Origin: Miscanthus floridulus
Taxonomy: Eukaryota; Streptophyta; Magnoliopsida; Poales; Poaceae
Length of the DNA stretch: 64,000 nucleotides
Assembly (NCBI RefSeq): GCF_019320115.1
Contig: NC_089593.1
Coordinates: 9,186,386 to 9,250,385, forward strand
Direction: 5' to 3'
The notes below the pieces were generated by a model. The model worked only from the letters and a program-made list of their open reading frames with translations, was not told where the DNA came from and made no database searches. Below are positions 1 through 64,000 of this stretch, piece after piece (position 1 is the stretch's first letter; each line of letters begins with the position of its first letter). Position numbers and translations under genes: made by a program.

Positions 1-1331
1 CCGATGGTGGATTGATGAATCCCCACCTGGTTCGAGTCTGAGGCGGCGAACGGATCGAGGATTTTTTTATTGTATTCAGATTCGAAAAGGCAGCAACACA
101 AATAGGGGATTAGATATTGATTAAATCGGATGGGAGGCACCAGAAGTTAGAGCCTCACCCTGCTATCGCATCGCCATCGTCATCCTCCCCTGCTATCGCA
201 TCGCCATGACGGATCTGACAAGCCACGAGACCACAGGACGGCGCCACGGGGTGGGGATCATTGCCGGTCGCACGGCGCCGAGCCACCGACGGTGAATGAA
301 CAAGCGGCGGCGGTTTCTGCGGTTATTCTCGGAAGGGACAAGCGCCGGAGGATCCGCCGCTCGGCTAGCTCGAGAGTGTCAAATGAAGCCGAGCCGGGAG
401 GGTGTGGAGTGCGAGGGTGGAGCGCGCTCCAGGCTGGGCGGACCTTCATTCCTTTTGTCTTCTGGATGCTGGACAACAGAGGAAGCAACAACAACGAAAG
501 TTGTACATGAAATGGAGCATGTTCGTATCGTTCTGTGGCCATGCTTTTCTGCTTGGTCTCTCTTTTATACATGTATGTACTTGGAGAAGAGACGAGTGGG
601 CATCACGAAGAAGAAACCTGTTCCATTGCCTCTGTTGGCTGCGATGTTTGTCATACATAAGAGATTCTTCATCGACCTAGAAGACACATCACCAGACGAA
701 AAACGCGCGAAGTGGAATAAAACGGTAAATCTGTTAGTGATCTCATGCTCGAAGATTGTGTACGTTGCATGCAATCAAAGAAGCACCTGGCCCAAACGCC
801 ACACTACGTGGCATTGCGCATGTTGCCGATTTCCTGATCGATATGGCTGCTGCCCTTTACCTTTGGGGGAACCATGGTTGCCTTGACCAAGAACTGACAG
901 ATAAATGAAGATGAAGAAGCTGGGATTTTTGGCAATACACGAAGAGGCTTGCTGTGACAAGTGACATGAATAATGTCCAAAGCTACTACTCCGTACCTAC
1001 TTTTTAGTTGTTCAATCAAAATCAACCTGAGAGAGTCCTGTGTGCTTTCTTCAGTCATGTTCAAACATGGAAGTGGTGGCTACTGACAGAGAGTCCTGGG
1101 ATTTTGTTTGTTGTTTGTTACTGCAGAATTCTGTTTGGTGAGGGTGCAAAGATTTCCATGGTGCAGTTGAAATAGATGTAATGTCAAATTAAAATAGCAC
1201 GAGCATCAGGTTTCCCAAAAAACATACTCCGGCAAAATATATATATATATATATATATAATAATGTCCACGCCACAGAGATTGCCGATCGCTTCGGCTTC
1301 ACGAATGGCGCGCGTCTCGCCGTACGATGAC
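1..1331. other. Upstream flank of the PPR locus, no gene recognised
   Basis: Moderately GC-rich DNA (about 130-470) followed by AT-rich DNA. Several short open frames overlap on both strands, but none shows a recognisable domain, so I call no gene. An (AT)n microsatellite lies at about 1237-1259. Before the copia insertion this DNA ran directly into the PPR gene at 7783, so its last few hundred bases probably are the displaced PPR promoter and 5' UTR. An ATG at 1327-1329 would have been an upstream start codon, out of frame with the PPR start. Confidence 0.4.
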
Positions 1332-1336
1332 CACGG

Positions 1337-1579
1337 TGTTAAAGATGTAGATTGACTCGCTTGTGTTGCTACCTTGTATCTAGGCGTATCTAGACACATG
1401 GTGTATCCTCAAGGTTGTTAGCATGTTGTTGTTAAGTTAGAGCATGTATAGCCGGTTAGTTGCAACAACCTTGACTCATTGTAATCTAATCTTGTAAGCC
1501 ACGTGAGGGGCGGTTCCTCACCTATATTAACACGTAGCCGAGAGACCCAGAAGGTTATCTCGTTCCCTCACATTTTATA
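1337..1579 (+). repeat. 5' LTR of the copia element
   Basis: 243 bp, starting TGTTAAAG and ending CATTTTATA. Against the 3' LTR I count 7 substitutions and one 1-bp indel, about 3 percent divergence. This implies an insertion age near one million years if a grass LTR rate of about 1.3e-8 per site per year is assumed. Confidence 0.93.
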
Positions 1580-1590
1580 TGGTATCGAGC
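1580..1590 (+). promoter_or_regulatory. Copia primer-binding site
   Basis: TGGTATCGAGC directly follows the 5' LTR. It resembles the initiator-methionine tRNA 3' complement (TGGTATCAGAGC) used by plant copia elements, with one base missing. Confidence 0.85.
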
Positions 1591-1617
1591 GTTTTTTTCC
1601 TCACGGAGTAGATCCAA

Positions 1618-4600
1618 ATGGCCACTTCCAGCGCTGCCACCGCCGGCTCACCGGCCTTCACCTTCGGCTTCCTCCCTCCAGTTTCTGAGAAGCTAACCCG
1701 CGGCAACTACAACATGTGGTTCACCCAGGTCTCCTCCACCATCAAAGGCGCGCAGTTTGGCAAGTACATCCGCCCTGATGCTGCTCCCCGGTGGCGTACA
1801 TTGAGGGCGCTGTCGATGCCACCTCCGGCAAGAAGGGCGAGCCCCAGCCCAATCCCGCGTACGAGACGTGGGTCACCCAGGACCAGCAGGTCCTCAGCTA
1901 CCTCTTCTCGTCGCTGTCCAAGGAGGTGTTCTCCCAAGTCTCATCGGCCACCACCGCCTCCGAGCTTTGGGCGGCGATCCAGGAGCACCATGCCAGCCAA
2001 TCCCGCGCCCGGATCATCTCCACCCGCACGGCCCTTGCTATGGCATCCAAGGGGCCTCCTCCGTCGCCGAGTACTTCGGCAAGATGAAAGGGCTGGCGGA
2101 CGACATGGCTGCGGCGGGCAAGAAGGTGGACAATGACGACCTCGCCACCTACATCCTCACCGGCCTCGATGAAGACTTCGAGAACGTTGTCGCGTCCATC
2201 GCCACCAGGGTGGAACCCATCACCATCCCAGAGCTTTATGCGCAACTCATTGCTCATGAGCAGCGCAAGGGGCTCAACACGACGACCGGTGGCCACTCCG
2301 CCAACTCTGCCACCAAGAACGGCCGCCCCGGTTCCTCCTTCAACAACTCCCGCGGCCGTGGCGGTGGTCGTGGGGGTTTTGGCCGTGGCAGTGGAGGCCG
2401 TGGTCGTGGTGGCAACAACAATGGGGGAGCGGCCATGGCCGCAACTTCCAGCCAGGCGTCTACTGCCAAATCTGTGGCAAGGAGGGGCATCCTGCTCATC
2501 GCTGCTTCAAGCGGTTCGACTCCAACTACAACGGTCCACCGCAGAAAAGTGCGTCCTCTGCTACCTCCAGTTCGTACGGTGTAGATACGAACTGGTATAT
2601 GGACTCCGGCGCTACTGATCATATTACAGGCGAGCTGGAACGCCTGACTATGCGCAACAAGTACCACGGCGGTGACCAGATTCATGCTGTCGACGTCACA
2701 GGTATGGAGATCGCTAATGTTGGTCATAGCATTTTATGTTCCCCTAGTAGATCTCTCCATCTTAATAATATCCTTCATGTTCCTCAAGCGCATAAAAGTC
2801 TTTGTTCCGTTAATCGCCTTGCCAAAGACAATAATGTATATCTTGAGTTTCATCCGGATCATTTCTTGATTAAGGAACAGGGGACAAGGAGAACCCTCCA
2901 CAGAGGCAGATGTAGAGGAGGGCTCTACCCGTTGCAATCATCATCATCGTCTCCACCCAATAAACAAGCTCTTGGCGTCTCCAAGTCCCCAGTGTCCCTG
3001 TGGCATCATCGCTTGGGTCATGCTTCTTCACGCGTTGTCAAGCAAGTCCTAGATCGCCATAGGCTGTCTTTTTTTCATGATTCCAATAATGATAGAGTGT
3101 GTGACGCTTGCCAACAAGGCAAGAGTCATCAGTTGCCTTATCCCAAGTCCAAAAGTGTGTCGGCTAGTCCTATGGACCTAGTCTTTTCAGATGTATGGGG
3201 GCCTGCTCCTAGTTCTGTTGGACGATATTCATACTATGTTAGTTTCATTGATGACCATATAAATTTACTTGGCTTTATTTATTGCGGCACAAATCTGAAG
3301 TTTTCTCTATTTTTCATGAATTTCAAAGCCTTGTCGAAAGGCAATTTGGCCGCCAGATACAAACCATCCAAACTGATTGGGGTGGGGAGTATCAAGCTTT
3401 GCACTCCTTTTTCAAGCGTGTAGGCATCACTCACCAAGTATCTTGCCCCCATGCTCACCAACAAAACGGCTCTGCTGAGCGCAAACACCGTCACATAGTC
3501 AAAATGGCCCTTACTCTTCTTGCTCATTCGTCTATGCCACTAAAATTATGGGATGAGGCGATTTCCACTGCAGTCTATCTCATTAATAGACTGCCCTCTA
3601 AGGTTATTGAGGATGAATCTCCTTTTGCAAGGTTGTTCAAATAAAAACCTGACTACAATTTTCTTCGCACTTTTGGGTGTGCTGTATGGCCGAATCTCAG
3701 GCCCTACAACTCTCGAAAATTAGCCTTTCATTCCAAGCAGTGTGTCTTCATTGGCTATAGTTCCCTTCACAAAGGCTATAAATGCCTTGATCCCAAGGAT
3801 GGGCGTGTGTACATCTCTCGCGATGTGGTGTTTGATGAGCATGTTTTCCCTTTTGCATCTCTTCACCCTAATGCCGGTGCAAGACTCCGCAAAGAGATTG
3901 AGCTTTTACCCGATCTTTTTTCTTCATCATCTACTAGCCTCGGGAACGTAACTTCGCTACACCAACATACGCCTTCTCCTGCCTCCACTAACAAATCTTC
4001 AAGTTCTCTTGATGCTACAGAATCTGCAGGTGAAAATCCCGGCTCAAATGGTGAAGAAACGCAGCGTATCACCACCATATTACCGGGCCATTTCATGTGT
4101 TCCCCGGCAGGAGTCAGCGCTCGCCTCGAGAACGAACCGCCGTCGCATTCTCTGTCCTCTGGAAGCGGCTTCGGATCGTCTGCGACTTCTTCCGCGCCAC
4201 GTGTCTCTCCACTACCACATGTCGAACCACAGACGGATCCCACCAGGGGGACAGCTGCACCGACCGAGATCCTCTCTGAAAGGATCAAGATGCCCAAGAG
4301 AGAGGGTGAATTGGGCTAATTCTAAATTTTCTTGCAATAATTAAAGCCTATGGTTAGCCCAATTAACCCCTTGTGTCTAGAAAAGTATTTATATTAATCT
4401 AACACACAAAGGACTTACAACCTATGTTCTAAACTTACTCTAGCATGACAATTCTATGAATGTAACAACAAGTATTGAATTGCTCGAAGTAAATGCTCAA
4501 AGTAAATGCTCAAAGTAAATAGAGAGAGAGAGAGGAACGCGGCGATGTTTTGCCGGGGTATTGGAGAGTCGCCACTCCCCACTAGTCCTCGTTGGAGCAT

Positions 4601-7520
4601 CCGCGCAAGGGTGTAGCTCCCCTTTGATCCGCGCAAGGATCAAGTGCTCTCTACAGGTTGATTATTCGACACTCCGTCGCGGTGAATCACCCACAACCGC
4701 TCACAACTTGAGTTGGGTCACCCACAAGCTCCGCCGGGTGATCACCAAGCTCCCAATCATCACTAAGCCGTCTAGGTGATGGCGATCACCAAGAGTAACA
4801 AGCACAAACTCTCACTTGACCACGCGAAGCCTAATGAGAACAGTGGATGCACACTTTGCTACTCTTGATTCACTAATGAGGCTACTCTCTTGGATTCTCA
4901 AATCTCAATCACCTCACTAGGACCTTACTCTTCTTGGCACTCACAAATGTGTTTCTCAGCTGTTGGAATGAGCAAAAGTGACTCCACACACGAGTGGAGC
5001 TTCTATTTATAAGACAGCTTGAAAAACGAACCGTTATGTGCTTCTGCGGGGTGACCGGACGCTCCGGTCAGGTTGACCGGACGCTCTGGTCAGTTCAACC
5101 CGCACACCAGTGTTAAAGTGTTGACCGAACGCTGGCAGGGTCCGATCACCACTGACCGGACGTGTCCGGTCGCATATTTCCCTCACTAGATGCTTACTGT
5201 ACTCGACCGGACGCTGAACCCCCAGGGTCCGGTCAGTATTGACCGGACGCGTCCAGTCACGGATTCCCTTCTCTGGAACCTTACTGGAGTCAACCGGATG
5301 CTGCCTCTCAGCGTTCGGTCACTTGACCGCTCAACGTCCGGTCGCACCGAACGCAGTCTCTTGATCAAATGAACTGACCGGACCCTGCGGCCAGCATTCG
5401 GTCAGTATTTGACCCTCCATTCACTTCCAACTCTTGATCATATGTGAATGAAGTTTGCTCCAAAGGATCATAGGGCTGTTGTGGAGCTACCTAGTGCTAG
5501 TTTTAACAAGTGTGCACCACACCTAACTCATTAGACTCATCTAGGTCAAGCTACCCGTCCATACTCCCCTTAATAGTACGGCCAAAGGAAAAATAAAGTC
5601 CTAAACTACTCTAAGTGTCTCTCCAACTCCAATCGACACTTAGAACTAGTCATCCTTAACATTGTCGTCCATCCTTTGAAAACCGAAATGATTTCCATTG
5701 TAGGGGCATGACATCCTTGATTGCCCAATTGATCTCCATTACCATGACTTAACTCAATTGCCTCTGCAAAACACACGTTAGTCATAGTAATCTTGTATTG
5801 TCATTAATCACCGAAACCCAACTAGGGGCCTAGATGCTTTCACTCTCCACGGGATCCACTGCGGATGCTGCTCCTGAGACCGTTTCTGAGCGTCCGTCTA
5901 CACGCCTTTCTCAAGGTATTTCAAAACCTAAATCACGTACTGATGGAACTGTTCGATGGTGTATGCATGCCAAGGTCCCAACAGGTGAACCAACAAATGT
6001 AGATGAGGCACTCAGTCACAAGCATTGGGTCACGGCTATGGATGCAGAATACCAAGCATTGATGAAAAATAAAACGTGGCATCTTGTACCACGTTCCAAA
6101 GGGAAAAATATTGTCGGTTGCAAGTGGGTCTATAAGATCAAGCGCAAGGCAGATGGGACTGTTGACCGTTACAAGGCACGGTTAGTAGCAAAGGGGTTCA
6201 AGCAACAATATGGCATAGACTATGAAGAGACGTTTAGTCCAGTTGTCAAAGCTGCAACCATTCGACTTATCCTCTCTATTGCCGTGTCCAAGGGATGGTC
6301 ACTTCGACAACTCGATGTACAAAATGCTTTCCTCCATGGTCTCTTGGAGGAGGAAGTCTACATGCAACAGCCCCTAGGGTATGCAGATTCTAGTCATCCT
6401 ACATATGTTTGCAAACTTGATAAAGCACTCTATGGTTTAAAACAGGCTCCACGAGCTTGGTATGCTAGGTTGTGTCAAAGATTGGAATCACTTAGTTTTG
6501 TGGCATCCAAGGCGGACACCTCACTATTTTTCTATAATCGTGGTGGATACATTATGTTTGTTCTTGTCTATGTTGACGATATTATTGTTGCTAGCTCCTC
6601 TTCTCAAGCGACCGAGGCGCTTCTCAAGGATCTGCAGCGAGACTTTGCTCTCAAGGACTTGGGCAATTTGCACTATTTTTTTGGGAATTAAGGTCAAGCA
6701 AGTATCGGATGGACTTGTTCTCTCTCAAGGGCGCTATGCAGCTGATGTTTTGTCCCGTTCAGGTATGGATAAAGCTAAGGCAGTCGACACGCCTCTTTCC
6801 TCTATAGAGAAGCTTAGCCTTACTGTTGGTGACCCACTTGGTCCTGATGATTCAACATGGTATAGAAGTGTGGTTGGTGCTTTGCAGTACCTCACTCTTA
6901 CCCGGCCTGATATCTCCTTTGCTGTCAATAAAGTGTGCCAATATCTTCATGCCCCGACCACAGTTTATTGGAGTGCTGTCAAAAGAATCTTGCGGTATGT
7001 GAGTGGTACCATTAAGCTTGGACTCAAGATTAAGCGCTCCAACTCTACACTGGTCAGTGCATTCTCTGATGCCGATTGGGCGGGGTGTGTGGATGACCGC
7101 CGGTCTACAAGCGGCTTTGCTGTCTTCTTGGGTGGCAACCTCATCTCATGGATGGCAAGGAAGCAAGCGACTGTCTCACGGTCCAGCACTGAGGCCGAGT
7201 ACAAGACATTAGCAAATGCAACTGCTGAGATGATGTGGGTGCAAAAATTGTTGACAGAGTTGCGGATTCAGCATCCTTCAGCAGCAAGATTATGGTGCGA
7301 CAACCTTGGTGCAAAGTACTTGTCAGCAAACCCTATCTTTCATGCTCGAACAAAACATACAGAGATTGATTTTCATTTTGTTCGTGAACGGGTGACAAAC
7401 AAGTTGCTAGATATTCGATTTATAAATTCTGCTGATCAACTTGCTGATGGTTTCACCAAAGCAGTACCTGCTGTCAAGTTGAAGCAATTTAGAAGCAATC
7501 TTAGCCTTGTTAGTGGCTAA
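1618..7520 (+). pseudogene. Broken copia gag-pol
   Basis: Gag starts at ATG 1618 and changes frame near 1790 and again near 2040. A Gly-rich RNA-binding stretch (about 2340-2440) and a zinc knuckle (about 2460-2520) follow. The protease motif MDSGATDHIT begins at 2599. The integrase zinc region and core span about 2990-3640, with a frame change near 3280 and a TAA at about 3642. The integrase C-terminal part runs to 4276, where a solo LTR interrupts it. Reverse transcriptase resumes at 5843 and contains [10 protein letters not shown] and YVDDI. A frame change in a T run near 6680 leads into RNase H ([14 protein letters not shown]), which ends at TAA 7518-7520. Every family domain is present, but at least four frame breaks plus the nested LTR make it a pseudogene. 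Confidence 0.9.
4277..5842 (-). mobile_element. Solo Sirevirus-type LTR inserted in the copia pol region
   Basis: A 1,566-bp unit bounded by TGAAAG and CTTTCA, with the 5-bp target duplication CTCTC at 4272-4276 and 5843-5847. No internal retrotransposon sequence is present, so it is a solo LTR left by LTR-LTR recombination. The orientation is - by comparison with the complete Sirevirus at 20154-31155. Features seen: many GACCGGACG / CGTCCGGTC motifs in both orientations at about 5050-5410, and a TATA-like TTATAAATAG (- strand) near 5010. It is the same family as the copy at 32357-33803 and the fragment at 16213-16483. Confidence 0.92.
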
Positions 7521-7533
7521 GATTGAGGGGAAG
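7521..7533 (+). promoter_or_regulatory. Copia polypurine tract
   Basis: GATTGAGGGGAAG lies immediately before the 3' LTR. It is the expected plus-strand priming site for reverse transcription. Confidence 0.85.
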
Positions 7534-7777
7534 TGTTAAAGATGTAGATTGACTCGGCTTGTGTTGCTACCTTGTATCTAGGCGTATCTAGACACATGGT
7601 GTATCCTCAAGGTTGTTAGCATGTTGTTGTTAAGTTAGAGCATGTATAGCCGGTTAGTTGCAACAACCTTGACTCATTGTAATCTAATCTTATAAAACAC
7701 GTAAGGGGCGGTTCCTCACCTATATTAACACGCAGCCGAGAGACCCACGAGGTTATCTCGTTCCCTCACATTTTATA
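7534..7777 (+). repeat. 3' LTR of the copia element
   Basis: 244 bp, same ends as the 5' LTR. It is followed by the target duplication CACGG (7778-7782). The insertion lies just upstream of the PPR coding region, so this LTR may now supply promoter sequence to that gene; this is inference. Confidence 0.93.
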
Positions 7778-7825
7778 CACGGCGGTGCCAGGCGCCACCA
7801 CAACTAGTGCCAGTGGCAGGGGACG

Positions 7826-10258
7826 ATGCTCCGTGCAAAAGCTTCCTCCTTGATGCCACCTGCAAGTACAGGAGCATCAGCATGGATCTTCCCCCAACCC
7901 GCCATTGCCTCCACCGCTTTCTTCGCACTCGGCAGCGGCAGCGGCAGCCGCGCTGCGGCCGTTGCTCCCGCCGCCACGGACCCCTTCGCCATCGCGGACG
8001 CCCTCGCCGCCGCCGCGCCACCGTCAATGCCCACTGGCACGCGGCTCCACGCGTCCGCCATAAAGCTCGGCGTGTCCGCCGACACGTTCACCGCGAACCA
8101 CCTCCTCATCTGCTACGCCAGACGCGGGCTTCTCGCCAGCGCGCTGGACGTGTTCGACGAAACGCCGCGCCGCAACCTCGTCACCTGGACGGCCATGGTG
8201 TCCGCCGCGGCGCGCGGCGGCGCGCCTGACCTGGGGCTCGCGCTCTTCTCCTCCATGGTCAGGAGCGGGTTCTGCCCCAACGAGTTTGCTCTGGCTAGCG
8301 CGCTCGGCGCTTGCTGCCAGTCCGTGGTGGTGGCTGATGTGAAGCTCGCCCTCTCCCTTCACGGCTTCGCCGTCAAAGCTGGACTGGATGGCAATCCGTA
8401 CGTGGGGAGCTCGCTGATGCTGGTGTACGCCAAGCACGGGCGTGTTGCTGCTGTGGAGCGAGTGTTCGCAGGCATAGCTTCCGGTTCCAGAGACATCGCA
8501 TGCTGGAACGCGATGCTGGAGGGCTACGTCGCCAATGGCCGTGGGTATGATGCGATGAGGACAGTGGCTCTGATGCATCGTTCTGGAATGACAGCTGACA
8601 TGTTCACCTACATTTCGGCTGTGAAGGCTTCCTTGATCACCTGCGACTTGAATTTTGGGCGGCAGGTTCACGGTCTTGTCATCCACAGTGTGATTCAGTC
8701 CAACACCTCAGTGATGAACACGCTCATGGATATGTATTTCAAAGCAGGACAGAAGGAAGTTGCCGTTGATATCTTTGGTAAGATTCGGTGCAAGGATACT
8801 GTTTCTTGGAACATAATGATATCAGGCCTCACACACGATGAGGACGAGAGAGCAGCTGCGGACTGCTTTGTCGACATGTCACGGTACGGCTGCAAACCTA
8901 ATCAAGTTACGTTCTCTGTCATGCTGAGGCTGAGTGGTGCTAAAGAGAGCGCCTCCCTCGGTCTTCAGATCTTTGGACTTGCCTACCGCCATGGCTACAC
9001 TGACAATGTTCTTGTAGTGAATGCAGTCATCAACATGCTCTCACAGTGTGGGCTGCTCAGCTGTGCTTATGGCTTCTTCTGTAATCTCAGTGTCAGAAAT
9101 GTTGTGACATGGAACGAGATGATTGCAGGCTACGGTCTGCACGGCTGTTCTGAAGATGCGATGAGGCTCTTCCGCAGCTTGGTTTGCTTCGGAGCAAGAC
9201 CGGATGAGTTCACCTTTCCAGCTGTTCTGTCTGCCTTCCAACAAGATCATGATGCAAGGAACCAAGAGCAAATCCACGCGAGTGTTCTGAAACAGGGGTT
9301 TGCTTCATGCCAGTTCGTGTCGACCTCACTTATCAAAGCAAAAGTAGCCCTTGGCTCAGTTCTAGATCCACTGAAAATCATCAAGGACGCTGGCAAGATG
9401 GATTTAGTGTCATGGGGAGTCACCATCTCTGCATTCGTGAAGCATGACTTGGATAAAGAGGCCCTTTTTGTTTTCAACCTGTTCAGAGCTGACTGCCCAG
9501 AGAAGCCTGATGAGTTCATCCTCGGTACCGTCCTGAATGCCTGTGCAAACGCTGCGTTGATTAGGCAGTGCAGATGCATCCATTCGCTCGTTGTCAGGAC
9601 AGGGCACAGCAAGCACTTCTGTGTGTCCAGTGCCTTGGTTGATGCCTATGCAAAATGCGGTGATATAACTGCTGCCAAAAGTGCTTTCACTGCAGTTTCA
9701 TCGGTGACCAAGGACGCCATACTGTACAACACCATGCTGACAGCTTATGCCAACCATGGTCTGATCCATGAAGTCCTCAGCCTCTACCAAGATATGACAC
9801 AGCTTCAATTGGCACCAACACCAGCTACGTTCGTTGCTGTCATCTCAGCTTGCAGCCATCTTGGGCTAGTCGAGCAGGGGAAGCTTCTGTTCAGCTCCAT
9901 GCTGTCTGCGCACGGCATGAATCCGACAAGGGCCGATTACGCATGCCTAATTGACCTCCTAGCGCGAAAAGGGCTCCTCGAAGAAGCCAAAGGCGTTATC
10001 GAGGCAATGTCGTTCCAACCGTGGCCTGCAGTATGGAGGTCACTGATGAACGGTTGCCGGATCCATGGGAACAAAGAACTCAGTCTGCTTGCAGCAGAAC
10101 AGATCCTGAGAATGGTGCCAAACAGTGATGGCGCATATGTGTCGCTGTCGCATGTCTATGCTGAAGATGGAGATTGGCAGTCTGCAGAGGACACCAGGAG
10201 GAAGATGGCTCAGAATCAAGTGCAGAAGGCGCAAGGTTACAGCAGTGTTGAGATTTAG
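7826..10258 (+). CDS. Pentatricopeptide repeat protein (PLS class, E-type C terminus), 810 aa
   Basis: A single intronless frame, as is typical of plant PPR genes, encodes tandem PPR motifs from about residue 75 onward. Recurrent signatures are W(T/N)AMVS/WNxMI, G.xPNEFALAS-type helices and the LIDLLARKGLLEEA block near the C terminus. The last ~100 residues form an E motif (WRSLMNGCRIHGN, then LSHVYAEDGDW). The protein stops there without E+ or DYW, so if it acts in RNA editing it would need a partner deaminase. The Ala/Ser-rich N terminus without acidic residues fits an organelle transit peptide. PPR proteins of this class bind organelle RNA; the target here cannot be read. ATG 7826 is the first in-frame start after the copia insertion, whose target duplication ends 43 bp upstream. 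The frame is intact. A decayed copy of the 3' end lies at 44.2-44.6 kb. Confidence 0.9.
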   Translation: MLRAKASSLMPPASTGASAWIFPQPAIASTAFFALGSGSGSRAAAVAPAATDPFAIADALAAAAPPSMPTGTRLHASAIKLGVSADTFTANHLLICYARRGLLASALDVFDETPRRNLVTWTAMVSAAARGGAPDLGLALFSSMVRSGFCPNEFALASALGACCQSVVVADVKLALSLHGFAVKAGLDGNPYVGSSLMLVYAKHGRVAAVERVFAGIASGSRDIACWNAMLEGYVANGRGYDAMRTVALMHRSGMTADMFTYISAVKASLITCDLNFGRQVHGLVIHSVIQSNTSVMNTLMDMYFKAGQKEVAVDIFGKIRCKDTVSWNIMISGLTHDEDERAAADCFVDMSRYGCKPNQVTFSVMLRLSGAKESASLGLQIFGLAYRHGYTDNVLVVNAVINMLSQCGLLSCAYGFFCNLSVRNVVTWNEMIAGYGLHGCSEDAMRLFRSLVCFGARPDEFTFPAVLSAFQQDHDARNQEQIHASVLKQGFASCQFVSTSLIKAKVALGSVLDPLKIIKDAGKMDLVSWGVTISAFVKHDLDKEALFVFNLFRADCPEKPDEFILGTVLNACANAALIRQCRCIHSLVVRTGHSKHFCVSSALVDAYAKCGDITAAKSAFTAVSSVTKDAILYNTMLTAYANHGLIHEVLSLYQDMTQLQLAPTPATFVAVISACSHLGLVEQGKLLFSSMLSAHGMNPTRADYACLIDLLARKGLLEEAKGVIEAMSFQPWPAVWRSLMNGCRIHGNKELSLLAAEQILRMVPNSDGAYVSLSHVYAEDGDWQSAEDTRRKMAQNQVQKAQGYSSVEI

Positions 10259-12265
10259 CCATTCAGAGATGTTTTGCTATAGGGTACCAGGGGTTGTAGT
10301 TGAAATACTTTAGGTTTAGGGGCAGCTATTCAGAGATGTTGCATGTAGGGAACCACGTTAGGGGCAGCAGCCTTTTGTATTGCAGTGAATGTGAATAGTG
10401 AATACATTTTTCCAAGCATCTTGATAACAGACAGGCACACTGAAATTAGGTTAGATCAGCTGTTGTTTGGGCATTTGGTGTACAGTCCTTGCAAATGCGC
10501 AAAGGATGTTGTGTCTGTTTTGTGTGCATTCGTAATTTGAGATGAGAGAACTTCAACTAATGGGTAGCTAATAAGGACATTATAAGCAACCATCTAGCGA
10601 CCAGATCATGCAACTGAACCGCTCACTCATACCACAGCAAAAACTGACATAACATCAGGAATACAATTGGCTAATGATGGCTTACACAAACTAACTGTTG
10701 GGCTGTGTATTTGTTGTAAGTTATTGGATTAGGCCCAAGAGGCCCATATGTGTATGTATATATGTACTCATCAGACTCAGGAGATAGTGTGTGATTCCAG
10801 AAAATTCCCCAAACATCTTCACTAACTAGCTACCTCAGTTCACATGCTCGCATCTATTTACCCCAGGATGGCAGGACCCTCTCCAAACTGGAAATTAAAG
10901 CCCAGTTTATTCGTGTGTCAAACTGTCAATACACTATTAACATTGGAAGGCCCTTACAATTGGCCACAGTTTGTTTTGTGCTCATACATCTCCTGTGGAC
11001 TCATTTGCCTCCAGCAATGAATGTATCTCCTACATTCTGGACTTCCTGTTTCAGACAGTTTGCTGTTCAAAATTAGGTTCCTAGTTAGGTTGCTCCAATT
11101 CACCCCTGTGAGGTGCTTCTTACATTACGGTTTCCATGAGGTTCCTTGGTTGTATCAATTTTTGCATTGTAGCTTGCAGGTCTGAAAGTATAGTTTCTAT
11201 CAATTTCTGTCATTGATTTTGTCAAACCCTTTAGTGCAAAACTGTTGGTTGTTGGCTTTGCTGCTATGGGTATTATCCTTGACTCCTTGTGCCAATCATG
11301 CCTCCGCCCTCAGGCACTAGTGCAGAACTAGTTAAACTGACCGACAGTGTTAACTCAACTACTCAAGTCTTTATAGAGCATCTAAACCTATAAAGTTGTT
11401 CTAAGCTTTGGCAGTTATAGTAGTTTGGTTATCTTTCTAGGCTTCATTCTCAAAGAACTCCCAGAATGCTTTGGATATCTTTCTGGGCTTCATTCTCTGA
11501 ACCTAACAAGTTGTTTTAAGTGCAACCGCTGCCTGAATCATTCACTAATAGCAGCACTCCATGTTTTCATTCTGATTATTTTCCGGTTTGTTTTAAGTTT
11601 GAATCTGGATCAACTAAAGTTTGGTCTTGTTTTCTGTTGCTATAGTATCAATGTGTCATTCCTATAGAGTTCTCTATCTGCATTTGTACTGCACTCATGC
11701 TAACTCTGTGAGAATGATTTAATGGGCATCATATTTAGTGAGAACTCTGTCTGTCATGTTGCCCAGGAATGTGCCAGGCCGTTTTTCTAAAGCTGCATTC
11801 GTTTCGTAATTTTAAGGCTGAAAATGCTACTAGTGCTCAATGACAAACAAGCAAAGAGGTCTCACTTTGTTGTTGGTTACAGAAATTAACATGCATATTG
11901 GTCACATTCAGATTCAGCTTTGTTCTTCTGAGCATTTTGACCTCTGTTCTACAAAAATTAACATGAAAGATACTAGATTTATTCACTAAACTTTTAATAC
12001 TTATGTAATGTAGGATTCTAAGTCAGTGCTGGAGTGCAGGTTGATGGGCTAGTTAATCACAACACCAATTTAGTACAACACCAATCGTGAATCACATAGG
12101 AGAGTACTGAATACTGACATAATACAGAATGCAGTTTTTTTTTTTAAAACGGCACACAAGTCTGAATAAATATTAGTGTGTTCATATCAGCAGGTAGGCT
12201 CTTTGACAAAAACAATCCGAACAGAAGCATGCAGACATGATGTTGCTATCCCAAGACGGAATCCG
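10259..12265. other. PPR 3' UTR and intergenic spacer
   Basis: The PPR 3' UTR probably extends to about 10.4 kb. The stretch to about 11.1 kb is homologous to 44.63-45.37 kb, the flank of the decayed PPR copy and the 3' flank of DRB1. Near 10,700-10,790 the sequence has the look of copia LTR debris, which is weak. The part next to 12265 should be the 3' UTR of the CHARK gene on the - strand. I see no other gene apart from a possible LRR relic at 11425-11667. Confidence 0.5.
11425..11667 (+). pseudogene. Possible leucine-rich-repeat relic
   Basis: A short open frame reads LKELPECFGYLSGLHSLNL followed by a Cys-rich tail. This resembles one repeat of an NLR-type LRR (LPxSIGxLxxLxxLxL). There is no start, no neighbouring repeats and no NB-ARC domain nearby. 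It may be a fragment of a lost resistance-gene-like sequence or a chance match. Confidence 0.25.
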
Positions 12266-12956
12266 TCATTCTTCTGCAAGCAGATAAGCTGAATCCTTGG
12301 AAGTAAAGTAAGTACTTGTGTTCACTGCATGCACAGAACGATCCCCGACTGGCAGGTCGCCATAAGCCTGTTCCTCCATGACTCGAATGTGCCATTCATC
12401 ATGCACAGCACGAAGTACCGGCAACTCTGCATCTGCAGGTCGCAAAACATCCATAGCTTTCTCGATGGGCGGTCGCTGGATCGGGTCTCGATGCGCACAC
12501 CAGAGGCCCGTAACGAGCACGCGCTCCATTTGCTGCCGGTCGAACTCGCCGTTCAGCCTCTGATCTGCTGCATCAAGAATCATGCCCTGGTCATACAAAC
12601 GAATGACCCAGGCTAGTAGCGATGAAGCTCCATTTGGCTGCCTCCATGCCGGCCGCTTGCCACAAGCGATCTCCAGGAGGACAACACCGAAGCTGTAGAC
12701 ATCCAATTCGGCGCGAGGCCAGCGGTTGGTTATGAACTCCGGGTCGATATATCCTGGTGTCCCCGCGACAACTTGCGTTGTTTGTGGCTCTTCCCCATGC
12801 TCGACAAGCCTTGCTAGCCCAAAGTCACCAAGCTTAGCATTGTATGACACATCAAGCATTACATTTGCAGGCTTGATGTCTCCGTGCACAATGCATTTCT
12901 CACAGTCCCGGTGGAGGTAGAGCAAAGCGTTGCCCAGATCAAGTACAATCTTGTAC
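12266..12956 (-). CDS. CHARK: CHARK exon 6: kinase C-lobe
   Basis: 691 nt after acceptor CTAG; intron 5 is 143 bp (12957-13099). It encodes the catalytic loop [11 protein letters not shown], then [11 protein letters not shown], an activation loop ending PGYIDPEF, and the family-typical [18 protein letters not shown]. The catalytic Asp is preceded by Gly, so the kinase is formally non-RD; HGDIKP is common in lectin receptor kinases. The stop codon is at 12266-12268. All usual kinase residues that I can check are present. Confidence 0.88.
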
Positions 12957-15900
12957 CTAGTGATGTTTTGACATGAGTAACGAAATATATTGTCAGTTCA
13001 ATTATTATGAAACAGATCAATGTTTGTAGTGTTCAATCAGATATTCAGTGCTGTAACTGCGAGGGAGATGGAGGTAGACAGGTTAGCCAATTTCGATACC
13101 TTTGTTGCCAAGTTAAGATTTCCTCTGGGTCGTAGAGATGCTTGTCAAGGCTGCCTTGAGCCATAAGCTCATAAACAAGGATGAGCCGTTGCTGGCTGTC
13201 GCACTCGCACCAGCCGACAAGGTTGACAATGTTTCGGTGCCTCAGCTGGGTCATGACTTTCACCTCTGCCTTGAACTCCCTCAACCCTTGCTCAGATTGT
13301 TGTTGAGAAGACAACACCTTGATGGCCACATGACAGTCCTGGTTCCGCAAGTAGCCTTTGTACACAGGGCCAAACCCTCCCTGGCCGAGCTTGTTCTCAT
13401 CGGCGAAATTGCTCGTTGCAGCTACCAGCTCGCGGAGTTGGAATCGTCTAGGCCCCATTATTCCTCCGGGGAGTTCCAGTAGTTCGTTTTGTTGCACTCT
13501 CTTACTACGGTTGCACCACAGCAGGAGCCATACAGCAATGCCAAGTACAAGCACGATAACTGAAACTAAGGCAATCCAGAGACCTACTGTAGTTTTGTGT
13601 GACACATGTGCTGGCTGGTGAGGTTTGACTGTTCCCAGTGGCGGATCGGCTCTCCATTTTTTTTGTATCCTCCACCTCTTCTCCCTCACCCTCCCCATAT
13701 TTTCATTGATGCACCAGCTGTAGGGGTTGCTGAAGTCCCCCCCAGCCCCTCCTGTAGATCCGCCCCTAACTGTTCCATTTTGCATCTCTGTAGCCTCTTC
13801 CTGATATTTGCTTGAGATGTGTGAATACCAGTGCTGCTGCTGCCGCCCAGAACTGTTATTATTCCCTGTCATCTTTCTTAGATCAACACTGATCATGTCA
13901 CTATTCTCCACACCACCTTCAGCCCATGCACCATTGAGTGTATCAATCAACGAGCTACCATGAGACCAACCGAATTTGTTAAGCATCATGTTCTCATCCT
14001 CCCTTCTGATGCCCAAACTCTGATTGAATGGCAGATCAAAAGCACCAATGACAGGAATGCAGAGCATCAATCCAAGAAGGGTGACGCTCACTACCTTTCT
14101 TCTCAAGTAGAAAAGCAGAGAAGGCACTGCATCCTCTGGGTGCGTCTCGAGCACAATCATCTCGTCTTCAACTCTAGCAATGCGTTTTGCAATCAGTAAA
14201 GCAATCACAAGATTTCCAACTGATGACGTTATTGCCGTTGCAATCAGTAAAGCAATCACAAGACTTCCAATTGGTGACATTATTGCCATCCACGGCCAAG
14301 GTGGGCTCTGAATGAACCTATTAAACAGAAACAGATCATACAAAGAGCATTCAAAGAATAGACTAGGATTTTTTTTTATTTTTAGTCCTTTTTTAATCAA
14401 TATTTTAATAATAGCCATAGCAAAAAAAGATTAATCAAAACTGACCCCTTTTGTCACTTCAGCGCGGTTGGCGCGACAACACCACGCTGTCGCGCAACAT
14501 GTACTAGCGCGACAAGAGGAGCCACGGTGGCGGAGACCGGTGACCCAAGCTGGCGTGGCGCGTGGTGGGGCTCACCCTGTCACGCCAACGACTCGGGCGT
14601 GACAGCGCTGTCGTGCCAAGCGAGCTGTGCGACAAGGCCATATATGTGTCGTAGCTCCTTTCTTCTTCCTTCTCACTTCTCTCTCCCTCTTTCCTGAGCT
14701 CGTGAACGGGAAAGCTCTAGGTCTTCTCTCTCTTCTCTTCCTCCCATTCTCTTTGTCTATGTGATCAAGTTTGGATTTGGCTTTTGGTTTGCAACGGTCT
14801 CGTGCAGGAGGTATGACTCCCTCACCCTATGATGTTTTTTTATTGAATTGATGTTTGTAGACTACTATGGTTTACAGTGCAGTGGCAATACTAGCTTTTG
14901 TTTGGATGACACGGGCTTTTGTTTGCACCAACCCTATATCGGAGGCGGAGACCGCTGACCCGAGCCTTTGTAGAAAGTGGGTCGGCCCACCAACCCTATA
15001 TGGAGCTGGCGCGACAGGGTGGGCCCCATCGTCCGCCACACCAGCTCAGGTTGTCGGTCACCACCACCGTGGCACCCCTTGTCGCGCCTGTGCATGTGAC
15101 GCGACAGAGTACATGATGTTGTTGCGCCACTCGCGCTGTCGCGGCCAAAGGCGCTAGATTTGTTTAATCTTTTTAGCCTCGGTTATTATTAAAATATTGA
15201 TTAAAAAGGATTAAAAAGAAAAAAACCAATATACTACATGGATAACACATTTAAATTACATTACAGTTTTTTTTGAAAAGGAAATAGATCACCTGCAGTG
15301 CATCTCATGCTTCCTTGACGGGTCACTGAAGTCCAGTGTGCTGACATGGCACATGCCACTCCCTGTATCATTCGAACCATACATACCGAGTGGTCTGTCA
15401 TACGTAGTAGTATCATACACGTTCACCATGATGGATTGCTTGACCGCGACCTCGTGAAGCAGCTTATCAGCAAGCGCTTCAATGTAAATTATGGCACCTA
15501 AATAGCTGTTTGCGCGCACACACACAATAGAGGCAGCGGTAATTCAGTTTCAGTTGTGGGCGATTTCTTACTTGAAATATGAGGCCGGACTCATGAAAAG
15601 CTTACCCTATAGCAGCCTCAATGCGCTCATGTGGCCTGGCATTTGAGGGAAGCTCGTACTTGTACACAGCGAAGGTCAAGATCACTCCGATGCGATTATC
15701 GAGAAGCTTAAAAGGAGCAGTAAGAACACCCTTGCCAGATTCTCTAGCTCGAAGTACATTTTTGCTGTCGTCCTATAACAGCCATAGATGTATAGAGATT
15801 AGTGGATGGATAGCCCTGGTTGCTCGTGACGTGAACAATTTTGTTACCATGAGTAATGGAGCCCCGAAGTAAACAAGAAAGGGCAAAAATCCGAGGTGAA

Positions 15901-18900
15901 ATAGGGTAGCAACACGACGACTTTTTTTTTGTTTCCAAGGGAGGGAGGCTTATACTAAATATTGGCACAGTCCATCCCCAAATTACACATAAAAAATCTA
16001 AAATAAAAAAATACATAAATTCTATGTAGATTCTTTCATCGTCTTCTTCTCCAACGGCTTCCCTCGAACACCGGAGCCAAAGTGCAGTCCTTATGTTGAA
16101 TCCAACGACCAACCCTAAAACATTGGACATGCCGCAAGATCCAATGCTTCGGAACCAGTCTAAAATGCATCTAAATCGCTGAAAAAAATATCGGCAGTTG
16201 TATCGTGGGGTGTGAAAGCATCTAGGCCCCTAGTTAGATTTCGGTGATTAATGTCAATACAAGATTACTATGACTAACGTGTGTTTTGAAGAGGCAATTA
16301 AGTTAGGTCATGGTAATGGAGATCAATTGGGCAATCGAGGTTGTCATGCCCCTACGATGGAAATCGTTTCGGTTTTCAAAGGATTGACGACAAGGTTAAG
16401 GATGACTAGTTCTAAGTGTCGATTGGAGTTGGAGAGACACTTAGAGTAGTTTAGGACTTTGTTTTTCCTTTAGCCGTACTATTCAGTTTCAGTTGTGGGC
16501 GATTTCTTACTTGAAATAGGAGGCCGGACTCATGAAAAGCTTACCCTCGCTCATGTGGCCTGGCATTTGAGGGAAGCTCGTACTTGTACACAGCGAAGGT
16601 CAAGATCACTCCGATGCGATTATCGAGAAGCTTAAAAGGAGCAGTAAGAACACCCTTGCCAGATTCTCTAGCTCGAAGTACATTTTTGCTGTCGTCCTAT
16701 AACAGCCATAGATGTATAGAGATTAGTGGATGGATAGCCCTGGTTGCTCGTGACGTGAACAATTTTGTTACCATGAGTAATGGAGCCCCGAAGTAAACAA
16801 GAAAGGGCAAAAATCCGAGGTGAAAAAGGGTAGCAACACGGCGACTTTTTTTTTTGTTTCGAAAGGAGGGGGGCTTATATTAAATATTGGCACAGTCCAT
16901 CCCCAAATTACACATAAAAAATCTAAAATAAAAAAATACATAATATTCTATGCAAATTATTTTATCATCTTCTTCCCCAACGGCTTTTCTCGAATACCGG
17001 AGCCAAAGTGCAGTCCTTATGTGAATCCAACGACCAACCCCAAAACATTGGACATACCGCAAGATCTAATGCTTCGGAACCAGTCCAAAACGCATCTAAA
17101 TCGCTGAAAAAATATCGGCAGTTGTATCGTGGGGTGCAACATAGGCTGCAGAATCATCACCTCGAGACCTTGAATTTCTCTCCGCGACCATTGACGATGA
17201 GATCAATGACCCGCAGTCGTTGTCCTCACAGGGGCTCCCAGAAGCACCCTTCCCCTTGTAGATAAAGGCCACAAATTGGCCGCCTGCCGATGAAATCGAC
17301 TCGACGCCCGCAACGACGATCTCGTCGTGGCAATCACCGAAGTCAGCGCAGGAAAACACGATTCCGACAAAAAATCATCTGATTTCGTCAAAAGATTTAT
17401 TTGAATCAAACCCTAAGCACCTGAAATTTTTGTGAGGAATTTAAAAGATGTGTCCCCTCCCCTTCTTATCCTGGCAGACACGTCGGATAGGAAGAAGGCG
17501 AGGGGCCCCAGGCGGTGGCGGTGAGGAGTTCTGTGGTTGCGGCGATCTTGCGAGAGGAGCAGGCCTGGCTTGCGAGACGAAAAAGTTTAACACATGATGA
17601 ACACCAGAGACTCCAGCTTTTAAGGAACACCTAATACGCAATTACTTTTTTGTTGCTTCTCTTGACCCCGCGTCGTCCCTGTGACGACTCGGGGGGGGGG
17701 GGGCATCCGCCGCCGCCGCCGAGGGACCATCGGGGCCGCCCCTTCAGCCACCATCGCCGCCCCGTCCGACGTGCGGTGCCGGCGACCCACGGCACTACTG
17801 CTAAAAAAGACGGCAACTGTGTCCTCCTTCCCCCCCCCTCCTTCCTCCCCTCCCTCTTCCTCTCCTCCCCCTCGCCCTCCCCGACCTCCTCCTTGGCTAG
17901 CGGAGCTCTGTGGTCGGCGACGCTCCTAGGATGGCGGCGTCATTACTGGCCGCTAGATCTGTCTTGCTGCGGTGACTGTCGGCTCTATGGTGGTGGTGCC
18001 CCTCGCTGGTAGCTGGATCTGGCTTGGGCCAGGCCAGGGCGGACCGGTGGCCGCACCTCCAACCTGGTGGCGGCCAGATCCGGCAGATGGGTGGCCAGGC
18101 AGCCACTTTCCCTGCTCGCTCCTCGCTGGTGGCGACCAGGGGCTGCGGTGGCGGCGACCACGTCTCCTACTGCGAGGCCTGGCTCCCCGACGGCGACCTG
18201 CGCCTTGCGCGCGCTGGTGCTGAGCCTGGACGCTAGCCGTGTCATGCTCGCCTTCATCGGCTGCTCGGGCGGCGTGGCGGGGCTCCTCGTCGCCAAGAGC
18301 CTCGCTTCGAGCTGTGGCCTAGGCACGCGCGTGCTCCTGGCCACCTTTGAGATCCACGCCTCTGGGGTGGCGGCAGGCCTTCATGTCACACCCCAAAAAT
18401 TCCATTTTGGGTTGCGAATAGTTTTCACTGAATAAAATTAATGCTTTCATCATTTTTTAAAGTTTCCAAGATTTAATTAGGGTTTTTGTAATTTATAATG
18501 TGAAAAATGTTGATTTTTAAATAACTTTTGTAATATAATGTGAAGGGTGTTGCATTCATGCCGGTTGCATTTGGTGTTTATGAGTGCAAACGGTTTTGAA
18601 ATATGATAAGCGGCGTTTCTTTCTCTCCGGGAAATTTTCTAACCTTTTCTAGAATTAAATTCCTTTTTTCTTGGGCTTAATATTTTTCCTTGATCTTTGC
18701 AACAATCTTTTCATGAGCTCAAACAACTTTAGTTGAGTTCCTCATCCTTCAATCTATCTCCAGGATTTTTCCGGGGATTTTTCTGAGCTTCGGGCTATTT
18801 TTCGTGGCTTAAAAACCAATTCTGGATTTTCTGGAATTATTTTAATTCACGAAATTAAAATAATCCCAAAACCCTAATTTTTCCACCGACCCAAACCCTG

Positions 18901-21900
18901 CCTATAAATACATGCCGGTGTTCTGCTCGACGCCCTCATTCATTTGCCCTACATCTATCGTCGAAGTTGCGACGGCGAACCTTTCGGACGAAGGTTCGGT
19001 GGGTTTTTTCGGCCAACTACGGCGTCCCCTGCGAACTCCGAGACCACCTAGAGGTAGATCTCTTCGTTCTCTACACCGTGGTATATCCTATTGCACGAAT
19101 CCATCACCGTTTGACCCGTTTCCCATCTCATCTATTTTTTCCGGCGAGTGTTCTCCATTGCCGGTGTCTTCCTTGCTTCTCTGCTGTTACTGCTGGCCAC
19201 CGCGCTACCCAGCCAGCCCGCCATGCCACTTCCCTGGCTGGACCAGCCCCCTCCCCCCCCCCCCACGCCCCTAGCCCTGGCCAAGGCCGCCCCTTGCCCC
19301 CTTCCCTTTCCTGCGTAGCCCGGCGCCCTGGCCGCTGCACCCCCGTTGCTGTCGCTGCAGGCCAGCCGCTGGCCGGCCGCTCGTCCTCCCTAGCCGGCCG
19401 CCCTGCGCCCCCCAGCCAGCCTTGCTTTCCCCTGCTAGCCCTTGTTCCTTCCCCTGGCCGAGGCCGCCTGTTCCCCTGCCCCTTCCCTACCTGTGCGTGA
19501 ACAGCAATCCCTGCCATAGCTGATTGGATCAGAGGTAGAGGAAGGGCATATTCGCAATTAAATATTTTCTAAAATCACAGATAGGTCCTGGTTCATTCAA
19601 TTTCCGTCCTTTTCATCTATTATTCCTTCATATCAAACCCGAATTCAATTCTTTCAGTTTTATCTTTTCAATATATATTTCTATCATTGTTTAATCATGC
19701 CAGTACTATTTATTTCATCTATTTCAGAGCGTTTCACGTGAAATACCTGAAATGCCCCTCCTTCCGATGAATCTTCCGGAGTCCGTATCTTTTCCGTCCG
19801 ATCTCCATTTTCAGCGGTTTTTGCGCTCACGCGATCGTAGAAACAAGACCTACGCGTAAGTAACCTTTTCATAAGTTGTTTATCATGTTTGGTGTACTGC
19901 TTTTATTTATTTGTATATATTTGCTTGTATGTCTATGCGCCCGAAGATTTGCCGCGATGGAAGAGAAGTCATCGGTGGACCCCGAAGACCAAGAGTTGAG
20001 TTGTTATGCGTTTCTAAGCCTAAGGCAAGTGTCCTTGACCATACTTGTTCCTACTTTTGTTTTGATTTGAGTTAGTTTAGTTAGACCATTAGTTGTATGC
20101 TGAGTCATAATTTGAATCATATATTAGGGTTTACTAGAACTTGATGTTATCATTGAAAGGATCTAGGATGTCGCCTAGAGGGGGGTGAATAGGCGTTTCT
20201 GAAAAATCAACACCTTTAAAAGCGGAAACGATTAGTAATAGGAGTTTCCAAAATGGAAACTCCAAATCAAAGTAATACAACCCCTCACAAGTTAGCCACA
20301 AAGTATATAAAAGATACTAGATAAACCTAGGGAGCCAAACAGCGGCAACCAAAGAGTTGAATCAAAATGCACTAGTCAGTTAATGTCGGAAGTCCCGACG
20401 TTTGGGTCAGAACTTCCGACGTGTCGGAAGTCCCGACGATTGGGTCAGAACTTCCGACGTGTCAGAAGTCCCAACAGTTTGAGTCAGAACTTCCAACGCA
20501 AACTGTCAGCACTTCCGACCCCTGCGGGAAATGAACTACAAGTGCTAAAATGAACTTTGCGATGCCGATAACTTACAAACCCACTTCCTAGTGGTAAGGT
20601 AAGGTGTTGGGTCACTCTCTTGACGTCGATAAGCCACCAATCCGTAGATCGAGTCCCAAACCCTAAGAAATAGCTAGAGAGAGGGAGACAACCAAATACA
20701 AGTAATTTCGAGCAAATCACAACAACAAGCACGCGGGAGACAAGAATTTATCCCGAGGTTCGGTAGCCCCACAAAGGAGTTCCTACGTCCTCGTTGTTGA
20801 GGTGACCACTTAGGTCGGAGTCTCTTCCACCTCCTTGCCTCACTCAAGGATACCACAAAGGTCACTTGAGTTTCTTCACTAGAAAACAAGGGTAATACAA
20901 ACTTCCCAAGGCTCTTCCACAAGATGGAAGCTCTTGGGCGACGCCTAGCCGGCTAGGGGAAAACCCCCAAGAGTAACAAATGCAAATCAAACCGGCTTGA
21001 CGAAGAAATCAAGTGCTCAAGCTTGCTCCAAGTGTTTTTCTCACTCAATCCACTCTCCAATCACTCAAACCCTTTGGGAATCGAAGTTGGAAGTAAGGGA
21101 GTGAAGAGAGGGGAGCCTAGAATGCTTGGGGGCTGTTTGGCCGAGTGTTTGTCGCAATGAAATGAGTGGGCAACGGTTAGAAGTGAGGAGAGGGGTATTT
21201 ATACCCCAAGTGAAAATCAAACCGTTCAGATCTACGTCGGAAGTTCCGACGCAGATCTCGGGACTTCCGACGTATGAAGAAAACACTGTTCACAACAGGT
21301 CAGAAGTCCGTGTGTGCAAGTCAGTGTCGGAACTTCTGACAAACGTCGGGACTTCCGACGGTCATCACTTCCGACGTACGTCGGGACTTCCGACGGTCAT
21401 CACTTCCGACGTACGTCGGGACTTCCGACGGGCACAGTTAAACAAACAGCCAACACCGCTGAGGCCGGGACTTCTGACTGTCGGGACTTCCGACACACGT
21501 CGGGACTTCCGACTGTCGGGAGTTCCGACACACGTTGGGACTTCCGACGTCCACAGTCACCGCGCAGGCTGTGACTGAGAGTCAGCACTTCCGGCAAGAG
21601 TCATGACTTCCGACTGTCGGGAGTTCCGGCTTACGTCGGGACTTCCGACACCGACAGTCACAGAAAATTATTCTATGTGCTCGTGAAGTGCTAGAGTGTC
21701 TCATTATTGATTTAGTTATTATGCTTGAGCACTCTATCTTCCTCAGACCACCTAAACTTGCATCCCTCTTAATAGTACGGCATTCCTATTAACTCAAATT
21801 TAAAAGTATAAGGAAATTAAACCTTTTGAGTTGATCTCTTTGAACCGAAGCCGTGTTTTCCAATCTTCATCAAGTGAGGGTGCCAATCATGTTGATATTG

Positions 21901-24900
21901 ATCTTTTCACTTGAGCATAGCCATCTTGAGCACGTGACTTGATTCCATTCATCAAATATGAATAACTCCAAATGCATCAAGTCACTTCCAACGCTTTGTC
22001 TAATATAGGTTTGATCCTCCACATCAATATGACTATCGCAGCTTGATTAGTACCTCAACTAAATGCAAGTACTTCCTTCTTCACCCTAGCTAGGTTCTTC
22101 GGCCGCCAAGCCGTCGCTTGCCCTTCACCCTTGCTTAGTACCTCAAAGCCTTTCCTTGCTATCTTCACCATCTCAAGCCATCAAGTCACATCTTGTGTTG
22201 AATCATCCATTCATTTGTATTGTTGTCTTTTTCTTTTCAATTTAGCAAGCTTCAAATATGAGACCATTCCATATGCAATCCCTCATGTCTCATTAATTAA
22301 CTTTTATCGTGCTTGCTTTCACATAGATCATTGAAATCCCACAATAAATAAGCCTTCACATGAATTCCATTTGCATTGTTGTCTTATGCTTGAACTAGAT
22401 TGTTTATACAACAATACATCATTTTTGGCTTTATACAATTTCATCAAGTATCTGTGAGATAATCAATTTCCTGTCTACACTTAGCAAACGGGTTAGTCCT
22501 TTAATCACGTTGTCATTCAATCATCCAAAACCCACTAAAGGGCTAGATGCACTTTCAATCTCCCCCTTTTTGGTGATTGATGACAACTTGATTAAAGCTT
22601 ACAAAATGATATAAACATTTAAACTTTTGGGTTCAATGATTTATGAGAGGCTCCCCCTTAATATGTGCTTATGATTAGAATTCACAAACAGACCTCAAAT
22701 GTCAATTGCACATATTAAAACAAATAGGAGACTCCCCCTAAATCATTGCATCCGTGGGGTGCATGTGTGTGTGACAAAGAGAAACTGTGATGCATATGAC
22801 AAGATATATCATACAAGAATAAATATAAAGGCATCACATCAAATATTTTCATTCTAGCATGCATAGTCCTTATGAAAATAAATATGACACATGTAATTCA
22901 CACATAGCACTCATTACAAATTTTCTCAGGTCCAGAAACCACTGATATATATAGATAAAGATCATGTCTCAAGAGATATATAGATAAAGCATAAGTAAGT
23001 CTCATCTCTCACATGATACAATCTATCTCAAATCCAAGATACATCAATGAAGCTCAAAAACAAGAAACGACAGCCTGCAGTACATATCTTCAGGTACAAA
23101 GATAAGCAAATGAGACTATCCTGAAGCTTTAAGCATATCTCTCCCATATCTCTCCCCCTTAAGCTTTCATCTCTCTCTCCTCCTTAAGATTTAATCATAT
23201 CTCTCCCCCTTTGTCATCTATCGCCAAAAAGGGTCACACAAAGCATAAAGGGTGTTTAAGGTACAAACTTTGTACTAATCTCTCCCTCTTTGTATTAACC
23301 TCTCCCCCTTTGTCATCTTAAAGAGGTTGTACTTGACACTTGTTTGCAATTTAAAATAGATCAAGTACATGGGTTTACTAGCTCATGAACAAACTCATAC
23401 ACTAACCACTAGATTATATAACCATTCAAGCAACAGTGGTAGTCTATGAATCTAAAAAATTTTCATTTGTAATGCATGATCCTATAAGCATGTACTATAT
23501 GCACTAACCGCATACTAGTAAGGGATGAAAAATGATCATGCACAATACAATGATACCTTTGCTATATTGGAGAGGAAGATAGTCATATAGATTTCAATTC
23601 ATTTCTCCAATAGCACCATGAAGTCCAATTATAAGCTTGGTGAAGACCAATAGATACCAATTCTTTAAATTCCTATTCTTCACCCTTATGAATTGAGAAT
23701 CACTAATGATCAAGTGCACTCTTCTTGTTGTGGTTGGCTTGCTTCTTCTTTGATCATTGCTTGCTTGAGAGAACTAAAAGATGCACCACTTGTAATACCA
23801 CTTGAAATTTCATGACTTGTTCTCTTTTGGGTGTTGCTTGCTTTCTAGACCAATCTCTTGATTTTCTTCAACCAAGTACCTCAAATATTCCTTTAGATTA
23901 CCACTTCGATTTTAGCCATCCAAGCCTAGGGTGAAGTGACCTCTCTCCAAAGAACCATCCTTGATGCTCACTTGAAATAACTTGAAAGAAAATCACTTGA
24001 TCCACTTGAAGGATTTTGTTTGATTGATCCATATTGTTGGACTTAATTTGATGAATAACTTTGAATCCTTCTTTAAGTCATTTTCTTTCTACTTGTTTAA
24101 GTTCTTTTCTTTCTATCAAAAGATCTCCAATTATCACTAGAACTTAAACTTCATCTTCATCTTGATCTTGGTCTTGATCTCTAGCTTGAGTACCAAATGT
24201 GTACCAGATATACTCTTCAAACAAATTGTCTTGTACTCATCATTTGTCATGCTTCTATCTCAAACCAAAACCAAAATATAGGTACCTCAATCACTTATAG
24301 ATATGATTCTAATTTGAGGACCTTTGAATCTAAGTGACTTTTGATCAATCCAATAATTGTCACTTTCCTGGCAGATTCTGTACTCTTCAAAGAATAAATC
24401 ATATCTCCCAAAGTACATATCCAAAAACCACAAAATTTGGTGAAGATGTGACACACTAAGCCTTCTAGTAGCTGTAAAAATTTTAGCTTCTTTTGACTTC
24501 TATATTGCTACCAGATTTCATATTTTTCCACACTGCTACATGCTGAAAACTGCTGCACTATAGCTGACAAGATCTACTCCAAATCCGAAGTATCACTTAT
24601 CCAAATCTTATGAAATTTGCACAGCAACTAATACCATAAGTGTAGAGCATGCAGACCAAATTTCAAGCCAATATAAATAGATTTGATTACTCAAACATGT
24701 CTATGATCACTGCTAGCTCAGATTTTCAATATTGGACAGATTTCAATAATTGAGCCATTTTTCTCCAAATTGAACCAAACTTGAAATCAACTTGTTTGAA
24801 TACTCTCACAAGACATATGTCCATTCAAACCACTTACTAGAAGAAATCTTATGAACATATTCAATCAAACCAACTTCAAACTTGATTACTTAAGCATTTA

Positions 24901-27900
24901 ATCCATTCAAACATCTCATAGCAAGCAACATATGCATATATATCCAATTCAATTAACTCATATGCACCCAAATAAACTTTGATCAACAAGAGATATACCT
25001 TGATAGCTTATGATCATCTTTGCAAGCTTCAACTCCACTTATTTGTATGCCTTCAAATATATCAATAAATTCCCACAACTTGAATATGACACTTGTATGT
25101 TGATAGCATATGGACTTCACTCAATTTTGACTTGGCATTGGGATAGAATTGCACTAGGCTTCAATACTTGACTCAACATAAGATGAACAATAATAATTCC
25201 ATTGAATCAAGTCTCCAATGCCATGGTACCTACAAACGATCATCCACTTTTCGATGGTACCCAAACTAGTTTGGGTCCTTCCATGTTAGACGCAACATAC
25301 TTAGGCATAGCCTTAGTATGAATAGCGGAATATTTTTGCAATACTAACCAATAGGGTACCATAACAAACCTTCCTAGGCATAATATTTGCATCAATTGAA
25401 ATAGGCTTAGGATTCTCACTTAGGGGACATAAATTAGCCAAGAATTGATTTTCTCCTTTTTTTTGAATATTTGGCAAATTTATGATTTTCAAAACTTGAG
25501 AGAGATTTTAGTGGGACATAGGGATATTTGTAGACTTGAGAGAACCATGTCACATGTGATTAGGCAAATAATCAACCAAGGGTAGCAACAATCACAATAT
25601 GACATGACTAGGTCACAAAGACCCAAAAACCACATGATTTTCAAAAAACCACACCACCTACACATGCTAGTTAGGGATTTTGTAAAACATCTATCCTATA
25701 TCACACAAATGCACACACTAGCATATAAAGGGCCTTAGATGCACTTACAATGCACGTATGTAACTGCATACCTTTGCCTTGAGCCCACAATATCACCATT
25801 GAGATAATACATGGCATGACAACATCACGTTGACCTCACTTGTCAAATAATCATACCATATATGAAATCAATTTTCATCCAAAGGACTCCAAATAATGCT
25901 AGATAAATTTGTTAGTCCACAATATCATCACTGAGATAATACATGGCATTACAACATCATGTTGACCTCACTTGTCAAATAATCATACCATATATGAAAC
26001 CAATTTTCATCTAAAGGACTACAAATAATGCTAGATAAATTTATTAGTCCACAATGGTGCAAAATAGAAACTGAGCTCCCCCTAAGTAAGTACCACAAGT
26101 AATTTGAATGACTTTCAACAAGCACTTTATTCTTTTAAGAATTTGGGAGTCAATTTTCTATTTTGACCAACACAAAGTAATTTGCCATATTTAAATTTCG
26201 TTGAGACATACTCACAACCCACTTAGGTTTGATAGATCACAAGCTTCTGAGCAAATTAAGGATATATGAAATCATATGGATCAAACCTCAATTGCATCCC
26301 AATTAGTGCTCTGGTTCCTGCCATACCGGACACGTCCGGTAGACATACCGGACACGTCCGGTAGGTGCAGGACAGAAACAATTGAAGCGCTGCTTGTGAT
26401 TCTTCGTTTTAGCTCTAGTACTTCTTGTATGCCTGCATCTGAACAAATGCATTGCTCTACTAGAGAGCCATTAAAAGCATCACATGGCAAACATGATAAT
26501 TATTAAATGAAACTAATTAGCCACTTCCAATTATTTCACAAATATGCTTATTTGTGAGCCATTGAGCACTAAACACAAAGTGGCTATCCTATAAGGTTTT
26601 TAGGTACTTGTTATTAATGGTAGAGATGAAGTAAATGATATGGTCATTGATTTATCTTCGGGTCAACCATATATGAGATTATGATAAGAATTGATTGATA
26701 GATTGAGTGAATATTGTCAAATTGTTTGCTCAACCACCCCGAAGCTTTCATCTCACCACCAAGTACCTACATTATCAACCTAAGCACATTTTGGTACCCA
26801 ACTCTTGTTGGGTCCTTTTGGGTTAGTCAACAAGTGCTTAGGCACCCAAATGGCCTTAGTACTAGTTTGTGGTGAACACATCACCTTGCTAGTGCTAACT
26901 CCATTTGAGGTCTTCCTAAGCATATTATTATAAACAAATGTGTTCGGCTTAGGGACGTTACCTTTTGGGCAATCATAGCTTAGATGCCCCTTTCTTCCAC
27001 AAGCATAGCATATGCGACCTTTGTTTGCTCTATGCTTGTTTTGCTTGTATGGACATCCATCAACCTTGTGGCCCATCTCATTGCATCCATAGCATCTTCT
27101 TGTTGCAACTTGGGCTTCCTTTCTTGACTCTTGATATATAGGGCATTTCTTGATAGGATGCCCCAATTTCTTGCTCATGAGACAAGCGCTTTGTCCATCA
27201 CTCTTCACTTGCTTGGCCTCCTTGATTGAAACCTTTTGAGTGGCGGCTTCAACCTTGTCGGCCCAATTCTTATGTGGACACGTAGCCCACTCATGTCCAT
27301 ACAATCCACAACCATAGCACATCCTTTTTTCATATTTCTTGCTCTTGGTTGTGTTGGCTTTGCTTGAAATGTGATTCTTTTGTTGGGTTTTGGAGGAAGC
27401 AAGGTTTGAACCCTTCTCAAGCTTCTTCACCATGTTATCACGGTTATCTTGAGAAGGTTGTGCTTTCTCCTTACCCTTCAATCGAATCACATCTTTCTTT
27501 AATCTTTTTACCTCTTCTTTGAGCTCTATGTTTTCTATAAATTTTTGCTCAATCGAAGATTGGCTTGCTTGAGAAGCACACTCATTAGCACAAGAAATAT
27601 TCAATTGAGATTGTGTACAAGTGAGTGTGTGAGTGGGAGGTTGAGATGATTTTACCGTTGTAATCACAACCTCATGAGCCACCTCAAGCATGATGCTTGA
27701 TTCTACTAATTCTTCATGAGAGCACTTGAGATGAACATAGTTTGCTTGTAGCACATTATATTTGCTTGAGAGTTCATCTAATTTTGCCTTGAGCTCAAAG
27801 TTTTCCTTCTCTAGTTGTGAAACACTAGAAGAGGAGTTAGTAACTAAAGCATGCTCAATTGATAATTTTTCATACCTCTCATTTATGGCCTTTAGCTCTT

Positions 27901-30900
27901 GCAATTTGGAGATGAGAAACTTTTCTTGATTTTGAAGTGATTGCTCTTGTTTCTCATTCTCTTCCTCTAGCTCATCATTCTTCTCAACTAGCTTCATGAG
28001 AATGAGCTTGTCTTTGTTGCTTAGATGATCAAGAGTGTAGCTATCTTCAATTTCAACATCACTCTCTTCTTGATCATCTACTCGTGCTATCTCCTTGGCT
28101 TGATCTTTCTTGCTAGCCTTCTTCCTGCTTTTCTTGGCCATGAGACACAAGTGATGAGTATCATGAGATGAGGTTGACTCATCACTTGGCCGCCACCGGG
28201 CTTGAGCCTCATCATCACGGACTGTCTGCTGTCCGGTTGCCTCGGCTTGCACCTCTTGCTCCGGCTCGGCGCTCTTGAGGTCTTGTGAGGCTTCTTCGCT
28301 GCATGAAGACATAATGGACATATTTTCCATTGACTCGACCTCAAGTGCATCATCGCATTTGGATTTTCCATATAACTCAACGAGTTTGGTCCAAATGAGA
28401 TGAGCACTCTCCGGAGGTTGTTGTCCATTGAATATTGCCTCATCTTGAACCTCTGCACTCAATGTACTCAAAATGATATTAATAGCATGAGCATTGAGTT
28501 GCACGCATATCTCTTCCTCTTTTGATAAATTCTTATAGTTGCTCCAATCAACTATAGGAAGAGGTATGCTTGCAAACACAATATGCTCAACAAGAGGACT
28601 AATATCTCTAAAAGCATTGAGTACATGAATTGACCAAGGTAGAAAGTTTGAACCATCATTTTGGAGAAGCATTGGCTCCAACTCGATAGGCGTCGACATC
28701 CTTTTCTCACGGCGGTGAAGCTTTAGGTGAGAACCTCGCTTTGATACCAATTGAAAGGATCTAGGATGTCGCCTAGAGGGGGGTGAATAGGCGTTTCTGA
28801 AAAATCAACACCTTTAAAAGCGGAAACGATTAGTAATAGGAGTTTCCAAAATGGAAACTCCAAATCAAAGTAATACAACCCCTCACAAGTTAGCCACAAA
28901 GTATATAAAAGATACTAGATAAACCTAGGGAGCCAAACAGCGGCAACCAAAGAGTTGAATCAAAATGCACTAGTCAGTTAATGTCGGAAGTCCCGACGTT
29001 TGGGTCAGAACTTCCGACGTGTCGGAAGTCCCGACGATTGGGTCAGAACTTCCGACGTGTCAGAAGTCCCAACAGTTTGAGTCAGAACTTCCAACGCAAA
29101 CTGTCAGCACTTCCGACCCCTGCGGGAAATGAACTACAAGTGCTAAAATGAACTTTGCGATGCCGATAACTTACAAACCCACTTCCTAGTGGTAAGGTAA
29201 GGTGTTGGGTCACTCTCTTGACGTCGATAAGCCACCAATCCGTAGATCGAGTCCCAAACCCTAAGAAATAGCTAGAGAGAGGGAGACAACCAAATACAAG
29301 TAATTTCGAGCAAATCACAACAACAAGCACGCGGGAGACAAGAATTTATCCCGAGGTTCGGTAGCCCCACAAAGGAGTTCCTACGTCCTCGTTGTTGAGG
29401 TGACCACTTAGGTCGGAGTCTCTTCCACCTCCTTGCCTCACTCAAGGATACCACAAAGGTCACTTGAGTTTCTTCACTAGAAAACAAGGGTAATACAAAC
29501 TTCCCAAGGCTCTTCCACAAGATGGAAGCTCTTGGGCGACGCCTAGCCGGCTAGGGGAAAACCCCCAAGAGTAACAAATGCAAATCAAACCGGCTTGACG
29601 AAGAAATCAAGTGCTCAAGCTTGCTCCAAGTGTTTTTCTCACTCAATCCACTCTCCAATCACTCAAACCCTTTGGGAATCGAAGTTGGAAGTAAGGGAGT
29701 GAAGAGAGGGGAGCCTAGAATGCTTGGGGGCTGTTTGGCCGAGTGTTTGTCGCAATGAAATGAGTGGGCAACGGTTAGAAGTGAGGAGAGGGGTATTTAT
29801 ACCCCAAGTGAAAATCAAACCGTTCAGATCTACGTCGGAAGTTCCGACGCAGATCTCGGGACTTCCGACGTATGAAGAAAACACTGTTCACAACAGGTCA
29901 GAAGTCCGTGTGTGCAAGTCAGTGTCGGAACTTCTGACAAACGTCGGGACTTCCGACGGTCATCACTTCCGACGTACGTCGGGACTTCCGACGGTCATCA
30001 CTTCCGACGTACGTCGGGACTTCCGACGGGCACAGTTAAACAAACAGCCAACACCGCTGAGGCCGGGACTTCTGACTGTCGGGACTTCCGACACACGTCG
30101 GGACTTCCGACTGTCGGGAGTTCCGACACACGTTGGGACTTCCGACGTCCACAGTCACCGCGCAGGCTGTGACTGAGAGTCAGCACTTCCGGCAAGAGTC
30201 ATGACTTCCGACTGTCGGGAGTTCCGGCTTACGTCGGGACTTCCGACACCGACAGTCACAGAAAATTATTCTATGTGCTCGTGAAGTGCTAGAGTGTCTC
30301 ATTATTGATTTAGTTATTATGCTTGAGCACTCTATCTTCCTCAGACCACCTAAACTTGCATCCCTCTTAATAGTACGGCATTCCTATTAACTCAAATTTA
30401 AAAGTATAAGGAAATTAAACCTTTTGAGTTGATCTCTTTGAACCGAAGCCGTGTTTTCCAATCTTCATCAAGTGAGGGTGCCAATCATGTTGATATTGAT
30501 CTTTTCACTTGAGCATAGCCATCTTGAGCACGTGACTTGATTCCATTCATCAAATATGAATAACTCCAAATGCATCAAGTCACTTCCAACGCTTTGTCTA
30601 ATATAGGTTTGATCCTCCACATCAATATGACTATCGCAGCTTGATTAGTACCTCAACTAAATGCAAGTACTTCCTTCTTCACCCTAGCTAGGTTCTTCGG
30701 CCGCCAAGCCGTCGCTTGCCCTTCACCCTTGCTTAGTACCTCAAAGCCTTTCCTTGCTATCTTCACCATCTCAAGCCATCAAGTCACATCTTGTGTTGAA
30801 TCATCCATTCATTTGTATTGTTGTCTTTTTCTTTTCAATTTAGCAAGCTTCAAATATGAGACCATTCCATATGCAATCCCTCATGTCTCATTAATTAACT

Positions 30901-33900
30901 TTTATCGTGCTTGCTTTCACATAGATCATTGAAATCCCACAATAAATAAGCCTTCACATGAATTCCATTTGCATTGTTGTCTTATGCTTGAACTAGATTG
31001 TTTATACAACAATACATCATTTTTGGCTTTATACAATTTCATCAAGTATCTGTGAGATAATCAATTTCCTGTCTACACTTAGCAAACGGGTTAGTCCTTT
31101 AATCACGTTGTCATTCAATCATCCAAAACCCACTAAAGGGCTAGATGCACTTTCAATCATCCTTGTAACCTGGGTTGGTTGGGTAGCTGTCAGCTTAGCT
31201 TGCAGTCTTAGGTTGGAAAGGTTATCATTTAATATTGATTAATGATTTATGCAACTTGGGTTGGTAATGTTTATAGCAACATGGTGAATAGGAATCCAAT
31301 AGGATGGTTGGTTTTGGTGGAGGTGTGTGCTAGATTTTGGGTAAATATTTTCTGGTGGATTGTTGGAATTGGTGGAATGGATTGTGCTCGTTCCTGCTTG
31401 GATTCTAAGGACCGGTTCATGGACAAGTAACCTGGCTTAACAGCGCAACCTCGAGGGCTATATGGCTCTAGCCCTGGCCAAGTAATTAATTTCATCCAAG
31501 TTATGCTACATCAGGTCGGTTTGTGTGGCACAAGAGGAGGCTTCTGCAGTGGTGTTGGTATCCACTGTTAGTGGTTAGAAACCTTAGTGAAGGTGTAAAA
31601 CAGACTTGGAGGGACTTTGTAAAGGCCTTGTAGTGTGACCCCGCTGAGCACCTAGGTAGTGTGAAGTGTGATGGGGAAACATGACTCGTAGTGAAAGTGT
31701 GCAACCTCTGTAGAGTGTAAAACCGATATATCAGCCGTGCTCACGGTCAAGAGTGGCCTGGACTTCTTCTTGATTAGATGGCTCTGGTTCAGTTGGGCGG
31801 CTTGGATGGAATCCAAGTGTTGGTTTGCTTGGATGGGATCCAGGTGTGGTGCTCGAATGGGATTCGAGTGTTGGTTATAGTGGTTCTCCGAGGTGAAGGA
31901 AGATCTCACCTAGTTAAATAGGTGCTTAAGGTTTAAGGTAATAGGTGTGTTGCTTAAGGGCTTGTGTTAAACCCTGTTAGCCTTTCCTTGTGTTGGCCCG
32001 CATGTCATACTTTCCTACACTTGCAGAGTACATTTCGATGTGCTCACCCTTCTCTTTGTCCCCTTTGCTACCCCACCCAGCGGTTCGGACTAGAAGATGG
32101 AGTTTCTAGAAGATGGTGTTTCCTAAAGACGGTGTCGATGCTAGGCTAGTGTACCCCCGGTCAGCTGCCTAAAGGGATGGAGACCCTGCTTTGCTAGAAC
32201 TCTGATGTAATTTTGTGTTTAGACCCTCTAGTCATTTTTATATATATAATCTCTTTTGTAATAAACACTGCAATGTATCATTTTGTTGTCGCATGTATGA
32301 ATAAACAGATCATGCCATACATGTGATGTGCATTCAGTTTTGTTTTATGAAACTGGTGAAAGCATCTAGGCCCCTAGTTGGGTTTCGGTGATTAATGACA
32401 ATATGAGATTACTGTGACTAATGTGTGTTTTGCATATGCAATTAAGTTAGGTCATGGTAATGGCAATTGATTGGGCAATCATGGTTGTCATGCCCCTACG
32501 ATGAAAATCGTTTTGGTTTTCAAAGGATGGACGACAAGGTTAAGGATGGACTAGTTCTAAGTGTCGTTTGGTGTTGAAGAGACTTAAAAAAGTTTAGGAC
32601 TTTGTTTTTCCTTTGGCCGTACTATTAAGGGGGTATGAATGGATAACTTGACCTAGGTGAGTCTAGTGAGTTAGGTGTGGTGCACACTTGTCAAATCTAG
32701 CACTAGGTAGCTCCTAAAAAGCCCTTAGATCAATTAGAGTAAACTTTATTCACATATGATTGTGAGTTGGAAGTAAATGGAGGGTCAAATATTGACCAAA
32801 CGCTGGTTCTAGTGTGACGGGACGCTGGCGCAAAGTCTAGTCAGTTCATTTGATCAAGGTGAAGTCATTTGATTGTGACCGGACGCTGAGAGGTGAGTGA
32901 CCGGATGCTGGGTGCCAGCATCCGGTCAACTCCAGTAAGGTTCTAGAGAGCAGTTTTTGTGACCGAACACGTTCGGTCAGTGCTGACTAGACGCTGGTCA
33001 GTGTCCGGTCACAACTTAACTGTGTAGTGTCGGGTGAACTGACCGGAGCGTCCGGTCACCCCGTAGTGGCATATAACGGTTCGTTTTGAACCGGGGTGTA
33101 TAAATACTTCCTCTATTCATGTGAGGGGTCACTTTTGCTCATTCCAACAGCTGAGAAACACCCTTGAGAGTGCCAAGAAGAGCAAGGTTCTAGTGAGGTG
33201 ATTGAGATTTGAGAATCCAAGAGAGAGACCTCATTAGTGAAAGCAAGAGTAGCAAAGTGTGCATCCACCTTTCTCATTAGGCTTGTCGTGGTCAAGTGAG
33301 AGTTCATGCTTGTTACTCTTGGTGATCGCCATCACCTAGACGGCTTGGTGGTGATTGGGAGCTTGGTGATCATCCAGCGGAGCTTGTGGATGACCCAACT
33401 CAAGTTGTGAGCGGTTGTGGGTGATTCACCACGACGGAGTGTCAAAGAATCAACCCATAGAGAGCACTTGATCCTTGCGCGGATCAAGGGGGAGCTACAC
33501 CCTTGTGCGGGTGCTCCAACGAGGACTAGTGGGAAGTGACGACTCTCCGATACCTCGGCAAAATATCACCGCGTTCCTTCTCCTCTCTTTACTTTGAGCA
33601 ATCAAATTCTTATCTTTACATTCATAGAATTGCCATGCTAGAGTAGGATTGGAACATAGGTTGCTAAACTTTTGTGTGGTAGATCAATAGAAACACTTTC
33701 TAGGCACAAGGGGTTAATTGGGCTAACCATAGGGCTTAATTATTACAAAAATTTTTAGAATTAACCTAATTCACCCCCCCTCTTGGGCATCTTGACCCTT
33801 TCAACCGGGTGTGACACTTCGGCGCCCCAGGGTTGGGCGGCCAGCTTGCACCCACGGCGGCCAGTGCCTAGTGGGGGTCAGTGCTAGATCCACAACCTTG

Positions 33901-36900
33901 GCCCTAGGCGTCCACCGTGCTGCCTTGCGTGGCGTCGTGGCATGGAGTTCTAGGCGAAAGCTTGGCTCGGCTTTAGCCGGGCCGACGACGGTGATGCCTT
34001 AGGCGCCAGATATATACCTCCTTGGAGGAGTTGTTGATGAACCCCATGCCTCCCGTCGACGACGTCTAATTTTGGGCGTAAGCCCTGCCTTACATGTTGT
34101 GATGCCAGCGGCGATGGTGTCCACATATTGTACCCTTGGGAGTCACCCCCTTTTTGAAGGCGTCGCTGAAGAATCGCTTGCCCCATGTGGTCACCGACTT
34201 TCATGGCTCCTTTCGTCGGCTTTTGGTGGAGTTCTTCGTTGTGCCTGTATGTGCTTATGTTCTACTCGTGATGGTTTGTCCTACAGCAATTGACCTTGCC
34301 GTCGTCGCTGCTCATAGCGGATGATTTGCCATTATTGCTAGTTTCTTTGGCGGATACTTTGCCGCCGTTGTCGTTGGTCGCTCTACTCCGGCGGATGCTT
34401 AGGCGCCGTCGGTGGAATCTCTGGTGAATGCATTGCCGCTTTTGGCTCTTTGATCCCCTCTCTGGCACGTTCGATGCCGAGAGTGTGTTGGCCCTCTTCT
34501 TGGCGGATACTTGGCCGTCGCATTCGTTTGCGGATGCTTTGCTGCTGTTGTTGCTGGATGCTCGCCTCTCTTAGCTAGTTGGATACTTTGCCACCAGGGC
34601 ATTGTCTAGTTTGTAGGCAACCATCGCGTGTTGTACCCTATTATTGCATGCTCAGTTGGTAGGTTTTGGGTGTCGAGGGTAGTCACACTTTCTTTTCTTC
34701 TTTTATTGTTTCAAAGTTGTATTCTAGGTTACTCACCACCGCTACTATAGAAAAGGTTTGTAGCAACGGCTCAATTTTTTTGTAGGGGCGGCTAGGGATG
34801 GAGGCGCCCCTACAGTGGGCATGCTTGGGACCCACGAGACTAGCCACCCCTATAAATAAAATAGTAGGGGTGGCTGGTGATACGAGCCGCCCCTACAAAT
34901 GGGTCGATTTGTAGGGGCGGCTCACTCACCAGCCGCCCCCGGTGTTGCGATTTATAGGGGCGGCTCAATCAACAGCCGCCCCTACAAATGCTGCACGTAC
35001 AAAAGGCTACAGCCCCTACAAAAGTAGTCAGCGACGCACTTTAATAAAACATGTATGTAGCCTGAGCCATCGGACCCGAAAAAATTATGAAGATGGGTTA
35101 AGTTCGGACTCAAGTCCAGAACCAGTCGTCCCGTCCCCTCGGTACTGCGTCCGACGTGCTCAGCGCTCCTCTCCTCTCTCCTCCTCTCTTCTCCCATTTC
35201 ACCTCAGTCTCTCCGAGCCCCTCTGCCGCCGGATCCCACACCCACGCATCGCGCTCCCACCCTCCACCTTCGCTGCCCGCCTGGTCGCCACTGGTGTGCT
35301 CCACCGATGCCGTCGCTGCTCGTCCACCTTATCGTCTGCAGCTCTGTGTCGGCACCAAATTTGTTAGGGTTTGGGGTTCCCGTCTTGCCGCAGGCAGCAC
35401 CAAGTCTCATCCGTTGCACCACCCCGCCTAGCTCCGTCCATCGCCGTCCTTCACCCTCCGCCAAGTCGTGGCGTTGAGCGGCCATTAGGGGCCCTGCTTG
35501 TGCGTCAGATCCACGGCCGCTCGTACGAGGGAGGCCAGATCCATGGTCGCTCATGGTAGGGATACCGGATCCGCCTCATCTTCGAGTACCTCTACCTCGC
35601 CGGCGCCATCGTGCATGGAGAATCCAGGTGAGGTTGTCCTCCCTATCACCCCCAATCCCCATGCTGCTACCTAGCGTTGCTGCTACTGTGCATCTAGAGT
35701 CCGGCCGCTGGAAATCCTCTGCTGATTGCTTTGTGCTGCTGCTACGTGCTTGCTGCTCTGTGCTGCCACTACGTGTAATCTAGGTGTTTTATGAAATGTC
35801 AATGCAAGCTAACTGTTGTTTTGCAATTGATTACTATGTGCTAACCTCTGTTGGATGGTGTTGCGATTAAATGCATCGTCATACAAGAATATATAATACA
35901 CTTCCCACCTGGCCCTTGTCTATTTTTTGTACAGTTGTTTTTGTAAGAGTTAGGCGGTAGAGAGATGATGGAAGTGGCGAGAGAACAGAAGAAACATTTA
36001 ACTAGTGTTGAGATTTTCTTAAGAAACATTTAACTGGTGTTGAGATTTTCTTAACTAAACCGTAGAGGACAAAATGGTTGGGAGTTGGGACATTTACTTG
36101 CATCAAATTCAAATTACTATCCTTGGCTGTAAGATCATATAACCTACAATCTGAACTTAGCGCTCCTACATGACAGAAATACTACATAATTAATCACTCT
36201 TTGGACCATGTATATGTTCAGTCTGCAAATTAGCACTAGCATGTGTGACTGTGTTACAGGAAAAAAAACCCAAATTTCTATTTCAGCTTTAAAAAGTCTG
36301 ATAATATTAGTTACCTAGTTCCAACATCTATTGCTTGCCTTAGACACTAGTGACGGTTGCCTAAAACTGGGTGATGCTTGAGTGAGTTTGATTCAGGGTA
36401 TTTTTGGCCTGAGCTAGTTCATTTATTTAGTAGTTGCTTTTGTTAGGACAATGGTCTGGACATCTTACAGAGCAGAAAAGTAGCTCAATTCTCTCACATG
36501 CCTTCTCACATACCTAACTTTTTAGCATGTTTATGATTCTGGAGCTCTTTGTACATCCTTGGACCAATAATGCCAGCCTGTTTCTTGGTGTTCCTTATGA
36601 TTTTTATTTCACCATGTTAATTTTTTTAAAGGCGTTAAAATTGTACTTCAAATTCAGGCATTGATGCAGTTTTAAAACGTGGCTCCTCTTAAAGGGATGT
36701 ACTGAAAGTTTCAGTTAATGTTGTACAATCGTACTGGCATCTCAGTAATTGATTTATGTAATTCTAGCAAAATTAACTGTTCTGTCAGATTTTTTATTTT
36801 CAGAATCACCAATATATAATGTCAAATGTGTTAAGGTAAGCTGCAAGTTATAATGCTTTTTAGAGAATTGATTTCCTCTATAACTTCTAGTGTTATTTTT

Positions 36901-39375
36901 CTGGAAAGTGGAAACCTTTTATTTTCTGTTGCAGGGATACTACATCAAAGTTTATGCATTTATGGCATTCTTTCCATGTGCCATTTATAGGATAGAACAA
37001 TAATAGTACTTACTCCACTAGCACTACTGTATGTGCAACTGCAACTACATTGAAATAGAAAAGATTGTTGTTTGCCTGCTACTGCCACTGATTTACTCTA
37101 TCATGTAAAATTGCATTTCCCATGTTAACTTAGTTTAACTTGGAACTGTATACCATGCATTTATGTTACGGAGTATTTATATTAGCATGATGTTTTTTCT
37201 TGCACCAAATCTTTTATTTTAGTGCTCAATTTAAACATCAATGTTGCATATGAACCAACTCAAAATAAGGTCACTAAAATGCGCTGGATTGATTGTTTAG
37301 GTTAAGCTGAAAGCTATAGCTTAGGTGTATATTGCATTCTATTTATATAGTACATCATAGCTAAGGTCGGTTGTTGTGGGCTGTGGCAACAGACATATTA
37401 CAGCCCAAAACCAGTTTAAATGTCCCGGTCAGACAACATTAAGGGACTATTTAATCCCCTTGTATTTCCTTAAGTCCCTAGAGTAACAGTGTTTCTATGC
37501 ATTTGGATATTGTTTAAATTTTCTGTAAGAGATAACTGAACTTCTATTACTACATTAGTTGAATACACACTATTTTTTTCATCTCTTCTCTTTGCAGGAG
37601 ATCATCTCGTCGAGGGGATTGGATTTTCTACTGATCTGAGCGCATGTGCCAATTGAATCATGTTAAGGTTATAAGGTTAGTTTCAGTTAGACTGTCACAT
37701 ACTTAATGGCCTAGTCTCTTTTGTTTTCATATGATTTAGTAGAGCTCTTGTTAATGCAGCAGTTGAAATCATATGAAAGCAGTCATACGAATTAGACTTA
37801 TGAATTATGTCTATTTAATAATGGATTGTATATATTCTTATGAATTAACTTTAATAACAAGTAAAGTTAATCAGTTAATTATATTTTTGCAGGTGTGCAT
37901 GAGTTGTCAGGTGTGCATGAGCACAGTTACTTTATATCGATTCTCAAGATGTATACATATCGACAATCCTCATTAGCTTATATGTTTGTATACATATTTG
38001 TAACGTTCACTTAGGTAGAAATCCTCAGTACCAACACCTTGTGTTCTTGTGCTTGTGGTCAGATTTGAATTATATATATATATGTGTGTGTTTTCTAGTC
38101 AAATTTGAATTGTAAATTTGAATTATTTTTGACGGAAAAATGTACTGTAGGGATGGTTCTAGACTAAACCGCTCCTACAAACAGATATTATAGGGGCGGC
38201 TGATACTACGGCCGCCCCTACAAATCGATTTTATAGCAAATCGATTTGTAGGGACGGCTGATAACAACAGCCAGCTCTATAAATCGATTTGTGGGGGCGG
38301 TCTGGGAACCGTCCCTACAAATACATGATTTGTAGAAACGGTATGGTTGGAGTGGCTGGCCGAGCCACCTTTTAAAACTATCGCCAGTCGCTCCTACAAA
38401 TACTTATTATAGTATTGCACTAGCTTAGTAGTTCGTAATCTGTGCTACGGGAACTCTCTCATATCTGCCTGGATAATTCACTTCTCTAGATGAAAAACGG
38501 GTTATGTTTCCGATCGCGGAAAAAAAAAGACTCCAGTTTTTTTTTTACGGCCGTAGGCCTGCGCTGTGATCTGTTAATGAAAAGGATAAAATCTTTGCGA
38601 GGGGAAGGGAGGGGAGGAAGGGGCTGGGCTGGGGGCGGAGAGAGTGCTCACAGAGCCGGATAGCAAGTCGAAGGAGATGACGTGCTTGTGGTGGGTGTCC
38701 TGCGCGAAGATTACAGGAGCGTACTCCTCCGCCGGCTCCCGCTCCTCCGCGTCCATGGCGTTCCCTGGTCCCCGCGACAGCTTCTTGGTCTTGGAGGAGT
38801 ACATCTTCTTGATGCTCCATCCTTGCTGGCGCTCGAACTGCTCCCGCTCGGTGCAGTTGACCCGCACCCCGTACTCCACCCCGCTCGTCAGCGGCCGCTC
38901 GAACACCGTCCTCTCCGCGTACCTCGCGAACGTCATCTGCAGCCGCCGGCCGGCGGCCGCAGCAACGAACAAACTAAATCAAATGGGATTCGCCGCAGAC
39001 GGCCGGAAAGAAGAAAGCTTCCTTTAATTTGATAGCAGAGCAGGTGTACCTGCCTACCTGGTCGATGGCAGAGGAGGGGTTCTTGGAGTGGTGGAAGGTG
39101 GAGATGAGGATGGCGAGCGCCTGGAGGCTGTTCATGCTGACATTGACCTGGTACTGGAGCATGCGCGCGCGCTCGTCGCACATGCTGGCGAGCGACTCCC
39201 AGCGCTTCTCGGCGACCTGGGAGCTCGTGTAGTCGAGGATGAGGTACGACATGAGCGCCCAGGCCGCCGGAATCACCACCCATCGCCAGTGCTCCCGGAG
39301 CATGCGCGAGGCAAGGCACCCGGTGGTCCGCAGCCGCGACTTAGCAAACAGCACAAGCGCCAGCAGGAGGCGCAT
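12266..39375 (-). CDS. CHARK: CHASE-domain receptor Ser/Thr kinase (CHARK-type), 6 exons, 963 aa
   Basis: Exons in transcript order: 39375-39058, 38936-38652, 15772-15606, 15505-15293, 14317-13100, 12956-12266. Every junction is GT-AG, phases agree (0,0,2,2,2) and no stop interrupts the 2,892 nt. Residues 1-330 follow cytokinin receptor histidine kinases: TM1 about 32-49, then a CHASE domain ([49 protein letters not shown]), then TM2. Instead of HisKA, ATPase and receiver domains there is a Ser/Thr kinase: GQGGFG 639-644, K661, HGDIKPAN with D760, DFG at 778. It most resembles L-type lectin receptor kinases. The same architecture is described in rice as CHARK, thought to sense cytokinin at a membrane. 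Oddities: a 22.9-kb intron 2 full of transposons, a second exon 3 copy, a MITE in exon 5 and a doubled TM2. The true start could lie upstream of 39375. It could be a decaying allele; transcript data would decide. Confidence 0.82.
13100..14317 (-). CDS. CHARK: CHARK exon 5: TM2, linker with MITE, further membrane segments, kinase N-lobe
   Basis: 1,218 nt, opening with [13 protein letters not shown], the histidine-kinase segment that enters TM2. A 51-bp tandem duplication doubles TM2 (residues 338-354 and 355-371). After RIARVEDEM the similarity to histidine kinases stops. A hydrophobic stretch (about 403-421) may be a relic lectin-kinase signal peptide. Residues 512-558 come from an in-frame hAT MITE. 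A strong membrane segment (about 572-595) is followed by basic residues and the kinase N-lobe ([23 protein letters not shown]). Donor GTATCG lies at 13099. Confidence 0.82.
13636..13768 (+). mobile_element. hAT-type MITE inside a CHARK exon
   Basis: 133 bp with terminal inverted repeats CAGTGGCGGATC and (reverse complement of the right end) TAGGGGCGGATC. The 8-bp target duplication ACTGTTCC lies at 13628-13635 and 13769-13776, as expected for hAT. Element plus one duplication is 141 bp, exactly 47 codons, and the CHARK frame reads through it on the - strand. Its ends match those of the larger hAT element at 50457-51612. Confidence 0.93.
14187..14290. repeat. 51-bp tandem duplication in CHARK exon 5
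   Basis: Two adjacent copies of a 51-bp unit (TGCAATCAGTAAAGCAATCA...) with a few substitutions. It encodes a repeated 17-residue hydrophobic unit ([17 protein letters not shown] / [17 protein letters not shown]), doubling TM2. Confidence 0.88.
14366..15227. mobile_element. MULE-like element in CHARK intron 4
   Basis: 862 bp with imperfect inverted ends of about 70 bp (GGATTTTTTT... and ...AAAAAAACC, sharing TTTAATCAATATTTTAATAAT). The flanking 9-bp repeat is AATAGACTA / AATATACTA, one mismatch, a Mutator-type length. The interior has repeated GCGACA / TGTCGC words and a pyrimidine-rich leader-like stretch but no transposase. Without it, intron 4 would be about 105 bp. Confidence 0.8.
15293..15505 (-). 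CDS. CHARK: CHARK exon 4 (end of CHASE domain)
   Basis: 213 nt between acceptor AACAG and donor GTGATC. It encodes [18 protein letters not shown], then [20 protein letters not shown], then [11 protein letters not shown], which in cytokinin receptors closes the CHASE domain just before TM2. The Cys residues near the end are those expected in the family. Confidence 0.85.
15542..16212. repeat. Direct repeat copy A: CHARK exon 3 with flanks
   Basis: About 670 bp, duplicated at 16481-17136. It contains part of intron 3, exon 3 and the 3' end (poly-T at about 15922-15930) of a poly(A)-tailed retroposon lying antisense. Similarity stops at 16212, where a Sirevirus LTR fragment begins. Confidence 0.9.
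15606..15772 (-). CDS. CHARK: CHARK exon 3, copy A (complete)
   Basis: 167 nt after acceptor TATAG and before donor GTAAGC. It encodes [20 protein letters not shown] and onward to the ERIEAAIG region of the CHASE domain, in frame with exon 2 (phase 0) and exon 4 (phase 2). A second copy lies 0.9 kb upstream in transcript order at 16696-16545. Confidence 0.85.
16213..16483 (+). mobile_element. 271-bp Sirevirus LTR 5' fragment at the duplication junction
   Basis: Begins exactly at the LTR terminus TGAAAGCATCTAGG. It matches the first ~270 bp of the solo LTR at 32357-33803, then breaks off at CCGTACTATT, where copy B of the CHARK repeat starts (shared bases ATT). It is truncated, with no second end and no target duplication. 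Confidence 0.88.
16481..17136. repeat. Direct repeat copy B: CHARK exon 3 with flanks
   Basis: The second copy of 15542-16212. The exon sequence is unchanged except for a 15-bp deletion. Non-coding parts differ by scattered substitutions and small indels. It continues beyond 17136 into unique retroposon sequence, so this is probably the original genomic context on that side. Confidence 0.9.
16545..16696 (-). CDS. CHARK: CHARK exon 3, copy B (alternative or decoy exon)
   Basis: 152 nt with the same acceptor (TATAG) and donor (GTAAGC) as copy A. Apart from a 15-bp in-frame deletion that removes five residues (IEAAI) before the donor I see no difference. Each copy starts in phase 0 and ends in phase 2, so either can join exons 2 and 4. 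Including both would shift the frame, so if used they must be mutually exclusive. It comes first in transcript order. Whether it is spliced is unknown. Confidence 0.55.
16840..17640 (-). mobile_element. Poly(A)-tailed retroposon-like sequence, antisense
   Basis: On the - strand this reads as a leader-like region, a small open frame (17359-17096, 87 codons, no known domain), an AT-rich tail with AGCCCCCCTCCTTTCGAAAC, and a terminal A run (T run at about 16845-16855). That layout fits a LINE-derived or processed-transcript insertion in CHARK intron 2. No reverse transcriptase is visible. The 3' part is also present in repeat copy A. The call is tentative. Confidence 0.4.
17641..18383. other. 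GC-rich repeat-like DNA, left part
   Basis: High-GC sequence with low-complexity C and G runs (about 17689-17703). Long overlapping frames exist on both strands but resemble base-composition artefacts, and no domain is seen. It is interrupted at 18384 by the gypsy LTR and appears to continue at 33817. Confidence 0.35.
20154..22557 (-). repeat. 3' LTR of the Sirevirus
   Basis: 2,404 bp, TGAAAG...CTTTCA. It contains clustered short palindromic words around GTCGGGACTTCCGAC, in both orientations, at about 20390-20520 and 21230-21660. A TATA-like TATAAATA (- strand) lies near 21200. Confidence 0.93.
22558..22572 (-). promoter_or_regulatory. Sirevirus polypurine tract
   Basis: On the - strand AAAAAGGGGGAGAT lies directly before the 3' LTR. 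Related tracts (CTCCCCCT on the + strand) recur at about 22652, 22732, 23152, 23206, 23302 and 26071, a multiplied-PPT pattern known from Sireviruses. Confidence 0.85.
22573..26779 (-). other. Non-coding internal region of the Sirevirus
   Basis: AT-rich, no long open frame on either strand. It holds the repeated PPT-like tracts, a near-duplicate ~125-bp block at about 25790-25920 and 25918-26045, and two copies of ACCGGACACGTCCGGT at 26325-26340 and 26347-26362. It occupies the place where pol would lie in an autonomous element. Confidence 0.8.
26780..28699 (-). CDS. gag: Sirevirus Gag polyprotein, 639 aa
   Basis: The structural protein that packages the retrotransposon RNA. From the N terminus: a UBN2/copia-type gag domain ([20 protein letters not shown], about residues 1-150), acidic and Lys-rich linkers, a long coiled-coil stretch (about 250-350), then three CCHC zinc knuckles ([48 protein letters not shown], about 480-590). 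It ends [14 protein letters not shown], a motif found at the Gag end in Sireviruses. The start at 28699 follows the primer-binding site by about 40 bp. The frame is intact, but no pol frame follows. Confidence 0.92.
   Translation of the reverse strand: MSTPIELEPMLLQNDGSNFLPWSIHVLNAFRDISPLVEHIVFASIPLPIVDWSNYKNLSKEEEICVQLNAHAINIILSTLSAEVQDEAIFNGQQPPESAHLIWTKLVELYGKSKCDDALEVESMENMSIMSSCSEEASQDLKSAEPEQEVQAEATGQQTVRDDEAQARWRPSDESTSSHDTHHLCLMAKKSRKKASKKDQAKEIARVDDQEESDVEIEDSYTLDHLSNKDKLILMKLVEKNDELEEENEKQEQSLQNQEKFLISKLQELKAINERYEKLSIEHALVTNSSSSVSQLEKENFELKAKLDELSSKYNVLQANYVHLKCSHEELVESSIMLEVAHEVVITTVKSSQPPTHTLTCTQSQLNISCANECASQASQSSIEQKFIENIELKEEVKRLKKDVIRLKGKEKAQPSQDNRDNMVKKLEKGSNLASSKTQQKNHISSKANTTKSKKYEKRMCYGCGLYGHEWATCPHKNWADKVEAATQKVSIKEAKQVKSDGQSACLMSKKLGHPIKKCPIYQESRKEAQVATRRCYGCNEMGHKVDGCPYKQNKHRANKGRICYACGRKGHLSYDCPKGNVPKPNTFVYNNMLRKTSNGVSTSKVMCSPQTSTKAIWVPKHLLTNPKGPNKSWVPKCA
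28738..28749 (-). promoter_or_regulatory. Sirevirus primer-binding site
   Basis: TGGTATCAAAGC on the - strand, two bases after the 5' LTR. It differs by one base from the initiator-Met tRNA complement TGGTATCAGAGC. Confidence 0.9.
28752..31155 (-). repeat. 5' LTR of the Sirevirus
   Basis: 2,404 bp, same ends and internal palindrome clusters as 20154-22557. All open frames in the two copies translate identically. Confidence 0.93.
32357..33803 (+). mobile_element. Solo Sirevirus-type LTR inside the gypsy LTR
   Basis: 1,447 bp from TGAAAGCATC to CCCTTTCA. The flanking repeat is ACTGG / ACCGG, a 5-bp target duplication with one change. It is the same family as 4277-5842, in the opposite orientation. 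It carries GACCGGACG-type motifs at about 32815-33060 and a TATA-like GTATAAATAC near 33100. Confidence 0.9.
33817..34736. other. GC-rich repeat-like DNA, right part
   Basis: A continuation of the sequence broken at 18383. It contains imperfect repeats of the word GCGGATRCTTTGCCG at about 34317-34560. No gene is recognised. Confidence 0.35.
34740..38417. mobile_element. Non-autonomous CACTA transposon
   Basis: 3,678 bp. Its ends CGCTACTATA and (reversed) CAATACTATA each differ by one base from CACTACTATA, and the 3-bp target duplication is CAC (34737-34739, 38418-38420). Sub-terminal blocks (about 34775-35020 and 38145-38400) are packed with TTTGTAGGGGCGGCT in both orientations, as is usual for CACTA transposase-binding regions. 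There is no transposase. The interior has a GC-rich leader-like part (about 35100-35640, possible donor GGTGAGG), an AT-rich part, and exon-like islands near 37600 and 37890, which suggests captured gene structure. Confidence 0.85.
38652..39375 (-). CDS. CHARK: CHARK exons 1 and 2: membrane anchor and first half of the CHASE domain
   Basis: Exon 1 (39375-39058, 106 codons) begins [10 protein letters not shown]. It carries a hydrophobic anchor ([16 protein letters not shown]) and the histidine-kinase-type stretch [29 protein letters not shown]. It ends in frame at AIDQ with donor GTAGGC. Exon 2 (38936-38652, 95 codons) follows acceptor CTGCAG. It carries the conserved CHASE core from [17 protein letters not shown] to [20 protein letters not shown] and ends at donor GTGAGC. 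Both junctions match the intron positions expected from plant cytokinin receptors. No phosphotransfer domains follow. A possible MITE lies 106 bp upstream of the ATG. Confidence 0.85.
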
Positions 39376-39480
39376 CCTGTCGAGCCACGGGAAGCCGAGA
39401 CGCCCGGCCGGCTCGCCCTTCTCTTCTCCCCTGGAAGCCCACACTGCAGCGTTGACAAGACGAGACGAATGGTGACAAAA

Positions 39481-39589
39481 GGGGCGTTCGGCTGGTGCGA
39501 AATTCCTCCGGAATTCATTGTTTGCGCCTGGAAAACACTGTTTACGTTCTCCTCCGAATTCTTTCAAATTCCTTCGAGCGAACAAGGCC
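39481..39589. mobile_element. Possible short MITE upstream of CHARK
   Basis: About 109 bp with loosely inverted ends (GGGGCGTTCGGCT and, reversed, GGCCTTGTTCGCT), a common grass MITE terminus. No clear target duplication. It lies 106 bp upstream of the CHARK ATG, in the 5' UTR or promoter. Confidence 0.4.
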
Positions 39590-41621
39590 AAAGAGCTACG
39601 CAACGGGCAACAAGAAGCCGGCACTCTCAAATTATTACATCTTCCTCCAAGAATTTCCAATTTGACATCTACTATATATATACTATGTCCCCATGTTATT
39701 CTTTTTTCAAACAAAGAAACAAAGGTAGGAATTTTATTCCAATACTTGAGTAATAAGTTGAGCACTCAACTAATATTTACTAGTCTATCAACCCATGCTC
39801 TCACACAGGCTAGAATTCTAAAAGATATAAATACTAGTTAGTATTTAATAGATATGACTAATAAGTAATTATTTATATTGAATTATATTTTTTCTTTATT
39901 TATTTTCTGACATAATAGATATAGTAAAACTCATAGTCTATATCCAGTTATCATACACTTATTAATATTTTTTGCAATTTGTTTGTATTCACTTTTTTCT
40001 TTGCACGTCACTTTTTATATTTTGAATACGTAATTAGTTTGAAACCTTACCGTTAACTATAGTGGCTCTTGTTGCATCGTATATCTTACGAAGTTATGAA
40101 TCTGAATGTTAATTTTTCAAATTTTATTCTAATTGACTGCTACAAACCCTTTTTATCCTCAAGTTAAGTTAAAACTCTTGTGTTTATTATATCTTTATTA
40201 ATCCTCTTTTTTGCACTTTTTAAAATAAGAATGTTAGGTCCTAGAATACGTACTTAAATACTATAATACCATAAGCAATCATTTGAAACATGCACCATAT
40301 TGCTGAGCATAAGTGATAGAGCTTGCAGTGAGATCTCGAATGGAGGTAACAATACTAACCTTAATAGAATTGTAATACTTAAGCCTTATAATTATTGATG
40401 TTTTACTCTAAAGTAATCTTAAAGGATCAGAAAAATATAGCCACCAGGTGGTCTCCTACAATTTTCAAGATGATTCAATTTTCCTATCAAGAAATTATAT
40501 GTGCAGTTATAGTTATACTATCAATATACACGTGTCAAACATATTTAGTTAAAATTTATAAATATGTCTAAAGTAACAATCTATATAAATTATATGTCAT
40601 AATTACTAATATGGTTTTAAACAATTTTTAGTATCATTAGTATATGAGTTTTTAAGGAAATAAATTTTATATGATGAAACATAACATATATATTTCTCGC
40701 TCATGCATGCTAGCACGTTGTGTATACTTACTGTTAATTAAATCTTAATATATTAATATTTGTAGAAGTGGGTAATGTATATGCTCTATAGTTATTTAAA
40801 TATTTTTTTGTAATATAAGATATTAACAATTTAAATATAGTTTGAGGGGATGTTTAGTTTTTTTAAATAATGAGATGAAAATTGGATTACGTAAACTATG
40901 TATCCTAATAGGAGGACATGGGTAATTAGATGCAAATTTAGGTCTACTGTAGATCATATTTCTTAATGGCGTAGGTGGATAATTTAAACATAAAGTCATT
41001 GGTTACTTTATGTTGTTTTACACAATAGTAGAGGTGGATAATTATTTAGAAAATAGAATAGATCCAATAGCTATTATATCAGTGGTGATTAGGTTATACC
41101 GAATTGATGGTCAAATGTTCATGATTTTGTGAGGTTTTCTAGGGCTATCTATTGTTTTCTTATCGAGTCTTGTGAGGATTAACATGTTGCTTCCATTGGT
41201 GACCTTGAGTTAGAATTTATAGTATTTATCTTTTTCTTGTGTGATATGTATTCAGTTGAAACCTAATCTTATGATATATAAACTCTTGCTTGTTACATCC
41301 CTTTCTGTGACTTCATGAATTTATAGTTTGGCATTCAAATTTTAATGAAGTTGTTGCAAAATTTACCTCATGTTAAGTAGAAACAATAGTGTTTTTTATC
41401 TTTTATTCAAAATTTATTTTATTATTAAAAAGAGTTTAGATCCAGTTGTTTAATTTCCACGTGCTAAGTTGAAACTCAGCTTGCACCCTGACACTGAACA
41501 TGTTAAATTTGTTATATCATATAATTATATATGTCTAATATTGTTTTTATATATCAAAGGGTGCTTAAAATTATTTTCCAATATTGATATGACATAATGT
41601 TTCATTTAAAATATATAAACT
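39590..41621. other. AT-rich intergenic DNA
   Basis: Very AT-rich, without long open frames. I recognise no gene or bounded element. The part next to 39590 should include the CHARK promoter. Confidence 0.5.
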
Positions 41622-41630
41622 TATTTAAAA

Positions 41631-42499
41631 GGGTAAAGTCCAATTTACACCCTCCAACTTTCACCAAAGTCCGGATTTCAACCTCGAACTTCAAAACCGG
41701 ACAACTTTAGCCCTCCAACTCTCGAAAAAGTTCAACTTTCAACCTTCTGGGCGGTTTTGTGGGTGAACAGTAACTTTTGATATTTTCGAGAGCGCCAAAA
41801 TTTTATATTATTTTTTCGAGCATCTTAACGTCCTCAACTGAAAAAACTCAAAACTACAAAGTTGTAGATCTCATCGAGGTCTATAATTTACATATAAAAA
41901 TTATCTTCATCCAACATCGTATTGAAGGGTTTTCTATTTTTTGAAATTTAAGTCTCATCACGCGACAAAATATGGTGCTGAAATTTTATATTATTTTTTT
42001 GAGCATCTTACTGTCCTCAAATGAAAAAACTCAAAACTACAAAGTTGTAGATCTCATCGAGGTCTACAATTTACATATAAAAATTATCTTAATCTGACAT
42101 AGTATTGAAGGGTTTTCTATTTTTTGAAATTTGAGTCTCATCACGCGACAAAATTGTTTTGTCGCGTGATGAGACTCAAATTTCAAAAAATTGAAAACCC
42201 TTCAATACGATATCGGATGAAGATAATTTTTATATGTAAATTGTAGACCTCGATGAGATCTACAACTTTATAGTTTTATTTTTTTTTTTCATTTGAGGAC
42301 GTTAAGATGCTCGAAAAAATAATATAAAATTTCGGCGCTCCCGAAAATATCAAAAGTTACTGTTCACCCACAAAACCGCCCAGAAGGTTGAAAGTTGAAC
42401 TTTTTCGAGAGTTGGAGGGCCAAAGTTGTCCGGTTTTGAAGTTCGAGGTTGAAATCCGGACTTTAGTGAAAGTTGGAGGGTGTAAATTGGACTTTACCC
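41631..42499. mobile_element. Foldback MULE-type MITE
   Basis: 869 bp with long inverted arms (about 340 bp) starting GGGTAAAGTCCAATTTACAC. The 9-bp target duplication TATTTAAAA lies at 41622-41630 and 42500-42508, as in Mutator elements. The left side contains a tandem duplication of about 170 bp (about 41800-41970 and 41970-42150), so the arms are unequal. No coding capacity. Confidence 0.92.
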
Positions 42500-42763
42500 T
42501 ATTTAAAATAACAACTTACGAAATTTATTATCATGGAGTATCATAAGCTAAAGTGAATTGTTAGGGTTATTACTATGTGGTTTGTTAAATGAACATTTTT
42601 CTATGCTTCATGAGCTATTTAAATAAATGTTTATCCTAACGTATTAAAATAAATCTTTTCCTCGAAAGATTCATGAAAGAACTTGCGGCGTTGATTTTTT
42701 GACTTGCGGTCTGACTGCGTGCATGGTTCATTAAGTTTTAGATTTACAATCAGCAGCGACAAA

Positions 42764-43215
42764 GATAATAACTTGCATTCTATTGTTGTCGCTATCTTTA
42801 TAAGTCACGTAGTCCCTCCGTTTCAAAATAAGTGTCGCTATGGTATTCGTGCCAGTCAAACTTTCTAAAGTTTGACTAGATTTGTATAAAATATTAACAA
42901 TATTTGTGTCCCGAATAAGTTTAGTATGAAAATAGGTCTATCTATTGATACTAATTATATAGTATAAATATTAATATTTTCGTGTATATATTTGGTCAAA
43001 GTTAAAAGCGTTTCTACTCGGGAAGCGAGAATGACACTTGTTTTGGCACAGAGGGAGTAAGTAGCAAGCGTGTGAAAGAGATAATAACTTGCATTGTATT
43101 GTTGTCGCTATCTTCATGAGTCATAACCATATAAGCAGCAAGCATGTGAAAGAGATAATAACTTGCATCATGAGTCATAACCATATAAGCAGCAAGTGTG
43201 TGAAAGAAATTGCAG
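42764..43215. repeat. Short tandem repeat block interrupted by Stowaway
   Basis: Imperfect repeats built from GATAATAACTTGCAT, TTGTTGTCGCTATCTT, CATGAGTCATAACCATATAA and GCAGCAAGYGTGTGAAAGA at 42764-42810 and 43060-43215. The Stowaway MITE sits inside one repeat. Confidence 0.75.
42812..43057. mobile_element. Stowaway MITE
   Basis: 246 bp, ends GTCCCTCCGTTTCAAAATAA and ...CAGAGGGAG, with TA target duplications at 42810-42811 and 43058-43059. A typical Tc1/mariner-derived grass MITE. Confidence 0.92.
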
Positions 43216-43581
43216 GCTCGAAAGGGAATCAAGTGATCCTGTTGCTTACAAGGGCCAATATATCATTTTGATATCATCTTGAGGTCTACATTATCCATTT
43301 TGATCAATTCGTTAGCCTCCGAATTTCTTGAGGATAAGGAAATGAGCAGATAAATAAACCTGCTCATAGCTTAATGCAAATGGCCCAAAATCAGAGCGAA
43401 ATAAATCGAAGTAAGCAAGCATACATTTTTTAGATAACGGAACACAGTTCCAAGCAATCATACATGACGAAGCATAGAAAGGAAATGAGTGTGCAAAAAT
43501 ATAAATCGAAGAGAACCTGTAACCTTTCCCGCAGCAGTCTGTAGTCAATTGAACGGTAGCGAGAGCAGTGATAGTTACCTT

Positions 43582-43703
43582 GGCCCCGTTGCTTAGCTGA
43601 AAAAACAAACACTGTTCCGACTGATTTGTTGTGAGAGAAAAATATTGTTTCGGCTGAAAAAACAATCTGAAAAGTATGGATTATAAGACAAGCGAATAGG
43701 GTC
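43582..43703. mobile_element. hAT-like MITE
   Basis: 122 bp with ends GGCCCCGTTGCTTAGCTG and (reversed) GACCCTATTCGCTTGTCT. The interior has TGATTTGTTGTGAGAGAAAA, a sequence widespread in grass MITEs. The target duplication is unclear. Confidence 0.65.
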
Positions 43704-44232
43704 AAGAAGAATAAGGCGAAGATGCAAACTGGATACAAAAATCTGCACAACGTAACTAGGTATCCCTAGAAATACACGGTACCACCGGCGTAGGAAAGCA
43801 GGGAAAGAAATTTCACCCCCGAGAATCCTGTTCAGACATATTCTGTTAAAAAAATAGCGTGTCACACACTGACCACACAGCATGGGGCAAACACACACAG
43901 CAAGCCCTGCAAAACAAGTGCTGCATTGGAACTCAAGTTGATTTGGATGAATCCCCCACATTTGATATTTAGCACAACAGAAGTGATGATAATTAACAAT
44001 TTAGAGTGTCGCTGCCACATAAAATTGCAACAGTATGTTGCTTTCTGCCTTTTGTGAAACAGGCACACTGCACAACACAATACAGTACATTCTCTGTTGC
44101 TGGGTAGTGGACACAGAACATCAGCGCCAATCATCCTGGAGCAGAGAGCCTTCAGTTGGCCGGGGGCGAGGCTGGGACCTGTGTCATTGACATGTCAGGT
44201 GGACTCTGAACATGTTGCCACTCGAACAGAAC
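43704..44232. other. Intergenic spacer
   Basis: No gene recognised. Short frames only. Confidence 0.5.
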
Positions 44233-44630
44233 CGGGGAAGCGAAGCTTCTGTTCAGCTCCATCTTGTCCGCGCATGGCATGAACCCAACAGGGCCCAATT
44301 ATGTTTGCCTAATTGGCCTCCTGGCGCGAAGAGGACTGATGACTACTCGTTGAGGCAATGCCGTTCCAACCATGGCGTGCGGTATGGAGGCAGTTGTCGG
44401 ATCCATGGGAACAAAGAAGTCGAGTCTGCTTGCATTGCAGTTGCAGGTTGCAGCAGAACAGATCCTGAACTGAGAATGGCACCGAACAGTGATGCCGCAG
44501 TATGTCTCACTGTCGTGTCGCATGTCTACGCTGAAGATGGAGGCTGGCAGTCTGCAGAGGACTACCAGGAGGAAGATGGCTGAGAATCAAGTGCAGAAGG
44601 CGCAAGGTTACAGCACTGTTGAGATCTAGC
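44233..44630 (+). pseudogene. Decayed 3' fragment of the PPR gene
   Basis: Matches the last ~370 bp of the intact PPR gene (about 9877-10258): the stretch encoding KLLFSSMLSAHGMNP, the LLARKGL block and the E motif. Frame changes come from a deletion near 44330-44350 and small indels near 44390-44470. Nothing of the N-terminal three quarters is present. It is a remnant of a second copy, not a working gene. Confidence 0.9.
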
Positions 44631-45370
44631 CATTCAGAAATGTTTTGTTAATAGGGTACCAGGGGTTGTTGAAATACTTCAGGGGTAGCCGGGCAACGGC
44701 ACTTTGTGTTCGAAGCGAATGTAAATAGTGAAATGCTTTTTTTGCCGGGCAACCACACGCATTACTCCTGAAAATAGATTAACTGCCGTTTGGGCATTTG
44801 GTGCACAATGCTTGCAAGTGCAGAAAAGGGTACTGCTCAGTTTGTTGTTTGCCCATTCATAATTTGACATAAGAGAATTTAAAATAATGAAGATGAATAA
44901 CATCATTTCAGCAACCATCCAGTGGCCAAGTGGAGGCTTGGATCGGCTACCTCAAATTTATTGCACATGTAAGCACAGGTCACCAATATGACAGGGAAAA
45001 CCTGACCAAATACAACCGGCTAATGACAACAAACATAAACTAGCTACCTCGGTTCACATACTCTCATCTATCCCTCCACAGGCACACACATGACACACCC
45101 TCTTCCCTACCCTCAATTCTCTCTAAACTGGACAGCTCAGTTTTTGGCGTGCCGAGACACCATTAACATTGCAAGGCCCTTGCAACTGGAGTCAATCACC
45201 ACAAATTATTTTAGGACAATAGACCTCCAATGGACTTATTAGCCTGCACCAATGCATGCCTTTCCTACATTTTAGTTTTCCCGTTCAGGAAGATTTGCTT
45301 TCTCCAAAAATAGGTTCCTAGTTAGGTTGAACCCGTTCACCAGTGTGAGGTGCTTTGCCTCCTTCACATC
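44233..45370. repeat. Paralogous segment of 9877-11110
   Basis: Beyond the PPR fragment the match continues through the 3' UTR and flank in the same order (ATTCAGAAATGTTTTGT, AACTAGCTACCTC, ACCATTAACATTG, GGTTCCTAGTTAGGTTG). It reaches the 3' flank of DRB1, so the 8-11 kb and 44-45 kb regions derive from one duplicated PPR-DRB1 junction. Confidence 0.82.
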
Positions 45371-45527
45371 TGTAGAATCCCCATTAGATTGCAATGGTAC
45401 ATAAGCGCTCACTGACTCATGCTCTATAGTTATAGCTTCATTGTTAGGCATCACCACTTCAGTGTTGCTGAGTGGGTCCTGTTCAACACTTCTAGCTTCA
45501 TTGTTGTGTTGGACCTTTGCAGGATCT

Positions 45528-47549
45528 CTAGGGTGACTCCGGTTGTACTATCCTATCTCCCTCACCAGGTTGCATCATTATAACTTCCTTGTTAAATTGA
45601 ACCATTGCAGTATCTCTAGATAACTCAGATTCTATTCTTCTAGCTTCCTCATAGTCATAGTGTAGAAGCATTCCAAGCCCCTCCTCTACATGCTTTTCAG
45701 CGTCAACAATTTGGTCAGCCATCCCCATAATTTTCCTCTTGTTCCATTTCCTTCTGGAACCACGTTTCTTGACTTTAAGTGGTTTAGGGGTTTCAATTGG
45801 CTTTTTATCTGTCTCCTTAACCGGCCTTTGTCCAGGAACAACAATGTACTTTTTAGCACCATTTGCACAACCTTCTGATTGACCTGCAACAAGCATCGCC
45901 CATTTATGACCCAAAATCCAAGTCAGAGCGAGAAAGTAGTGATAATGTTTGCACAACGGATGCCCTTGGGCTGAATGCTAAGAAAATTACCCTGGATTGC
46001 AAGAAGAGCAGTTCGGGCAGCTTTTATCTCTGCCTCCTTCTTTGTTCTAGCTGCAGCACCAATGTATTGTATGCCACCAATCTCAACGGTGCATATGAAA
46101 GGAGCTACACCTGAAGCTTGTTTAGTGCAAATATAAGATGGAATGGCGTAATTCATCTTCTGAGCATACTCCTGAACAAGATTCTTGCACAGGCCAGTTT
46201 CTTGCTGCAAAGCATAGTAAGATGTATCAAAGAAACATGTCAATCAAGAAGAGATCCGGCAATGCTATGCTAATTTAGTCGTCCGAATTCACAAGTTGAG
46301 CTATGAACAGTTCATGTCTCATGGTAACTTAATTTAATCACCATGTTGTGAGCTATGCATAGTTCATGGTTCATAAACTGGGCAGAATGAGCCTGAAAGC
46401 ATCTTTATAACTAATTCCCGTACTTTGAGGGAACCTTGATGTCAGCAATTACAGATAAATAATAGGACCAATGAATATTATTGGGGAAATGCCATGAAAC
46501 CTAAAACAAACTTTTGTGATGGTACTCAGGTACCACTAGAGTACTAGACAACAGTACTAATTTACATTACTTGAAAAGAATAGTGCCATTAGCATACTTG
46601 CAATAAATTTGATGCAAGGTTCCCACTGCCAAGTTAATATAGGAGACTTCAGATACTCTCACATCCGTAAAAATAAAAAGAAGTGAAGAAAGCACATCAG
46701 GTACTAGATAGGATTGGACCTATGTGTTTTGAAGAAGCATGTATAATATGTTCTAGGCAGCAGCATAACTATGAATGAGGCAGTTTGCTTTTTCCTATTA
46801 GGCTCTGATTTTCCAGATCATCACTCATTTACATACACCTTGAAATTCAAAGAACAAACAGATTTTCCTTTTCAATGATAGTTTTGTATACACTTATAAT
46901 CTTTAGCCACCGTATCTGCCAAAAAAAAAAAAAAAAGAAGGGAGAGTAACTTACAACTGCTGGGATGCTTCTTGTCACGGCCACCGGAGCAGACATGGTT
47001 ATCTCCATGAGCGCGACTTCTGCGGCCGACTGCTCCGCCGCCTTCCGGCTGAAGAACCCATGCAGCGACTCGTACCTGGTGTTGTTCACCAACACCGTGG
47101 ACTTGAAGACAGGTTCGTGGGACGGGCCTTCCTTGAGGGTGTGGTACTCCGGGGTCGGAAGGCCAGCCTTCTGCGCGTACTCCTGCAGCCGGCTCTTGAA
47201 CACGTAGCAGTTCTCAACCCCTGTGCCAAATCAAGCACGCAGCAGCTAAGAAAACAATGTTGGTGAATAAGAAGAGAAATTTGGAGCTGTTTGCAGACAC
47301 TCTGCTAAGGATGGACTAAGGACGGGTAAGCAATTGTAGGAGTACTTAGCAACGAGGTAGAGGTGCTAGCAGTTTATCATCTCAGAAATTGCGCGAATCG
47401 GCAAGAGTGAGATGCGCTTGGCGAGAGGGGAAGGGAAGGAAGGGTTGGGGCAACTTACTGATCCCGGCGGGGGCGACCGCGACGATGGGCCCAGGGCCAG
47501 GGGCGATGCAGATGGTGGCATCGGGCGAGGCCCCGCCTCCGCCGTCCAT
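45528..47549 (-). CDS. DRB1: DRB1/HYL1-like double-stranded-RNA-binding protein, 4 exons, 308 aa
   Basis: Exons: 47549-47459, 47220-46955, 46204-45991, 45883-45528. All introns are GT-AG, phases match and the frame is open. The first dsRBD (YVFKSRLQEYAQKAGLPTPE ... FFSRKAAEQSAAEVAL) spans about residues 36-105. The second (GLCKNLVQEYAQKMNYAIPS ... ARTKKEAEIKAARTALLAIQ) spans about 122-190. The C terminus is basic with a likely nuclear signal (KVKKRGSRRKWNKRK). HYL1/DRB1 of Arabidopsis has the same two-dsRBD layout and assists Dicer-like 1 in processing microRNA precursors in the nucleus. The N-terminal Gly/Ala-rich exon is short. Paralogues within the DRB family are close, so DRB1 is likely but not certain. 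Confidence 0.88.
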
Positions 47550-49403
47550 CGCGCCGCCGCCGCCTTCGCCTTGGAGCGTGAGGGTGCGAGGAGCAGAGAG
47601 GGTTCTGTTTCTGTGCGGTGCTTCTTGGGGAATCCTTTCTTTCACCCCCAAAATTCGCGTCTTGTCCGAATTGCAAGCTGGTCCCATTGAACGGTGGCCC
47701 CACCTGTCAGTCGCGGCTGCCTCGGAAGCAAACACTCGCCGTCGCCGGTGACGGTCTCTCCTATGCGCCAGCTACGGCGAGGAGGACACGACACGACACG
47801 ACACACCGGCGTAATGGCGCTGTAAAGAAATGCAACAGAGGGACGAGCAGCAGCAGCAGCAGAGCGCGGCCAGGAGGGCGTTGAGGGCGCCGGTCGTGCC
47901 GTGGGCGGCGACGAAGCGGCCGTGGGTGGTGCGGAAGAGGGTCGCAGTCGCAGCACCAGCACGGGATTGGTGGTGCGGCGCGCGGTCGCCGCTGCGACAA
48001 GGCTAAATGCTCAGTGACAGTGACGCTGCTGTTCCAGAACAAAAACTTGCACTGCGGCAAGGGAGCATATCACAAGCGATCCAATTTCGTTAAGGCGGCA
48101 GCAGCATACAACATGCCAAACCGAGTTGGGAGTTCGTAAATTGTAGCACTTGATGACAACACATGATTCTCGGTACATTTCATCTTCATTTAGCCCACTG
48201 ACTACAAACACAAACACATCTACAAACATCAAGTATGCATCTCCATGGCCAGCACAGGCTGCATAATAGTCAGTGCCTCCTTTATGATGGTTATAAATGT
48301 TTTTCCTTTTGCAACACCAGGGAGAATTGTGCGGCCAAAATATTGTGACTTGGTCCCAAAGCAGAGTGTAGAACACTTAACAGAGCTGAAGCTGCTTGGT
48401 ACCGAAATCCCCAATGTCGCTTCTGAATCCTCTTTTTACTCCAATCTCCTTTAACACTAGGTCATTAGCAAGGCCATCAAAGGCCTCTCAAGTGCACTAT
48501 TCCCTCCCATCCCTGCTTCCTCATAATTGCAGACTGGTGTTCACTTAACGCTAAGTGAAGTCTTCCATACAATATACACTATTATGACAACCATCCCAAG
48601 CGCATCAATCCAACGACGCTGCCGTCTGCTATACAGAATGCCGATGAGGCAGAGAATCAATCACTCAAGGTTCACGCGTCCTCTTCCATCAATCAGGCTG
48701 AACAGCACAGGGACCATCACAGGGGATTACAGTTTTCCAGCACCTCAGCTCATCTCTATTAAAATGCACCGACATAAAACACACCATTTCCACGGATTAC
48801 AACTGTACAGACAAGATTCATATATACAAATGGACACTCTCCAATGGTTACAATGCAATTCCTTCATTCATGCAGGCCATAGCTAACCCCATCTAGCGCT
48901 ATATTAGCTGGACAAATGCATCTATCTCTATTCAACATCATCTGTGAGCAGACATGTGCAAGCATTCTACCTGGGCCCATATGCACAACCCCACTTGCCC
49001 AGGCAGCAGCCCCTACCAAACCTGATTTATCATATCAAGCATCTTCAAACCTTTTTACACTTGAAAAAGGAAGCATGATGGCTACAGACAACCAGAATGC
49101 GGTGTCTATTTACATTTTGGTTAACCTAGGTATGATTAATTATTTTGGGGGAGCCTCCGAGTTCAATGACAGGATCAGGGTAGGGGTTCCACAAACCTTC
49201 TGCAAGGAGGCTAACAAATCTTGGCTGTATCTTACAAATTACACACGTCGTCCAACAGGCGATACACACCGTCTCTGTGACAAGGCTTCACATCATCTTG
49301 GATCTTGTAGCTGGACCATGCTGCTGGGGAGCATCACTTGGCCAAAAACACAAGGCCTACCGATTGTGTTGTGGCTGCATTGTCATGAGATGTAGGCCTC
49401 ATC
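47550..49403. other. DRB1 promoter and RAPTOR 3' flank
   Basis: 47,550-48,010 is GC-rich and holds the DRB1 5' UTR and promoter. Overlapping Arg/Pro/Ala-rich frames there look like composition artefacts. 48,060-49,403 is the presumed 3' UTR and downstream flank of RAPTOR. No further gene recognised. Confidence 0.5.
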
Positions 49404-52400
49404 TTACTTGTAATTTTCCTCAGCGTAGATAGAGACAAGGCCGTTATCACCAGTGCCAGCAGCTAGGAGTGATTTGTATGGGTGAAAAGAAAGGCAGTTT
49501 ACACTGCCTATTCTTTGGCCCATAAAAGATGGCTGGTAGCGAATTATTGTCAACTGCTCTCCTTCAAGACTAAACACTTTAATCATCTGCTTGGCTGAGC
49601 CACTAGCAACAACTGGGGCATGCCGATGAACCGCTAATGCTGTAAGTGAACCCCTGTGTGCCTCAATAGTCAGGTAGGGTTCTGCTGCCCTTCTAACATC
49701 GAGAAACTGAATGTCTCCAGCTTGAGATGCACTTACAATCTGTGATACCATAAATAAATAGTACAAAGGGAGAATTGTAAAGCTTAAGCAAAAGCAAGCC
49801 CAGACAACTACAAAATACCTTATAGTTGCTTCAACAATGAAAATCTAAAACATAGCAATGTAAGTTGTGGTAGTATTTACCTTGTATGGATCAAATCCAG
49901 GTTGAAACCCTATGCCTACAACCTTTTCTGTTCTTGGTGCATGTGGCCTGGCCATATAGACAACCCTACAGTATAGAAAAAGAATATTCAGAGTAAAAAT
50001 AATTAGGGTGCCAGAAAAGAAAGAGGAAAGCTGGACATTTCATAGGGCACATATGGATCCTATGCATCAAATGCAGGCCAGAGGATGTAGATACTACTGT
50101 ACTAACCTATCAGGAGAGCGAACGTCATATATTCTGACAGAACCATCAGCAAAACCAGCAGCAAAATGCCCAGAGCAGACCTGAGATGCAGACTGAAAAA
50201 GAAGAAACAAGGTCATGCTCAACTGCTTGATAAAAAACAATGCAAATCAGATTAAAATAAAACTTGCTGCAATAAGCAAGAATCACATACATAAAAGTAA
50301 TCAAACAGCTAATTTCACGCCTATAGATAAAAAATGTGTCCTTGAGAACATTAGAGGAGAAGAAGATATTGTGACAAAACCATCACATTGGACTACTGCA
50401 GCACAGTATTTATTTTTTTGGTTAGTAAAAGAACATAGTTTAAGACATGACATGAGCAGGGGCGGACCTGGGCCTAGGGCCGTGGCCCTTGTCGTGGCCC
50501 AGGACCCCCAAGTATACCCTGTTTATTTTTGGCCCATATACTTCACAAGTCAGCCCAACAGACAGCACCATCCAGCCACCCAGGCCGACTAGGACACAGC
50601 GATCGCTCCTCTGGCTTGCGCTATCACCCACCAGTGCCCCGCACGGCCACACCATCACTCGCCTTCCACCAGTCCTCTGCTGGTGAGCCAAATTAGCAAA
50701 TCGATTTCTCAGTTGGCCAGCTGGAGTTGGGCGACCATCAAGGTGCTGCTGCGCTAGCGTGCGAGCCAGGGAGACCGGCTGACCACTGCACAGTGTGACA
50801 TGGCGTGACTGCAGCCTCCAGGGGGGGGGGGGGGGGGGCAGCGTCGCACCGGCGGCCCGGCTCAGCACCTGCACAGGCAGCACGGCCGCATAGGCCCCCA
50901 AGAGCACACAAGCAGAGCAGCAGGAGCAGCCACTATTTCTCTACTAAATTTTAATCCAACTTTCCAACTCTATGTAGAGTTGTATAAATGTCGTCGTACA
51001 TATTCAATTGGATTGAAAACTGAAATTAGAATCTAAAATTACAGATTGGTTCATCACCTCATTGAGTTGCCTTGATTTTAATTGTTGCAACTGACACAAT
51101 AGAAAGGGTTTTCTAAGCTATGAAGATTGTCAAGATTGATTCTCGGAATAAGATGAAGATGAGTGGTTGAATCATAGCACGGTATGTTGTATATATTGAG
51201 CGGGGTATATTTACAGCCATTAAAAACAATGACATCTTATATCATTTTCAAAAATTGAAGACCCGTAGAAGAAGTTACCTAAACTATCTAGTAGTAGTAC
51301 TTGTGGTATGTTACATTCAAGTTACAAATGCATTATCAATAAGTAAGGTTACATTTTTGCTTGTACCCTTTTCTTATTAACTCTTACATCTTGTAAAAAT
51401 TTAGGTCAGTGATGAGGACATGGAAGATGCCAATGCACTAAATTTTCACTATGTATTTATTTTTGTATGTTCCATGTTATTTTCAAAGTTGAAGCAACTT
51501 CTCAATTTGAAAATTTTCCTTCACAGTAGCTATTTTACATGACATATATAGATGTGCCCTTTCACTCTTAAAATTGGGCCCTAGTCATGACCCAATTCTA
51601 GGTCCGCCACTGGACATGAGCGAATCCCTTGGCAAATTCAACTCTTGCTCACATTGTTCAACCTACTTGAGACAAGTTCACAACTTTTCCTACAGAAAGC
51701 AGCACCAAAAGACACTTTCACTCATAGAAACTTTGAAGCGCACACAATTACTAGAATTCTAGGAGGACGCATGTGCACCATCAACCTTCATGAAGGAATA
51801 TTGTGACTCCATTTTACCTCTATTAACAACTCAGCATGCAGATGTACCTAATTCAACCATGTGTATTATTATTTGTCACAATTTGACTATCAAATACAAC
51901 CCCCCTGGAATCCATGGTATCCAATGACTAGCAGTGAAATACAGTTACAGATTGATGTTCTAAGTTATTGATTAATATACGACGGGAACATCAAGTATAC
52001 AGCATGAACCACATAACACAAAACACAGAATAACAAATCTATGGTTAACTGGTTATTTCCTCAGTGATAAAGTGCAACATATAGCCTAGTCAAATAACAA
52101 ATAAGAAGTTGCTTGAACAAATGTTCCAATTTCTCTGATCAGCGCATGGCAATAAAAACTCACCAGTGAAGAAATGGCACTATCACCAGATGACTGAATA
52201 GTGCTGAGAAGTTGTTCCTTGTCAAGATCCCATACCAAGATGGAAGACATGTCACCAGATGCATACTATTGGACAACAAAGGAGAGCAAATCCTGTATTA
52301 GAACATGCAATGTGTAAAAAATACATACTAGAACTACAGGGGGGGAAATAGAACATTACAAGATAACCAGATTGCTGCTGCCAGTCAATCACAATACTGT

Positions 52401-55400
52401 GACCAGCAGCTTCGATGTCCCTGAACTGATGAGAAAGCCGTTACAAGTTTCTGTCCTCCCTTTTGAGCAAAATTTTTCCATACACGTACATTTCCATCAC
52501 CTGCAACATGAAAATTAGACAATGCAATGGTAGAAGATAAGTGTAGAAAGAAAAACATAGAGAAGAGAGGTGTACTTGAGGCAGCTAAAAGCAAGCTCTC
52601 ATCAAGCTCATTGATCAACAAAAGTTTGGATAGCCCTCTGTCTGACCAATTATGGTTTTGATAAGAGTTCACTGGCAGCGCATCGTCGTAGTTCCACACT
52701 CTGGCATGAGACAGAACTTCAGCACAATTGCAGCAGTGTATTTCAGGCACTAGGATTTTTAATTGCAATAATTATTTCACCTTATTTGCTCATTTTCATC
52801 AGCTGCAACAACGATTGGAGAAAATGGCAACAATAAAGCTGTTTTTGTTCCCAACTCAAATCTCGTATCCCAACTAGCAATTTGGCTTGTCATCTTGCAA
52901 GCTGCTATTCCAAGGGTGAACAACCAAAAAAAATAACAGATAAATAATCAAGGAAACCAACAAGAAGAATGAATGTAATGCAGACTAATGTATGTCCACA
53001 TACAGGAGCGCTGGCACTTAGCAATATAATCTAGTGCAACTCGTTCTCTCTCTTCCCTTCTGGCATTTGATTCTTCATTATCATCAGAGCCAGTTAAAAG
53101 AGGCCTAGAGAAGTGACCACAACTCCAGTTGTAAATTGTTGATTGGGGAAAGTATACTTAGTTCAGCATTACTGGGAGCTGCAGCGGAGCTTAAAAGGGG
53201 ATCAGCTAAGCCATCAGGTGAATTTATAGGATGTTGTCCAAACTCCATAGAACACACTCGGCGTAATCCTGGAAGATAATCATGCTGAGGGGGGCTAACA
53301 GGAGGGGTCCTAAATTTTATCAAGTTGCTTCCTGCAAAATATAAGAAACTCAATTCAAGAATTCTTGACTTTCTCTGAACACCCAATCAAGTAAGGTGTT
53401 TCAACGTCCAAGCACATAGTAAGGAAAGTGATAATAACTTACCAGAATTCGTATCAAGCCAGGACGAAGAGCGTGCCATTCCAAAGTTTGAAGCAGATGT
53501 CTCTCCCCGATGTGCACCTCCACTGTTAAATCTAGTATTTTTCATGACTACTTGTTCAACACCTATAAGGGACAGTGCTCTCCGACCAATAGTTGCAATT
53601 CTTGGGTAAGGATCTTTAGCAAAAGAACACATAGTTGATATAAATTGAGAATAAATGACATTATCAACAGGCCTCGACCTAGTGTAGCCGAGACCACCAT
53701 TACTAGCATTCTCTCTCAGTAATATGCCAGAATCAGAGTGTTGGGAAGAATCATCTGACTGGGGAGAGCCATGCATGATGCTACTTGTTGCAATTGGGCT
53801 ACTTGTAGAAATTCTTCCATCACGACCAGCAGCACTGCTATCACTGCCAACCCTCAGCACAGGACCAATGCTGCCTTGTAGAATATTGTTGGGACTGTAA
53901 ACATTGCTTGGATTACTTATATTTGCCAATGATGGTAGTGACTTCAGCAATGAATTGGATTGAGGTTTCCAATACTCAGCCACAACAGATTTGAGATGTT
54001 TGTTGTGACCCAACGCAAAGCGAGTAAGAGCTGGAAAAACAAGAGATCAACTCAAAATGATTGCCATATAAGATTAAAAGAAATCCCCTATGTTCAACAT
54101 ACTAAAAGAAGTGCTCTAGGAAAAACAGTATAATTTTCCAATGCACATACCTATAGCAACCTCAGATCGAACAAGGGGACTAGCATCTGAAGATATCTGC
54201 AGAAGGCTTCTAACTACATTTATTTCAGCTTTCACCTTTTCATCATCATCAGAATCATCATCAACACCATTTGATGTAGTATCCAGGAGAGTCCCAAGTG
54301 CAAAAACAGCAGCAGCTCTGACCTGGCAAGACCAAATGTTTAATATGTATCTTGTCAAGTAGGCAAAAGAAAGAGTAGACATGATATGAAGGCATCATAC
54401 CTCAGGTTGAGGCTCCGAGAGTAAACATATTACAAATTCAGGTGTATTTGTTTGCAAACTAAGTAGCTGAACATCAGGGAAATCTTCCCAGAGTTTTCCA
54501 AGGCATAAGCAAAGCCACTGTAAAAGTAAAGGTTCTGTATGTGAATCATGAGGATTCTCAGGTTGCAGGTGTCGCAGGCAAACATCTATAAGGCCTGCAT
54601 TCATACAAGCCTCTTGACCCGTCCTATGCCCATCCACAATGACTGCTAAAACAAAAGCAGCCATTGCACGCTGTTCTGGGTAAGCATCCAAACTGTCAAG
54701 AAACCTAACAAAATATGCATGTCCTCCATCTTTAACCAAGTCAACCTGGCACGACTGTCATTTGGGAAAAAGCTACATGTTAAACAACTGAATATAAGAC
54801 AACAAAAGAACTGTCAAAAGATTACAATGAAGAGCGCATACCTTATCAAGAGAGAGAATTTTTGTCCATATAAACACAAGAATTTGACGCAACTCCATTG
54901 CACTTGTTTGAAGCAGTTTGAGTACATAAGGAAATATTCCGACAGACAGGGCCTACGACAATGAAGTGCCAGAGGTTAAAAACTAAAGAGAAAAAACAAC
55001 AAGCATTTCATGCATAAGAGGTCAGTACAACCAAATCAACAGCCCATGGCCCCATGTCAAGAAATCTTCCGAGCAGAACAAGCGCTCTAAATCTGTGTGA
55101 TTGACTAAGCAGGACCTGCAAAAAAGATAAGATGTAAGAAAGAAAATAAAACACGAAAAGAAATATGATCCCTCCAGTCATAAAACAGTGTCATTTCGGT
55201 GTTGCCATGATCCACAAAACATAAATTTGCCAAGTAATGTTGTACTACAGTATATAAGAATAGTAAAATTATATGATTATGAGTATATGTTTTGGGACAA
55301 ATCTACCCATAACATTTTCAAATGTCCAATCTCAATGTACAAAGTAATTAACAACAACAACAACAACAACAACAAAGCCTTTAAGTCCCAAACAAGTTGG

Positions 55401-58400
55401 GGTAGGCTAGAGTTGAAACCCAACCGAAGCAATCAAGGTTCAGGCACATGAATAGCTGTCTTCCAAGCACTCCTATCTAAGGCTAAGTCTTTGGGTATAT
55501 TCCATCCTTTCAAGTCTCCTTTTATTGCCTCTACCCAAGTCAACTTCGGTCTTCCTCTGCCTCTCTTCACGTTACTATCCTGACTTAGGATTCCACTACG
55601 CACCGGTGCATCTGGAGGTCTCCGTTGCACATGTCCAAACCATCTCAACCGGTGTTGGACAAGCTTTTCTTCAATTGGCGCTACCCCTAATCTCTCACGT
55701 ATATCATCGTTCCGAACTCGATCCCTTCTTGTATGACCGCAAATCCAACGCAACATACGCATTTCCGCGACACTTAGCTGTTGAATATGTCGTCTTTTCG
55801 TAGGCCAACATTCTGCACCATACAACATAGCAGGTCTAATCGCCGTCCTATAAAACTTGCCTTTTAGCTTCTGTGGTACCCTTTTGTCACATAGGACACC
55901 AGACGCTTGCCGCCACTTCATCCACCCTGCTTTGATTCTATGGCTAACATCTTCATCAATATCCCCGTCCCTCTGTAGCATTGATCCTAAATATCGAAAG
56001 GTATCCTTCCTAGGCACTACTTGACCTTCCAAACTAACATCTTCCTCCTCCCGAGTAGTAGTGCCGAAGTCACATCTCATATACTCAGTTTTAGTTCTAC
56101 TAAGTCTAAAACCTTTGGACTCCAAAGTCTCCCGCCATAACTCCAGTTTCTGATTCACTCCTGTCCGGCTTTCATCAACTAGCACTACATCGTCCGCGAA
56201 AAGCATACACCAAGGGATGTCCCCTTGTATGTCCCTTGTGACCTCATCCATCACTAAAGCAAACAAATAAGGGCTCAAAGCTGACCCTTGATGTAGTCCT
56301 ATCCTAATCGGGAAGTCATCCGTGTCTCCATCACTTGTTCGAACTCTAGTCACAACATTGCTGTACATGTCCTTAATGAGCCCGACGTACTTCGTTGGGA
56401 CTTTATGTTTGTCCAACGCCCACCACATAACATTCCTTGGTATTTTATCATAAGCCTTCTCCAAGTCAATAAAAACCATGTGTAGGTCCTTCTTCTTCTT
56501 CCCTATACCGCTCCATAACTTGTCTTATTAAGAAAATGGCTTCCATGGTTGACCTTCCGGGCATGAAACCAAATTGGTTCATAGAGACCCGCGTTATTGC
56601 TCTCAAGCGATGCTCGATAACTCTCTCCCATAGCTTCATAGTATGGCTCATCAACTTAATTCCTCGATAATTTGTACAACTTTGAATATCCCCTTTATTC
56701 TTGTAGATCGGTACCAATATACTTCTCCTCCACTCATCAGGCATCTTGTTCGATCGAAAAATATGGTTGAACAGCTTGGTTAACCATACTACAGCTATGT
56801 CCCCGAGGCATCTCCACACCTCGATTGGGATACCATCCGGTCCCATCGCCTTACCTCCTTTCATCCTTTTCAACGCCTCTCTGACCTCAGATTCTTGGAT
56901 TCTCCGCACAAAGCGCCTATTGGTGTCATCAAAAGAGTCATCCAACTGAAAGGTTGTGTCCATATTCTCACCATTGAACAATTTGTCAAAATACTCTTGC
57001 CATCGATGTCGGATCTCATCCTCCTTTACCAAGAGATGCTCCCTTTCATCCTTAATGCACTTAACTTGGTTGAAGTCCCGTGTCTTTCTCTCACGAACCC
57101 TAGCCATCCTATAAATGTCCTTCTCTCCTTCCTTCGTACTCAAATGTTGGTAAAGATCCTCGTACGCTCTACCCTTTGCCACACTTACAGCTCGCTTTGC
57201 AGTCTTCTTTGCCACCTTATACTTCTCTATGTTGTCCACACTCCTGTCATGGTACAAGCGTCTATAGCATTCTTTCTTCTCCTTAATAGCCCTTTGGACT
57301 TCCTCGTTCCACCACCAAGTATCTTTAGCCTCACGTCCCCTTCCTTTGGTTACTCCACACACCTCTGAGGCTACCTTCCGAATGTTGGTTGCCATCTTGT
57401 CCCACATATTGTTTATGTCGTCTTCTTCCTTCCAAGAGCCCCCTTTGATAACCCTTTCCCTAAATACCTCTGACGTCTCCCCTTTCAGTTTCCACCACTT
57501 TGTTCTTTCAATCTTAGCTTGTTTATCCCTACGGGCACGCATCTGAAAACGAAAATCTGCCACCAAAAGCTTATGTTGAGAAACAACACACTCCCCTGGT
57601 ATCACCTTGCAATCCAAGCATGCTCGTTTGTCCTTTCTTCTTGCGAGGACAAAGTCAATCTGACTACAGTGTTGTCCGCTACTGAAGGTCACTAGATGAG
57701 ATTCTCTCTTTCTAAAGAAAGTGTTGGCTATCATCAGGTCAAAAGCTACCGCGAAGTCTAGAGCTTCCTCCCCCTCCTGATTCCTACTACCATACCCAAA
57801 ACCTCCATGAACTGCCTCGAAACCTGCGCTTGTAGTACCTACATGCCCATTAAGATCTCCTCCTATAAAAAGCTTCTCACTACTAGGTATAGCTCTAACC
57901 AGGCCATCTAAGTCTTCCCAGAACTGTCTCTTAGCACTCTCGTCGAGGCCTACTTGGGGGGCATACGCACTAATTACGTTCAAGACCATATCACCAACGA
58001 CAAGCTTGACTAAGATAATCCTATCTCCTTGCCTTCTCACTCCCACCACACCATTCTTGAGGCTCTTATCAATCAAAACTCCTACTCCATTTCTATTCGC
58101 GACTGTCCCTGTATACCAAAGCTTGAAACCTGTATTGTCCACCTCCTTCGCCTTCTGACCCTTCCATTTAGTCTCTTGAACGCATAATATATTTACACGC
58201 CTCCTAGTCGCGGTATCAACTAATTCTCTTAACTTACCTGTAAGTGACCCTACATTCCAACTACCTAAACGGATCCTAGTTGGTTCGACTAGCTTCCTTA
58301 CCCTTCGCACCCGTCGACTCTGATGCGAAGACCCTTGCTCATTTTTCACTACACCCGGGCGCCGATGTAGCGCGCCACTAAGGAAGCGACGACCCGATCC

Positions 58401-59794
58401 TTGGTTACTTGACACCATGCCCAGATCACGACACGGCGCGTCACGGGGGTGACGACCCGGCCCTTGCCCATTTAACACCATACCCGGGTTCCGATATGGC
58501 GCGTCGCTAAGAGGGTTACGCCCCAACGATTTTCTTTCGGGTTTCATCTCCATTTAAGTGGCTAAGTTTTTACATTGGCTCGCCACGCCTAACACAACCC
58601 TCCTCCTTTACCAGGGCTTGGGACCTGCTATGCTGGGACACCAAAGGCGCCCCACCAATCCAAATTTTTTTGATAGGTTAGCTGAACACAACCCAAAACG
58701 GTAGTCTTTTGTAATTGGAGGGAGTAGCAGATATGAATGTAAAACATTTTACCAAATTAAAAATATAGCAGAAAAGTGAAGGGCAATAAGGTTACAAAGT
58801 TAAACTGGGCTTTACAAATAATTGGCTTGAATGTAAGTGTAAAACCAAAATGTCTTACCTGAAGAACTATATATAAGTGTAAAACCAAAATGTCTTACCT
58901 GAAGAACTATGGGTAACTGTTCAGGAGGTTTCTTGTCCTCGGAGCCATGATCAAGCCACACTTCGAAAGCCGTCAGCTGTTCCGTAAAAAACGGACTTGG
59001 CTGGTTTGGAGGAGAGAATGAAATTAGCAATACTGAATTGCTTGTATTCAAATGTCAAAACAATACCAGCAAAAACTACTGATATTTCTTGAAATGCTAA
59101 ATGATGAGTACAACCTGAAACTCCGCATTTGGATCAGCAATTAACTCAGGAAGCTTGGAAAGGCAAATCTCAGCAGCCATGTCCCATGCATCCCTGGGAT
59201 TTAGCATGTTACAAAACACACAAAAGGTAGTTAATACAAAAACAGAAGGGCTTGTCGGGCTAGTTACCACATATGGTGTTGATGTGTTGGGGGGTAACAA
59301 CGGATAAGAAACTGGAGTACAACTTGCTGATCGCATGATTCTCTCAGCAAGCAAGAAGTTACGAAAGAGACTAGCAACAAGAAGATCTTGCCTGAAAAGC
59401 CTTTGGAACAGATCTGCACAGTGAAACTTGTATCATAAACCCAAAATAAGCTGACATTTATTTTGAACTTGAATAATCTTCTCTAGTTTTCTTGTTCCCC
59501 AAAATTATATATCGCACACACCATACCATGAGGAAGAACATTCCATGCAATTGTATCTGTTATAGCAGTAAAAATCCAATTGAGCTCCCCAAGAAGAGTT
59601 TTACGGTCATTTTGCCTTCCAGGAATTTGGTCAATAAGAGAAAGATCCAGAGAATCACGGAGTAATGATCGCTTACAAAACCTGCAAGGTTTATAGGTAT
59701 GTCCCCATGTAAGCACAACATGCTAAGAAAAGGAGAATAAGAAATAAGGAATTGTCCACACAAATATCCATGCACAAACAGAGAAGAGAGAGGA

Positions 59795-59826
<32 letters not shown>

Positions 59827-62800
59827 CCAGTGCAAAGCCATTTTGATGGGTGTTGTGAGGCAAGCCGTAAACAAATCAGCAGGAAATTCTGCACTCTGAG
59901 GAAGACTTTGATGTGCCTCACAGGCAGCAAGAAGAATGCAGTCCTTCTGTGCAGATGCAGAGGAGCTAGAACTCCAGTCTAGGCGCTGAAGTAAACAAAA
60001 GTCACTTTGAATATTAGACAATCCAGGAACGAAAACAAAACAAGCCCATAAATCATGATAACCTTCATCTTCAAGCACAGAGAAACATATGTTAATTAGA
60101 AGCATGTAGCATACCTCTAGAAAAGCTTTCACAATAATTCCAGCCACTGAGCAATCAAAAACATAAATGGAAGGTGTCTTTAGCCATGACTCAAGATCAG
60201 TAATTGGAAGTGGAATATACTGTGTGTAACTCTGCAACAAAATGCAAAAACAACAATTTTATTTTATCAGAGACGCCTATGATAAGTAAGGCACGCACGG
60301 CAAGTAATACAGTGTCTTCATAATATTACCTTGTTAAACACCCAAATCTCACCATTAGATGTAGGCTTTGGTACGCCATGGCCATTATAATGGAAAAGGA
60401 CTCTCTCTGATCTGGCATATTTGCGGCAAGTATTGCAAAGATTCTTAACTTCCTCCACTGTTGGGTCCAGCTTAAGCTTGTATCGAGCCTGCAAGTGGTG
60501 TTAGGATATGAAGATGCAAATAATCCTCACCAAAATAAGATTGAAGTTAAACAAGAAAGCAAGTTCCTCACCTTAGGTTGCCAGCGCTCATACTGTGAAT
60601 GCAACGTTTTTCCAATAGTATCAAGGGCTTTAGGAGGTGCCATAGAAAAAGGATCTGAAAAGAAAGGAATTAAGATCTATGAACATACCTCAAGGAAACT
60701 GCACCGAGTGCAATAACAGTATTGAAGTGCAAACCTATCAACAAATGTAAGTTACAATTGTTGTCTAAAATCTGGTAACAACTTCTTGACAAAATAATCA
60801 TCACAAAGGCTAATAAATAAGTATATATCTTCATGACTATGGCCAATAGATGCAGTATCTTACACTAGAAAATTTTAATTCCTTTACAATTAAATGCCAA
60901 TTGTCAGCTTGAAATTTAAAAGGGGATAGTTTTCATCTAAAAACTATTGAACAGTAGGTGCCAGATAGTTTCCTTCTTGCTATTTACTTCAAATTAACAA
61001 TATACCGAAAGAAACAATTATTTGAAAGGATTGAATGTACGCAAAGATTGTGCTTTGGTGGAAGAACATTGAAATCAGCTATCTACATGCCTGAACCATG
61101 AAGCATGAACAAGACTTTAGATCCTTTAATAATATTAATAATGTTGATTCCTTGTATATATTTATATAAGCTTTTTCCCTTTTGTTTCCTTGTTGCTCAT
61201 GTTGGGTTTCATCTACACTATCCCAACAAGCTTGGGGCTAAATGGCTTTGTTATTGTTGTGTACTTCTAATTAACAATATGCTCTCGTCTGGCATTCAGA
61301 AATGCAATTGGTTAAAAAAAAGGACACAGTTTCATTCAAATGGTCAAAAGCAGTTCATTTACTGGATCTTTTTCCCAACTAATTTGAAATTTGGAAATAT
61401 ATAATCAACTAAAAATTTACCTATCCAGCACTCCATTCTTGCACAAGGGGAAATTTTAATTACATCAGGTGGATCCACACTTATGTTTAAACATACTACA
61501 AGTGCAACACATCCCGTCTTCATCTGCGCTACAAAATCCATTGTTAGTAAAGATCATGTAAAAGATGCAGAAAACTTATAAGAACTAACAAAGCGTCCCA
61601 TGGCCAGACAAAAGAAATGATAGAATAGTTACAAATTCCATTATGACTAAATCAGTAATGATGCAGAACAATACACCAAGCAAAACAGACAGGGAATTAG
61701 AATAGTAAATAGAAGAAATAAGCTCAGCAGTGCTGTTGACTTTCAACATGATCCTTGGACAAGTAAATATAAGCTGCAAACCTAAGGGACTTTGTCTCAA
61801 AGGTGAAAGGACAGCTTATTTTACATGGTACATAGTTACTGCAAAATTCCAAAAAGAATCTAAGGAAAATGGAACATCTGTACGTACATATGTAGAAATT
61901 GCCTTTGCCCAAGGACTTCAAGGCTAATAATGTTAAATTGATTTCCACTCCATGTACAGAAACCTCATCTTTATAGTCAAAACCTCCTATCTATCAATCA
62001 CATATGTCTGTTGCCATGAACTGAAACACCCTATTTCCCATCTGGTGCTTCAAGCCATTGCAACATGCACAATGTGGTGACCCTGAAACAACAATGCGCT
62101 TTCATGCCAACTTTGTTACAGTGGAAGCTCTTAAGCCTCCAGTGACATCAACAGATTGCGGTCAGCTAACTTTAACTGGGCCAATGGCTAATAAACGACA
62201 TGATCCAGACTCTGTCCATGTTTGAACTTTGGCAAAATTGAGGCATTTCCTTTAGCAGTACGATGCTATCGGAGAGCAGTGTGTTAGCAAAAGGGCAAAA
62301 AATGGTTCAGAGTGTTATTGATGCAATTTTGCCTATAACTTATAGCTTCACCAACAGCAACCCAGTGAGACTAAGTATTCCCTTTAATTATATGATGCCA
62401 ACAAGTCACTGATAGGAAGTGTCAATTGGAACTTGGAGGGGGTTATTAGCATTCATTATATGTAGGTATGTGAAAGTGCCTATTCGATATAAAAAAAAAA
62501 CTTTTCAAAGACTGCCCAGCTTGGATTTTTGTTGTATATGTAGGTATGCATACGACACCATGATCATGACAATATTTATAGGACCTGTTAGGTTACCCAG
62601 AATAATACCGTTTATTTTTTATCCGAGACATACAGGTCGAAAGACTGATCACCATGCTACATATAGGTGGTAAATGAAATTAAGAATTTGCATGAGTGAT
62701 GCTACAGCCTATAGCAACATAGCAACACCGTTGGGCACAATAGTTCCGTTTTGTATCAATTATTATTAACAAGGAAATGATCAGTGTCACACAGTAAAAG

Positions 62801-63609
62801 AGTAATACGACATGTAATTTATAATTTAGCCCTGCCCCTCAGCCCCGACAACCTTTCGAAACACTTAAGCAGAAGATTATAGGCTGTGGCAAATGATGAT
62901 AACTCATTCCACCATTTCATGATTGTCCTACTCACAGGAGTAAGTGAGCATAGCGGTTACTTATTCCGCGACTTCCAGGGTCTCGCTAGAGTTACATCTG
63001 GCAGCACCAGCAGTCCATTCGTACTCCGTAACGGAAATTGATTAAATAAATGCTAAATTGCTAAGTTGGCAGGTGCCGTAATCACTTCACACGACCCGCA
63101 GCTGCGCCCAATCTACCATTTTTAAGCTGAATCAGCTAATTGCTATCCTAAGATCCCCGGAGCCCAGGCGTTACCGAATCCAGCGAATTGCCAAGTATAA
63201 TATCAGAAGAAGCAGAAGAAACGGCATCTGCAAACTGCATCACGTCCATTACCCGGTCCTTGGGGCGCCACTTGGAAACGAGGCCGCTGGTGGAGGGCCC
63301 TGCGGCGGCGGCCGCAGCCTCGTCGATCCCGTCGGGCTCGTGGCGCTGCTCGCACAGCACGACCACCTGGGGCAGGTACGCCGGGGGCGCCGGCTTCTCC
63401 ACATCGGCATCAGCCTCCAGCCCGTTCCTGGGCTCCGGCCCGTTGGCGGCCAGGAGGCCATCCCCAGCATGGTTGTGGTTCTGGTGGTGGTGATGGTGAT
63501 TGGGCAGCGGCGGCGCCGGGGCCGCGGCCGTCGACCGCGACGGCGACGGCGACGGCGAGGACGAGGAGGAGTGGACGAGCCTGGACGCCATGAGATCTCC
63601 CAATGCCAT
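49404..63609 (-). CDS. RAPTOR1: RAPTOR, TOR complex 1 scaffold, 23 exons; three frame-breaking insertions
   Basis: Scaffold that brings substrates to TOR kinase. Exons: 63609-63253, 61523-61421, 60654-60572, 60488-60330, 60231-60115, 59985-59828, 59681-59527, 59413-59268, 59193-59115, 59000-58899, 55115-55032, 54952-54842, 54754-54401, 54322-54151, 54030-53443, 53331-53004, 52904-52781, 52700-52576, 52500-52360, 52265-52164, 50192-50107, 49965-49881, 49739-49404. All junctions are GT-AG. The caspase-like N domain ([15 protein letters not shown]) is in exons 4-5, HEAT-type repeats in exons 11-15, WD40 repeats in exons 17-23, with ends matching Arabidopsis RAPTOR1. About 1,363 codons are expected. 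Exons 8, 16 and 19 each carry one extra base (59289-59294, 53145-53151, 52411-52412), which breaks the frame as written. This is either sequence error or a decaying copy. Confidence 0.9.
50457..51612. mobile_element. Non-autonomous hAT element in RAPTOR intron 20
   Basis: 1,156 bp with inverted ends CAGGGGCGGACC and (reversed) CAGTGGCGGACC. The 8-bp target duplication GACATGAG lies at 50449-50456 and 51613-51620. The interior has a GC-rich part with an 18-19 base G run near 50821-50838, but no transposase. The ends are those of the MITE in CHARK exon 5. Confidence 0.93.
55433..56479 (-). pseudogene. RTE reverse transcriptase, C-terminal part in shifted frame
   Basis: 348 codons that continue the RT domain: [23 protein letters not shown] and the catalytic [10 protein letters not shown]. 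The typical RTE C-terminal block follows ([38 protein letters not shown]). It overlaps the upstream frame by 14 bp, so one indel near 56480-56490 inactivates an otherwise intact polyprotein. Confidence 0.88.
56466..58553 (-). CDS. RTE endonuclease and N-terminal reverse transcriptase
   Basis: 695 codons. An APE-type endonuclease spans about residues 90-330 ([54 protein letters not shown]). It nicks target DNA for target-primed reverse transcription. A linker with Lys-rich helices follows, then the start of the reverse transcriptase ([38 protein letters not shown]). The frame ends in a GAA-rich stretch near 56490, where a one-base shift separates it from the downstream RT frame. The start is ATG 58553. 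Confidence 0.88.
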   Translation of the reverse strand: MEMKPERKSLGRNPLSDAPYRNPGMVLNGQGPGRHPRDAPCRDLGMVSSNQGSGRRFLSGALHRRPGVVKNEQGSSHQSRRVRRVRKLVEPTRIRLGSWNVGSLTGKLRELVDTATRRRVNILCVQETKWKGQKAKEVDNTGFKLWYTGTVANRNGVGVLIDKSLKNGVVGVRRQGDRIILVKLVVGDMVLNVISAYAPQVGLDESAKRQFWEDLDGLVRAIPSSEKLFIGGDLNGHVGTTSAGFEAVHGGFGYGSRNQEGEEALDFAVAFDLMIANTFFRKRESHLVTFSSGQHCSQIDFVLARRKDKRACLDCKVIPGECVVSQHKLLVADFRFQMRARRDKQAKIERTKWWKLKGETSEVFRERVIKGGSWKEEDDINNMWDKMATNIRKVASEVCGVTKGRGREAKDTWWWNEEVQRAIKEKKECYRRLYHDRSVDNIEKYKVAKKTAKRAVSVAKGRAYEDLYQHLSTKEGEKDIYRMARVRERKTRDFNQVKCIKDEREHLLVKEDEIRHRWQEYFDKLFNGENMDTTFQLDDSFDDTNRRFVRRIQESEVREALKRMKGGKAMGPDGIPIEVWRCLGDIAVVWLTKLFNHIFRSNKMPDEWRRSILVPIYKNKGDIQSCTNYRGIKLMSHTMKLWERVIEHRLRAITRVSMNQFGFMPGRSTMEAIFLIRQVMERYREEEEGPTHGFY
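58832..58911. repeat. 40-bp tandem duplication covering the RAPTOR exon 10 donor
   Basis: AAGTGTAAAACCAAAATGTC...TACCTGAAGAACTAT occurs twice with a 40-bp period. The CAG|GTAAG donor of exon 10 (58899/58898) is therefore repeated 40 bp into the intron (58859/58858). Confidence 0.88.
59790..59822. repeat. (GA)n microsatellite at the RAPTOR exon 6 donor
   Basis: A run of AG repeats starting at about 59795 and ending 6 bases from the exon 6 splice donor (59828/59827). Length changes here could affect intron 6 only. Confidence 0.8.
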
Positions 63610-64000
63610 CGACGCTTGCTGTGCCTCTCTTCTCTTCTCTTCACCCCACAGGCAAAGCCATCATCAGGTCGGGGAGCTCGCTCGCTCACCTACGTCGATC
63701 GAATCGGGCCAGCGTGGCGAGTCGGGGGTGGGGAAGCCAGGTCAGTGGGGGTGGGGGGACTGGGCGGAGGTTGGTGGGGGAGGGGTTTAGGGTTAGGGTT
63801 TGGATGCGGCTGGGAGGAGAGAGAGAGAGAGAGAGGAGGGGACGGGAAGCGGCGTCTCGATGCGGGAGGGAGGGAGGGAGCAAGCAGGCGACGCGACACC
63901 AGCGAGGGGAGCCGAGGAGAGAGAGACTGACGGGGAAAAGAAAATAAAAATCATATATTACTATAAAAAGTGGAAATGGAAATTGCCTGCGCTATTTCCT
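63610..64000 (-). promoter_or_regulatory. RAPTOR 5' UTR and proximal promoter
   Basis: Upstream of the RAPTOR ATG (63609). It contains a (GA)n tract at about 63818-63836, GGGA repeats at about 63866-63880 and CT-rich leader sequence on the - strand. No TATA box is evident. The window ends here. Confidence 0.5.

Follow-up and report, generated by a model that had tools for sequence, protein, structure and literature searches.

A predicted-intact, intron-bearing CHARK-type receptor gene in Miscanthus floridulus, probably built from HK3 genomic DNA

The window analysed here, by which we mean the whole stretch of 64,000 nucleotides of the Miscanthus floridulus genome (C14:9186386-9250385), carries what its sequence identifies as a real, predicted-intact and intron-bearing CHARK outside rice. 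The gene probably encodes a CHARK-type receptor with an HK3-derived 5′ half and a CHARK-specific 3′ half, in which the histidine kinase was lost by DNA deletion and for which signalling from cytokinin to a Ser/Thr kinase is proposed. It was evidently built from genomic DNA, introns included, and not copied from messenger RNA. In the published account (PMC7814049), CHARK is described as restricted to rice, as a trans-spliced retrogene and as being of unclear origin; no CHARK outside rice was found in print in the literature searched, which was mostly open-access, without preprints and in part available as excerpts.

The gene was rebuilt as six exons on the minus strand, running from 39375 to 12266 with GT-AG borders at every intron, which reproduced the coordinates, phases and 963 open codons proposed in an earlier reading of the sequence alone (the sequence-only reading). 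The coding sequence of 2892 nt specifies 963 residues plus the stop and contains no internal stop, compared with 44 and 46 stops in its two alternative frames. Introns 1-5 measure 121, 22879, 100, 975 and 143 nt, and the exon entry phases are 0, 0, 0, 2, 2 and 2. Exon 1 (39058-39375) provides the start codon, the TM1 region and the start of the CHASE ectodomain; within the open stretch no in-frame ATG precedes the one at 39375, and similarity to HK3 extends upstream of the exon as far as 39426. Exon 2 (38652-38936) continues the CHASE domain, with HK3 introns at the same positions in phase 0, and is followed by intron 2 (15773-38651), which spans 264 nt in HK3. Exon 3 (15606-15772), also CHASE and with its intron position and phase as in HK3, and exon 4 (15293-15505) complete the sensor. 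Exon 5 (13100-14317) encodes TM2, a residual linker, TM3, the TM3-TM4 segment, TM4 and the kinase N-lobe, and exon 6 (12266-12956) encodes the kinase C-lobe, including HGD and DFG, and the tail to the TGA codon.

Exon 3 lies within a tandem duplication of ~0.93 kb, whose upstream copy, exon 3b (16545-16696, minus strand), is 15 nt shorter than the downstream exon 3a. Either copy used singly keeps the frame and yields 963 (3a) or 958 (3b) residues. Joining 3b to 3a brings in a stop at codon 282; if neither copy is used, the frame ends at codon 210. This duplication had gone unnoticed in the sequence-only reading, as had the MITE-like insert and the doubled TM2 described below. None of 1000 simple shuffles of exon 5 remained open, which, together with the same six exons in the homeolog on C15 and the coincidence of introns 1-4 with those of HK3, argues that the frame is not due to chance. 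No tRNA was found in the 64-kb window.

The C15 homeolog contains these six exons within 5.1 kb (318, 258, 167, 228, 1197 and 691 nt), with an intron 2 of just 1789 nt. Its frame is interrupted once, by a TAG at codon 692 within the kinase, whereas that of the window copy is free of stops. Since its exons are collinear and its intron 2 is short, exons 1-2 belong with exons 3-6, and the proposal of a single gene was borne out. A neighbouring PPR gene (7826-10255, plus strand) encodes a protein identical at 801 of 808 positions to one from Miscanthus lutarioriparius and 86% identical to sorghum SORBI_3008G009500 over the part searched; its homeolog, P0126, adjoins the C15 CHARK and faces the 3′ end of the latter. 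A relic of a PPR 3′ end was observed at 44213-44626 of the window and at 6030-6445 of locus L029 (~45-48% protein identity), thus on both homeologous chromosomes, and this relic on the far side places CHARK between two PPR ends. Two further minus-strand ORFs of exon-like appearance (53387-54046 and 63148-63660) had no Pfam match and resemble parts of a RAPTOR gene. A partial, recent CHARK copy (L026, C14:5681013-5682711) on the same chromosome corresponds in part to exons 3-6. An insertion other than that of the window copy breaks up its exon 5, and a search of 9.9 kb at this locus revealed no exons 1-2.

Intron 2 of the window copy is ~21 kb longer than that of the C15 homeolog, and 11 kb of it corresponds to one young LTR retrotransposon (20152-31162, minus strand), which substantiates the earlier suggestion that the intron had grown by transposable elements. 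Its 2.4-kb LTRs (20152-22563 and 28750-31162) are 99.96% identical, with one gap and no mismatches, and the element includes a gag-like ORF with a zinc knuckle (28804-26780); no target duplication was evident at its ends as drawn. A MITE-like insert of 133 bp with an 8-bp target duplication is found in exon 5 (13636-13768, minus strand), which we presume to be hAT-like from the length of the duplication and the ends. Insert and duplication add 141 nt, i.e. 47 codons, translated in frame between TM3 and TM4. Both the C15 copy and L026 lack the MITE, so the empty site is visible in each. Elsewhere in the window, an element presumed to be of Copia type was observed between 245-bp LTR-like repeats of 96.7% identity (1336-7777), as well as LINE-like endonuclease and reverse-transcriptase ORFs on the minus strand (55433-58553).

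The CHARK architecture proposed beforehand, a CHASE domain joined to a LecRK-type kinase, was confirmed by Pfam, which assigned CHASE to residues 103-295 (E 9.8e-28) and Pkinase to residues 633-902 (E 1e-48), and by structure matches to the AHK4 sensor (3T4J, 3.1e-77) and to a lectin-kinase (6CTH, 1.2e-89), the sole structure found for the kinase at E 1e-60. HisKA, HATPase and receiver families were absent from the Pfam matches of the protein, as was any lectin family at E 0.001, and when the window was searched with HK3 beyond residue 427 and with the HATPase-receiver part of the protein P0123, nothing scored better than E 0.2. The CHASE domain is 74-81% identical to those of Andropogoneae HK3, and the kinase is 84-87% identical to CHARK kinases of other genera. 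AHK4 positions D262, T278, L284 and T294, which we take to be ligand contacts, are conserved, with HH replacing Y near the pocket as an oddity. The kinase keeps the glycine loop, VAIK and DFG, with HGD in place of HRD. CHARK is described as having four membrane helices (PMC12115143). TM3 and TM4 are clear in the window protein, TM1 falls under the cut-off used, and TM2 is a doubled hydrophobic stretch of 37 residues generated by a 51-nt tandem duplication in exon 5 (14188-14289, minus strand; 46 of 51 positions identical), which the C15 homeolog shares; this doubling makes the membrane topology uncertain. An AlphaFold2 model of the protein P0122, computed from an 11-row alignment, was set aside owing to a mean pLDDT of 35.6.

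The origin of the 5′ half can be followed in its introns. In HK3 (C5 copy), introns follow residues 145, 239, 294.67, 364.67, 427, 444.33, 521, 554 and 923.67, and the first four (145 and 239 in phase 0, 294.67 and 364.67 in phase 2) coincide with CHARK introns 1-4 in position and phase. Their sequences also align with those of HK3, with 53/65 and 134/153 identities for introns 1 and 2 of the C15 copy and 81/92 and 43/48 for introns 3 and 4 of the C14 copy. In all eight comparisons (four introns in two CHARK copies, with the first 1500 nt used for intron 2 of the window), the score exceeded the best of 200 shuffles, the weakest case being C14 intron 1 (25 vs 21). Within the 300 nt upstream of the start, neither CHARK copy aligned to HK3 better than shuffles. 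Exon 5 of the C15 copy passes through HK3 exon 5 to its last codon (...DIAKSQ), continues for another 15 nt, of which 12 agree with the beginning of HK3 intron 5, and then enters the CHARK linker. In the window copy, this junction has been lost through further deletion.

In a protein search, 7995 candidates were scored and 120 of 927 matches were listed. Among these 120, at least 15 proteins contain a protein-kinase domain, comprising at least nine with a LecRK-type module (from Urochloa, Paspalum (three), Digitaria, Panicum, Miscanthus lutarioriparius, Oryza glumipatula and one more) and at least six with another kinase (from Aristida, Stipagrostis, wheat (two), Festuca and one more), some of which may be merged gene models. 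A precomputed CHASE assignment is present in eight of the nine LecRK-type proteins; the other, P0009 of Paspalum, consists of a CHASE end and a degenerate HisKA ahead of the kinase. Proteins predicted to be of CHARK type are thereby found in at least five panicoid genera among the matches listed. P0012, P0051, P0021, P0024, P0053 and P0057 join CHASE to a different kinase family, with CHASE first in Aristida and Stipagrostis and the kinase first in wheat, Festuca and one other source; they may have arisen by separate fusion events or through the merging of gene models.

When the linker between sensor and kinase of Urochloa P0002 served as query, nine proteins were retrieved, including P0002 itself, all with a LecRK-type kinase and with P0122 and P0123 among them. 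Ten linkers were then scored against the best of three HK3 proteins, with 200 shuffles each. The O. glumipatula linker (P0007) keeps a second-receiver stretch (score 230 vs 62 for the best shuffle), P0009 keeps the HisKA region (359 vs 61), P0003 a receiver piece (75 vs 60) and P0002, marginally, a receiver end (58 vs 56). The remaining linkers were weak or non-significant, with 1 (P0004), 9 (window), 15 (P0005), 76 (P0010), 107 (P0008) and 114 (P0122) of 200 shuffles scoring as well. The post-receiver linker of P0123 is common to eight of the ten, with 0 of 200 shuffles as good in each, the exceptions being Digitaria and the window; the C15 homeolog also has it. P0123 itself (JGI, 1031 aa, on a 4402-nt contig) encodes part of a HATPase, REC1, REC2 and the LecRK-type Ser/Thr kinase in one frame, and together with the remnants it fits a scenario in which read-through first fused a whole HK3 to the kinase and internal deletions then occurred separately. 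No tripartite locus was found in M. floridulus, where, of 45 candidates scored, three HK3 loci alone matched the HATPase-receiver part of P0123.

The two halves of the gene differ in their apparent history. A CHASE tree was computed from 49 rows, namely 48 proteins hand-chosen from the 120 listed and the window sequence. The window and P0006 (M. lutarioriparius) join Zea and Miscanthus HK3 (100/98), and seven other CHARKs form one clade (100/95). When exons 1-2 and exons 3-4 were entered as separate rows, in a tree without P0006 and P0009, from which much of CHASE is missing, both fell in the same set (96/83). Holding nine CHARKs together was not rejected by the AU test (p 0.116), and of the derived CHASE sites, two are shared only with Andropogoneae HK3 and two only with CHARKs. 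The CHASE dS to the resident HK3 is 0.14-0.18, roughly double the 0.077 that separates the homeologs. The kinase tree (12 rows, rooted by choice on Oryza, with P0006 and P0010 partial) is compatible with vertical descent, and the kinase has an Oryza counterpart. Given the grouping with HK3, the low CHASE dS and a kinase shared with Oryza, the sensor looks replaced; the good tree support, alongside an AU test that is not decisive, suggests that the sensor half was replaced by local HK3 DNA, which gene conversion or a fresh capture would explain alike. The claim that the gene is the orthologue of rice CHARK accordingly holds for linker and kinase and is in doubt for CHASE, in view of that HK3 grouping and dS, with the AU result and the sites divided 2 to 2 leaving room for it. 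In Paspalum, the CHASE end of P0009, which covers 37% of the columns, is placed beside the HK3 of that genus (90/72 and 92/98) and may represent a second sensor replacement. Nesting of the Oryza CHARKs in panicoids, as by horizontal transfer, was considered and set aside, given that a panicoid CHARK clade was not rejected (AU p 0.104) and branches are long.

Between the CHARK homeologs, omega is 0.67 overall (p 0.02). It is 0.40 in the kinase (21 of 36 changes non-synonymous, p 0.008), and values of 0.76 in CHASE (p 0.29) and 0.80 in the linker (p 0.27) are not separable from neutral; for comparison, the C5 and C6 copies of HK3 give 0.32 over 1009 codons. Over seven CHARKs, CHASE domains average 64% identity (21 pairs) vs 88% for HK3 CHASE (21 pairs, of partly matching genera), and the kinases average 85%. 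The kinase is therefore the better conserved half, being also the only part under detectable purifying selection. Of the assertion that the gene still codes, the open frame and the constrained kinase sustain one part, and sensor and linker cannot be told from neutrally evolving sequence. The family is undergoing decay, as indicated by the C15 stop, the exon 5 insertion in L026 and its exons 1-2 not being found, the near-neutral CHASE and the duplicated exon 3.

These same features favour a decaying pseudogene, i.e. a once functional CHARK whose frame has stayed open by chance since the homeologs split, as do the broken state of L026, the MITE in a coding exon, the doubled TM2 and the near-neutral linker. 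We regard this as unlikely, while giving it appreciable weight: splice sites are canonical throughout the 963 stop-free codons, the MITE and its duplication add a multiple of three, similarity to HK3 and P0123 persists in one frame over the whole coding sequence despite 9 and 14 gaps (numbers that depend on the alignment), and the kinase is constrained between homeologs, part of which constraint may predate the C15 stop. That the window instead holds two genes 23 kb apart which do not share an mRNA, namely a fragment of HK3 (exons 1-2) and a CHASE-stub/kinase gene (exons 3-6), would agree with the length of intron 2 and with a GC3 of 0.92 and 0.91 in exons 1-2 (39375-38652) vs 0.45-0.56 in exons 3-6. 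It would also agree with the M. lutarioriparius model P0006, which begins at exon 3; this model, albeit from a related species, is of the kind foreseen in the sequence-only reading, which expected automated annotation to split the gene. With collinear exons 1-6 around a 1.8-kb intron in C15, agreeing phases and a like placement of exons 1-2 and 3-4 in the tree, we consider two genes very improbable.

Least probable of all, to the point of being scarcely credible here, is a retrogene derived from a trans-spliced chimeric mRNA that gained introns later. This origin is published for rice, where several CHARK genes are intronless and transposable elements flank the gene (PMC7814049). A retrogene would miss its parental introns; in Miscanthus, four HK3 introns persist at their original positions, with phase and sequence preserved, and the coding sequence of the homeolog includes part of HK3 intron 5, which spliced mRNA would lack, so a trans-splicing or retrogene origin fails for this genus. 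Receiver or HisKA remnants in the linkers of some other grass CHARKs likewise fit deletion from a read-through fusion. The retrogene model is thus contradicted for Miscanthus, as far as the sequence speaks, and the rice copy itself lies outside this result.

In the preferred reading of a DNA-level fusion, the 5′ half, from exon 1 into the start of exon 5, is a genomic copy of HK3 with its introns, and the 3′ half consists of the TM3-TM4 segment and LecRK-type kinase that the CHARKs of Oryza and panicoids also have. Deletion at the DNA level would have removed the histidine kinase and receivers, and one breakpoint in the C15 homeolog lies inside HK3 intron 5. Transposable elements have expanded intron 2 with the frame left unbroken, and the compact homeolog has gained a stop. 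In the protein, cytokinin would bind the lumenal or apoplastic CHASE domain, the resulting change would cross the membrane along its helices, and the Ser/Thr kinase on the cytosolic side would be switched on and feed cytokinin output. CHARK is, to our knowledge, the only cytokinin receptor on record that works without a histidine kinase. The sequence itself establishes the structure of the Miscanthus gene, its ancestry and the retention of binding and catalytic residues; ligand binding and signalling are inferred from rice CHARK, which binds trans-zeatin and complements ahk2 ahk3 (PMC7814049).

A broader account, to which we give an even chance, is that the CHARK kinase module is an old grass signalling part that repeatedly takes a fresh sensor from the host HK3 by DNA-level recombination. 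It would have begun as a read-through fusion with a complete HK3 (CHASE-HK-REC-Ser/Thr-kinase), of which P0123 would be a surviving relative, and the histidine-kinase part would have been lost independently in several lineages. The Miscanthus sensor would have been replaced by local HK3 DNA, with a breakpoint in HK3 intron 5. P0009 may supply another instance in Paspalum, and locus L028 may show that the module attaches to other receptors too. At L028 (C1:76941000-76947500), a TM-TM-kinase module related to that of CHARK and sharing its intron position (3589-5288) was observed directly behind an ORF (1575-3551) with NB-ARC and winged-helix disease-resistance domains, as if the module may have become attached to an immune receptor gene too. 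Locus L027, considered as a lectin receptor kinase, was dropped because no lectin domain was shown.

With an intron-bearing CHARK, its DNA junctions, its homeolog and its parent gene in one genome, the fusion can be traced base by base, in a family wider than rice, and the remnant linkers and P0123 supply forms in which to study how the place of a phosphorelay can be taken by a Ser/Thr kinase. Among known systems, rice CHARK (OsCRL4) likewise combines an HK3-type CHASE with a LecRK-type Ser/Thr kinase and lacks histidine kinase and receiver; its genes are intronless or have two or three introns (PMC7814049), whereas the Miscanthus gene has six exons with HK3 introns. The latter further differs in lying outside Oryza, in a CHASE apparently acquired recently from the local HK3, in the doubled TM2 and in the 47 MITE-derived residues. 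With HK3 of the same genome (P0014; L010, L009 and L013) it shares exons 1-4, the start of exon 5, introns 1-4 and the CHASE sensor, but HisKA, HATPase, REC1 and REC2 are absent and a Ser/Thr kinase takes their place. Its kinase sequence is that of L-type lectin receptor kinases, with 6CTH by far the nearest solved relative, yet it carries a CHASE sensor and no lectin family, and has HGD and DPE where 6CTH has HRD and APE. P0123, finally, shares the TM3-TM4 segment, the kinase and the intron position with the window CHARK, and differs in that it retains both receivers and some of the HATPase, which share a reading frame with its Ser/Thr kinase.
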